A stretch of 64,000 nt of DNA, from NCBI GenBank assembly GCA_963969365.1, contig OZ017748.1:1922001-1986000 (forward strand), in the 5' to 3' direction. The translations under genes were made by a program, and so were the position numbers. The notes under the pieces are model-generated. The model searched no databases. It was not told where the DNA came from and worked only from the letters and a program-made list of their open reading frames with translations. The DNA is from Asterochloris sp. CNOR1. Lineage: Eukaryota; Chlorophyta; Trebouxiophyceae; Trebouxiales; Trebouxiaceae. This document shows positions 1 to 64,000 of this stretch, one piece after another; the first letter of the stretch is position 1, and the number at the start of each line of letters is the position of its first letter.

Positions 1-567
1 TGCCCGGGGGCCCACCACCTTCCCCCTGGAGCGCCTGCTGTCCAACTTTTGGAACATCCTGAGCAATGAGGCTGACCCTGACGTGGACCCTGCAGTGCTG
101 GCCAGGCAGCAGCAGTCTGCAGAGGTCTTCATGCTGCTGCGCTCCCTCGTCTCTCTGCGCCTCCTCTCTCAGGTGAGATAAGGCTGAGTGCTGTGCACAA
201 GGTGCAGACACTTTAGCTGTTTTGCCATGCCTCCAGTCAACTGGCTTCCAAAGAGCCTCCTCTGCAAACAAGCTCAGGCCCTGTGCTTTGCTCAGTCTGT
301 GGACTGCAGATGCTGCATGCTACCTGGACTTCATCTGCCTACATGCTGATTACTGTGACCCCCTCTCTCAGACATGAACAGGCAATGCACTTTGCACAAA
401 CTGCCATTCGCTCGTGAGCGAGGCTTGATCAAGTGAAGGTTGCTGTGCAGGTGTCTGGAGACCTCCTGACAGATCCCACCTACAGATGTGAGATTTCAGA
501 TGGTCTGGCACAAACACTGGCCAGCAATGCCAGACTTGATATCAAAACTTACTTGCACTATGTTTGA
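1..567 (+). CDS. ORC5: Origin recognition complex subunit 5, 3' end (partial)
   Basis: Subunit of the nuclear origin recognition complex, which marks replication origins and loads MCM. Only the last two coding exons are in the window, 1-172 and 451-567, joined in phase by a GT-AG intron (173-450). The first exon reads FPLERLLSNFWNIL and then LLRSLVSLRLLSQ. The second reads VSGDLLTDPTYRCEIS and ends DIKTYLHYV before TGA. This matches from memory the C-terminal ORC5 domain of animals and plants, which has the same serine-glycine junction, the YKC-type motif and an aromatic-rich tail ending in a tyrosine-rich helix. The 5' part, including the AAA+ ATPase domain, lies upstream of the window. The next gene on the same strand starts only 152 bp after the stop. 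Confidence 0.82.
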
Positions 568-719
568 CTGAAAAGATTCACTGCTCCCCACCTTAGCCCC
601 TTTCATGTTTTTGCATGCTGTGTGACATGAATGTGCCTAGGGCAAGCATTCCAGACCTGCCAAACTCCTTCCCAAAAGCCTGTGCTCCTCATCAGACGTG
701 CCCTGAGCTCAGATCAAAC
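568..719 (+). promoter_or_regulatory. Short ORC5-CSN2 intergenic gap
   Basis: This 152 bp must hold both the ORC5 3' end and the CSN2 promoter and 5' UTR. I see no TGTAA signal and no clear TATA box. The compact head-to-tail spacing suggests the 5' UTR of CSN2 is short or that the transcripts overlap (inference). Confidence 0.35.
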
Positions 720-3700
720 ATGTATGACGATGACATGGAGGGTATGTGCTCTGGTCTGATCAAGGCTCTCAAAACACAGCAAGGGGTGTCACTCATGCAA
801 ACATCCCTGCAGACTATGGCTTCGAGTACTCGGATGAGGAGGTTCAAGAGGACGACATTGATATCGAGAACCAATACTACAACAGCAAAGGCAGGCACTG
901 TGATGTTTCAGCTGCGTCTCTCCTCAGGCCTCAAGGAGGAGAGATGGGCATGCCTGTCTGTGCAACTGCTACAATTTATCACATGTGTTGTGCAGGGCTC
1001 TTGGAAGGGTCAGACGACCCACAGGAGGCACTCAAGGGCTTCCGGGAGGTAGTGAAGATGGAGGAGGGCCAGGGCGAATGGTAGACTAGTTTTGTCGTGG
1101 TTGCCTGCAGCTTCACTGCTTTGATAGGCTGCTTGACATGGCTGGCCTCTGCTGCGCAGCACAGTTCAGGGGGTTACAGGTTGTGCCTCCATGTGCAAGC
1201 AGCAGCACGAGTGCCATGCCCCACACGTGCATGCCTGCAGGGGCTTCAAGGCGCTCAAGCAGGTGGTCAAGCTGCACTATCGGCTGAATCAGAAAGACAA
1301 GATGTTGGCATCGTACAGGTGGGCTCGCTCTGGTGCCTCAACAGCTGCCTCATCAATGTGCTCTCATGTCGCGCAACCCGCTGTCTGGCCTCATTGGCAA
1401 AATTGCTGCCTCAGCCAGACATGGCCCTGGTACACCCATGCAGAGCAGTTCTCAGCCAGAAGGTCTGGTGAACCCCTGCACACCTGACGCCACCCAGATG
1501 CCAGCCTTGCCCTGCATCCCAACCCATTGCTCAATGCAGCACATGCTGCCTGGTGCTGCAGGGAAATGCTGGGCTACATCAAGACGGCAGTGACGCGGAA
1601 CCAGAGCGAGAAGAAAATCAACAGCCTGCTGGACCATGTGTCCACCTCATCAGATGTCGGGCTCCTGCAGGCAAGCTGAGACCTGGGCGTTGGGGGCAGG
1701 TGCAGAGGGCATGGCTGTCGACAGGCGGCAGCCTGGGGCCGCCAGGCAGGGTCATCTCAGGGGCCACGGCCTGCTGTTGCTGCTGTCAAAGACACTGTGA
1801 CTACTGTTCTGAATCTCTGAGCGGTGCTAGAGCCAAGCACCTCAGGGCCTGTGCTGACAGGTAGGGCCTGCCCCTGCGGCCAATGCATGCTCTGCAACCG
1901 AGCTCACACTAGACGCTAAGACTGCTGAGCAGGCAGCAAACATCAACCAGCCCACTGCTTGTGCAGGACTTCTACAAGCTCACACTGGAGGCGCTGCAGG
2001 AGGCCAACAATGAGCGTCTGTGGTTCAAGACCCAGCTCAAGCTGTGCGGGCTGTGGTTCCGCCTGGAGGAGTTTTCCCGCATGCAGCGCATCCTGCGGGA
2101 GCTGCATAGGTCAGATCCTGTCCGGTCGTCTGGTGCATGCAGGCCCCTGGCCAGGGTAGATGCTGGTCACGGCGGGCCCTGGGTATGATTGTGATGCTGT
2201 GCACGCCGGGCCTGGCAATCATGTGCCTTCAAGCCATCAACAGGAACCCATAGTGAACCACACACCGGCTTCATAACCGGCACACCTCTGGGCAGACAGG
2301 CAGGACCTCTTTGTCCCCCCGCTCGTGTGTGCTCATCGCACTGGTACATTCGCTGGCATGCACACGATGCTTGCTGCAGGCCACGAGCACACTTGACAGC
2401 ATCAGCATGGTGCTCAGCATGCACACTGTGCCTGCTGCAGGTCCTGAGCACATCTATGGCATCACCACTGTGCTTAGCATTCCACACTGTGCCTCCCACA
2501 GGTCATGCACCACAGAGGGCGGGCAGGATGACCTGAAGAAGGGCACCCAGCTGCTGGAGATCTATGCCCTCGAGATACAGGTGAAGTCCATGTGAGTGCT
2601 TGATCTGCACTGAGCCGTGCTGGATGAGCATACAAGCAGCAGAGGCAGCAGGACTTTGATATTACTGGCCCAGACTGCAGGTGTGTACACGCATGAGGTG
2701 TGCCACTTGAAATCCTGCACGTGCAGAGAGGGGAGGCGCACATGCAAGTACACATGGACAAACACAAATGGATGCGCCTGAGGTGAAGGAGCTGCACCAG
2801 CGTGGTCTCATGTTGCTGCTGAGGCACACAACTACTTTGCCTGCAGATGTACACGGAGATGCGCAACACCAAGAAGCTGAAGGAGCTGTACCAGCGCGCT
2901 CTAACGATCAAGAGCGCCATTCCCCACCCGCGCATCATGGGCATTATCCGTGAGTGCGGGGGAAAGATGCACATGCACGAGCGCCTCTGGAGCGAGGCTG
3001 CCACAGACTTCTTTGAGGTGACTTCAGCAGGTGTCTTGGTCCACACCAGCTACTCTGGTGCTTCAAACGCCGAGATTGATTGGGGCACACAACTAAAGCT
3101 GTCGGGCTTTGAATACAGATACATGTTTGGGTGCAAGTTCTCTCCACAATACATGCACATGCGCCAGTGGACACATGCCTGTCGAGTGAGGCTGCCATGG
3201 ACTTCAGCCTGCAAGGCTGTGCTTGCAGACTGCAAGCAGGACAGCACAGTGGTCCTTCTCTGCACACAGGGTGAGGTGAACCTGCTGCCAGAGAGGGGTT
3301 GCTGATTGCTTTGGCAGCACTGATGTGTCAGGCGCGACCTTGTGCATCTTGATGCAGCATCAGTGCTGCCCCACTCTTCAACTTGAGCTGGGAGCGCCAG
3401 CACGGGAGCCAAGCCCTGTAGCTCAGCCTTTACACCGTATAGGTTGCACAGCGGAGCTTTGAACCTGGCTCATGCTGCAGGCGTTCAAGAGTTACGATGA
3501 GGCGGGGGTGATGCGGCGCATTCAGTGCCTCAAGTACCTGGTCCTGGCCAACATGCTCATGGAGAGCAATGTAGACCCCTTCGATGCTCAGGTGGGGCAT
3601 CTCTGCGGTGGGTGGGAGAGGTATGTCGCTGACAAGGCTGAAACCACAATGTGGCACTTAAGTAGGCCAGCCTTTGGCCCAAATGCATGCAGCTGCCCAG

Positions 3701-5809
3701 GCCGGCGTCGCAGCTTGCAGGCAGCAATGCTGTGCAGATTGCTGGAGGACAGCAGCATGGGTCCAGCAATGAGTAGGCGGCAATGCCAAGCTGCTGCTCA
3801 GGCTGGGAGGTGCTTGGCAGCCCGGGGGCAGGTGCAGGTCGATGGCCCACACTGCTTGCAGGTGAATGAGGAGATGGCTCTGTGTCAGTAGTACACAAGG
3901 CTGCTGTGCTTAGGCGTGGTGGTGAGACCTGTGGGCAGGCAATGGGCGCCTGGCGCATGACCCAGCAGATGTGTGCTGCCCGGGTGCCGTTTTGGAGATG
4001 ACATTTGTGCCCTCTGCACATGTCAACTGGCGTCCACATCAAGGGCTATTGCCACAGAGACTGACACAGCCGTGTGCCAGCAAACATCAGACATGCCCCA
4101 GGACTCTCTGCGGGATGCTGAGCCCTACAAGAGTAGGGCTGCTGACCTGAAACATGCCCTTTTTGGCACGTTGCCCTCTCTTGTGCTGTGCAGGGAGCCC
4201 AGCCTCACAACATCAGGGCTGTACTTCCCTGGAAATGAGTTGTTGTCACCTGTGCAGCAGCGCTTTGTGTGGCTGGGCTGTGCAGGAAGCAGCATCTGAC
4301 AGAGGCTACTGTCTTTACAACTCCCTGTTGGGCGCGCCTCTGCACCGAGCAAATGTGCTTTGCAGGAAGCAAAGCCTTACAAGAGTGACAATGAGGTGCT
4401 GGCCATGACCAACCTGGTGGAGGCCTACCAGAAGAATAACATCCGGGAATTTGAGAAAATCCTCAGGACAAATAAGTGCGCCCTGTGTGTTGGTATGTGG
4501 GGTAGCGTTCCCTGCAGGCTTTGCCACCATGCAGGCCCACATGGGTGGACCGTTTGAGCAGAAATAAGTGAAGCCGACCTGGGGGGCCTTTTCGTTCCTG
4601 CAGACCTGCATGAGGTTGCAACCAGGCAGGCCCTGCATGCGTGCACCCAGCAAGGGCTGGGAAGTGAGGTCTGCCCAGCCTGCATGCTCTGGAGGGCGCT
4701 TTGGCACCAGATTGCTTGCTCACGGCCACGACTGAGAGCACATCGCTGAGTTGGCAGCAATGTCCTTTGGTACCTACATGCCTTGTGGGCACTCAGTCCA
4801 TATCTGTGCGCATTGAAGCAAGAAGCTTGGCCTCACAGCTGCCCTGTTGTGCAGGCGAACAATCTATGACGACACTTTCATCCGACAGTACATTGAGGAC
4901 CTCCTCACCAAGATCCGGACATCGGTGCGCAGCCTTTGGGTGCTTAGCCTGACCAGGGCTGACCTGGGGCACTGCTTGAACCTGGCAAAGACACACATTG
5001 CCAGTGGATTCATGGCTGTGGCGGCTGATCCTGATTGCAAAACTCACAGCAGTGGTCAAATCTGTGTTGCATCTGGCAAGCTAACACCGCCGCTGTACAG
5101 CTGATGCTGAAGGTGGCGTAGCCAGCAGCATGCGTAAACAGCTTTTGGGCCAGCTCTCAGGTCTCCCTATGCCTCTCTCATTGCCTGTGTTCATGATGCG
5201 TAAGGGCATGCCAATCATAGGTGGGCAGCTGCGCAGGCGCCTTTGGCAGGTGGCGCAGCCAAACAGCACATGCAAGCAGCCTTATTGATACACGCTGAAT
5301 GTGGGTGTGCTGCTGTGCAGGTGGTGTTGAAGGTAGTGCAGCCTTACACGCGCATTCGCATCCCCTTCATGTCCAAGCAGCTCAACATTCCAGAGGCTGA
5401 TGTGGAGCGTCTGCTGGTGTCTCTCATTTTGGACAAACGGATTGAGGGGCATATTGACCAGGTGTGACCCAGCTGGACACAAGCAATGCACGGCTGCATG
5501 CCTCACGGAGTGACCCTGAGCCTGCAGCTGCACTCCTTGGGAGCTTTGAGATGGTTCCAAAAAATTATGATCCTTGCGCAAGCCTTGAGCACGGCCCCAG
5601 CGCTGCTCAGCTGCATGGTGTGCCCAGGCTTGACAGCGTCCATTTATGCCCAGTTGCAGCTGACTCAGTACTGTGAGGCTGGTCTGCAGGTGAACCAGGT
5701 GGTGGAGATAGGGAACCGCCAGGAAGGGCGCGACAAGTTTGACAACATTTCAAAGTGGGCAAATCAAATAAACACCCTCAGAAATACAGTTCTGAATAAG
5801 CTTCAGTAG
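720..5809 (+). CDS. CSN2: COP9 signalosome subunit 2
   Basis: CSN2 is a PCI-domain scaffold of the COP9 signalosome, which removes NEDD8 from cullin-RING ubiquitin ligases. The product is 438 aa, close to 443 in human, and collinear with it throughout. It has an acidic N-terminus ([17 protein letters not shown]), then [70 protein letters not shown], and the PCI winged helix with [16 protein letters not shown] and [11 protein letters not shown]. Exons: 720-741, 813-890, 996-1080, 1241-1318, 1562-1670, 1967-2109, 2502-2580, 2847-3017, 3481-3591, 4366-4475, 4855-4924, 5321-5461, 5690-5809; all phases agree. Introns 2 and 5 start with GC (GCAGGC, GCAAGC). Several introns hold decayed copies of adjacent exon ends. 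A TGTAA follows the stop by 52 bp. The gene converges with COP1. Confidence 0.95.
2347..2520 (+). repeat. Three tandem copies across a CSN2 splice acceptor
   Basis: Units of about 62 bp begin near 2357 (cacacgatgcttgctgcagg), 2419 (cacactgtgcctgctgcagg) and 2483 (cacactgtgcctcccacagg). The third is the real acceptor and start of exon 7 at 2502. The first two are intronic look-alikes that keep a usable AG. Confidence 0.7.
2768..3212 (+). repeat. Decayed copies of both ends of CSN2 exon 8
   Basis: The intron before exon 8 contains [10 protein letters not shown]-coding sequence at 2768-2812, resembling [10 protein letters not shown] within exon 8 (about 2855-2902). The intron after it contains, at 3151-3212, acatgcacatgcgccagtgg followed by gtgaggctgccatggacttc. 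These mirror acatgcacgagcgcctctgg and gcgaggctgccacagacttc at the real exon end (2971-3017). The copies are fragments and are not part of the reading frame. Confidence 0.7.
4105..4150 (+). repeat. Decayed copy of CSN2 exon 10 start
   Basis: In the long intron before exon 10 the sequence can be read as [12 protein letters not shown]. This resembles [12 protein letters not shown] at the true exon start (4366). A weaker copy of the exon 12 start (VVLKVVQP) lies at 5099-5135 in the next-but-one intron. Confidence 0.6.
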
Positions 5810-6083
5810 CACACCTCAGTGTCACTTGTCAATGCATGCAATCATGTCAAGCATTTGCACTTGTAAAGGAGAGGGGCACTGGGGGTGCTTTCGACGAAAT
5901 CCAGTCGATGGGGCCTGCAAGGTGCTGCTGAAATCAGATTGGTTAGCAAGCCCTAGCAATATTTAGGGCAAAGAATGTTCACTGGGGGCTAGCCCTAGCC
6001 GAGGGTGTGGGACAGAAACAGTTAGAAAGCTGATACTCCTGTAGTCAGCCATGGCTGTCTGGTGTGATCCCCTGCCGTTGGGT
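5810..6083. other. CSN2-COP1 convergent intergenic region
   Basis: These 274 bp separate two convergent stops. Apart from the CSN2 poly(A) signal near 5862 I see no gene or RNA. No minus-strand TGTAA for COP1 was found here. Confidence 0.5.
5862..5866 (+). terminator. TGTAA poly(A) signal of CSN2
   Basis: TGTAA lies 52 bp after the CSN2 stop, in the context cttgtaaagg. TGTAA is the usual poly(A) signal of chlorophyte algae. This is a motif match only. Confidence 0.5.
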
Positions 6084-9000
6084 TCATGATGTCAGCTGGA
6101 AGATTTTAATGGTTCCCTGCGAGTTGGCCGCGAGCAGCACTTGCGAGCGCGGTTTCCAACAGACAGCACTAATGAATTGGTGGGGATCCTGCTGGCTGGG
6201 CAGGGGAGGCTCCCCCGGCAGGGAGAAGAGGCGCCTCGACATGGGCTTCGACATGGCCTTGTAGTACACGTACACCTGCAGCAAAGGCAGTTCTCAAGGG
6301 AGCCGGCGTGGCAACATCATTGCATCAGCATGATGCTACACATAGGACCGGCAGCAGATGAGGCAGCAGCACATGGGCTTGGACATGGCCTTGAAGTACG
6401 CATATACCTGCAGCAGAGGCAGCAAGTCACCAGCTCCACAGAGGCATTGGCTTTGGAGCTCATTAAAGCCTAATCTTGAGGTACACCTGGACCTGTAGCC
6501 AGGTGTACCTAGCTCTGTATGAACATCAGCATGCGGACAGTTGAGGACCAAGCGTGCAAGCTCACATTTGCTGCTGCTGGCGGGCTGCAACGAGCAAAGC
6601 AGCAGCAAGGGCCTTGGAGCAAGGCCAACTGGCAGCGCTGCAGATGGGCCTGGCAGGCAAGCTGCTCCTGCCCTATGCCACATCAGGGTGCTGCATGAGG
6701 CAGTCCGTATGCTTCCCAGCCTCCCTGCACATCGTCAGCCTTGCTGCCGCAAGCGGAGATGTGGCCATCCACAAGTCTTATGACACACACCAGACAGGCA
6801 CAGCAGGGACTCCACCAGGTTGGTCCCACTGCTGCTCGTGGACCAAGAGACAAAACACGGCACGCAGCAACGGCAGGCCCCCACACCTCATTGGTCTCGC
6901 TGCCGCAGGCAGTGAAGTCGCCGTCCACGCTGAGCCCCACAAAGTTCTTCTCATTCATGTGGCCGCTGAAGGTGCGTGAGGCACGGTGGGCCTGCACATC
7001 CCACATGCGCAGGGTGCTGTCCGTGGAGGCTGACACCAACTCCCCTGCTGACAGGTAGCGCACATAGGAGACGGCCTTGCGGTGCCCTGCACAGGCACAG
7101 TGATGCCCTCATGGGACTGGGTGTGCACAAGCTTTGAGGTCTGAACTGCTGCGTCAGGACCCTCGGAGACTGGAAGGTCTACACACACATTGGCTGCCTT
7201 GCTGCCGCTGGTCCTGGTTGCTGCTGACCTGGCACCTGAGTTTGCCTGAGGTGACTTCAGTTGATCCTGAACAAGAGTACCCAGGACCAGCGGGCGAGAT
7301 GTTCAGATGTTGAGGGCTGCAGACAGAGGAGGGCCAGCAGCAGGAAGGCCAGCAACAGCGCATACTCCAGCCTTGCAGCCACAAGCAGGGTAGCCCTGGC
7401 TATATCAGAGAGAGCTTTGAGCCAGTCAGCTAGGCAGAGAATCATGTGATGCCATGGACCCAGCCCTTGCAACCCTTGCAGGCCAGGTCATGATCCAGCA
7501 GCCCCCTCCTGCACTGCGGCTGGGTGCAGGTGCCTCACCCTCAAACACGTGCAGGGGTGCCCGCGCCTTGCGCAGGTCATACAAGTGGACATTGTGGTCT
7601 GCTGAGCCCACTGCAATCTCATGGCTGCACCCAGGGTTGTACTTCACACAACACACATTGGCCTTCATGTCAATATCCAGCACACTGTTCTGCTGGTTGG
7701 TAGACCAGACCTGCAAGCAGGGAGGGGCCATGCTTAGCGTTAGGGAGACACTGAATCAGCACACTGTCTGCCAGCTGAAAGGCGGGAGCATCCTCAGACA
7801 GCAGTGCCTTGCAGGCAGTGCAATCTGGCAGCCTGCTGGGCTGGGTTAATGTGCACTTAGACAGCCAAGCCCTTCCCGGACTGTGGCACGGCCACTCCTT
7901 TGACTGGACCACGCATCTCTGATGTCAGGCCGCACCACATAATCTGCCCGGCAGGGGCACCACCTAGAGCGATGAGCACGCAGCCCGACGCAATCACTGA
8001 CAGCGGGCCAGCAGCAGACTTTCAACCAGGGTCGGGGGGGGGGGTGGGGGGGGGGGTCCGGGAAAGCCGCAGGGATGGTGGGGCATCGGCGGAAGTGTCT
8101 CGTGTGCGCCCACCAGCTGGCCATCACCTGAAGGTGCCATCAGACCCAGCACTCCCCTCACTGCTCACCTTGACCCAGCCATCATCCGACCCTGTGACCA
8201 GCAGCATGGGGTCTGTGTGGCACGAGTCGACGCTCCAGATGCGTTTCTCGTGGGCCTCATATTCAGCCACACTCTGGCTGGTGGCCACGTCCCACACATT
8301 GACCACGCCCTCGTAGTCACTGCTGGCCAGGTGGCTCTGCACATACTTGTTCCAAGAGAGGCAGGACAGCTTCGACCGTGTGTTGACCTCCAGCGCGGGG
8401 CAGTGCGTCTCAGTGTGTGGGTTGCGCAGCACGTTGGCATACTCATACACGCTGATGCGCTTGGACACGCCCGCCGTGGCAAACACCTGCAGCATGTGGG
8501 CAGGAAAATGGGTGCAAAGGGCCACTGCTTGGAGCAACTTTGGAATGTCCCCAGCGGCAAACACCTGCAGCGAACAGGCAGCAAGGACCATGTTGGCTGC
8601 CAGTGCTCAGAGCACTGGGGGAATGCGCGCGCCAGAGACAACTGGGGAGGTGAAGCGTTGCATGATAAACTCAGCCTGGAGGGGCACAGCAAAACTTCAG
8701 TGGGCAAGACTGCTGGACTCCACACCTGCACACCTGCAGCACCAGAACGCTTGAAGCCATGGACGTGCATCTATTGGCACTCAGCAGTGGCCTGGCATGT
8801 CAGGCAGGTACTTCATCGCAACCAAGCACAGTGGCGTGCTCGCAGCTGCAAGATGCAGGGTGTTGCATGACAGTACTGGTGCAACACCAGCAGAACAGCA
8901 ACCCCTAGCCAGAGGAGGCTGTCCCAGACTCTGACTCCATGCCTATACATGATTTCCTGCCTGGTGCCCCCCCTCAAAACTCCAGTCAGCACATGGAAGC

Positions 9001-12000
9001 ACTGACTTGGACAGGCATGGCCACAATGCATGAGCACAGACCCCTGGCCATGCTTGTCAAACAGAGTTCTGCATAGGGTGCTGTTGCTCAGGCAGGAGCT
9101 GGCAAGCGTAGCATGGCATTCAGGACAGCAGCGCAGCAGGAGCGGCCAGTGAATACCTTGCGCTTATCACAGCACACGTGGCTGTCACGGATCAACCCAA
9201 CATCAGGCAGGGTTCTGCTGTTTGGGCGGGAGGTAGCAGCGCTGTGTGTACGGCCGGGCTTGCTGTCACAAACAACCTTACTGGTAACACAGCTCACCTG
9301 GCTGTCCCGATCGAACTCGATGCTGGACAGGATGCTGCTGCTCTGGCGGGAGCTTGCGCGTGGCAGCTGAGCCACCATCTTCAGGCGGCTGCACTGGGTG
9401 AACACGGAGAGCACACGCGAGAACTCTGCAAGGCCCTGGTCCGAGACGGCCGCCCCGCCTGCTGCCACGTCGCCGCTCTGCGCCGGGCGCTGACCACCCC
9501 TCTCCTGTTGGGAGCTGCTGGGGAGTTCCTGGCTAGCACCTGAGAACCCGAGAGGGTTGCCCTGCTGGAGGTCAGAAGGGGGAGCTGCCAACCCAGTGGC
9601 AGCATGGTCCTCAGCTGCTGGTTTGCCACTCCAAGTGGCCAGGCTCGTCTCCTCCTCGCGCATGCGCTTGCGCCCAGGGGAGGCAGGCTGGGCGTCTCCA
9701 TTCACAGCAGTGCCGGCTGAGGCAAGCTCAGGCTCGTCCTCTGCTGTGCCTGGCTGCTGGGGCAGCTGGCAGCGCAGGCGCAGGTAGCACTGCTGCAGGT
9801 CCTCCATCTGAGACAGCACCCGCCGCCGCTTGGCCCTGCAGGGCAGAACTTGTCCACGAGCGATAGGGCAGAACTTGTGTCTATGAGCGACAGGGCAGAA
9901 ATTGTGTCCACGAGCGATAGGTGAGTCCACGCGGACAGGCATGATTCCGAGGCTGTCTGGGACAGCGCTCACTATTGCTTGCCCCTGCTACGATGACCCT
10001 GTGTCGGTGAGGACATTAGTGAATCAAGGTCTGCCTCACAGATTTCAGCGCAGCGGCGCAGTAGCACCAAGTGACTCCGATGGATGAAGCAAACAAGAGT
10101 TCTGGTGATGGCAGCGGCCTGACACGCCGGCCATCGTGCAGCTGTTGATGGGCCGACACTGAAGGCAGTCAGGTGCAGCTGCATCGCTCACGTGGAGGCC
10201 TGCTCGCTCCCGGCGGAGCCTGGCTGGCTGACGTCGCTGTAGGTCAAGTCACTCAGGCTTGCTCCAGAGCGGGTGCCTGTCTCCCCTGTGCTGCCTGCAG
10301 GCAGCCACAAACAAAGATGCGGCCTGGCAGCAGCAGCAGGCCACAGCTGGGCTGTGCCTTTGAGCAGCAAACACAAGTCAGGGATACCCATGAAGCAGAG
10401 TTGCCCCAGCCAGGTGAGGCTACCTCTAGAGCTGCAAAAGGCATCCACATCCATGTGTCCTACTCAGTCAAATGCTGCCTGCTGGTCACAGCCATCACCA
10501 TCATACTACTGCCCTCTGCTGCTAGCATGAAAGACTCCCCTGGCTCCATGGCACAGGAGTGCAGGCTGCCTCTGATGTGCATGGAGCTCCGCGCTGCAGA
10601 GGCACCCAGGGACTGCCTCTGAGCACTCAGCAGGCAATGCACGGCACCAGCCCGCCTGTGAGGAGGCCTGGGCAGCACATGATTGCTTGTGGAAACATCG
10701 AACTGAGATGCTCGGCAGGACGTGTTGGAGGCGAGCTGCTCACGTGAGAAGGCTGCAGCAGATAGGTGCCTGTGAGGCACCCACACTGCCGGGCCGCTTT
10801 GCTGAGGGGCGTTGAGCTCACCTGAGGACCGCGAGAAAGCATGACGCTGCAGCTGCTGCTGCTGCTGCTGGAATGCCTGGAAGGCCATGTGCCGCGGGTG
10901 GATGTGCACGTGGCTGTCGGGGGACAGCTGGGTGGGCAGGGGTGGGGGCAGCAGGGAGCCTGGCTGCACCCCATTCAATCTCGCCTCCTGAGACGCCTGC
11001 AGCACACACAGCCAGCACGGAGCTGCTGCCAAGCCCTCCTGAATCAGCAAGAGCTTGGAAGACATCTCCAGTTGGTGGACGGTGCCGTCCACATAGGGCC
11101 ACTGTACATTGCTGTGGTCTCTGCTGGCGGCAGCACACTGAGAGGGCACCAAGTTGAGCAAAGACTCCACTGCAGAGCCAGTTTTAGTGACCTGAACCCA
11201 CCTGTCGCTGCAGGTCATGCCAGGCCTGGTCCGCAGGCTGCCGCAGGCCGGCCGCAGGCACTGCCGTGGCCGCAGAAGGCCCCCCAGAGGAGGCTGTGAC
11301 AAGCCCCTGTGCCGCGCGGCTGGGGCCCCCCTCTCCTACAGTGTCCTGCTGTACGGGGATCTGCTGGTCCTGCAGGAAGCAGGGAGGTCACCTTTGCAGG
11401 GCGCGCCTGCAGGATGCAGGGATGCTGACCGGGCCCTGCAGCAAGCTGCCCCTCAGGCCAAGTGCTGGTCACATGCTTCCTAGTGCCGGTTGGGCCTCAT
11501 GACGCCCTCAAGGTCACACATGCAATGAGATTGCATTGGCTGCCTTGAAGGACTGCAGGCAGACCCTGGCAGTGGACCAGAGCAGAATGATTGAGCCGGC
11601 AACAGCTAACAATCACTTCCAGGATGCTCACCTGGAATGCGGGGCTCATCTGCACGCTGGGCCACGGCTGCAGTGGCAGGCTGTGCATGGTGACAGAACG
11701 GTGACTCCGCCTGGATGGGGGGCCATTGCCGCTGGCACTCAGCTGCGCCTGGCTGGTGTGGGCTGCCTGAGCGGCCACCGCCTGCTGTTGGATGTTCTGC
11801 GCCTGATCAGCCTCCTGGTGGGAGTTGGCCTGAGCAGCAGACGTCCCAGGCGCTGGCTGCGGCTCTGCAACAGTGTGGGGCCTGCCAGTGAGGCAGACAG
11901 GCCATCTGCTGAGCAGAGGACATCTCAGGTACTAGACTGGGACTTGCCCGCTGTCAGTCAGGCTAAAGCAGGAGCTGCACAGAAAATGGTGCCCCATGTG

Positions 12001-14133
12001 GCACAAACTGCCCATGACGTGAGAGCAGCATGCACCGGAGATATACATCTACCCTCTAGTGACATAAGGAAACTCACGTCTTCATTAAGTGGAGTGATGC
12101 AGCAAACCAGTGTGACGTCCAACAAAGCCACGGCTGAAGAGTGCACTTGCCTGCCCAGCCACCGTCATCTGTGTCCACCATCTGCACCGAGCCAAAGGCC
12201 TCAGCCAGCACCTCCCTGCTGTGCCCATTGACCTGCGGCCCTGCAAAGCCATTAGCCTGGGGTGCTGGCTCCTCTACGAGACCATCGGTGTGACTGTGGG
12301 TGTGCCCGCCTGAGCCCTCAAAGCGGGGCTGCTCGGCTGACACATGGCGGATGTCAGACTCCAGGAGGTCCAACTCCACCTGCAGCTGCGCCAGGCGTTT
12401 GGCCTTCTCCTCCCTGCAGGGCCAAGCAGTCAGGGCTCACAACAGCAAGAGAAGCCAGACATGTGCCAGGTGCTTGTCCCCTGACTGCAAGTCTGACTCA
12501 TCAAGGTGCTTGCCTGCAGAGCAGCAGTCAGGAATGTGAGAGACAAACTTTGATCTTTTTCGGCCTGCAGAGAACGGCAGACAGGATTCAGAGGCAGTCC
12601 AAGCTTGGCCAGCAGCTGCGCGGCTTGCTTGCCCATTTGCTGCCTTCAGGAACACGGCGCAGGGCGAGCTGGCAAGCAGTGCCTGCTGCACGTGGAGTCT
12701 CTGCAGGCAGGAGGAATGCACTGGGCGGTCTTCCTGCCTGCAAAGACTGCACTTGCAGCCAGGCACTTGACTGTTCCCGCCTGCCTGTAGGTTGCGGCTC
12801 AAAGGAGAGGCGATGGGCCCCTGCCTGCAGAGACAGAGGGCCCACACGCAGAGCTGAGGCAGGGGCTGCATGGTGTTCCCAGTCAGTGCTGGGCCCGGGA
12901 AGGAGGAGGGCACTCCACAGGGGAAGGCATCACTGCGTGTGCCTGAAGCGGCATGACGGCAGTTGCAGCCAGCCCCTGCTGCCGGGCTAGGAAGAGCTCC
13001 ACAGCCCCTGCCACTGCTGGCTGTGCGCACACAGCCACAGCCTCCAGCACATAGTCTCTGGGGCTTGCCATGGGCCAGCACCAACCACACAGCCACAACA
13101 TTTGCTTGCTTCGCTGGTTCCCTGCCCGGGCATGTCTACCCATACTTCACAGACACTACAGCAGCAGCAGCTTGGGACGCTAGGTTTTAAGACAGCTCAA
13201 GCGGCTGGCCACTGTGCCACGCAGGGGCCACAGCGGCTGCATGTGGATTGCAGCTCCTAGCCGCCTGCACTGCCGCGAGGACTGCATCAGCAGCTTAGAA
13301 TGCTATGCACCAGTGTTTGCTCAAGGGCTAGCTAGCAGGGAAACGGCACCTACACATGAAGACGAGCAGTTGTGGGTGAGCTGGCTGGACTTCTGCTGGT
13401 GACATCATACCTGGAATGCTGCAGGAATCGCAGCAGCAGCTCAAGATTGCCCTCAGCCTCCTGCTGCTCCAGCGTCTGCTTGCGCTCCCACATGAGGTGC
13501 AGCAGAACATTGAGCTCCGCCAGAGTCAGCGAGCCCACCTCGCTCCTGGCCGCATGCATCAGCCGCTGGCCAGGGCTGTTCCGGGGACCTTTCTGTGCTG
13601 CCGCAGCCTTCTGTGTGACCTGCATGCAGGAAGCCTCAGTGAGGTGCACGAAGGCACTGCCTGCAGCTCACAGCCTGCCAGCCAGAAGCTCACGCCCTGC
13701 TTAGGCTCTGACTGGTGGTGCTGCCATGCATGAAGCATGCAGCACAGACTGCTGTCGCAGGAAGGCTTCACTCTGCTGGCCATGTGAGCAAGCAAGCAAT
13801 TACCTTGTGGAGCAGAAAGTTGGGGTGGACCTTGTCCTTCGTAAGATACGACGCGCAGCTGGGGCAGCTGTTCTTGCTCTGAAGGTGCTTGCTGATGCAG
13901 CCGTAGCAGAATGTGTGCCCACAGTCTGTCACAAAGGGATCCCGCAGCAGGCTCATGCAGATGGCGCATGACAGGTCCTCTGACAACTCCAAAGTGACCT
14001 CCTGGGCTGAGGGCTCAGCCTCAGGGGCGGCATCTGCCCCATTTGCAGGCCGCAAGTCTGCATCTGCAGCTTGGCCCTGCTCTACCCCAGCAGTGCTGTC
14101 TGCCTCCAGTTCAGGTGGCTGGCAGTCATCCAT
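6084..14133 (-). CDS. COP1: COP1-type RING/coiled-coil/WD40 E3 ubiquitin ligase
   Basis: Photomorphogenesis E3 ligase; in plants and algae it acts with SPA and UVR8/CONSTANS-type partners in the nucleus. Domains: RING at about residues 56-95 (CAICM, DCGHTFCYGC, CPSC, all ligands present); coiled coil (LTLAELNVLLHLMWERKQ, LLRFLQHSREEKAKRLAQL); basic stretch AKRRRVLSQMEDLQQCYL; WD40 propeller from about 665 (LSCLSWNKYVQSHLASSDYE, VCCVKYNPG, SASTDSTLRMWDV, NEKNFVGLSVDG, CWKPRSQVLLAANSQGTIK). Exons, 5' to 3': 14133-13804, 13619-13411, 12413-12147, 11881-11632, 11369-11202, 10996-10822, 10294-10192, 9835-9298, 8486-8169, 7710-7539, 7086-6887, 6275-6084; phases agree. The product is about 973 aa against 675 in Arabidopsis. 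The excess is Gln/Ala/Ser-rich linker in exons 4-7, whose limits rest on phase alone. The start is the ATG at 14133; the codon at 14145 is TTG. Confidence 0.9.
6238..6430 (-). repeat. Duplicated start of the last COP1 exon
   Basis: The true last exon begins VYVYYKAMSKPM (from 6275, acceptor ctgcag). About 130 bp upstream in the gene, at 6367-6425, is VYAYFKAMSKPM with its own ctgcag acceptor. After that the copy runs into a Cys-rich stretch and a stop. If spliced in, it would truncate the last WD repeat. Confidence 0.7.
6733..6945 (-). repeat. Duplicated end of the penultimate COP1 exon
   Basis: The exon end reads VDGDFTACGSETNEV (6887-6945). The following intron contains VDGHISACGSKADDV at 6733-6775. 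The nucleotide match is patchy but collinear. Confidence 0.65.
8034..8056. repeat. Poly-G tract in a COP1 intron
   Basis: Eleven G, one T, then eleven G on the plus strand; on the gene strand this is a C-rich run. It sits in the intron between WD40 exons and may form G-quadruplex DNA or be an assembly weak spot. Confidence 0.75.
8458..8572 (-). repeat. Duplicated acceptor of the first WD40-rich COP1 exon
   Basis: The real acceptor and exon start at 8461-8492 contain tggcaaacacctgcag on the plus strand. At 8540-8570 the related cggcaaacacctgcag lies in the upstream intron, about 79 bp away, reading LQVFAAGDIPK against the true LQVFATAGVSK. Confidence 0.7.
9145..9365 (-). repeat. Decayed copy of a COP1 exon end in the following intron
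   Basis: The real exon end (9298 upward) encodes SSIEFDRDSQ. The downstream intron at about 9145-9245 encodes the related PDVGLIRDSHV, and the shared plus-strand words include cacgtggctgtc and cacctggctgtc. The units are about 120 bp apart. Confidence 0.6.
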
Positions 14134-14401
14134 GTTGGCCCTCAACCACAGGCTGCTGGACAGTCTCTTTTGGCAAAGTCAAGCCATCCTGTTTGCACCG
14201 ATGTGAGGCACTGCTGTAAGGCTAGAGGTTGTTTATGAAGGCAAGCCATGCAGTTTGAGTACACAAAAAGTTGCTCTACGGCAATCGTGGCTGCCTGGGA
14301 TGTGACTAAGTATTGCTCTGAAGCCAAAAACAGCAAGGCAAGCAGCAGCAGCAAGACGCACCAGACACAGAGGCAGCCGTCTAGTCAGCTTGTCCAGCTG
14401 A
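14134..14401. promoter_or_regulatory. COP1 / F-box-LysM divergent promoter region
   Basis: These 268 bp separate the ATGs of two divergent genes and must serve as promoter for both. No clear TATA box or named light-response element was recognised by eye. Confidence 0.5.
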
Positions 14402-16007
14402 ATGAAGTTGGCCCATAAGATGAGCAGAGAGCTTCTGCTCAAGGAAATTATGGCTCTTGAAGAGCTAGAAGCACAGAGGCCCATTCAGGAGAAGGGCCAG
14501 GTCCAGGAACCTCTGGATATGCTGGGCCCACATTGCTGGGGATGCATCCTGTCAGCCTGCACCACTGCTGATCTGGCCAGGTGAATGCCACTTCTCACCA
14601 TGATTCTGCAAAGCTGCCCGGCCGTTGTCAGGTGCCAGTTGACAAAAGTGCTATGCCTCTGACAAGTGCCGTCACTCCTTGACCTGCAATGCAGATGCCG
14701 CGCAGTGTGCAAGGACTTCAGATTGTGGGTTGACGACCCTGCCTTTAGGCGCAACGCCTTTGTTCAGTACTGGCGTCTCAGTCACCTCGAGGGCTCTCCA
14801 AGATCTGCAAATTTCTTCTTGGTGAGACCTGCCACAATTGAGGTGCATGTTACTCTGGCTGTTGGCTTGAGCGCTCTGAGCGGAGTGCTGTTCATCAGGC
14901 TCACGAGCAGAAACACCCTTAATACACAGTGACACCGGGGATTGCTGCTCTCTGCTGAATGCCTGCATTTCCCTGATGCAGTCAGCTGGCCTCCAGCAGT
15001 TTGTGTGGCAGCATCAGCTGCAGCGGAGCGACTCCCTCAGCAGTGTGGCAGTACGGCACGGCGTCTCCACCCATGCCATCACTGTCACAAACAACCTGTT
15101 CAGCGAGCACAGCCTGCTGTCGCGCACACATGTGTTCATCCCAGGTGCGTCCCTGTCCTGGCATGGGTGCCTGCTGCCCAATGTCTACCTGTGGCCCTTC
15201 TGCTCTGACACATCAGCTTGGCCTGTTGGCAGAGATGCCTGTGTCTATATGCCCTGCGTGACGTCAAATGCCCTAGCATTGCTACCTGTTTATGAGATAC
15301 ACCTCTGACGCTGCACCTAAGCTCTTGCCCTGCAGTGACAGAGCCCGCCGCCTTGGAGGGCATGGGCGCCAGCTTTGTGTTTGACACCAACTCGGGTCGG
15401 GAGTTTGTGCTTGTGCGGGATGCTGACTCAGAAGAAGGGTGGCCCCAGCAGCAGTCCCCTGCCAGCTCGGCTGCGGACATAGCAAAGATCTCCAGCATGG
15501 TGGCCAAGGGGCTGAAGGTGGACGAGGACACTTTCAGGTGGGTGCTGTTGCAGCTTTGATTGCCCAAACTTGTGGGAGCTTTGTGAGCAAGTGGGGCTTC
15601 CCTGCAGCAAGGGTGGGCTTCTGTGTAGGTGAAAGCGGCCTTCATGGCAATACACAATGTGAATCTCACAAGAATCCTGGCGACTTGCAGGTTTTATTTG
15701 GATGCTGCCAATGGAGACCTCAAGGAAGCGCTTCGCTCCTATGGTGAGTAACATCAGCAAGGCACTGGGCTGGCCATGCGTGCTTGTACATCTCATCTGC
15801 AGGCAGCTAGGGTCAGTATGCATGCAGAGCATTATTCCAGGTGCCTGCCTGTGCATCTTTGCTACAGGCAGGCCAGGTCCTTGCCTCCTGTGTGCAGAGC
15901 ACGACGCTAAGTGGGAGGCAGCGCAGGAGGACCAGCAGAGGATGGAACAAGCTGCAGCCGCAGGCAGCAGTGGCAGGTGCTGTCTGCCGGGCAGATGGTG
16001 GCGCTGA
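14402..16007 (+). CDS. F-box protein with LysM domain
   Basis: Likely substrate receptor of an SCF ubiquitin ligase; its LysM domain is intracellular, as in the plant family typified by Arabidopsis At1g55000. The product is 278 aa. The F-box lies at about residues 40-80 (DLARCRAVCKDF after a Leu-rich start). The LysM domain follows (QFVWQHQLQRSDSLSSVAV, VTNNLFSEHSLLSRTHVFIP). A C-terminal element, DEDTFRFYLDAANGDLKEAL, resembles the UBA-like tail of the plant homologues. Exons: 14402-14580, 14695-14821, 14982-15144, 15336-15537, 15691-15743, 15898-16007; phases agree. There is no signal peptide, so the LysM is probably not an extracellular chitin or peptidoglycan receptor. Exon 3 could alternatively begin at 15000 in the same frame. 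The gene diverges from COP1 and converges with the NIPA gene. Confidence 0.85.
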
Positions 16008-16262
16008 CAATGCCACAACGCTCGCAGCTTTGTTCAGGATGTGAAGCAACCACAGCCTCTCGTTCTGAAGCAGCAGGTGTCATACTAGATGCCATGACCG
16101 GCCTGTATGCCAATTTTTTGGACCATTCCCAGCTGTACGTTGTTCATTACCTCCTCTTCTGAGGCGTGTATCTGCTCTGTCTGTGTTACATCCATGCAGG
16201 CTATTCTTTGATGCAGTGGCACTTAAAATAATGAAATCTCAAGGTGGGCCTTAAGTTGATGT
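16008..16262. other. F-box-LysM / NIPA convergent intergenic region
   Basis: These 255 bp lie between convergent stops. They contain a minus-strand TGTAA (16186-16190) and no gene that I can support. Confidence 0.5.
16186..16190 (-). terminator. TGTAA poly(A) signal of the NIPA gene
   Basis: Plus-strand TTACA, that is TGTAA on the minus strand, lies 72 bp beyond the NIPA stop. Motif match only. Confidence 0.45.
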
Positions 16263-18053
16263 TCAAAAGCGTTCCCTGACACCTGAGCCAACTGCAGCAG
16301 GGCTAGTGAGGGACATGCGTTCGCCGACATGCTGCATCTGAATCTCAGCCAAGGAGCTGTTGCTCTTTGCTGAGCTCATGGCTGCAGGTCTCTGACCTTC
16401 ACCGTCCCTGGCAGCGTGCAGCATGAAGGTGCCTGTCACAATTGTGATGAACCCACAGAGCTCAGTTGCCACCTGGGTGACAGTCTGCCATTCCTGCACC
16501 AGTCACCAAGCTAAGTGTCTCAAGACAGCCACAGCAGCATAATGCCGGGGGCTGGCACATTCAGGCAATATGATGGCGCAAGCAGGCCCAACTCAGGTCA
16601 CACAGCGTTCTGTCACCTGGAACAGTATGACTGAAGCGGAGATAGTGAACACTGTAAACATCACATAGTAGATGGGGCTGACAATGGCTGTGTTGAACAA
16701 GTCAAGCGCCTTGTTAAGGTAGTTCATCTGTGTGACAACTGCAGCAGCAACTACCTGCAGCCACGCAGTCGCCGGCTTCACAGATCTGCATCAAGGCGCA
16801 GCTGAAGCCCCCCACCTGGGCCCTTACCACTATGCAAAAGTACAACTGGGGATACACAAACTGGTTATCGCCTTCTGCTGTGAGCTTCAGGGCGATGCCA
16901 AGCGCCTGCATCAAGACAGGAGGGCTGCACCAGTGTAATGCAGGTGGCCCTTGAGCAGCACAGGACTAGTCTGCTTGACAGAAAGGACGGCCATCAGCCG
17001 CTTGGCATTGCAAAGTGAGCTGAAAGCCTCACCTTGCAGCTCATGACCGACAGGGAGCCCACCAGGGAGCAGATGGCTACATAAACCAGCACATTGCTGG
17101 TGCCATGGCGGGGGGCTGTGTGAATGATCAGCACCAGGGCCACACCAATGGCAAGCACAACATACAACAGGAAGCCTGCAGCAATCACTGCACACTCTGA
17201 GCTGCCTAGCACAGTTTTTATTGGCCAGCTCAGGACTGAGACGAGTGGGCTCAAGCGTCTGCCACACACGTCGGTTGCTTGTCCAGGGGCGCTGATGCAT
17301 CAGAACTAGCTCATGGTGTTGAGATGTCAGCTCAAGGGGCTACCTCAACTCACTGACCTGGCTGCAGAGCCAATGTCCACACTTCCAGCAGCGAGGAGAT
17401 GGGCCGCTCCTCTGGAGCATGCAGCACTATAGTGGTGGAGCCTGAGATGCACAGGATGCACCCCAGCACGCCCGCTCGCCCCAACCGCTCATTCAGCATC
17501 AAGTGTGCCAGCACAGCACTGCAGCACAGGGGTCGCATCCTGAGCATGCAGGATGAGCAGACGAACAGGCATCCGGCTGCTTATGTCCACTGATGCAGGC
17601 ATTGCAGTGCTTGCCTGCACATTGCCCAGCAGCAAGCTAAGGGGCTGCCTTCTCACCTGACAATGATGCTGAGCGCTCCCAGGGGCGTGACCAGGATGGC
17701 AGGAGCGAATGCGTAGGCTGCAAAGTTGGCAGCCTCGCCCACTATCATGGTCAGCATGCCTGCCCACCACAGCGGCTGCAGCATATAGGAGTAGCCTCCA
17801 CTTCCTGCAGGCACATCACTGGAGTGAGCTGCGTGTTCACGGTTATCTGCCCGCAGGCCCTGAATGGAGGTTGAGGCCAACTGTTCCCACCTGCCCTGAG
17901 ACCTGAGCTGCCTGCCAGGCGCAGGCCTTTCTTCTTGACCACATAGCTGGAGCCAATGAAGATTGAGCTGGAAAGAGCCAGCAGCAGGCCCTTGCTCTGA
18001 TCAGACAGGTGTTCGATGTCAGGCTCGCCCTTGAGCAGCACTGGGTCTCGCAT
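16263..18053 (-). CDS. NIPA-type magnesium transporter
   Basis: Member of the NIPA (DUF803) family of multi-pass membrane proteins linked to Mg uptake at endomembranes or the plasma membrane. The product is 353 aa, usual for the family. Family signatures: [20 protein letters not shown] near the N-terminus; [93 protein letters not shown]; and [27 protein letters not shown] at the end. About nine hydrophobic helices follow in the family order. Exons: 18053-17891, 17804-17657, 17518-17358, 17175-17033, 16905-16828, 16754-16617, 16493-16263; all GT-AG with matching phases. Its start is 103 bp from that of the divergent CZIB-like gene. Substrate is inferred from family only. Confidence 0.9.
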
Positions 18054-18156
18054 CTAAAGAGCTGCACCTATCAGCGCAGCATTACAACAGCCTGACCAGG
18101 CAATCAAATCCAAGGCCCAATGCTGACCTACAGATTGGCCTACCTGACCGCATAAC
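18054..18156. promoter_or_regulatory. Very short NIPA / CZIB divergent promoter
   Basis: Only 103 bp separate the two start codons, so 5' UTRs and core promoters must nearly overlap. No TATA box was recognised. Confidence 0.5.
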
Positions 18157-19055
18157 ATGGTGGTGAGAGCCATGCTCCTACCGTTCTGGTGTGCTGCTAA
18201 GCCTATTGATCATTTCGACATGGAAGGCATCGGTGCAGGTCTTTCTGTTGGAGATCAAGGCCAACCTAGAGAATGTTGCCAAGATCAGCTTGCCAGATGG
18301 GCATGAGTACTGCATAGATGTGCGTCACCTGGTTGGGGCTACCCTCTCTGGCCTGCACCGCCAGTCTCACTTGGCACAGCTGCAGTGCAGATCCAGAATA
18401 GCGCAGGGGAGGACACCAGGCAAGGAGTCAGAGTCTCCTCTGCTCGGGACCAGGACTTGCCCGGCAGCAGGGGCACAGCTCATTTCATGCTCAAGTGAGC
18501 CCTTCTGAACGTTCACCCCAGCAGCTTGAGAAAATGAGCTGACCCTGCTGAGGGTCTCTGTGCTTGCAGATGGGTGAAGGATGCCAAGCACGCAGCTCAC
18601 CTGACTGTTACACCAGTCAAAAACGTGACACGAGCCTACACAGGTGGGTGCCAGCCTCCTGCATCCAGCCGGCCTGCTCTACACCCCTGCGCTCTGAGCG
18701 CCTGATGTCATGCAGAGAAGGACAGCGGTTCCTTTGTGCCCATCATAGCCTTTGACTGCCGGGGCCTGGACCCCATAGGCTGGCATCCAGAGGTAAGGAC
18801 GCAGAGCATCATGCAGTCGGTCACCTTCGCTGGCGCTCTTGGCACATGCTTCATGCTGGTCAAGCACCTGTAATGCTTACTGAGCAACCAAAGGTGTCAT
18901 GGTTGATGTTGCAGGATGGCTTCCTGGTTGAGAGCCCCAGCGGGCAGCGATGGCAGGATGTTGACCTCTCAGAGGACTGGGCAGAGTATGATGAGAAGCT
19001 GGGAGACTCAGTGTCCATCATGGAGCTGGAGCACCGCTTCATCCCCCACAGATGA
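18157..19055 (+). CDS. CZIB/UPF0587 (DUF866) family protein lacking its CXXC motifs
   Basis: Homologue of human CZIB (C1orf123) and plant DUF866 proteins, small cytosolic beta-barrel proteins of unclear role that normally bind zinc through two CXXC motifs. The product is 160 aa, the same length as human. Conserved parts: LEIKANLENVAKISLPDG, LPGSRGTAHFMLK, SGSFVPIIAFDCRGLDPIGW, VDLSEDWAEYDEKLGDSV. Where relatives have CxxCGE this protein reads QNSAGE, and where they have CKxC it reads WVKD, so all four zinc ligands are missing in the phase-consistent model. Exons: 18157-18162, 18239-18319, 18391-18494, 18570-18643, 18716-18792, 18915-19055. The first coding exon is only ATGGTG. It gives MVVFLLEIKANLEN, matching the plant N-terminus, but is the weakest part of the model. 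Confidence 0.83.
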
Positions 19056-19398
19056 CACTCTTTCAGGGACGCCTGTCAGGAACAGATGAAGTGCCTTCAA
19101 ATGACCACACCGTATCTGCAGAGGCTTCTGACTTCCCTCAATGTCTGGCCAGACATGCAGTCTGCTACGTAAAGATTCTGATTACAAGCTCATGGTTTCA
19201 GAGCCATCCGTTCCCTGAGCCAGGCCAGCACACTGCAACAGCCGGGACAGTTTGGCATCGGAGCTGTGGACCATTACAGACCCCTCATGTTGGGCGCCTC
19301 ATTGTTGGGTGGCAGCTCAAGATGTCTCCCCTGCCTTAAAGGTGAATGTCGGCCGGACAAGGCGATGGCAGCATCGTGTTCACATTGCTCTTGATCAG
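19056..19398. other. Intergenic region before the phosphorylase gene
   Basis: 343 bp between two co-directional genes. No convincing ORF, RNA or poly(A) signal. It must contain the phosphorylase promoter. Confidence 0.4.
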
Positions 19399-22300
19399 AT
19401 GTTTGCCCAGGGTGGTGCAGCCACAGTCAGCATCGCTTCTGCAGGCCATGGCTCACCACTCCACTCGCAGGCCTGCCAGAGAAGGCACAATGGCCCATCT
19501 GCGCCACAACAGGCAAGACTTGGCGACAGGAACATGAACAGGAGTCGGAGAGGCGCTCTGCAGGTGAGGACAGTCAGCAATGCTACAGCTGGCCAGGCAG
19601 CTTAGAGGTGGCAGCCAAGGTCTGCTGCTGCTAGCAAGCAGCAATGGTACTGCTGAATTACTCGCTGACACATTGCAGGTCCAAGCTGTTGCGGAGCTCA
19701 CTAAGCAGAAGGGCGCTGGCAAGGACGTCTCAGTCCAGATTGACAATAAAACAGACAAGCATTACACCAAGATTATGCTACAGGCAAGCCGCTGCCCGAG
19801 AGTCGATGCTGCAGTTCCTCTAGTGTAATCGCTCCTGTGCAGCCCGCATTTTGGGATTGAGGTGCATCACACCCAGCCAATTGACGGCCCTCTGGTGCTG
19901 CTGGCTGTGCCTTCGAGTGACTGCCAGGAAGGACTAATACATCAAGGCTGAACGTCCTGCAGGCACCAAGCCGGGCAGGTCTGCTGACTGCTGTGACAGA
20001 CACCCTGACAGCGCTGGGCCTGGAGGTTGGCCGTGCTCAGGTGGACAACGACAATGGCAGCATGATCAACACATTTTTCGTACAAACGCTCAGCGGCAAG
20101 AAGCTCGAGTCAGGTGCAACACATATGCTGTCGCAGGCCTTCCAAGGGGCGGGGATTAAGCAGAGGGTGGCGTGGGGGTTGGCTTGCAATGTCCACCTCT
20201 GCAGAGTGCGATGGAAACTTGTTTTGCACCTGGCAGGCAGCTAAAAAGTGCACGGGCGCTGAGGCGGGACTGAGTCAGGTGCAGGGGTGATGCATCCTGC
20301 AGGGGACAGGAGGGGCAAGTTGTGCTAGCGCTGCTGCTTCAGGAGGCAGAACACAGACCTCCCACGGTTGCGCTGGCATGGAGCCTGCCTGGCATAGGAG
20401 TGATGTGGCACAGAAGGCTGCTGCGAGATGCTGCTGCCAAGCTGCGGCGTTGCTGAATCTCTGTCCTGGACAGACCTTAGCAGAAAGCAGCATGATGTCC
20501 TGTGCGCCGTGGCGAGGCCGCAGCACGCTGCAGAGAGTGGCAGCAGTCTCTGCCTCCGCCCATGCCTGGAGACAGCAACCACTGCAAGCCAAGAGGGCAG
20601 CCTCCACGCAGGAGCTGGCTGTGCAGAATGCAGCAGCGACTTCACCAATGGAATGCTGAGCGCCCCTGCCTGCTGCAGGCAAGGAGCCTGCAGGCACCCA
20701 AAAGTCCATTCTGAGTACAGCCTTGCCTCAAAGTCTTGCCTTGTCCCCACAGCCCACAGGATGCCAGCATGCAGGGGGGCCTGAAGAGTGCAAGCGCAGC
20801 TGCTGCCTCCTCCTTGCAAACCAGGCATTGACAGAACAGGCCCCTGCTGCTGCAGGCGACAAGCATATCCTGTAGGCACCCAGAAGACTGTTATCCGCAC
20901 AGCCTTGCCACGTGCCCACCGCCTGCCTGCAGGCGAGGAAGCCAGCGTGCAGGAGCGCCTGGAGAGTGTCCTGGAGGGCCCCTTCAACAACCTTGCCAGC
21001 AAGCGCCCCAAGCTGAGCTATTCAGCCTCGAGCCTGGCCGAGGACAAGAAGAACTTCTTGTACACACTGATGGGTGAGGTTTCTGCAGCAGGGCCGCAGA
21101 GTCGCTGGCAGGATCCAGCTGCATTGGGCAAATATGAAGTTTCAGAGCAGCACCCAGGGCTGCCTCCTGGAGCAGGCACAGGGGCGGAGCAGGTGCCAGT
21201 CCACCTCCCGGGGGACCAGCAGGCGCTACCTGCAACCAACTGTAGTGAGGGCTTCAAGCAAGCTGCAGCAGCCTGCTGAGGGCAGCTATGGGCAGGCAGC
21301 ACATTACCAGTGCATGCCAAGGGCAATGGCCCACTTATTAGCTCTGGGTCCGGCAGGACGCCAGGAGCAACCAATCTGATGCACTGTGCAGCACCTACAG
21401 GCAGGCAACCTGACTGCTTGTACACGTTCATGTATGAGACGTTGCAACACCCATCAACCTGCAGGGAGCAGCTGTGGGCATGGCAATACACCACAGTAGT
21501 GCATGCTGGTTGTGGATTGGCAGCTTGGGCGCTGGTGCAGGCCCATGAGCGAAGGCGCGCAGCCAGCTGCTCCCCGTATTATGTTTGTATGCACAAGGAC
21601 CTGGGTAGTGCATGGACTGTGTGGCCAACGTTGTGCCCTGGAGGGTGTGGCAATGCTACGATCATCCACAATTGCCGCAGATTGAGGACCCTGCTGCTGA
21701 TCATCCTCGGAGTGGGATTCACGGCCCCTGTGCGATCCACCCAGGTGTCACTTTTCAGTACAGCAAGTTGAAACATCAGAACACACTGCTGCCTGGTATT
21801 TACGCAGACTCCCTACTGACAAACAGGAGGCACAGTATGAGCAGAGCTCCATGCCCAGCTGCTTGACTTCATCTCCCTGCTGCGCTGCAGACTCCTACCT
21901 CACCAACGACAAGCGCAGCATTGAGCAGAGCATCGTGAATCACCTGGAGTACACACTTGCACGGAATCGCTACAAGGTTGACAACCAGGAGGCCTACTCA
22001 GCCACAGCCCTCTCACTGAGGGACCGCCTCATTGAAAGCTGGAACGACACCCAGCAGCACTTCAAGTGGGTTTGCCGCACTGCTGCTTCATGTAATGGGA
22101 GGTGTGCTCAGCCACAGCTCTGAGCCTCTGGGACTGCCTCAATGAGAGCTGCACGATCACCCAGCAGCACTTGGGGGCATATATCTGCATGTTGCATTGA
22201 AGCAGCATGACTGGAGTAGCAACAGCATGGCCGAGGGGCGTGCACATGCCCCACGCCGCCCATAGAGGCTGCCCCAAGCACAAACTTGATGCACACGCAT

Positions 22301-25300
22301 TGCCGCTTGCCAAGCGTGCACTCAGCTGGCTGCGAACCTCGCCAACAATAAAAGAACACAATGCACCCGCGCTGCTGCTTGCCAAGCCTGCCCTCAGCTT
22401 GCTGTGGACCTGGCCAGCAATGACTGCCTGTTGCCGTCCAAGACGCTGCAGAGATCAGGCCAGCAAGGGACAGCAAGCGCATGCTGTGCAGGGATGCAGA
22501 CCCCAGGAGGGTTTACTACATGTCCATGGAGTTCCTGATGGGGCGCTCCCTGACCAACGCATTGTACAACCTGGGGGTTCAAGGGCAGTACACAGAGGCT
22601 GTGCGAGAGCTAGGGTATGACCTGGAAACCCTGGTGGACCAGGCAAGTTTTTGGGACAAGGGGTGGAGGGAAGGGGGTCTGTCCTTTCCGGTCCACTGCA
22701 GCTTAGGCCCCTGCTACATTTCCAGCAGCTTCTGAGTTGGCCAGTAGCAACGAACGCTACAGGGGAGCTCAAAGTCAGGGTCCAGAATCGCTGGCTGGCA
22801 AGTGTAATCTGTTGGCCTGCGTGACACCTCCAGGACCCTGCTGCCTGTATGGCATCCTGGCTGTAGTGATGATGGGCAGACATAGCTGCTGCTTAGCTGC
22901 CTTGCAAACAGTTTGATGCACACTTGCAAACGATCTGAGTGCCGCCAGCTGCGGCCCGTTGACGGCGTTGCTGCCTGTGCAGGAGAGGGACGCTGCTCTG
23001 GGGAATGGCGGGCTTGGGCGCCTGGCTGCCTGCTTCCTGGACTCCATGGCTACCCTGAACCTGCCTGCATGGGGGTACGGCATCCGCTATCAGTACGGCA
23101 TGTTCCGGCAGGTGAGTTGGTGGCAGCGGACTGGGAGCTGGAAGCCGGGCCTGGAGCTGGCATGATGCTGCTGCTAGCTGCATCTGCAGCGCTTGCGCTG
23201 ACCCACAGCATGTATCAGGCCAACCTGGGGGTGTGGTCTTGGACGCTCGTCATACAACGACGCAGGCTGTTGCTGCCAGGCGGCACCAGCAGCTTGCTGT
23301 GAGCACACGCTCATGGCTCGACTGGGGCCAGATTAAACACACATGCAACCCTGGCCTTGACAGCCAGACTGAGGCAGGCAGCTAGCACGTCACCGGTGGT
23401 GCCCAGGCTACAGACAGGCTTTGCAGGGTCTGCTTGCAAGCCAGACCGTGTTGACAAGCGTCAGTGCTGCCCCCATGGCCAGGAAACATGCCTCCAACCT
23501 GCTCGACAAGCTGGAATCCTGAAGCGCATGGGTTACCTTTCTGCCCATCGATCTTCTATAAAGGGCAGTGCAGACCTGTGGCATGGGACCTAACACATTC
23601 TGTGGTGCCTGGCTGCAGCTCATCCAGGATGGTTTCCAGCATGAGCAGCCAGACTACTGGCTCAATTTCGGCAACCCCTGGGAAATTGAGCGCCTCAATG
23701 TGGGGTACAACATTAAATTCTATGGGCACGTGTCTGTCCATGAGGATGGCGGGCGCCAGGTCTTCAAGTGGAACCCTGGGGAGTCGGTGAGCGCACCCGA
23801 CAGCTGCCCGGTCTGTGGGTTTGTGTTGTAGTGCACAGCCTTCTCCGCCAGTGAATCACTGAGTGGCTGATGGTTGCACACTGTTTAGCTGCCTTGTGCA
23901 GCTTGTGGCACAGCCTTGGCAAAATCGAGCATGTCTGGCCTTCAGGGTCAAAAACTGGGGCGTGAATGAGTGTGTCAGCCAGCACTACAACTTTTGACAG
24001 GATGTATATTGCTGGTGCGTGGGTGCTGAGCCTTCATGTAGTACTCATGGGAGGCCTCGCAGCTGCCTGTTGTGACGAGTTGACACTTGTGGCAGGCTCC
24101 AGGTTTGTGGGGCATGGCACAGCTGCTCTGGTGGCAAGATGCTGCCGCTCCTGCACAACAGCAGGGCCAGAGCGCCCCGCATATGACTGCTGCAGCCACT
24201 CCTGCACTACTGCACAGCTCGATGACTCTGGGCTGCAGGCGCAGTGAGATCTGCTCTGTGGCTGACAGCTGTGACTGCACCTGCAGGTCACTGCTGTGGC
24301 GTACGACAACCCCATCCCAGGCTTCCAGACCAACAACACCATCAACCTGCGCCTGTGGGCCGCCAAGCCGGACAGGGAGTTTGACCTGGAGGCCTTCAAC
24401 ACCGGCGACTATGTGCAGGTGGGGTTGTATACTGTTGCGAGGAGCCCTGCTCCATTGATGTGGCAGAGGCCTCCTCAATGCAGGGGACATGCTGTCTCTG
24501 CCAAGGCTGCTACTAGGGCAGCAGGGGCTCTGTCCAGAGAATGGCATCTTGATCCAGCTGGCTGGGACCATATGCCGCATCAAGACGCTCTGCACAGGGG
24601 GGCAGCGGCACAGTTGGCTGCACATATGATGAGGCCACTGCCCTGCTCTCTGAGAGTCGGCGCCTAGTGCGACACGCCTGCTGACTGTGCCTGCAGCATG
24701 CCCAAGGCCATGGTGCACCTGTGTTGCAGGCCATCCTTTCTAAACAGAGGGCTGAAACCCTGAGCAGTGTACTGTACCCAGACGACCGGACCTATGAGGG
24801 CAAGGAGCTGCGCCTCAAGCAGCAGCACTTCTTTGTCTCAGCCACCATCCAGGCAAGCAGCTTGCCCCTGCAGCGAGTCTTGAGGAAGCAACAGCAGCTG
24901 TGCTAGGCTTGGACACATGACAGCTTTCATGCCTTCAGCTAGCCTGTTGTGTGCAGCTGCCAGTGCCACACCGTCTGCAGAGCTGCTGTCAGGCCCTGGA
25001 AGAAGCCACATGTTCAAGGTTGACAGACTCTCCCATCCAGCTGGCATGCTTTCATCTCTAATGCTCAGCTGGGATCTCTGTGGCTGCAGGATGTTGTGAG
25101 GCGCTACAAGGAGACCCACCCTGAGGGCATGGATGCCTTCCCTGACAAGGTCTGCTTCCAGCTGAACGACACCCATCCCACCATCGCTGTGCCGGAGCTG
25201 ATGCGCGTGCTGATGGACGAGTGCCAGATGGGGTGGACCCAGGCCTGGGAGCTGTGTACCAAGGTGACACTGCCCTGGCCAGTGGAGCAGGTGGCAGGCT

Positions 25301-28300
25301 AAACACAACCTCAGGCAACCCTGCGCCATCTGCCATCAGCCCTGGCCACTTGTGCTGGTGCCAATCCAACTGCTGCTGTCCGTGTTACGCAGGAGTCACC
25401 TCGACCAACCATGCACATGTGTGCCCATATCTGCCTTTAGTCTCCACAGGGCCCCTGCAGGTGTTTGCCTTCACCAACCACACGGTGCTGCCGGAGGCCC
25501 TGGAGAAGTGGCCCGTCAGCCTGCTGGAGAAGCTGCTGCCGCGGCACATGCAGATCATCTTCGACATCAACTGGCGCTTTCTGCAGCAGCTGCGGGAACG
25601 CCTGGGAGATGACTGGGACCGCATCAGCCGCATGTCGATTATTGAGGAGGGGCATGGGGGAGACAAGTGAGTGCTCTGCAGTGTGAGCCCATTCTGACCA
25701 CTGCTCTGCTAGCCAATCATAATGCTGTTACTTGATCCCTCTTCTGTGCCAGCCAGCCACTGAGCAGATGTGTGATGCAAAAGCACCAAGTTACAAGCAA
25801 TTGTGTGGGGCTGCATTGGTAGCTTCCAGGCTACAGCAGAATTTGAGGCAGCAAAAGCATGTCACATACCATAGAAGAGAAGCTGTCCCTCCGCCGCCTT
25901 TCAGGCTTGTTCTGCTGCTTGCTTGACTCCAGTGGCAGGCATGGAAATGAGATCGCTGGGCTGCAGGCATGTGAGGATGGCATACCTGGCGGTGGTGACT
26001 AGCCACACTGTGAACGGTGTGGCGGCCATCCACTCCAACATCATCAAGGAGGGGATCTTCAAGGTGAGCAAGGCAGATTGCTGTGCTGCAGTAACACTTG
26101 TCTGACCTAGTGCCTCTGCTGCCTGCCATGGCAGCCACTTTTCTCTGCATTTCCCCCTAATGAACTCCTGCTCTCTGGCCAGCCCTGACTCAGCAATCTC
26201 CAACATCCCTGAGCTTCTGTGCCTTGCAGGAGTTTGCAGACCTCTGGCCTGAGAAGTTCCAGAACAAGACGAACGGCGTGACCCCGCGCCGTTGGCTGGC
26301 GTTCTGCAACCCCCCGCTGGCCAAGCTCATCACCAGCACATTGGGCCATGACAACTGGGTCAACCACCTGGACAAGCTGCAGGTGGGTGCCAATGCTGGC
26401 TGCTGCACGGGGGTTGCAGCCACTGCTGGCTGGAGTGCCAAATGGTTCTGCGACCACTGCATAGAAGCTGATGCTCTTCAAGGACTGGCATTGATTGGTG
26501 AAGCGTAAGCGTGGTCCTGGTTGCAGTTGCCAGCAGCTGCTGTCCACATCGTGTAGGGGTGCTGCTGTGTTGAACCACATGACACAGCTGCCAAGGAGAC
26601 ATAGCTGCCTTACTAGTGGCGTCTGCAAGCGTGGGCCATGTTGTCTGCATCTTCTGCCTTTGCAGCTCCTGCCCACCAGATGTGACTCACCTGCAGACAC
26701 AATGCTAGGGCAGCTGCATTTCTGGCAAAACAGCCCCACAACAGCGGAAGCTGCCACACACAAGATACCTGTCACCTTCTGCCTCTGCAGCTCTTGCCTG
26801 ACTTAGTGGTGTGCTCACCTCCACTTGTGCCTGTGCAGGGGTTGCGGGACCATGCAGATGACCCAGCTTTTCAGAAGAAGTGGCAGGAGGTCAAGCTGCT
26901 GGCCAAGCAGAAAGCGGCGCGCAAAATTGAGGCGCTCACTGGTGTGCACTGCACTGAACTCTGGCCCCCCACACCCTTCTTGGAACGCCTGAGCTTGCCC
27001 TGTTGCATGGTGTGGGGCTCTGCACTTGCAGGGATAAGAGCAGGGACATTGCTGCAGCATTTTCTTTCACGGTGGTGCCCCTGATGAGTCTGTGCGCGTC
27101 TCTTTGTCCTACAGGGTGCATTCCAATGTCCTGCTGCCCCCTCATGCATCTTTCCTCATCCTGTCTATTCCATGAATTCACGGTTGACATGCCCCTGCAG
27201 GCGTGACTGTCAACCCCAATGCCCTACTGGACATCCAGATCAAGCGCATCCATGAGTACAAGCGCCAGCTGCTCAATGTTCTGGGCATTGTCTACCGGTA
27301 TGACCAGATCCGGCACATGACCCCTGAGCAGCGCAAGGAGGTGGGCTGGTGGACTTGTTTGGGTGATTCTATTGCCCTCACCACTTCTGATGGCAGACTC
27401 CACCAGGTCTTATGCCCCTGGGCGGCGCCTTGACGTGCGTGTCGCAGGCCCGCAGGCACATACTCTCCAACTGCACCGCAGAACAATTGTGGACACTGCA
27501 CCTGCGCAGCGCTGCAGCATAGCTGGCCTCATGCTTGGCATGCCAGATTGGGGACTGCGCAGGGATGAGCTAAGTGTTGCAATTCTTTTGGCACAACCAA
27601 GGTCTGCTGTGAGCAGAGCAGAAACATGTGTTGGCATTGTCCACGGCAGAGCCCTGTAGAGGCACTGTACCGGCACTGTGGTCTGCGCCTTCAGGTGGTG
27701 CCCCGAACATGCATCATCGGCGGGAAGGCAGCGCCTGGCTATGCTGTCGCCAAAAAGCTCATCAAGCTGGTCAGCGTGGTAGCCAACACCGTGAACAATG
27801 ACCCTGCTGTGGGCGACCTGCTGAATGTCGCCTTTGTTCCTGACTACAATGTGTCCCTGGCAGAGACGTTGATACCAGGTGACCACACTCTTATTGTCAG
27901 GAACCTGGCAACTGCTCCCGTGAATCCAAAGCATGCTCAGCACCCAGTTGCTAGAATCATCATGGAGCGGCCACCAACAGTACTTGGGTCGCACCCTGCT
28001 CTGGAGGTGCCCTGGGCGGGGAGAAAGTGGATGGATCTGAGTGCCTTGCTCTGTGGCTGCAGGCAGTGAGCTGTCCCAGCAGATCTCTACTGCTGGCACA
28101 GAGGCTTCTGGCACGGGCAACATGAAGTTCATGATGAATGGCTGCCTCATCATCGGCACCATGGATGGCGCCAACGTGGAGATCTCAGAGGTCAGGGATG
28201 TGCTGGAGTACCCATCGCAGCTGTGCTGGGCAGATGCTACTTGCAACATCTGACAGGTCATGAAGACAGCGTTCTCAAAGATCGTTTGGTTGCCGCAGCG

Positions 28301-29919
28301 AGAAGCAGCCTCTTTTTGTTGCATGCTTGCCACAGCCTGATCTTAGGAGAGGCCAGTGGTTGTGCTTGGGGTCCAGCATAGATCAGCAGCTTGTCATTTG
28401 CAGATGTTCGCTGCTGCCTGACAGCTTCAAACAGGCCTGTTTGAAGACACGAACAGGCTTCACTGGTGCCTGCAATCATCAGTGTTGCACAAACCTGCAA
28501 AGTCATACCGTTTGAGCTGGACCTGTTGAAATGTTCGTGCACTGTGTGGTGCCTGCAGGAGATTGGGACGGACAACATGTTCATCTTTGGGCACAGCGCA
28601 GAGGAGGTTCCCCAGCTCAGGCAGCAGCGGCAAGGCTACCAGGTGTGCATGTCTTCTTCAGTGAGAGTGCATGCCTGTGCATGCCAGCGCAGCCCTGGAG
28701 CAGCTGCAAGCGCTTCAGAGCAAGGCACCAATGGCTGGCCTCCGGTGCCACCATCGAGCTGCAACAGGGCCCACAGGCGGTCCCACTCCAAGAATCAGTG
28801 TCAGTGCATGCATGGAGAAGCATGTCCTGCTGTTGGCTCTGCAAAGTGGCTGCCCAACCGCGTGGAAGCAGCTGTCAGGAAGGGTGGGACAGCCAGCATT
28901 GCTTGAGCCTTGGTATGTCATACGAAGGCTTACTAAGAACGCACAGCAGCCACAGACCAACATGCGTGCTGTGCCTCTGCAGATCGACCCCAAGTTCCAG
29001 GGGGTGGTTGATCTCATCCGCAGCGGCCACTTTGGCTATGCAGACTACTTCAATGACATTTTGAACAACGTCACCACTGGCTCAGATTATTACCTGGTGG
29101 CCAATGACTTTCCCTCCTACATTGAGGCACAGGTAAGCTGCACCCACACTCATGAAGCTGCAAGGCCCGCTGTCCCCACAGCACATGCTGCCGGGTGCAG
29201 CACTGCATCTGAGGTTGCCACCGGCAGAGCAACAGGCATCTGGGTGGTGGGCAGCAGAAATTCAAGGCTTGTTGCACTCAGCCTGCTAGCCGCACAATGG
29301 CACCACAGGATGCTTGTGCCTGATAGAGATCCCAAATCAAGTGCTACCATGAGCCTGCCTGACTATGCAAGAGCCAGAGCCGCCCTATTTGCAAGAGCCC
29401 AGTATCAGGTCCAGCAGCCACAAGAGCCCCAGTGCTGCACGCCAAGGTAGGTGTCACCCACCTCCTGCAGTAGCAGCAGCTGGCAACGCACCCACTCCTA
29501 CTTGGTCGAGTCATCCCAGCAGAATTGCACTGCCAGTGATCCTGCAAACTAAGCAACCCTCCCCCTGCTCGCTGCAGGCTGAAGTGAACGCTACAGAGCT
29601 GCCGTAGCAGCAGCTCTGACGGCATCCAGCCTCACTGCCTCAAAGTCACCCATCCACAGCTGCAGCTTCATTATCCCCAGGAGGGTCATCAAGTCCCGCC
29701 TCTGCTCTGCTGCAGGCCAAGGTGGACGCTACCTACAAGGACCAGACGGCATGGACCCGCATGTCGATCCTGTCCACTGCTGGCAGCGGGTTCTTCAGTT
29801 CAGACCGCACCATCCGGGAATATGCGAAGGACATCTGGAAGGTGGAGCCCTGCAGAGTGCCTGCCCCCCAGGATCCAGTCCCAAATGTGCCGACACGGGG
29901 CGACCCCACCAGGAACTAG
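19399..29919 (+). CDS. Alpha-glucan (starch/glycogen) phosphorylase with N-terminal ACT domain
   Basis: Releases glucose-1-phosphate from alpha-1,4-glucans using pyridoxal phosphate. The model is 1020 aa. An Arg/Ala/Ser-rich N-terminus (about 1-55), possibly a plastid transit peptide, is followed by an ACT domain (about 65-140: [39 protein letters not shown]), a linker, then the full catalytic domain from about 188: [69 protein letters not shown], and the PLP site GTGNMKF near Lys854. The 80-residue insertion of plant plastidial Pho1 is absent. Exons: 19399-19563, 19679-19783, 19963-20113, 20933-21073, 21891-22065, 22492-22642, 22983-23111, 23619-23786, 24287-24418, 24730-24852, 25090-25263, 25461-25666, 25967-26063, 26230-26382, 26839-26941, 27201-27340, 27695-27878, 28063-28190, 28559-28642, 28983-29132, 29716-29919. 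Three introns begin GC. Confidence 0.93.
20683..20970 (+). repeat. About 175 bp duplication across a phosphorylase acceptor
   Basis: The segment covering the end of intron 3 and the start of exon 4 (20858-20970) has a decayed copy at 20683-20800. Shared words: aggcaccc, cagccttgcc, and gccagcatgcaggggggcct against gccagcgtgcaggagcgcct. Confidence 0.75.
21993..22172 (+). repeat. Copy of phosphorylase exon 5 end in the next intron
   Basis: Exon 5 ends with ctcagccacagccctctcac and acacccagcagcacttcaag (to 22065). About 105 bp on, at 22104-22172, the intron repeats ctcagccacagctctgagcc and tcacccagcagcacttgggg. By eye the two are roughly 80% alike over about 65 bp. A second intronic pair follows at about 22304-22345 and 22376-22415 (gcttgccaagc, cctcagcttgctg). 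Confidence 0.85.
29570..29740 (+). repeat. Copy of the last phosphorylase exon start
   Basis: The true last exon starts (c)tgcag|gccaaggtggacgctacc, encoding AKVDATYKD from 29716. The intron holds gctgcaggctgaagtgaacg at 29571, encoding AEVNATEL, about 141 bp earlier. Confidence 0.75.
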
Positions 29920-30392
29920 CAATGAACAGGCGGCCCTCAGAGGCAGTGCTCCACCTGTGGTCCTGAGCTGCCCTCTCAGGTTACAGGAAGACACAGGTCA
30001 CAACAATAGTTCGACACTATATTCAGTTAACATCTTCCCTTTGAGATGATGCCCAGAGGCCTCACACATGTGATTGGCTGGCCTGCCGTCTTTGTTTGGT
30101 CCCCCAGATGTTCATTGAACTTTTATTGACGATGGTGCTCTCTGCTTCTCAGCAATGCTGGACGCATAGCTGACCATTAAGGGATGCCTTGATGTCCAGA
30201 AACTGTGGCTGCTCCTCAGCCTCCACAGCAGTCCCCTCATTTGCGCCAGCAGAGGTCGCAGATTGGCTTCAACAAGCGCTGCAGCATGGCTTTTTCATTT
30301 GAGCTGTGCAGGATCCGCATTTGCAGCAGTTACCTTGACCTATTTCGTCGACTGCCATCTTTTCGGTCATTGAGCAGGGCAGCGGTCTCTCG
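29920..30392. other. Phosphorylase-phosphofructokinase intergenic region
   Basis: 473 bp between co-directional genes. No gene supported. It contains AT-richer stretches and presumably the phosphorylase terminator and phosphofructokinase promoter. Confidence 0.4.
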
Positions 30393-33300
30393 ATGCCAAT
30401 GCCGCTGCCAATGGTGGGCAGAGCGCCTGTAGTGACCGACCAAGGACGGCCTCTACCCTCACTTCGCCCTGCTCACAATGCCCTTGCCCGCACCAAGAGG
30501 GCGCACAGCCGGCAGCAGAAGGGGATGGTGATCACTGCCGGGAGCAGCAGTGAGGTCCACCGTTTCGCAATCTCCCCTCCTGGAGGTGAGATACAAGAGT
30601 GCCCTGATTTGCCCCAGGTCCACTTGATTGCAATGCCTGATGTACATTGGGGTGTGCAGGAGGGATGGAGGATGTCTTAGAGTGCCCCATGCTGCGGGAG
30701 AAGCTCAAGCCTAGGTTTGCAATCAGAGTTTGCATCAGCTGAGCTCTTGCTGCTGGCGCCCATCTGCATTCAGCCATGTCCCTGCTGCAGGCAGAGCCCC
30801 TTCGTCGTCCACAACAATTTTGGAGGCGGCTTCGGTAAGCCGTCTGAGGCACGTTGTTGAACACCTAGTCAGGCCACCCAGCTCAATCCGCTGACTGTGT
30901 GCCCTGTGCACCTGCAGCCTCAGATCAGGATGCAGTCGCGCTCCAGTCTTTGCACTTTGCCTCCTCGGAGTCAGCTGGCGCGTCATGCCAAACTGTAGGG
31001 TCCACCTCCAGCATCTTGGATGATGATGGCAATCCTAAGCAAGCAGAGTGGGCAGAGGCCGAGATGTCAGACCAGGCAAGGCCAGCACTGCCACTGCTGC
31101 ACGGGAGGAGACAAGCCACTGGCGCCCCAAATCTTCTGGCAATCCCACAAATCTTGGATGCACAACTTCAGGCAGCAGGGCTGCCTGGTGTATTGCCCCT
31201 GCTTCATGTGGCACTGGGGGTGCTGAGTTTGACGCAGCACTGGCGGCACAAAGGCATATGTCACACAGCATCTGCAACCACATGCAGCAGTCTCAAGAGG
31301 CTTGTGGCCTGTCAACCCCCTGCTGCTGGGCTGTGCAATGAGGGTGCCACTGACTGTGGTGCAGGTCTGTGTCCCACTCCCGCCGTGGGCTGTGCGCGCT
31401 GGGGCCCGCGAAACGATCTGGCATGACCCCTCTAAAGTCAATGCAGCAATTGTGACCTGCGGAGGGCTCTGTCCAGGTATGTGGTCTGTGTGCTGTCTCC
31501 CAAGAAGGGACTGTTGAATGAAAGATTTTTCAGGCATTTTCAGGTGCTGGCTGCTGGTGAAGCGTGTATGCCTGGGTATGGCTGATGCTGGCCCAGCAGA
31601 CCACACCTTCCTGCACAAATGCTTGCGGGTGTGCTGGACACTGCCTTACAGCATGCAGGCCCATTCTGTGGGCCTGCTGAGGGTTGCCTCTGCCTTCTTT
31701 ACTGCCTACAGGGCTGAAAGGTGTGACACACCACCTGCACCTGCACCTGCATAGCATGTGCTGAGTTGCTGGCCGTGCCATGTTTCCTGCAGCCTCTAGG
31801 TGGTGTCACAAGAGGCCTAGTGCCTGCATGCCTGCCTGGTCGGGTGCCAGGTGTGCAAGCCAGCCTAGCTGTGGCCTCACCTGCAGGCCAGGCATCTGTG
31901 AGTTTGCTGCTGCCCAAAGGCCTGACTGATCATGTGACAGGCCTCGTGCCTACCTACAGGCCTGAATGATGTGGTGCAAGGCCTAGTGAAGAAGCTGGAG
32001 GACTATGGCGTGCCCGAGGGCAACATTCTGGGCATTAAGTAAGCCTCTGCTGGTGCTGCTGGCACCATCTGCACGAGTGATACTTGACAGCCTGGAGCAT
32101 GCTGGATGCCTGCTGTGCCTGTGGGGGACGTCCTGGGCTCAAGACCCTGCTGTGGCTGCTGCAAAGCACCGCTTCATGCTGAAGCAGGCTGCCGGACGAT
32201 TGTGCCGGGGCCTTGCACAAGCAGGCCCTCAGTTGCTGTTGTGCAGCAATCTGGAGCATGTGCAGCCAAGCACTGTTGCCTCGATATGCAGGACCAGCCC
32301 CACCATTGACAACATGCTTGAATATGTGCTATGAGGCGTGTGCCCTCACACCAAAGTCCCCGCCTGTATGAGAGATGTTTGAGGTGCTGACCTGCCCCCC
32401 CCCCCGTCACAGAGGCGTCTGTGGTCGCTGATTTAGCTGGCCTGCTGGCTGCTACAGATATGGGTACAGGGGCTTCTACGACCGCAAGTCCAAGCCAGTG
32501 GTGCTGACCAAGAAAGTGGTGGAGGGGATTCAGCTGCAGGGAGGGACGATCCTGGGAACTAGCCGCGGGGGGGCCGACATCAAGTGAGCCTGCCTGCTGC
32601 ACACCATCTGTGGTTGACAGACGAGCTGAAGGCTGAGCACTCAAGTGTGTCTGACGGTGAATAGCCATACCTTTGGGTAGTCGGCACTTGTCACGGGCAG
32701 GCCAATCTTGAGCGGCCACTGTTCAAGGTCATGTGGTGCAGTCTCTGCCAGACGTACATCAAACAGGGAAGTGTGCAGTCAGCAAGTGCACCAAAATTCC
32801 CTTTTGTAGACTGCTTGGCAGTCAGCTGAGGGGTTTGCCAGGCCAGCAGATGTGAAGTCACATGTGAGACCACAGCTGTGCCTCTGCGCAGAGATGGTTC
32901 AGGCCATTGACGCAACCATCCGTGGGCTCGTTGAATCGATGGGTCAAAATTGCACCTGGCATCAGACTTTGACACTGCCAAATGCCTCTGCAGGGAGATT
33001 GTGAAGCGGATTGACATGTGGGCCATCGACATGGTGTTTGTGGTGGGGGGCAACGGCGGCAACGCGGGCGCAGCTGCCATACAGGCGCAGTGCGAGAAGG
33101 ATGGAGTCGTCTGCAATGTGGTGTCCTGCCCCAAGTCCATCGACAACGATATTCTCATTGTAAGCCCCCTTGGCTGGTTCATGTGCAGAGAAGTGAATGG
33201 CGTGGTTGGCAGTGGCAACACAGCAGTGGCAACAAGGTGGCGTTCTGCCCCCATGATCATTGATGATTTCGGTGCGAGCTCAGAACATACAACATGTGGG

Positions 33301-35496
33301 CTGTACTACCTTCACAAACGCTTCGGCATTGACAAGGACATGGGCAGGGCACAGCCAGCCCTGCTATCTGCTTGCTGGCAGCAGCCTCTGCCCTGAGGCT
33401 TCTGCTTCCCTTGGCGCCTGCAGATTGACAAGTGCTTTGGCTTTGACACGGCTGTGGAGGAGGCCCAGCGAGCCCTGCTGGCTGCCAAGGTGGAGGCCAG
33501 CAGTGCTTACCATGGCATCGGTCTCGTCAAGCTCATGGGGCGTCAGTCAGGCTTCATCGCTATGCAGGCCTCAATGGCAGCAGGTGGGTGACCCCCTGCT
33601 TGAGGTGTGTAGCCATGCATGCCTCACTGGCAGTTGTTGGGGCCCCTGCTTGGCTCAGCAAGCCATGCAGGCCTTGACAGCAGCAGGTGGATGCCTGCCC
33701 AGACCAATGGCTTGCACCTGCAACCCTGAGCACATACTGAGCACGTGCTACCCAGGTGCGGGGCTTTTGATGGCTGCCAAGCAATGGACCGTCAAGGCAT
33801 TGCCCTCACTCTGACCTTGTGGCTGCCCTCAGCAGCTGCCAGGGTGCTGCCAGCCGCTGTCAACTTTTGGCAGCCCACCCCATCAGCTGTGCCAGCCTCT
33901 CACTATCACTGGACTGCTGGCTGCTGACAAGCCCCGATCCTGGTGCCGCAGGGATTGCGGATGTCTGCTTCCGTTCCGAGGTCAAAGTTGCAAGATGGGT
34001 GTGTGTCCAGCTAGGTACTTGCAGTCCCTCCGTGCATCTGCTGCAGGGGTGGTGGACGTCTGCCTCATCCCTGAGGTCAACTTTGCCCTGGATGGGGACC
34101 AGGGCCTGTTCGCCTACCTGGAGATCCTGCTGGAGCAGAAGGGGCACCTCGTCATCTGCATGGCCGAGGGGGCCGGCCAGGTGAGCAGGCTGCCCTGGAG
34201 GAACTCCAAGGGGCCCTGCCCTGAAGGGGAGTCGATCAGGTCTCTCAGCAGCTGCGTGGCTGCTGTTGCGCCATTCCAATGCTGCAGAAGCACGCTGGCT
34301 GAGTGTGGTGGGTGGCCAGATCACGGCTGCACAGATGGCCAAGGGCAGGCTGTGGTGCTGCTGGCTTCAGCAGTGCCCATCGTGTGTGGAGTCACTGCTC
34401 AGCAACACAGAAGGTGCCCCTGCAAGACAGATGTCCCCAGCCATTTTGGGCATTGGCAGTGATCGTACAACAGCCACCTGCCTGCAGGAGCAGCTTGTGG
34501 GGGACGCACGGGAGACAGATGCCAGTGGGAACCCCATCCTGAAGGATTCGGGCATCTGGCTGCGCGACAGCATCAAGAAGCGCTTCAAGGATGCTGACAT
34601 CAAGTACATTGACCCGTCCTACCTGATTCGGTCTATCCCCACCACCTCAAACGACCGCATCTACTGCAAGGTGTGTTGTTCTGTCTGCAGGAGGGGGGTG
34701 GTGCTGCGGGGCTTACAGAAGCAACAGCATGAGCTGCTCTGCCACCCTGCATGGCCGCATTCCCTGCATGTTGGGCACCTGGAGAGTGCGAGATACCTGC
34801 CAGGGCTTCTTATGCATGGCCGTGCAGCACAGCCTGCAGTCCCACAAAGCTTTCCAGACCTGCTGGAGGCGTCCTGGACCTCAGGCCAGCTATCCTGTGC
34901 TGTTGCAGGTAATTTCGCACCCGCTGCAAGCCTTTGTGGCCTGTGCAACAGAGCTACCCAGCATCGCCCAAACGGTGGCCACCTCCGCCCTGTTGCAACA
35001 GCACCCCTGCCTGTGCAGGTGCTGGCTCACAATGCGGTGCACGCTGCCTTTGCTGGCTTCACGGGCGTGACTGTGGGCCTGGTCAACACACACTATGTCT
35101 ACCTCCCCATCCCCATCGTCATCCAGGCACCCCGCAAGGTGACGCCTGCATTTACGCGCGTGTGCTTGCATTTGGCGGCTGCTACCAGATCAGTGCACAG
35201 CCAGCTGCACTCGCAACAGCTTCTGGTGAGGCAGCACGGGGCTCGGGGTGCCCCAGCAGCTGGAAATGCCTGGATGCCTGTCGGTGGAGAGGGCAGCCAT
35301 CAGTGCAGCGGCGCATGGTCCAGCCGCCTGCGGGACTCTGGGACGATAAGTGGCAGGATGTCACATGATACATCAGCTGGGTTGATGATCATGTGGTCAA
35401 GACCTCTTGTGTCGTGCCCTCGTGCAGGTGGACCCCAAGGGCAAGATGTGGAACAGGCTCCGGTCTTCCATTGGGCAGCCAAACTTTGCAGTATGA
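30393..35496 (+). CDS. PFK: Plant-type (group III) 6-phosphofructokinase, altered GGDGT motif
   Basis: Glycolytic phosphofructokinase of the plant ATP-dependent clade by sequence; predicted 532 aa. A basic, Pro/Arg-rich N-terminus (about 1-50) suggests plastid targeting. Conserved blocks: [53 protein letters not shown] (catalytic Asp retained), [57 protein letters not shown]. The phosphate/Mg-binding GGDGT of relatives is GGNGG here ([12 protein letters not shown]), losing the Asp. Exons: 30393-30585, 30660-30714, 30791-30834, 30918-31075, 31365-31476, 31960-32038, 32458-32583, 32994-33159, 33424-33583, 34047-34180, 34488-34670, 35019-35138, 35428-35496. Intron 4 begins GCAAGG. The gene follows the phosphorylase on the same strand. 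Confidence 0.9.
31705..31990 (+). repeat. Four copies of a phosphofructokinase exon start
   Basis: The exon start at 31954-31990 (acaggcctgaatgatgtggt, aaggcctagtg) is preceded by look-alikes: 31914-31950 (aaaggcctgactgatcatgt, caggcctcgtg), 31788-31830 (ctgcagcctctaggtggtgt, gaggcctagtg) and 31705-31735 (tacagggctgaaaggtgtg). Confidence 0.75.
33307..33507 (+). repeat. Decayed copy of phosphofructokinase exon 9 start
   Basis: Exon 9 (from 33424) encodes [19 protein letters not shown]. The intron just before it, at 33307-33390, can be read [19 protein letters not shown] in one frame. The unit length is about 115 bp. Confidence 0.8.
33555..33690 (+). repeat. Three copies of the exon 9 donor edge
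   Basis: The real exon end and donor, atgcaggcctcaatggcagc then aggtggg (33562-33587), recur at 33612 (catgcatgcctcactggcag) and at 33663 (catgcaggccttgacagcag, then caggtgg), all within 130 bp. Confidence 0.75.
33941..34100 (+). repeat. Copy of phosphofructokinase exon 10 start
   Basis: True: ggggtggtggacgtctgcct then cctgaggtcaactttgc (from 34047). Copy: gggattgcggatgtctgctt then tccgaggtcaaagttgc (from about 33952). The offset is about 95 bp; peptides [13 protein letters not shown] and [13 protein letters not shown]. Confidence 0.8.
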
Positions 35497-36482
35497 CATT
35501 GCAAAGTCTAAGGCTGGCAAGCTGGCAGACCTGCCAGCATATAACTGACTGAGCCTTTGTACAGTACCCCTTCACCCAATTTTTTTCATGCATGAAAGTA
35601 GTCAGCCAGCATTCGCAGAGTGTGCTGGTGTCGCAAATGAATGCACCTCTTGGCTGTCCCCTCCCCTCAGGCCAGTGCCTGCCCTAGAAATGATGGAAGC
35701 GCTTAAGAGACTTTCATGTGTGAAGTGGCTCTTCGAGAAACATAACTATACCAGGCATGGGCTTATTGAGGCAAGCACTGCCTTTGTGCCCAGCACTTTA
35801 CTGCAAACTAAGCGCTGGAAGCTGTAGACTGATCAGTACATGCACACGCCTCACTTTGGACATGAGGTGCATGTTATGCAGCTGATTTGGTGTTGGGCAG
35901 CAGCAAAGAGAAAGCACTCAGCTCAACCGCCTTGGCGGTTCTTGGTCGCAGACTTGTGCGGCAAATCAGGGAGTCCCTGGCTGCTGCAGAGCTGGCCCTG
36001 CAGCACGATGCACAGACATGCTCAGAGGCAGCCCAAGGAAGAGGGACTGCCACGAGCTGGTGGCACACCACCAACAATTCCTGCACAGCCAGCAGGCCAC
36101 CAGAACATCACCATGAAGAAACCGCGATGGCCCCAATGCTTCCTGGCGTGCTGCCACTTGCGGTGCTGGTGTGGTGGAAGACGGCCCTTACTGAGCTGCA
36201 TTCAACTCTCTGCACATTGCGTACTTTCCATACAGACCTTGAGGGTCCCTCACCCCTTCACTCCTCCTGCTGGGAGCACTGCTGATGAATTCCAGCAAAC
36301 TGTTCCCTTCACAGTGAGAGTGTTGACGAAGCCCTCCTGGAGGCCGGGTCACCCCGCTGCACGCTGAGCCACGCTCCACAGAAGCCCCACCCACCTGTGT
36401 CCTTCCACACACTCCTGCTCATGAGAGCGTTGCTGACTGGCACCCCTCCCTTGGCAGTGGTAAGAGTTCCGATGGTGCCAGC
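35497..36482. other. Gene-free convergent region with copies of the kinesin-like last exon
   Basis: 986 bp between the stops of two convergent genes. No gene supported. Towards the right end, 36261-36300 (cctgctgggagcactgctga) and 36420-36482 resemble the last kinesin-like coding exon at 36486-36560 (cctgctgggagtactgctga; ggatgatggtgccagc). Confidence 0.5.
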
Positions 36483-39400
36483 TCACCTGCTGGGAGTACT
36501 GCTGACTGACGCTGGCCAGGTGCCGCCCCTGGCAGTGCTGGCCCGGATGATGGTGCCAGCCGTCAGCGGAGCAAAGCCCCAGGATGCTGGGTCCAACACC
36601 GTTCCCTGCCCCAGGTCCGTGCCAGCAGCGCCGGCCGTGACGGCCCGCCGGCGCGCCAGCCTCTGCTGTTCCTTGGCTGCCTGTGCTTGTTGGGCAGCCC
36701 TCTCCTCCGTGCGCTGCAGGGACTGCACAATGGTAGCCAGGTCGCGGTTGCGGCGCTGAGCCTCCAGCAGGTCCCTCCGCATCCTGCAAGTAGAAGCTGG
36801 CAGCAGTCACGGGGTCTGACCTTCAGGCACTGCAAGTTCTACAGCTTGAAGGATCGGCGCTGGGTGTTCAACAGGTCCCCAGCAGGTCCCTCTGCAACCT
36901 GCAAGCATGTGCAGCAGCCAGGATCTTTAACCAGACAGTGTTGTCAGGGCAGTAAGAATGCCATCACCTTGCACAACGACCGGCCAGGCAGGCGTGCTGG
37001 AAGCCAGACGCTGGCCCTAGCATGCTGCAATGTGGCCCTCTACAACGCTCCTTGAGGCAAACATGGGCAGACACGCGTTGCAGCACTGGCCTTGCCTGGA
37101 ATTGGTGTCCTCCAGCTGCTGCAGGTAGGCCACTGTCTCATGCCCCTGCAGCTCATGCAGCACATCCTGTTTAATCTGAGCACGCAGCGCACAGATGTCT
37201 GCGCCCGCAGCTGTGTGTTGTGCTGCAGTGCTGTCACCGCTGTCACCGCCCTGCACATCAGCCGCATGTGCTGCCTCAGCCGGCTGGCTGCTAGAGGGCC
37301 TCTCAGCAGGCTTCAGGCCTGCAGCCTGTGCCTCAGGGGCTGCCTCCGCTGTACTGCTGTGCGGCTTCTGCACGTCTTGGCCTGCCACCTCTGTGCCGGT
37401 CGCAGGCACCTGGGCTGCGCTCCCCCCTGGCAGGGCTGCCCGGGCTGAAACTGCACCACTTCCGGGGCTGCTGCTTGCTGGCAGCATTGTCAGTACAGCT
37501 GGTCGCCTGGCCAAGCCCTGCGACCCACGGGCTGATGGCAGCGTGCTGCTTTTCCCGCTTCGGCTGCCCTGCAGAATCATCAAATGGGCAGGTCAGAAGC
37601 ATACTGCCCTGAGTCTTGCAGCCCCTGTCCACCTCTGGCCTCATTGAGAGCTGACAGTCCTTCGAATGGACACCTGTTGTCTTTGCTTCCATGACCTCAA
37701 GAGCCTGGCCAACTAGTCGGGTACCTCACTGGCTCTGCAGGTGCAGCTGAGCAGCGTCCTTGGGCAGCATTTGTGTCACAAAATTTGGGATTATGAGCCC
37801 ACAAGGCAGACTGTGCTTACAGAGAGCTCACCATTGCCAATTGGCTCTGCAACCGGGCTACCTGCGCCTGCAGCTGTGCAACCTCTGTGGGCAGTGGCGG
37901 GCGCCCCACGACAGCTGGAGCTGTGACTGCGCGGCCTGAGGCCCCCCAATCCGCACTCTCTGCTGCTGAACGTGGCCGTGCGCAGCTGCAGCAGGGAAAG
38001 GAGACCCCTCTGCAGTTGAGCAAGGTGGGCACAGCCGCAGCAGAGCAAGAATCCAGCATATGCAAGCTGAGAGCAGCAGCAAGCATGGTGCAGCTGTTGG
38101 AAACAACAGATGCCAGAAGCCTGGATTGCAGCACAAGCTGTGGATGGGCACCCGTTTCATGTTACAGGGCTTTTTAGGGTTGCTATCAGGAGGTTTGAGC
38201 TGGCAGCTGCAGGCCTCACCAGAAAAGCCTTGTCAAACTTATCTGTGTCCAGGATGCGCTGCTTGAGCACAGTTACACGGTCACGCTCCGAGGCCAGAGG
38301 CAGCTCTGCTGCAGGGATGCGCAACATGCGCAGTCCTGCCTGGGCTGAGATGGAGTACTGCCCCCGCTGCACCTGCAGCATGTGCACAGCAGCTGCAAGG
38401 GCTGCAGCACATGTGGCCGCCTGTGAAGGCTCACGGTGCCCTTGTGCAGCACATGCAAGGGAGCACTGGCAAAAAGTGAGCTTGCACAGCAGCAACAGCC
38501 CATGTAGACATTCTCAGAAGCTGCCTGCAATCTGATGCAGCACACGGCTGGCAGCACAGTACTGTCAGGCGCTTCCAGTATCACCCACACAGTGTCAGGT
38601 TGTCATCAGGGCTTAGCTGACACCCACTGCACCAGATGCCCAGAGGGGCAGACCGGGCCTTCTGGAACAAACCAACCTTGGTTAGGATCTTCTCTAGCTT
38701 TTCTGAATACTGGTACAGATGTCCCAGCTCATCCTGCAGGCACAGGCAGGGTGGCAACACGTACTGGTTGGAGCAGCATGGCTGGCACAAAGACAAAGGC
38801 AGATTTCAGGGACTGACTGGACACAACACCTCAGCACCTCCAGCAGAGGGGTGTGTAACATACATAAACAGAGTGCAACCAACAGGGTGCTAAAATGCCT
38901 CCTTGCAGGGGCACTGTCAGTGCCGCCAGTGGCTGCAGCTGCACAGCAATCCTGCCTGGGGCTGAGGTGCAGCAGCAATGCGCTCCCTCATACACCTCTC
39001 ACCGGATCTCATTACTTGTGTGCAGGAACACGGGCGGGACTTGGTCGGGTGCCCTCACTGCATCATGCTCCCAGGCCTGGCTCTGGACGCAGAACACAGG
39101 CAATGCGGCTGCGACAAACTTGGGTGCTCACCCTCAGGACCTGAACCACCTCTTCTGTCTCCCTGATGTGCCGCTCAGCCTCTGCCTGGGCCCGCCGCGA
39201 GTCCTGCATGCACGTCTCGGTGATCTTGTGTTCCATTGTTTCAGGCAGGCTGCCCCAAAGGAGCCAAAGGCTCCCTGCAGCAGGCTTTCTGTGACACAGC
39301 ACCAACCAGGGGACCCTTCGTATCCTGCTGCAGGCAAGCATAGAACAGCCTCCCTGCTGAAGCTGGGAGGCTGCCACCGCCAGCCAAGGAGCACCCTGGA

Positions 39401-42400
39401 ACGTCTGGCAAGCATGGCTCAGGCACTAAGCAGCTGAGCAGGTGCAACCCAGCAAGCTGCTTGAGCACGGCTTATAGCGGATCTTGGGAGGTCAAGCAGA
39501 CCTCAAGTTGTAAGGCGAGCACGCCTGCATGCATCACCATGATCTCTGACCCAGTGAACGGCATGCCCTCTCCGCCTCCCTGACGCTCAGCAGCCTGACG
39601 AGGGACTGCTCTGTTCACCCTCCCCTGAGGCACAGGCAGAGCCTGCTTACATTGCCAAACGACCCAGGCAGCTGTGCCCACCTCGAGGCGCTTGTCCGAC
39701 AGGAACTGCTGCTGCTCTCGGAGGGCAGCCACCTCCTTGGCATGCTCTTCCCGCACGAGGGCCATCTGCTCCGCCGCTGCGGCTGCAGCCTCCTCGTGGG
39801 CGCTCTGCTCCTCGGCCCGCCGCTCAGCCACACTGGCGCTGCGCGACCTGCAGTTCCAGCTCAGCATGTCCTGGTACAGACAAGACACAATTCGAAGCAG
39901 TAGTGTCATGCTGTGAAAGGCTGTCTGATGTCAGCAGCGCACACAAGTCACACAGCAGCCTCGCCTTCACACCTGCATTGCTGCATGGGGGACACAAGTC
40001 ACAAAAGCAACCTCGCCTTCACGCCTGCATTGCTGCTTGGAGGACAGCACCAGCACAGGCAATGGGTCATGCAGCACAGCTGTTGCAGCAGTGGCGCAAA
40101 TCATGTTTGCCCGTTTGGACCGCACTGCCGCCCAAAGCAGGCCCGCTGCAGTACCTCGGGCATGCAACCAGAACCTGCAAGGATGACCAAGTAGTGTTGC
40201 AGGTGTTGAGCGGCTCTGCAGCAGTGCTGCAGCATGAGGTGAGTGGCTAAGATGGGGAGGACATGTTACCCACCGCAACATCCCAGGCAGACGCTCGCTG
40301 GCCTCCACCAGCTGCTTGCGCAGCTGCTCATTCTGCTGGCTCAGGTCTGCCGCCTGGGCCTCTGCCCGCCCAACAGCCTCTTCCAGCCTGTATAACGATG
40401 CTTGCTGCTCCTCAGCCGCCTTGCCCCGCAGCTCAGACAGCTGAGCATTTAGCTTGCGCATCTGCAGGCTCAATAGTAGACTGTTGTGAAGCCCAGAACC
40501 TGAACCAGGTTCAGCCCTGCCCACAGCTCAGACAGCTTAGTGTTCAGTTTGTGCACCTGCTGCTCCAGAACAACTTCAAGCCGCCTTGATGTAGCAGCAA
40601 CATGCAGCTGCCTCTCCTCAGCTTGGACATTGGAGCATTCAGCTTGCACGGCTCCAGACCCAGACCACCAGGCAGCTCAGCAGAAGGACATGAGCATACC
40701 CTTTGCTTGTGGCCAGACAAGGCTCTCACCTTGTGGCAGCCACGGCCACCATATGATTGCACAAAACGCCTTGTATGCATGCCCAGCAGCTTTGCTGAAA
40801 CAGAATGCAATTGACCCAACACAAAGGATCTGAATCATCAGCAATCGTCAATTGTTGCATCCGTTGCTAGTTGATGTGGCAGCCTGCTGGCCCCTGCTGT
40901 GCAGCAACAGTGGTCACCTGCTTGAGGCTGGGGTGTCCATGATCAGCTGCAGGTCCCTGCTGTGCAAAGGATGCAGCCTACAAGCCTCCACACTACCTTG
41001 GACAACTGATGAAAATTGTGGTGCTCTGCAGCTGCCAACCGGTCCCCTCCGCCTGCCCTGGCCAGTCAGCAGTGCCTTTAGCCGTCTGCCAGCATGAGCC
41101 CTGAAAGTGTGTGGCAGCACATCCACCTGCTGGAAGCTGTGGTGCTCTGCAGCCGCCTGCCGGTCCCTGAGCCCGTCGTAGTCGGCCCGCAACGCCTCCA
41201 GTTGCGCCTCCAGCTCCCGCGTGCGGATCCTCTGCGTCTCCAGGGCAACCTCTGCCAGCCGGCGCTGCCTGTCGGCGCTGCTGGCCTGCACAGGCATAAG
41301 ACGTCTCATCACAGGGCCCAAGCGAGAGATAGTCATGGTTGTCTCAGTCTTCTGCTGCCTGTGCCTGCTGTGGCCTGTGCTGTTATGTTATGTGCATGTG
41401 GCTTGGTGAACCAGAACAACTGCTTTAACCAGCTCGCACCTGCAAGTTGAGCCCTGGTGTCGAGACGGGAGCATGTGGGGTTGGGATCATGGTTGCCCTG
41501 AGACCGACAGGCTGTCAGAGCTCAGGCTCAAGTGTGCCTGCTTGAGTGACTGCGCACATGGCAGCAGAGGGAGGACCTGATGTTGCTGATGCAGCAGCTT
41601 TATAGAGGAAGACAACGCAGGCCTACCTGCAGCTGACCCTGGATCCTGGGGTTGGCACTCAGGCCGCCATACTGAACATGGGAGGCTCCATCTGACGCCT
41701 GCAAGGCAGAGCAACAGCCTCGAAGTGGCAGCCTTCAGCCCACAGCACAACTGCGCCACTGGGCAAGCCGGCACCAGATACTGTTGCTGCAGAGCTGATG
41801 CCTGCTGCGTGGCAGCTTCCCTGCACACAGCACCAGTGACAGCACTGCAATGCAATGCGTGCAGCGCACCGCCCTCTGGGCCGGGCAAAAATGCCTGAGC
41901 TCTGCATCCGATATGGGTGACGTTTGACACATTGCAGATGGTCATGGCAGCTTGACAGTCAGCAAGGCAGGCACGAACCTGGGAGCCTCCAGCATCTGGG
42001 GAGGCGCCCGGGCGCCCGGGTGACAGGGGTCGCGCCGGTCCAGGGCGGGGGCTGAGGCGGGCTAGCTCCCCCCTGCCCCCGTCCCCTGCGCTGCCAGAGG
42101 CTCCGCCCTCATAAGGTCCCATGTTGCGCGTGTAGTTGGGGCCACCCACCTGCAGGGGGCACCAGGGGTTGATGGGACAAAGGGGCGCTGGGTTGCAGGA
42201 AGACTGCAGGGTGGCTGCAAACAAAAATTCACCTCATGTTTGCTTTCAGGCAAGCTGTGGTTGGTCAGGGTGCCGTGAGGGACAGGAGGGGGCCATCAAA
42301 GAGGGCACATGTCAAAGGTAGGCCAGCAAGCTACCCACCCAGGGCTGGCAGACCCCAGCTGGGGGCCTTGCAGGCATCTGGTGAACCGCAGGCAGTCTCG

Positions 42401-45094
42401 CATCTGCCACTCTGACCGGGGTACTGGCATCGCGCAAGCACTGGGTCAGCACACCTCCTCAAGCAGCTTCTGGTAATGAGCGTGGGTGTCCTCCAGCTCA
42501 GTGCGCAGCTCCAGCAGCTGCTGCGTCAGCGCCGTCACCCTGATGGAGGGCTGAGGGGTGCTCTGCAGTGAGGCACAGGCAGCCTTAAGGCGGGAAAGCT
42601 CAATCCTACCTGCAGGCAGGAACTGGTTCCCCAGAGGCAGCTTCTGCAGGGGCAGCCATGTGCAGCTCAGAAGAGATGCATCAAATCTCTCCCATGGTCC
42701 TTGCGCACGGCTGGATTCACAATTACGCAGACTCAAGCTCTCCTCGCTACCCTGTCGATGGGTTGTCCGCAGGGTGGCACGCCACACCTTGGTTTGCTCA
42801 TGAACCCATGCACGGCAGTGTCCAGCATGCTTTTTCTGAACTTGCAGCTTGACATGCACGGGTTGCTTGGTGGCCAGACCTGCGCTTCGTTGTCCACATC
42901 ATTGGCAGCATCGCACCCCGCAGCCCACTGCAGGGTGGCCAGGCACTGCCGGTAGGCTGCCTGGCTGGCGCGCAGGCTGACTGCCAGGTGCACCTGCGAG
43001 CTGCCCTCCAGGCTGCCCTGCAGCACCTTGGTCAGCATGCTCTTCCTGCAGGCAGGGCGGCTTCCTTCTGCTGCAGCAGGCAGTGCTTGACACTGCCCAG
43101 AGAGCAGGAGGCCAGCTGGCTTGACGATCTCTGTCCACCTTTGCAGCACTGTAATTGCAAGGCAAAGAGGGGCTGCCTGGGCAAGCAGGAAAGGTGACGT
43201 GATGAGTTCTTCTGAGCAGCACAGGCACTGAGCATGGCAGGCGGACAGCCTGCCAGGGTGCAGGCAGTTGCAACATGACTTGTCCACAAAGCTCAAGCCA
43301 CGGGGCAGCGCTCACAGATTGAGTGCATGCAAGACGTAGCCGGCATGGAAGCCTGCAGACCCATGTTCAGGTCTCACCCCCACAGCCCGGGCTCCGGCTC
43401 AGCGCTGGACAGGCTGTGCAGCGCTGCCTGCAGCGCCACCAAGTCCCCTGGCATGTGTCCCTGCCACTGGCCACGTTGCGGGGCTGCCAGGAAGGCCAGG
43501 CACAGCCTGCCACAGGGGCGCTCCTGCTGGTGGTACACTGTGAACATCACCACCAGGTGCCCACTCGGCTGCCCACTGCTGCTGGCAGCTGCATGCCTGG
43601 CCAGCACTGCCGCCACCTCCCCAGCCTCCTGCAGCGGCAGGACAACAGGAGTCGGTGTGTGAGGCGTGAAGCGAGCATGGCTCTATTCTGTCATATTCTG
43701 AGGGTGAAGAAGGAGAGCTCCCTCGGCATGTGGATGTTTATCTTTACAGCGGTTGTGATGCTTTGGAGCAGCAGCAGATTTCTTGCTTCCTAGTGCTGCT
43801 GGCCCAGCAGAAAACATAGGTGAAGCTGCATGGCATCGAGAGCAGCTGTGCACGTCGAGGGGACAGCATGCCCCCACAACAAGCTGCTGCAAGGCAGGCC
43901 AGCACCACCGCCAGCCGGGCCCATGCCCTGCCAGCAATGTGGACGTGACACCTGCGCGCTGGGGCCTCCGACGATGCCCTCACCACCACCAGCCTCTGCC
44001 CTGCAGCGCCAGCCGTCCCATGCAGCAATGGCAGTGCAGGCTGGGGCACCTGCATCCTAGGCACTCCGGAGACGCCGCCGCCACCAGCCACAGCGGCCCT
44101 CTGCCCTGCAGCGCCAGCCCCCTCAGCGTCCAGGGGAGCGGGCTCAGACTCGCTGGCCCGGCGCTTGCTGCCACTGGGCGGCCTGTCAGCCATCCTGGCG
44201 CTGGGGGCGCTGGGGGGCCTATCCGACTTTGTGCTTGGGGAGCGCTGCCCTGGGCTGGTACGCTCTGCCTGATCTGAGAAGCGGCTTGGGCGGCGCGCGG
44301 AGCCAGGGCGCGGGGTGGTCATGGCTCCCGAGGGGGCTGGTGCGGGGATGGCTATGGGTTGCATGGGGCCAGCTGTGGCTGAGACAGCTGCCTCAGGGGG
44401 TGGTGCCATATCCACAACCTGATCTCCGACCACCTGTGGGTATGGCATCTGTCAGCATGGCCTACAAAAAAGCATGCAGCAGCAGCATTCACATGTTGCC
44501 CTGCCAGCATCTCAAGATGGACTTCAGGCAGGTGGCATCAGCTTTCATTCCACAGGAGCATCAAGCAAGGCAGGGCTTGTAAAAGGCAAGGCATGATGTG
44601 CAGACACTTGAGTGATGCCAGAAGGTCCCTGATGCCACACTGGAGCGCCATTCTGTGCAGGAGGCAGAACCAGTACTAACCTCAAGAGCTGACGCGCTGG
44701 CATATGCTCCAGCCTGCTGAGACATCAACACCTGAGCAGCGCTGCTGACAGCAGCCACAGCATCTGCCTGCCAACCTCTGGTGTCCTGGCTGTATGAGAT
44801 GCCAGTCACCTGCACCATGGTGGCAATGCCAAGCTGAATGACAACTTTGTAAGCAGTTGTCAACCATCTCACACAACTGACATTTTGACCGCCTGCTGCC
44901 AGACTGGCCAAGCCAGCAGCCCATGTGGCCCTAATGGTGGGGGGCTGCTCAGCCTTGGAAATGCTATCAAATACATAGTGTTGGGTGTCATCACTTTCTG
45001 GGTCCTGTAATGTGAAGACTTTCCCAGCAGAGCTGCCTGTGCCATCAAAGCATGTGAATGCAAGTGTGGAAGCTAGCTTGTACGACATTGCCAT
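36483..45094 (-). CDS. Divergent kinesin-like coiled-coil protein without a P-loop
   Basis: The modelled product is about 1037 aa. The N-terminal third follows the order of a kinesin motor: HYVFDSISKAE, GLASLAAGGQNVSC, ASALEVVGDQVVDM (like LEVYNEQVVDLL), GHLVVMFTVYHQQ, LVALQAALHSLSS, KSMLTKVLQGSLEGSSQVH, AYRQCLATLQWAAG. The ATP-site motifs are not found: no GxxxxGKT P-loop, no NxxSSR switch I, and LCLAFLAAP where DLAGSE is expected. A Pro/Ser-rich insert of about 120 aa follows the first motor part. The rest is coiled coil (QQLLELRTELEDTHAHYQ, MRKLNAQLSELRGKAAEEQQ, MRRDLLEAQRRNRDLATIVQ). Exons: 45094-44873, 44809-44681, 44433-44050, 43628-43378, 43045-42880, 42562-42455, 42149-41979, 41698-41627, 41285-41127, 40461-40274, 39847-39682, 39203-39132, 38733-38677, 38372-38220, about 37873-37832, 37568-37096 (GC donor), 36783-36483. 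Alternative: a coiled-coil protein unrelated to kinesin. Confidence 0.65.
39941..40042. repeat. Young 51 bp tandem duplication
   Basis: Two units, 39941-39991 and 39992-40042, share acacaagtca, cctcgccttca and cctgcattgctgc. They are about 90% alike by eye. They lie in a kinesin-like intron. Confidence 0.85.
40428..40651 (-). repeat. Three copies of a kinesin-like exon start
   Basis: The exon start at 40428-40467 contains cagctcagacagctgagcat on the plus strand. Copies at 40524-40560 (cagctcagacagcttagtgt) and 40619-40651 (cagcttggacattggagcat) lie upstream in the gene, about 95 bp apart. Confidence 0.8.
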
Positions 45095-45311
45095 TGTCTA
45101 GGCCCGAATGGCCCAGATATAAGCAACACTGCTGCACGATGACCTACTTCCTGGGATTCTAAACAGTCTGATAGCTTAAGCTGATAGTACGCAACCTGCC
45201 TAGCTGCCCTGGCACAGCGCAGCTGCTGGAGCAGTGGCAACTGCTTGATCCTGGTGCGCTCAAAGCTCGCAAGGAGAAGCACAGCAAGCAGCACGACACT
45301 GTGATACCACC
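45095..45311. promoter_or_regulatory. Kinesin-like / SF3b5 divergent promoter region
   Basis: 217 bp separate divergent start codons. No named promoter element recognised. Confidence 0.45.
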
Positions 45312-45713
45312 ATGGCAACTCTGCAGGATCGATTCAACATCAACAGTCAGCTAGAGCATCTCCAAGTAAGTGCGCAGGGCAGGGCCTCCTCCTGCTTGAC
45401 AGTGGCCTGCCAAACCATCGGATTCACTCTTGTGAGCATGCACACTGTCTGTGCAAGCCCCTGGCCTTGGAAGAGCCCTGCTTCCTTCCTGCAGGCCAAG
45501 TATGTGGGCACGGGGCATGCAGATTTGACGCGCTGGGAGTGGGCTGTCAACGTGCACCGGGACAGCTATGCCTCCTACATCGGACACCACCCCCAGCTGG
45601 CCTACTTTGCAGTGGCAGAGAATGAGTCCATTGGGCGCAAGAAGTATGAGTTCCTCCAGAAGATGCTGCTGCCCTGTGGGACACCACCCAAACGGGCAGA
45701 TGACGAGGAATAG
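45312..45713 (+). CDS. SF3B5: Splicing factor 3B subunit 5
   Basis: Small subunit of the SF3b complex in U2 snRNP, which recognises the intron branch site in the nucleus. The product is 90 aa, against 86 in human, and nearly identical in layout: RFNINSQLEHLQ, AKYVGTGHADLTRWEW, VNVHRDSYASYIGH, YFAVAENESIGRKKYEF, MLLPCGTPP. Two exons, 45312-45365 and 45495-45713, with a GT-AG intron at the position after SQLEHLQ. It is divergent from the kinesin-like gene. Confidence 0.96.
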   Translation: MATLQDRFNINSQLEHLQVSAQGRASSCLTVACQTIGFTLVSMHTVCASPWPWKSPASFLQAKYVGTGHADLTRWEWAVNVHRDSYASYIGHHPQLAYFAVAENESIGRKKYEFLQKMLLPCGTPPKRADDEE

Positions 45714-46062
45714 CACCCCTGAGGACAGTCCCAGTATTGCAGCACAGCGAGAAGGCCGCCTGGCCGCAGCAAGTGGCCAACTGTGCAGAGCAAGGCCAAC
45801 ACTTTGCAGCCTGCCACAGACACTCTGTTTGCCACGGCCAATTTGTGAGGAACCTGGCTCAAGCTGGCTGAGAGCTGGCATGTCCCAGCAGCTGAACCCC
45901 TATGGGTTGATGAAAGTCTGACGGCAGCTGTGTTCCCTTTGCAACTGGAGAACTCCACAGGGCCATGGACTTGAGTGCAGGCTGATGAATTTTCAGCAAT
46001 TTAATTTCAATAAACTGCATGATGTGCAAGGTGAATACCAGGGCCTGCTGCTAGGTGCTGTG
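45714..46062. other. SF3b5 3' region and upstream of the unknown gene
   Basis: 349 bp with no gene I can support. An in-frame ATG at 45985 could extend the next protein by 26 residues, but the added residues look unlike the rest. Confidence 0.35.
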
Positions 46063-49000
46063 ATGGCACTGCCAGAAGATGGACCAGCAAGGCGGACAAG
46101 GGCTAGGACTGCCCGTCAGGACTCGGCTGCCGGCCCTTCGAAGTCGGCAGCTGGGGTGCTGCAGAGCGGATTAGCTCATGCCTGGGCTTGGCTGACGGTA
46201 AAAGCTGATTGCTGCAACCATCACTTGCATGAGCTGCTGACTTTTATCAGGCCTCTGCGCCACACTGCTGCTTGCTCCAGGCTCAGAGCAACTGCACGGT
46301 GGCTTGCTCCTGTTTGATCAACTATTCATGCAGCGTCGCAGTACAAATCTGCTGGCGGGATGTTCGCACCTGCATCATCTCACCAGCTGCTTTGCCATGC
46401 CCTGCAGCCCACAAAACTCCGGCCTGCACAGCTGGGGGACGAGGAGACGGAACACTTTCAGGATGCATCAGGTGATTTCCATCCCTTTGCAGGGGCGGTG
46501 TCTCGACTGACTGTTGTCAAGCACCGCTTGACACAGTGCATCATGAGGAGGCATGCGGATGGGGTCATTGCACAGGTCTCCTCCACCGTGACGAAGGGCT
46601 CCTCACTCAGCTGGCTGCAATACGTGCTGCTCTTTGCAACTACCGCTGCTGTCCTGCAGAAGTGATAGAGATCGAGCTGGAGGCAGGCCCATCTTCAAAG
46701 CCAGAGGTGAGCTCGTCTGCCCTGCTGCCTGCCGCTGCATCAGGGGACTTGGAGCAGCCAGCTCCGATGGCCCCCAGAAAACAGACATCTGCCTGCACCT
46801 GCAGTAAGGGAGTGAAAGCACTGGGGTGGCATTCCATTGAGCTTTTGCCTGTCGCAAAGGCCAATGCATGCCCAAAGGCAGCAGGCAAGCAGCAAGCCAT
46901 GCTGACTGGCCCTGCACAGCTGCTGCAGGCGATGGAGGAGGACCAACTTGCTCCAGAGGGCGACGGCAGTGGTCCACCTGCGGCTGAGGACCTGTCAGGG
47001 TCTGGTGAGCTCCCATTGGCAGCCTGAAGCTTCAAGCTATACAGAACTCAGTGAGCTCAGAGGTGTTGGCAGGAGACGCACCCATTTCAAGCCGTTTTGG
47101 ACTTTCTTGACGGCCAGGTCACAGTGCCAGTCTGCCCAACACTACGCGCGCCCGCATTGCTCTCAATAGGGCAGGCACAGTCCAAAAGAGCAGCTGCAAC
47201 ACAGATGGATCTAGCTGTGCTGCCTGAGCCGCTTAGCAGTGCTTGAGATCACCTGCGCTCTGAGGAGTGGGAAAATGCAATCCTCGCGTCCGCTGCAGAC
47301 CACAGTTCTGTTGGCCCCAGAGACGGCATCCAGGATGCATTGCTACCCCAGCATGTCCATCTTTGCCCTGCAGACCACAGGCTTGCCAGCTCCACAGATG
47401 GCCTCATGTAGCAGGCGCCGGGCTTCTCAGGGTTCATAAAGAGACATTGTCGCCATGTGTGCCTTGCAGACCAGAGCCCTGCTGGCCCCACAGACGGCGC
47501 CGTGGCTGCCAGCTCTGCACGGCAGCAGCAGGCCCTCCCTGAGGCACCACAGGGACAACCCACGCCTGAGGCGCTGCAGCAGGAGGACTGCTTCAGGCTG
47601 GTCAATGGGCGCCTCCTGGCCACGGCCGGTGCTGCCGCCAAGTTCCTGAGCCTCAATAGGCCAGGCTCTGCGCTGCACGCTCTGGCAGAACTTGCAGCTG
47701 AGAGGGACCCTGTTGCCCTGGAGGCAGCCACCGCGGCCACCTGGGCTGCTTCTGACACCAGTGGCGGCGAGGCTCATGACCAACAGCTGCCAGATGGGCA
47801 CTGGGATGAGCTGGAGGCGTGCGCTCGCCCGCTGCCTGGGGGCGCCCTGGGGGAGGGGACCTGCTCAGGCTGGGAGAAGCTGCGGCTTGCAGAGCCTGGC
47901 AGGGGCAGCGCAGTCATAAATGTTGTGCGGGGCCTGCACAGGTGATACCAACTTGCAGCGCGACCCCTGCCCAACAGCTTGACATTCTGCATGCCTGTGC
48001 TGCACAGGCGCCACCACGTTGCATGACACCACCAACAGCATGCAGGCTTTAGTCCAGGCGTCTGCTCAGTGCCCTTGAAGGCATGAGGAGTCTTTGCATC
48101 TTCACTGCAGCGCAAGAGCGCCTGTGCCAAAGCGTCTCCACGCCTCCTCAACAAGGGGTGTGTTTGTCCAGCACAGTCAATGTGAGGCCCACATGAACAG
48201 GCCAGTGGCCTTCTTAACCTGGAGTCCACCCTAATAATTTGCTGCACCCGTAACGTGCAGCTTTGTGCGCAAGCGCAAGCACCAGGGTGAGTACCACGGC
48301 ATCCCCGAGCCAGATGATGTCGTGCGGTGCTACACCAAGTTCCTGGAGGACCATCCAGAGGCTCGTGAAGAGGAGGTGCACCCACGCCAGGTGGGTGAAT
48401 GGTGGGCAGCGAGGTGACACTCTCGTGCAAGAAGGGTTGCTGGTAGGAGGCCTGCCCAGGAAGCGGAGGTGTAGCCATGCAACATGGGCACCGTTTCTTG
48501 TGCACCAGGGCACCAATGACGTGAAAGGGGGTGGTGCGCCATGTGAGGGGCCAGATGAACAGGGCCAGCAGCAAGTCCTGCCTTGCTGGCACAGTATTTC
48601 TGTGGTAGTCGTTCTTGTTAGCTTGGTGAGAGGAGGTGCAGGTGCGCAAGCTGGGTGCTATGGCCTGAGCAGGAGTCGCTTGATGCAGGAAGCCTGTGCT
48701 GTGTGCAGGAGGTGCATACACCGGCAGCTGCAGCTCAAAGGAAGTTACTGCATGTGGTGGCTGGTCTTTGGGGGTGCTGGCACACTGGGGTGCAGTTAAA
48801 CATGGTGGATATAGACTCTGAAGCCCTGGGAGTGGGTGCCTGCGTGAGGTGGAGCGCGTGCAGACCTGAGGCGCAAGGCATCCAGCAGCAGGGGCCACCG
48901 TGCGAAGTGGCGTCAGCAGGAGCAGTTTCTGCGCAAGTCAGGCTCAGCGACATTAGGAAACAGATTGGGTGAACCTCCACAGATGAGAGTGATCAATCTT

Positions 49001-52000
49001 GAGAGCGGCAGCTGCAGCCACAGGTGGCTGCAGGGCAGCTGAGAGGCAGGTTAATGCTGGCCATTGCTTCTGTGCTGCAGGAGACTGAGCAGGACATTCG
49101 CTTTGGGCTTTGGAATGCAGAATGCGGCACATGCTTGCTGGTCAAGCAAGCTGCTGACTGCAGGAGGGGTCCTTGCCTGCCTTGAACAATCTGTATTTGG
49201 CTGGCTGCGGCTGCTGCTGGCCACAAGCAGCTGCCTCTCTGCTGCAAATGGCCGCAAGCATCTCAATACTACTGGCGTGGTCCCATGCACTCCCGATCCC
49301 ACACAGAGAGTGCAAGACTGTTGTCAGGTGACCAAGTCACTGTCTGCAGGCCTGGGCTTCCCCTGGCCCTGTCCCGCGCAGACGTCACAGAGTAGGCGTG
49401 AACAGGACAGGCGTGACTATGCAGAAGAAGAGGCAGCGAGAGATCAGGGAGGCGCAGGAGCAGACTGAGGCAGCCAAGGCACAGCGAAGTCAGCAGGCAC
49501 AGCAGGTGGGGCCTGGCTGGGCTGGACCAGTGCATTGCAAAGTGCATGCGCAAGGCGAGGTCGCACAGCCCAGTCGAGGCTGGCACACCATGTGAGGCCC
49601 TCTGGCTCAGCTGGAGCTTTCTGCGTGGGCCACAATGTTCCTAGAAACAAAGCCCGAGGAGACGCGGTAGGCGCAGCAGGTGAGGTCCTCATGCTTGGCC
49701 CCAAATCTGCTTTACAGAACGGCAGGTAAGGTTACATGGCTCAGCTAGGGCTCTGCAGGATAGACTGATCCCAGCAGAGCCAGCAGACCCAGGAGGTGGG
49801 GCTCATCCATAAGATGCAAGCCAGCCAGTGAGGCAAGAGGAAGCCGCCTCGCAGTGGGAACAGAAGGCGTAGCAGGCCAGCCATGCACACTGCATGTACA
49901 TGATGCCAACAGCTGATGTGACCATGGCGCACCAGAGCACAGATGCTGGAGCGCAGTGGAGTCAGCAGGCACAGCAGATGAGGTCCTCTGGCTCAGCTGG
50001 AGCTCTGATGCTGGCCAGAGGCTGCTATGCCTCATTTGCAGCGCTCCTCCACAAAGCAGCAGCAGAGGCATTGGCAACATGAGGCCCTAACATTCAAGTC
50101 TTGCTGTGCTGCGCATGCAGGGACAGGCCAGGCAGCTGCAGGATCGCGTGCAGGGCCTCCTGACCATGCAGCAGCAGCCGCAGGGCGCCAGCCCTGGCAT
50201 CCTGCAGTCCTCAGTGGGTGCTGGAGCGCGGTACAGCCCTGTGTCTGTGTACCGCAGCCGGGGCGGTCTGAGTTCACTGGCTGGGCCTGGCGGCAGCCGC
50301 CTGGGGCGGGGCACAGCAGGTGGAAACCCAGCATCCCTGTATGGCACTCATACCGGCCTGAGGCCCAGCAGCAGTCGCCCAGGGCAGGAGGGTGCCTTGC
50401 CTGGGCTGCCTTTCAGGCTGGGCGGCCCCCCAGCGCCTGGTGCTGCTCTATCGGGCATGGGCGGGCCTGCGCCCAGCCTGGGGGGCGCCTGTGCCAGCGC
50501 ACAGGGTCCAGCACCTGGGGTGGCAGGCCACAGCAGCAGCACGTTCGGGCTCAGGTCAGCGCTCCAGGTGGCAGGCCGTGGGGACGGCGCGACTGGTCTG
50601 GGATTGGGGAACAGCATCCCTCAGCCGCAGCAGCAGTCGTCTAGTCACCTGGGCCAAACCTCAGCGCAGAACGGTGTCATGCCCCAGCCGCCGCTTGCCA
50701 GCCTGCACTCTGAGTTGCCCCCCTCCGCTCTGTTGCCCCAGCCTCCTCAGCAGACTTCAGCTTCACCTCGACCCACCTTCTCTCAAAATCCCAGCTTCCA
50801 GCCCTTCAGGATGGGCCCCAGGTGAGCGCAGCTGCCTTTCTGAAAGTGTCATGTTCAACATTCTGCACGCTGTACCTCAGAGTCGAGCTTGGACAGGCTC
50901 GCAGACTGACTCGAGTGTGGGGCAGCAGGACGTTTACATGCTGCAAAGCTGATGAAATGCACGCAACTGCCTTTGGCTGGCCTGATGCCAGCGGGAATGC
51001 ATGGCCACAAGTGCAAGACACATATCACCCGAATGTAAGGCTCTGTGCGGCTGACCAAGTGGTGCATGCAACAGTCTGTGCACCTCAGCATGTCAGGCAA
51101 GTTATCTCTGCAGAAGACCTCTGCTGGCGCTGCAGGGTAGGAGGCGCACTGCCGAGCAGGCTGGCAAACCGCACAGGGCCTGAGGAGTGAGCCGACTTCT
51201 GCATTGACATCCTGGGAATGCTTTTGAAGTCCAGTCATGTACAGATCCTGTGTTTGCTGCTAGGCCCTCCAGTGACCTGCTGCCTCATCCTGCATCGCTG
51301 CCTCCTCACTGCTTTGCTGCCCTGCAGGATGGGGCCTGCAGGCTCGCCCACCAACAGCTTCGGCAACCTGGATGGCAGCCTGGGGAGGCGTGCCCTGGTC
51401 AGCAGTCCACTGGGTGAGCGTCTGCCTGCTGCACTTGCAGGCGTGCTTCCAGCTGCTGACGAGTACTGTGGCTCTTTGTGCCCAGGCCTTCTCTGGCATG
51501 CGCTGGCTGCCCACAACTGCACTGAGGGCCCTGGCCGTCAGGGCAGCAGACTGCATGCATAGATGCCTGCCCTGTGCAGGGAAGCATGCTTTCTGCTTGA
51601 GAGCTTGATGTGACATCTGCGCTGAAGCAAGCCTGAGCATGACCATCTCATACTTGCAGCTAACTGCGTGCTTGCAGGCCGTCCCATGCAGGTGCTGACC
51701 TTCTGCAGAGCGAGAAGCAGCGCAAGTGCTCTGAAAACACTCCTGAAAGCGTTCCACAGCAAGCTGCGCCGAGAGCCCCAGCTATTCTAGGAAGCTGGTT
51801 GCATGCTCAAGCACCTTACTGTGCAGGGTGCAGCTGTGGCTGGGCCCACGCCCAGGCTGCGATCACCAGTCAGTCTTGACATCACGATGTACGCTGACTT
51901 GCCTTCCTGTGCAGCTGTCGCCAGGGGCCAAGCTCAAGCTGTGATGGTCAGCCTGCCTTGCCATCAGATTGTATGCTGAGCGACCTTCTATTTGCAGGGC

Positions 52001-54856
52001 CGCTGCCGCCGCTTGGGACAATGTCGCCCATGGGGGCCACACCCAAGCGTGCCAGGGTCAACCTGCCGCACACAGTCAACACCCTGAAGACCAAGCTGCC
52101 CCCTCCAATCACGTCCTCGCCCAGGCCTCAGCCAGGTCAGCAGGGTTACACACCTGTTGCAGTGGCTGCCCCAAAGCTTCAGCACTTTGCAGCTCCTATA
52201 TAACCACTGCAGCGTTCTGCAATCTTCCTGTATGTCATGCCTTGAGAAGCCTGGCAGAGTATGGTACCGTCCACAGGCATAGGAGTGTTGACTGGCAGCA
52301 GCAGAGGTGCTTTGTAGCCAGCCAAGATGATCTGCTGCAGCCCTGCACTTAAAGCTCACAGGACCAAAAAGCTTGCTGCAGGGCCTGGTGGAAGCCTGTT
52401 CCATCAAGGGCAGGGCAACCCACATTTTTCTTGCAGTGCTGACTGGCTGCAGCGGTCAAGGGAAACTGCTAACTGCCACTGGGCGCCTGCCAGATACTGG
52501 TCGCTTGCTGTGAAGCTGATTCTGCGCAGACGGGAAGGCACCAAACAAAATATAACACTGTCATCGGCCTGCAGCGCTCGTGTGGAAGCAGATCGCCACT
52601 AAGCGTAAGGGACCTGAGCCAGATGAAGAAGAGGATGAGGCGGATGTGGTATTTCTTGGAAGGTCGTCAGCACGCAGCACAGGGGCCAGGGCAGCAGGGC
52701 AGGCAGGTGCAGCACAAATGGGGCCAACAGGCCAGGCGGGGGGGCAATCGCCAGTTGCCGAGGCAGCCGCTCCAGGCGACAGCAGTCAGGTGCGGCTTGT
52801 GGGAGGCCTAGCAGCACCACTGGACGCTGTTTCGTCTCAGTAGGCACTCTTTTCTGTTCAGTGCACATGTGTTTGATGATGTGATGCAAGCTCCTGGTCA
52901 GTCAAAAGATGGCACACCACTGGTGCTTGCACACTCTAAGAGCTGCCTGTGCATCCCGGGGAAAACAAGCTTTGCCTGGACAGCCTGCTGGCTGCCAGCA
53001 CATTCGGCTGCCTGTGCATTCTGCTGCGTTGGGCCTGTACACTGGAGTGCCATGAGGCCCCTGCATGCCTTGATGCATGTTCGTGCTACCACCGTCGCCA
53101 TGAGCGGCAGTTTCTTCACTTGATCAGCGGATGAGCGCCCTGCCCTGCAGGCTCCTGCAGCCAAGCGCCACAAGGCGCAGGCGTCGGCTGAGGACGCCAC
53201 CAGGGATGCTGCCGTGGAGGACATCACAATGGACAGCGATGAAGGTAGGCACATATGGGGCTTTTATCCAATGCGTACAACAGGGCACAGTGCACTCTGA
53301 AAGGGCCTGCGACTCTGCCATGGGTGCACCCGCTGCATTTACTCAGGGCGAACTCGTGCAGTCTGAGGAACGTTCAGATATTGCCTCCAGCTGTGCATGC
53401 AGTGGTTAGCTTGCCCCACTAGGTATCTTGCACAGATGACCGTGAGAAGGTGAGTGTGTTCTTGTGGCTGACATGTTCCACGCAGCACAACCTGCCGAGC
53501 TTGGCGCGCTGCTCAATATCTGTGCCTAAGCTAGCAGATATATCAGTTTGGCTGGGGCATGGATAGGAACGCATAGCACACATGACATAGCTGCCACCCC
53601 TGAAAGCGCTCCTGATGCGCTGCAGATGATGGAGCGGGCACCAGCAGTGCCGCGGGGGCTGGGGGGGCCAGCAACAACATCAGCTCCGGCGGTGAGCTGC
53701 TGCACCTGGCCTGTCCCTTAGCCTGGCTCTGCACTGCGGGGATGCGAGCCGCTAGCCATTGCGTGCTCCTTGTCTCACATTATGAGAAGCTTTCTGGCCT
53801 GCATTGTGACCGCCGTGGGAACAGATAGGCTTCTTCATGCCCACTCTGTCTGGTCCGCCTCTTTACAGCTCACAATGGCGGCACTGCAAGTCAATCGCAT
53901 GGCTGTCCCCTGTCCCATGCTCGGCTGCAGACCTGGGGTCAGCTGGTGAGCAGCCGCATGTGTCCTCACACTGCTGCCTTTGCTGTTTGCTGTTTGCTGT
54001 TTGAGCTGATGCTCCTGCTCTGCAGCAGACTGGCAGGCATGCTACGAGGGCCAGCACATCCCCCTGACATGCTGTTCCTTGACTGCTGCAGCCCCTTGAG
54101 GCTGCGTGTGGAGCCCAAGTCCCACAGCCTGATGCTCTTGTATGGCATTGCATGTCTCTGTAAGAAATCCTGCTCTGCTGCAGACCTGGACGCTCGCTAC
54201 CAGATTGGCAAAGGGCACCCGCACATGCTGGAGAAGGCCACCCAGCGCTTGGCCGCCGTCTTTGACATCAAGCAGGTGGATACTGCCAAGGAGGAGCAGC
54301 TGTACGTGTTTAGCGCTGTGGAGCATGCGCCTAAGGCGGCTGGACGCATGGGTGCCGTCCTCAACATTTCAGCCCAGGTCAGGACTATGAACTGCATGGT
54401 CGTCAGTGTATGGCGGGGACCATTTGCACGATGCCAGTGCATCAGGCCAAGAAGCTGACCTGCTGCTTCCAGAATGCACCTGAGGTAGGCAGCCTTGCTC
54501 GGGTTGCTTGCATGCTGCTAGCCATGCCAGTGCACAAGAAGGCTGGATGCAGGGTTGCGCCCTTCAGCAGTGCAGGCGAGTGCAGGGGACAGTGCAGGCT
54601 TGCTTGTTGTGCTACTAGTGGGCAGGTACACAATTAGCCTACGTACAAGGCAGCTGGGCCTGCTAGATAATGCTTGTATGACAGTGCAGGAAGGGATTGA
54701 CATGCTTGCTGCATTCAATGGTGTCTCCACCTCAACCAGACTTTCAAACTCAATGTGAGGTTGCTGTAGAAGGGGGCGCCGGTCAAGGAGGCAGCAGCTC
54801 TGGTGGCTGAGGGCCTGGCGCAATGGAACTCTCCCCCTATGTCCTCATTTTGCTAG
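46063..54856 (+). CDS. Unrecognised low-complexity, probably nuclear protein
   Basis: I do not recognise the family. A phase-consistent model gives 889 aa: basic N-terminus (ARRTRARTARQ); Ala/Glu-rich helical region (CFRLVNGRLLATAGAAAKFL); a compact motif SFVRKRKHQGEYHGIPEPDD followed by CYTKFLEDHPEAREEE; a coiled coil (KKRQREIREAQEQTEAAKAQ); a Gly/Ser/Pro/Gln-rich stretch of about 230 aa; TPKRARVNLPHTVNTLKTKL; TKRKGPEP then DEEEDEADVVFLG (acidic plus VVFL, like a SUMO-interacting motif); PAAKRHKAQ, EDITMDSDE; and a folded-looking end (RYQIGKGHPHMLEKATQRLA, QLYVFSAVEHAPKAAGR). Exons: 46063-46197, 46408-46471, 46576-46706, 46929-47004, 47470-47941, 48261-48390, 49425-49505, 50121-50821, 51328-51413, 51998-52135, 52575-52789, 53151-53244, 53626-53691, 54184-54377, 54770-54856. 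It could be two genes. Confidence 0.55.
47292..47505 (+). repeat. Three copies of an exon start in the unknown gene
   Basis: The real exon begins at 47470 (ccttgcagaccagagccctg, ctggccccacagacggc). Copies: 47292-47331 (gctgcagaccacagttctgt, tggccccagagacggc) and 47365-47410 (cctgcagaccacaggcttgc, cagctccacagatggc). Each includes a ctgcag/cttgcag-type acceptor. Confidence 0.85.
48368..48732 (+). repeat. Copies of exon 6 end of the unknown gene
   Basis: The exon 6 end and donor (48369-48396: agaggaggtgcacccacgcc, aggtggg) recur at about 48630 (agaggaggtgcaggtgcgca, agctggg) and 48707 (caggaggtgcatacaccggc) in the intron. Confidence 0.6.
49487..49990 (+). repeat. Copies of exon 7 end of the unknown gene
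   Basis: gtcagcaggcacagcag ends exon 7 (49489-49505) and recurs exactly at 49961-49977. Weaker copies lie at 49667-49690 and 49775-49805. The longer shared block ctctggctcagctggagct is at about 49609 and 49989. Confidence 0.75.
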
Positions 54857-55329
54857 GCAGAACCAGTTCGAATGAACCCATCGGCACAATGGCATTCTCA
54901 TGAAAAGCACAATCCAGTCTGAACAGAGAGCTACCCGCCATCATTTGTGCTGAGCACAGTCCTGGACATGCATTTGCCTGGATGCCTTTGAGAGGCTCTA
55001 CTTCATATGAATCAGCAGTTGCAACACCAAGAGACTGCTTTCATCATTTGTATCAAGCCTGTCTGGATGTCCCTCTGCTGACTCACCAATAGTCTGGCAG
55101 CCTGAGCATCCCAGGCAACAAGATGGGTTGGGTTGGACCAGACCTTCAGCCGCTGCCTGAGAAAAGCACTGAGATCTGAGATCTCAGTGATGGCCCTGCG
55201 ACTCCCCGTATCAATATAAGCGCCAACACTTCTCCTTCTTTGTTGATCGATCTCCTATCATTGTTCTCTTTAGCAAGCTTTGAAGGTTTCAATGCATGCC
55301 CCCCAGAGGCAGCTTATCTTCTAGCCTTG
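54857..55329. promoter_or_regulatory. Upstream region of the SEC23-like gene
   Basis: 473 bp with AT-richer composition and no gene supported. TATAAG at 55215-55220, about 110 bp before the ATG, could be a TATA box (weak). Confidence 0.35.
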
Positions 55330-58300
55330 ATGACTTTGCAGTTCACACTCAGAAGCTTCCCTCAAACAGGTGAGCTGATCTCCCTGCTATCTGGGTGCCA
55401 AAATAGCATTGCTACACAAACAGTGAAAACTTTCAACATCACTACAGGGACGCTGAAAGAGGCATGTGGACTGCCGTTTGCTACAGTGGTGCAGCCATAT
55501 GCTCAGCTGGAGCACCTGCCTCTGGAACAGACTCCCACCGTGACAGAAGCAGAGCTTGGGCGATGCCAGGAGTGCTATGCGTAAGCCGCCGGCATGCCGG
55601 TGTGCCCGTCTAAGGAGCCATTGCAGGTAAACACCCACACTGTCTGCCTGCAGGTACATCAACTGGCATTGCTCCTTCGGCCCCACAGGCTGGAACTGCT
55701 CCCTATGCGGGGCGTTTTGTCCTTACAAGACCCTTAAGAATCGCAGGTCAGCTGAGGCTGGACGTCCTGCCCTGCTGCTGCACCCTAAGTGCCATGCAGA
55801 CATGCCCATTGGCATGTAGTCATGCTCGTCCCGCATTGGGCAAGCCATGGCCTGTGGTACCTGTCCCGCAGTGCGCAGTTGGCAGTGAGCCCATTGTATG
55901 CATGCTCGCAGGTATTCCCGCGCTGGTCTGCGTGGCAGCCTGCCAGAACTGCATGAGTTTGGCGTGGAGGTGCTCTGCCACCCGGAAGCAGAGGTGGGAA
56001 GCTCGTTACTCCAGCCAGTCCACATTCACCTACTGCGGCGGCCCTGCCGCAGGGGCTGTGTCGCAGGGGCTGTGTCCGAGGGGCAGCACACCAAGCAGTC
56101 CCCCACACCTCCCCCTGGCCCCTGCCTGCAGCCCACATGTCTGAGGAGGAGTTCGTCCCTGCAGGACCCAACCAGCATCCCAGAGGTGGCCGGCCAGGCA
56201 GTGTTCCTTGCCTTGGTGGACCTCAGCGGCGGTGAAGACTACTTGGAGCTGGTCAGGGGTGCCCTGCAAGCAGCGCTTGAGGCACTGCCGTCCACAGCGC
56301 TGTTTGGGCTGATCACCTTTGCCGACCAGGTCTGCAGACACCGCCATGCCTGCAGCTGTACCCCACACACTAAGGTTGCCCCAAGCCGAGAAACTTTGCC
56401 AGCACCAAGCCGGAGCCCATGTGCATGGTGCCAACATCTGCAGGCGTGCCAAAAGCTCAGGCACACAATGCTGGTGCAGGGAGCAGCCTGGTAGTTGGTC
56501 CTTGCTGTGCTTCCACCCTTGGAGTGCCTTCATCCCAGGCTTCCTGCACGACCCATCCCTGCAGCTGCACCTGCCTGACATATAGGGGCGGCGCCCCAGC
56601 ATACATCCCGCTGAATGCAGCCTCCTTCCCTTCAGATGCACCTGCACAACAGGCAAGACCAGTACCTCAGCGTACGCTGTGTGCCCCCATCGCTACATTT
56701 GTGGATCCACCGACTCCCAGGCAGCCTTGGGTGCCCTGACCGTGCAGGCACACCTGAACGCTACAGCGCCGGCCCACACTGGCCTGCACTGCATGACCTT
56801 GTCTGTCTGTTGTGCCTTGACCCTTCCTGTCACCACTTTTCAGGCAGCCTGCCTGCCATGGCTGCACCTGCACGGCACGCAGGGGCGGCCGCCAAGAGCG
56901 CCCTGTTGCTCTCTGTCACCCTTGACCATCACTTGTACCACTTCAGGCGGCCCTCCCTGGCCCTGCAGGTGCACCTGCACGACACCCAGGGGCCCCGCCC
57001 CAGCGTGCGCTGCGTGCCTCTCTCCCCAGAGGCAGCCGGCCCCCCCACGCTGCCAGGGCTGGAGGATGCGCTCCCCTTGGAGCAGCTGCTGGCCCCTGTC
57101 GGTGCCTGCAAGGAGCAGATTGTGGCTGCACTGGACTGTTTGGACAGCCTCCTGCCGGATGGGGGCTTGGACAGTGCCAGTTCCTGTGTGCGGCCCTTTG
57201 GCGGGGCCCTGCAGGCGGTGCTGCGCTACCTGGGGTCGGGCGGCTCCACTGCTGGCAGCGCTGGGGCAGCCGGCAGGCCAGGCACGGCAGGAGGGGGTGT
57301 GCTGGACACTTCTGGTGTGTGCTGGCAGTGGCGCGAGCATCTGTGTATTTGCAGCCTGTTCGCCTGGAGCAGGCTCTGTGCAGCTGTGTGTGGCACCTTG
57401 CTCCGTCTGCCTTGCAGTCATTGCATGGCCATGTCCGCAGTCATCTTGCTTGAGTCCCTGCAAATGGCTGGCAGAGTCGCAGTGTGCCTCCAGCGTCCGT
57501 GGGTTCAGAACAGACATGTGCAACTGCAAGTCAGAGCTGTTCTATCAACATCCCGTCCATGCTATGCTCGCGACTGTTCAAAGGAACCACCACTGGGGCA
57601 CTGCCAGCTCCTGAAACCTTGCAGATTGCTGCTCCAGGTGCCAGGCTGCTGGCTTTTCTGTCAGGGCCCCCCAACCGCGGGAGGGGTTCCGTGCTGCGGC
57701 AGCAGCGACTTGGCGCACAGCAGCCGGCCAGGAGCGCCGGCATTGCAGACCCATGGATGTCCAAACCTCCAGCGCAGCAGCGGCAACCCAGCCCAAGCGA
57801 GGCAGCCCCCCAGGCGTACAGCCTGGACACCGGCCTGGAGGGTGCTTCCCAGGTGGGCCCCACCTTGTGACATGATTGGAGGTGGGCAAACAGCCTGCCG
57901 GTGCAGTCATGGACACAGACTCGGTGGGCGCTCTCCAGATGGATGTCAGGTGCTCCCATCAGTGCTCAGAGGCGCCTGCAGGCGGCAACAAGACTGCGCA
58001 TGCATCAATCTAGGTGGAGCCTCGGTGAGGGTGTGTGAGGCCCAGGCATGGCTCCTGTCCCAGGCCCAGCACATGTGCCTGCTGCTACCTGTGCTGATGC
58101 AGCCAGCCATGTGAAGTGGGGCTGCCATGCCCCACGTGACTGCACCCCTGCAGGAGAAGCAGGTTCCCAGTACAGTGGCAGCTTGCCTTGCAACAAGCGT
58201 GCCAGCAGAAGCAGCGAGAGCCCGATGGCGCCATGCATGACAAGCACACTGCAGCAGATGTGCCTGTTGCTGCCTGCTTTCGCCGGCAGCTTGCCCCTCC

Positions 58301-61300
58301 AAGTCATGTGCAAACACGCCTCAGTTTCTGTGTGCTCCTCTGCAGGACGAGCGGGACTCCAGCGCCACCAGATTTTATGAGCAGGCTGCAGCAGCTGCAG
58401 CCTCCCTGGGCGTGTGCATGGACATCTTTGCTGCCTGCCCGCACAGCCTGGATCTGCAGCAGCTCGCTCCAGTTGCCACCAACAGCGGGGGGTCCATCTA
58501 CCTGTACCCTGTGCTGGAGGATGCTGCCATGCCACAGGTGACCTTTGACCCGTGTAGATCAAGATCTCCTTCATTGAACTTGTATCAGGCAGCAGCCTCG
58601 ACGCCACACCCCAGTGCCTGGCATATCAGCTTGTGCTTGGCATACCAGCTTGTGCTGCCTCTCCTCCGAGGGACAAGTCAGCCAGCTCCCGCCATGCCTA
58701 TGCAGCCCAGGCCTAATTGGTAACTCATGGGAGCAGCACCATTGAGCTGAATGTGCAGTACACAGAGCTGGCCACAACTTGTGTGGTGCTCCAGGCATGC
58801 AGCCCTGCACAGGCTGGCAGCTGGCCTCAGCACACATGCCTGTCCCAGTGCCGGCAGCATCATGAGCCAGCTTGCTGTGCAGTCATGTTTTGCGATCCCT
58901 GCAATCTGACCACACCATCTGCCGCAGGATGTCTATCGGCGCCTCTCCTGTTCGTTTGCACGGGATGCACTGATGCGCCTGCGCACCTCCACAGAGTTCA
59001 AGGCTGCTCAGATCTATGGGCAGGCCTACCCAGTAAGCATCTGGCCTGGACCAGCCAGGCCCGCAGTGTGCTGCTTTGCGGCAAAGGCTCATGTGATAGG
59101 AGTTGAACTCGCATTAATCCTCTGCATCAGAACGCCAGCTGGCTGACCCTGCCTCTTTGCGTGATGCCGACCCGTGAGCCATTTTAGCCTTGCTTTGCTG
59201 TGATTCTGTCCATTCGAATGCGTGTGTCTGGTGCTGCCCAAACATCACCCTGCCTTCCTTGTGCACACTGCAGGATGAGCAGTATGAAAACCTGGCACAC
59301 ATCATCAGCTGCGATCAGCAGACCTGCTTTGTCTTTGACTTCCAGTTCACCAGCACTGATGGGTTCTCGAGTGCGGCAGACTCACCTCCCACTGTTCAGC
59401 TGGTTTTCCAGTATTCGCTGCTAGTGCCCAAAGAAGCCGCTGCTGAGCCCCCCACACCTTCTGGGTGAGACTGCTGGTGTGCAAGCTGGTGCTGTGTTGG
59501 CATTGGGCACTGGAGCGCTGTGTGCGGCTGTAGGACAGCTGTGCCGTCGCTTAGCATCTGATGCTGCCAGCTGGAACTCCTGCTGTGATGGAGTTGTTGG
59601 AAAGAGTGCTTCTGTTCCACGCGTGCATGGCATCAGCTGGATGGAACTGCCTGTGCAACCCTACTCCGCTGCCTAGCTACGGCCGTTTGGGTGGTGCTTG
59701 CTGTGGCCCGCAGCCGTAGAGGGGGCCTGCCCAGCTGCACAAGAACAACTGACGGGGCATCTGGCCCTGCCATCGCAGGTTTGTCCTGCAGCGGCGCTTG
59801 CGCATAGTCACCATGGCGATGCCCCTGGCCAAGACCCCGCAGGCGCTGTACAACAACGCAGACCCTGAGGTCATCCTCACAGTGCTGCTGCACAAGATCA
59901 ACAGGGCTGCAGAAGCTGAGGGGCTGGCAGAGGCGCGGGGGCTGCTGCAGGACTGGCTGGTCACGCTCACTGCCCGGTACAATCAGAGAGTTGCCAAGAG
60001 GCTCAAGCCGGATCAGACCCTGGACGTGAGCGTGGTCCCTGGGGTGCACTGCTTCCTTGCCCCAACAGCATTTTCTTGTGTAGCACACTGTCCTGCATCA
60101 AGCTGTGCAGCTTAGTTGGCGTGGTTCTGGCAGATTTCTGTCCATGGACTCATGAGAACCCCCACCCAAGCTGACCTGGGGAGCGCTGCATGCGGTCATG
60201 GTCGTCTGTGACGCAGCATGCCTGATGCAAAGTGCAGCTGCTGAGCCTTGCTCATGCCAGGCAATCACCCCAGGAGGCCCCATGAGGCCGCCTGCAGTCA
60301 GATGCCGATGGTCATGGGCATGCAGCACGCTCCAATTGCTCAGCAGATGAACCTCCATCACTACCCAGGGCCTGCAATGCTGCCTGCAGAGCCCATATGG
60401 CTGCACCAGGCCCACAAGCTCCCCTGCAGAGAGCCGACATGGCTTACTTTACATGCTAGCCAGCTGTCCAGCTGCCCTGATGTTGCGGCCTGACCAGACG
60501 GCCGCCTGCAGGTTGAGTACTGAAGGCCCTCTTGACGGCCTGCAGATCGATCCTGCCTTTGAGGACTGTGAGGCCATTCAGGCCCTGCCCCGGCTGGTGT
60601 ATGCTCTGCTGCGCAGCCCCCTGCTGAGCATCTGCCCAGGGCAGCACCCCGATGCCCGCGCCAGCCTGCAGCAGCTGTGGACCTGCCTGCAGCCGCCGGA
60701 GCTACGCAGGGCAGTCTACCCCCTGCTGAGCAGCTACATGGACCCTGACACAGAGGCAAGCATTGCATGGGCTGGGAACACACGCTGCTGGATGTTACAT
60801 GCTGCTGCTGCCCGGTTTGACATGGGCCTAGCTGAGCCAGGCACAGTGAACCAAAGGGAATGGACCTGCTGCAAAAGTCCATGGCTGCGCTGTGGCTGTG
60901 CCTTTGATGGGTCTACCTTTGCACACCAGTGATCATCTGCTTGGGTGCAGGCCTTCCCCCGCCACAGTCTGAGTAGAGCGGCGCTGATCACCAGCGGTGC
61001 CCCCATCTTCCTTTTAGACAGCTTCACCTTCCTCATTGTGAGTTCTGCCACTCTCAGTCAGGGTAACCCAATGTCAGCTGAGGCTGGCATGATGTGCTGC
61101 CATGGGCTGCAGCTGCACTCTGCCACACAGCATCTGAAAGGCTGCCCTGACACCCAGACGTAGAGCAATGCTACTACAGGTCAGCAAGAATGCCATTTCC
61201 CTTGTGATTTTCGATTTGAGCTCATGCAGGGTGTTGTTGCTGCAGGTTTACTATGCACCCAGCCACCCAGCACATCTGCCATTCCCGCCTTCCCAACAGA

Positions 61301-61695
61301 GTTTGCTGCGCCGCACCATCAACAGGCTGCGCCAAAGTCGACGCGTCACCCCACAGCTCAAGATGCTGCGAGGCAAGCCACCTGCTGGCTGGGTTGGCAG
61401 TGCCTGGACGCTCTCTGGCAGCTTCAAACAAGCCGGAGGACAGTGGCGCATCTGACATGTGCAGTCGTCCTGTCAGACTTCCCATCCTCTCTTGTCCGTG
61501 GCCTCTGTGCTCAGAGCACCTCTGTGACGTGTTGCAGGCGGCATTGATGATGTGGCGCTTTTCACCAGTCAGCTCATTGAGGAACCAGATGCAAGTGCAA
61601 CAAAGGATAACAGACAAGCACTGATGGGCTTCGTAAATTTTCTAGATCGCATCAGATGGGAAACCATTCAATTCATTGAACACAGTGCTGCATGA
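55330..61695 (+). CDS. SEC23/SEC24-like COPII coat protein, atypical plant SEC23 type
   Basis: COPII-type vesicle coat protein of 796 aa, closest from memory to the atypical Arabidopsis SEC23-like protein At4g01810. A zinc finger with C53, C56, C73, C76 (RCQECYAYINWHC, WNCSLCG) is followed by the vWA-like trunk from about 117 (QAVFLALVDLSGGEDYLELV, ALFGLITFADQ, MDIFAACPHSLDLQQL, GGSIYLYPVLED), beta-sandwich (RRLRIVTMAMPLAKT), helical domain (DPEVILTVLLHKINRAAEAE) and gelsolin-like end (ALITSGAPIFLLDSFTFLI, MGFVNFLDRIRWETIQF). Exons: 55330-55369, 55448-55580, 55654-55746, 55912-55993, 56165-56329, 56969-57314, 57638-57852, 58346-58537, 58928-59032, 59274-59464, 59779-60025, 60546-60755, 60951-61037, 61246-61372, 61538-61695. 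Two introns begin GCAAGC. No ATG lies closer to the N-terminal match than 55330. Its stop converges with the hydratase gene. Confidence 0.9.
56558..57030 (+). repeat. Four decayed copies of a SEC23-like exon start before the real one
   Basis: The real exon starts at 56969 (gtgcacctgcacgacaccca; VHLHDTQGPRPSVRCVPLSP). Upstream in the same intron are 56558-56610 (ctgcagctgcacctgcctga), 56632-56695 (readable as MHLHNRQDQYLSVRCVPPS), 56741-56805 (VQAHLNATAP) and 56858-56925 (WLHLHGTQGRPP). Spacing is about 75-115 bp. The copies vary in frame and splice-site quality. Confidence 0.85.
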
Positions 61696-61818
61696 GTTCT
61701 GAAACATGCATTGGGGGTAAGGGGTGCCTGTTGGGCTGCTGCCCCATGAGGACATCACAGGATTCAGAATTGAAAGTGCATTGGCAAAGGCCTGCAGCCA
61801 TCTGGTGCAGGCAGGCTG
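61696..61818. other. SEC23-like / hydratase convergent gap
   Basis: 123 bp between convergent stops. Nothing else seen. The 3' UTRs probably overlap. Confidence 0.45.
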
Positions 61819-63897
61819 TCAAAGAGCAGCACGCTCTCGCTCCTGACTGTCCAACACTCCTGGCTGGAATTCCACTGCAGCATTTGAGACGACCAAACTA
61901 TTTCGCTCGACAACCCTGGCCTGGAAGATGACCTTGATGGCGCTGACAACCCACATCCGTGTCTGCAGAGTCTCTCCAGGGAACACATGGCCAGAAAATC
62001 TTGCCTGCACGGTGCACATCACTGATCTTGCAGGTCCATTGCCAGTGCAGGCCACCCGCCAAGCATGGAACGCTCTTGAGCATCCTCATCCTACTGGAAG
62101 TGGGACAGCCTGTCTGTCACCTTGACCCATCGCAGGTTAGCTGGGTTGTCATGGCCCAGGGCCTGCAGCACATGTTTTGTGGAGAGCGCATAGGTGCAGA
62201 GGCCGTGCAGGATGGGGACCTCAAAGCCACCCTTGCCGCTGAACTCTGGGTCGATGTGTAAGGGGTTGTAGTCGCCATTGAGCCTGCACACATGAACAGC
62301 CACCACTGGCGTTTGCAGGCATGTGCATGGGGAGGAGGTCCAGTGCTGCGAGATGTCTGTGCACACAGGGAAAACAGCAGCCCAGGAGAACACTCCCCAG
62401 GACTGAGCAGGTGTGCAAGGAGCTGGGTCCCGCACGCGCTCGGGTGCCTCACCGGTACAGAGCCGCCTGCTCTGGAGAGGTTCTCTCCTCCACAACTGCA
62501 TCAGTTGGGGTGTCGGGGGGCTGATTGAGTGCAATCACATCAGCTCGGCGTGGCACGCTGGAGGTTGGGCCAAAGCCGCCTGCATCATCATGCACATGGT
62601 CAGGGCAGCTTGCCAGCATACACCTGTATGTATGGCTTTTTGGCCGGTACGAGTTCTTCAAGCCCACACGCACCTGATCCTCTGGCAAAAATCGTAAGCT
62701 CATTCTCAGCATACACCTGCACTGCTGTTGGGCATCGGTGAGGGGCATGAGCAGGGGTACTGGCCTCTACAAAGGTGACTTCATGCAGTGCCCATTCCTT
62801 GCAGCCCAGGGTGCTGACCTGGTCGGTGGCTGCATCGATGATGGTGGCTTTGGTACTGATGAGGGCAGCCTTGCCCTTGTCCACCATGTCCACCAGGCTG
62901 GGCATCACAACAAAGTCGCCTGGAAGCACAAGGTGAACGCTATGAAGCTGCACAATCTGCTTGGAGCCTCCAGCACACCTATCAGGCAGGCTTGGCATGC
63001 AGATAGGCCCCATGCAGAGCAATTCCAGATGAGGCGGTGTGTGCAGACCGTCCCAGCTGAGAGAAGGGCTTCTGACACAGACAGCCTCACCCAAGAGGCG
63101 CTCACAGCAAGGCATGCAGGCAGCTGCAGCTGGACTGTGTCAATACCTTCTGGAGGGAGTGGCTTATGCAACAGCAGGAAGTGCTCTCCATGTAGGAGGA
63201 GGCTCTGCATGGAAGAGGGACACAGACTCATGCATCAGCTGCCATCATCATGCATCAGCTGCCCAATTATGCTCACTGCATCATACTGCTGTATCACACA
63301 GCACTGTATTGCTATGGCCAGCTGCCTGCTTGGAAGCATACTCACAGGGTCAAAGGTCGGCAGAAGATCGGCAAATGGTACATGTGCTCTGTGCACTGAG
63401 GCAACAGGCCAGGTTGGGAGTGGGCCGAAGTGGGGGTGATTCTCGAACACATACTGCAGGGGCACGCCCAGATCAGTGTGGCAGGCAGCAACACCATCAG
63501 AAAGGTGTGCTTCAGGCAGTAGTCAGGAATGCAAACAGGAGCTCTGGCCAACGCAAGCAGGTGATCAATGGCCTGTCATGCTCATCAGCAGCTGCTTGCC
63601 TGGAGCTCCTCCCTCTTGCATCCACAAGAAATGTTGTAGAGTATGACGTCTCTGGGCATGTACCTGAAGCAGCAGGACGTGCGTGCAGGATATCTCTGGT
63701 GTGCAAGTGTAGCAAATGCAGTGTGACTTGTACCTCCAAGGCACAGCTTCATAGTTCCTGCAGGAAGAAGCTCAGCTCAATTCAGGTGGGGACACCGCTT
63801 GCCATGCAAGGTCCTGATACGAAAGGCAAACAGCAGATGCTGATTGGCTGGCCACTTGCCTGCCCTTTGCTGCATCGATGAGAGGACGATAGTCCAT
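61819..63897 (-). CDS. ECH2: Enoyl-CoA hydratase 2 (MaoC-like, double hot-dog)
   Basis: R-specific enoyl-CoA hydratase, which in plants (Arabidopsis ECH2) degrades unsaturated fatty acids in peroxisomes. The product is 295 aa against about 309. N-terminal half: YMPRDVILYNISCGC, YVFENHPHFGPLPT, LLPTFDP, SLLLHGEHFLLLHKPLPPE, MVDKGKAALISTKATI. Catalytic half: RTSPEQAALYRLNGDYNPLH with IDPEF (hydratase 2 Asp and His present), PILHGLCTYALSTKHVL, SGHVFPGETLQTRMWV, FQARVVERNSLVVS. Exons: 63897-63860, 63663-63600, 63453-63346, 63204-63147, 62919-62819, 62716-62674, 62579-62453, 62283-62121, 62004-61819; phases agree. The first two introns begin with GC. The C-terminus ends ERERAAL, which is not a standard SKL-type peroxisomal signal, so location is uncertain. 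Confidence 0.9.
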
Positions 63898-64000
63898 GAT
63901 TCCAAATCCAGGCCTCAGGCTTTGGTCAGGGATATCATTGGACGTTGCCTCCCTTTCTGGGAAAGTCTATGTCTCATGTCTCAGGATGTAGCAGGCGAGC
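63898..64000 (-). promoter_or_regulatory. Upstream of the hydratase gene
   Basis: Last 103 bp of the window, upstream of the hydratase ATG. Presumed 5' UTR and promoter; no motif recognised. Confidence 0.3.

Follow-up and report, generated by a model that had tools for sequence, protein, structure and literature searches.

Many introns of the green alga Asterochloris sp. CNOR1 contain decayed copies of the edges of their own exons. We confirmed that these copies are real and that they extend past the window, the 64,000-nucleotide stretch of DNA analysed here, whose positions are used throughout. At least one edge copy was found in 119 of 626 introns of at least 90 nt and in 44 of 64 genes, including 10 of the 15 genes counted in the window; the claim of an earlier, sequence-only reading, that introns hold copies of adjoining exon edges in at least eight of thirteen genes, was borne out in kind. 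The explanation we prefer, with a probability of roughly 0.8, is a dense accumulation of the products of a known short tandem-duplication process, whose remnants lie over gene bodies. This type of mutation is already known, and it is its density here that looks unusual.

The assembly comprises 56.4 Mb in 21 contigs. Our data set of 314 kb (58.5% GC) combined the window with 250 kb, taken as five 50-kb samples from five other contigs. Genes were predicted with a purpose-written two-strand HMM gene finder, trained on the 314 kb starting from 20 conserved peptides of the window. Predictions with fewer than 300 coding nt or a score below 15 were excluded (two of the 17 in the window, too short or weak), which left 64 genes above threshold with 828 exons (median 96 nt) and 764 introns (median 203 nt). 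Two strong exons flank 252 of these introns, while 512 have one weaker flank. The splice consensus learned by the gene finder was CAG/GTG at donors and CTGCAG/G at acceptors, the latter very sharp across the 314 kb (T 91%, G 95%, C 97%). Splicing is deduced here from the gene models and from four proteins of known structure, to which parts of the predicted COP1, alpha-glucan phosphorylase, phosphofructokinase and CSN2 products align. The models also contain errors, namely tiny false exons (e.g. 6487-6492) and a wrong CSN2 acceptor. Pfam returned WD40-type matches for one short stretch of the window and no match for a second.

Exon edges were aligned to their own introns with +1/-1 scoring and stiff gaps, after removal of the 138 of 764 introns shorter than 90 nt, and a score of at least 16 was taken as a copy. 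As the sequence-only reading had proposed, introns of other genes served as a control. Acceptor edges recurred in 70 of 626 own introns (11.2%), compared with 0.35% for other-gene introns and 0.48% for the inverted edge; for donor edges the figures were 58 of 626 (9.3%), 0.19% and 0.64%. In the high-confidence set, 52 of 228 introns held a copy of an adjoining edge, with 30 of 228 acceptor edges found in their own intron (controls 4/1368, inverted 2/228) and 29 of 228 donor edges (controls 5/1368, inverted 2/228). When edges were compared with the intron lying four positions beyond in their own gene, copies turned up in 2 of 880 cases.

These controls bear on the alternative that ctgcag-rich and CAG-rich DNA of shared composition simply resembles itself by chance. 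Introns do hold 4.87 CTGCAG per kb, and the weaker look-alikes picked out by eye may be coincidental. Under a looser scheme (+5/-4, gap 8/3) own exons stood out little (12.0% versus 7.6% for upstream exons at a score of 120); that scheme lets long chance alignments pass and was abandoned for the stiffer one. Under the stiffer scoring, however, the three kinds of control together lie at 0.2-0.9% and own introns at 7-14%, depending on the subset, which rejects chance for the strong pairs and makes it a most improbable account.

The copies are local and run in the same direction as their source. Self-comparison of the 314 kb at a threshold of at least 36 bits yielded 130 direct matches and one inverted match at offsets of up to 500 bp, and five direct matches beyond 1 kb, in agreement with the earlier description of collinear copies within a few hundred bp. 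The clustered BLAST matches had a smallest offset of 51 bp and a median cluster offset of 105 bp. BLAST probably hides nearer diagonals; a gapless diagonal scan at offsets of 12-400 found 128 clusters. Edge copies lie about 115 bp from their source, with median offsets of 113 bp for acceptors and 124 bp for donors. At scores of at least 18, most alignments extend over the junction (79% for acceptors, n = 57; 76% for donors, n = 51), and in crossing alignments identity is even on both sides of the splice junction. Copies had been said to include the AG or GT frequently, and the junction-covering alignments agree: AG is kept in 41 of 53 copies and GT in 30 of 47. An apparent over-retention of the acceptor motif was rejected, as it vanished once 12 aligned bases were demanded on each side of the junction (28 acceptor, 18 donor alignments).

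All four window regions searched against the 56.4-Mb assembly (very common words skipped) matched only themselves, consistent with the earlier statement that the copies are not a dispersed family. Introner-like elements, by contrast, place the same sequence at many loci. One search for relatives of a COP1 fragment among viral contigs found none. Assembly error is an unlikely source of the copies, because 82 of 93 pairs are 65-85% identical. Of the 93 repeat clusters, 29 come from the contig C18 sample, a number two to three times that in the other samples.

In CSN2, on the plus strand, an acceptor edge occurs three times in 61-bp steps (2356..2507; TRF period 61, 2.3 copies; self match 77%), with AG ends at 2379, 2440 and 2501. 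Protein alignment requires the last of these, with the exon starting at 2502, so that the two upstream are spare copies; both fit ctgcag better than the acceptor in use, and the gene finder picked the middle one. The homology-supported intron, 2110-2501, carries the same word, AG/GTCA, at both ends and has an atypical acceptor, cctcccacag. In COP1, on the minus strand, the first part of exon 6087-6275 recurs in decayed form inside an intron, at 6348..6422 (82%, 76 columns, offset 133). The source of this copy, at 6215..6290, was delimited from the sequence as the exon start plus about 15 intron bases. The spare acceptor, tgctgcag, is intact; the copy exon would begin at 6407 and reaches a TAG after 23 codons. 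A second COP1 pair (9155..9357; 67%, 83 columns, offset 120, own-edge score 28) joins the donor edge of exon 9298-9835, at 9275-9357, to an intron copy at 9155-9237.

The phosphorylase gene, on the plus strand, has a pair in its 5' part (20662-20790 and 20840-20968, within 20662..20968; 69%, 134 columns, offset 178) that surrounds low-confidence exons. Further on, the end of exon 21891-22065 (21988..22062, placed by self match, protein alignment and sequence) is repeated in the next intron at 22098..22172 (76%, 75 columns, offset 110), where the donor has been lost; an intron-only tandem pair sits in the same intron (22289-22349 and 22361-22421, within 22289..22421; 82%, 61 columns, offset 72). 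In phosphofructokinase, a plus-strand gene supported by PFK protein alignment, the start of exon 33424-33583 (33425-33485) has a copy in the upstream intron at 33311-33371 (pair 33311..33485; 72%, 61 columns, offset 114). The donor edge of the same exon, 33583/33584, is followed by copies at +53 (33612-33674; 37.4 bits) and +103 (33662-33693; 32.8 bits), within 33559..33693, and in the second, some 103 bp inside the intron, the motif gcag/gtggat at 33687 still resembles a donor.

On the minus strand, the acceptor edge of exon 36487-36783 of a coiled-coil-like gene (36764-36790) has a copy at 36879-36905, upstream in the transcript (36764..36905; 93%, 27 columns, offset 115), and the donor edge of exon 41127-41285 (41124-41197) has an intron copy at 41003-41077 (41003..41197; 72%, 75 columns, offset 121). 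A young intron-only tandem pair with a unit of about 51 bp (39941..40046, minus strand; 89%, 55 columns) was unique in the genome search. On the plus strand, the acceptor edge of exon 47470-47941 is preceded by two partial copies at 47294-47338 and 47357-47402 (47294..47509; 78% each), and that of exon 56969-57314 by three, at 56557-56600, 56628-56685 and 56815-56920 (56557..57027; 82%, 74%, 70%).

The strongest clue to the origin of the copies is their direction. For the 411 exons with both introns of at least 90 nt, a copy of the acceptor edge is found in the preceding intron in 58 cases and in the following one in 10, whereas a copy of the donor edge is found in the following intron in 52 cases and in the preceding one in two. 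The copies contain exon as well as intron sequence, and they resemble their source equally on both sides of the junction, so the template was genomic DNA and not spliced RNA. We propose that small head-to-tail duplications, mostly of 50-200 bp, would strike gene bodies with no evident bias towards exon edges. Where the duplicated unit straddles a border, the protein would stay unchanged as long as splicing uses the outer copy, which is the second of two acceptors or the first of two donors; the inner copy would turn into intron and drift. A duplication spanning an acceptor would thus leave its spare upstream and one spanning a donor would leave its spare downstream. To this extent the earlier proposal of small tandem duplications with one edge kept is supported: the copies are local, direct and junction-crossing, and the outer site is retained.

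Drift of the intron copy while the exon is held is supported by the spread of mismatches over all codon positions (0.227, 0.214 and 0.272, pooled and with frame taken from the gene models), with a small surplus at the third. The same figures bear on another reading, in which the copies would be living alternative exons, arising by tandem exon duplication and used in mutually exclusive or poison-exon splicing. Several copies have intact acceptors or donors, and the 10 of 411 acceptor-edge copies on the far side of the exon are what whole-exon duplication predicts. Nevertheless, mismatches at all codon positions run counter to a coding constraint on the copy, the copies are partial and mostly one-sided, and the COP1 copy soon runs into its stop codon. 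Tandem exon duplication takes in a whole exon with both splice sites, whereas mainly edges are found here; whole-exon cases in single genes are possible, and as a general account we judge this reading improbable.

The form of the pairs fits tandem duplication to differing degrees. Several intron-only pairs of high identity have a copy length close to the offset, as in a true tandem repeat, and the ratio of length to offset is near 1 in many intron-only pairs. In many exon-intron pairs it is below 0.6, and the copy often fails to fill the offset although identity exceeds 80%, which counts against a simple tandem. It must be assumed that not every exon-intron pair is a plain tandem, and that the intron part has decayed or the insertion was only partly tandem.

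Tandem duplication has also been invoked for the birth of introns from an exonic AGGT segment (the Rogers model). That process shares with ours a duplication that carries splice signals, and a spliceosome that chooses among the copies, but it makes new introns, whereas here existing introns lengthen. Donor and acceptor do share CAG/G, and the CSN2 intron begins and ends at AG/GTCA. Against this, the donor-acceptor register of the 764 introns is flat: mean identity is 0.2585 compared with 0.2587 (sd 0.0021) at other shifts, and a local score of at least 16 is reached in 0.13% at shift 0 compared with 0.04% (sd 0.07) elsewhere, with none at 20. Intron creation by duplication therefore leaves no trace in this register, in which old births would no longer be visible, and we consider it a very unlikely source of the copies.

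Under the duplication process we favour, exon borders need not be special. Per million eligible pairs of bases, at offsets of 40-300, exon-intron repeats number 5.16 and intron-intron repeats 4.05, a ratio of 1.27 (bootstrap 95% 0.96-1.67); the high-confidence subset gives 3.95 versus 2.96, and rates are higher, at 7.99 and 5.25, around low-confidence exons and introns, where the models are least sure. A random-placement test does show a border excess (93 of 132 matches versus 66.1 expected), which could arise if the exon copy decays more slowly. A preference for exon edges is not clear, and the earlier suggestion that duplication is particular to exon-intron boundaries finds no support in these densities. 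Since selection holds the exon, pairs that contain one stay recognisable for longer and would be the first that a reader notices. Exon-exon pairs are as dense as the others (1.41 relative to intron-intron, 0.8-2.14), which counts against our explanation because selection would be expected to remove duplications of this kind; part of this density may be due to false exons. The exon-exon class may include false exons or whole-exon duplications, and its offsets show no excess of multiples of three (8/20).

The distribution outside genes raises the further question of whether the duplications are tied to transcription and so confined to genes. With default gene ends, intergenic density is 0.21 that of introns (0.08-0.38), and none of the 132 matches is intergenic, where 11.2 would be expected; under a setting that allows more gene ends, however, intergenic DNA reaches 1.99 per million against 2.52 for high-confidence introns. 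As the intergenic deficit depends on this setting we do not claim it, and we regard a link to transcription as rather unlikely.

The sequence-only reading had described a continuing source of intron length. The best-pair identities of the 93 clusters, in 5% bins from 60 to 100, number 4, 20, 23, 20, 19, 4, 2 and 1, so that 7 of 93 pairs reach 85% identity or more. A simulated constant rate, passed through the same score threshold and assuming simple substitution and one fixed exon rate, puts 33-35% of pairs in that range. Supply at an unchanged pace is therefore not supported. By class, pairs of at least 85% identity make up 3 of 19 intron-only, 3 of 54 exon-intron and 1 of 20 exon-exon pairs, and the intron-only pairs by themselves are not decisive on tempo. 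The gapless survey, which favours short good stretches and has no matching simulation, places 30 of 128 clusters at or above 85%, a milder deficit. Losses after duplication should not leave young pairs rarer than old ones within one genome, and we take the deficit as a sign that the process has slowed recently; the bulk of the duplications that can still be detected appear to stem from an earlier, more active period.

Among known molecular routes, the best fit would be end joining that follows a pair of nicks, close together and on opposite strands. In rice, insertions have been described as short tandem duplications produced when staggered nicks are repaired by end joining (Vaughn and Bennetzen 2014, summarised in PMC7407515), and PMC8355091 reports short tandem duplications from paired nicks in mouse and human cells. 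Like those products, the repeats described here are direct, local, tens to hundreds of bases long, and tandem or partly tandem; nick-repair duplications are known as new insertions, however, whereas here old, decayed copies have accumulated across many genes. Their breakpoints are too old for microhomology to show. CpG is heavily depleted throughout the 314 kb (observed/expected ratio 0.33 for introns, 0.35 for intergenic DNA, 0.47 for exons) and TpG and CpA are raised, which suggests heavy CpG methylation and much base-excision repair; as a guess, such repair at CpG could supply the paired nicks. Replication slippage or unequal exchange might have made the same duplications, and we hold this to be a serious, if less probable, alternative: orientation is exclusively direct and some arrays have three copies, as expected of either process, but many pairs consist of two copies and apparently lack a shared seed.

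Sequence outside exons that repeats an exon (at least 80% identity, within 700 bp) is equivalent to 2.27% of exonic bases, against 0.01% at control offsets. A comparable published measure is 0.08% in fly, 0.06% in worm and about 2% in human, over far longer genes (PMC9013439); the match to our measure is rough and the methods differ, so that a density above fly and worm is offered as a pointer. The tandem exon duplications and degenerate intronic exons of that study, and those treated in the Exonize paper (PMC12343006), are likewise exon-like sequences in introns of the same gene, but what we find are mostly edges and not whole exons. Among the literature matches listed, none describes, by its title or the opening of its abstract, an alga with such a density of duplications, and the papers on the Asterochloris and Trebouxia genomes do not use the word "tandem" in their main text. 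Internal gene duplication affecting exon-intron structure was reportedly found to be ubiquitous by Gao and Lynch in 2009 (cited in PMC4974935). The duplications seen here resemble it in lying inside genes and in changing exon-intron structure.

More tentatively, a large part of intron length in this alga might consist of fossil tandem duplications of each gene's own exons and introns, left by a past nick-driven wave, with decoys at about one edge in ten influencing splice choice genome-wide; we think this broader proposition somewhat doubtful. Each copy is a potential decoy splice site. CSN2 carries a warning for annotation, as its stronger-looking upstream acceptor is a spare copy and was nonetheless chosen by the gene finder. 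With one copy held by the protein and the other drifting, introns become a dated record of duplication, and a single genome could serve to measure how introns lengthen, which decoy splice sites they carry and how fast the mutation process runs.
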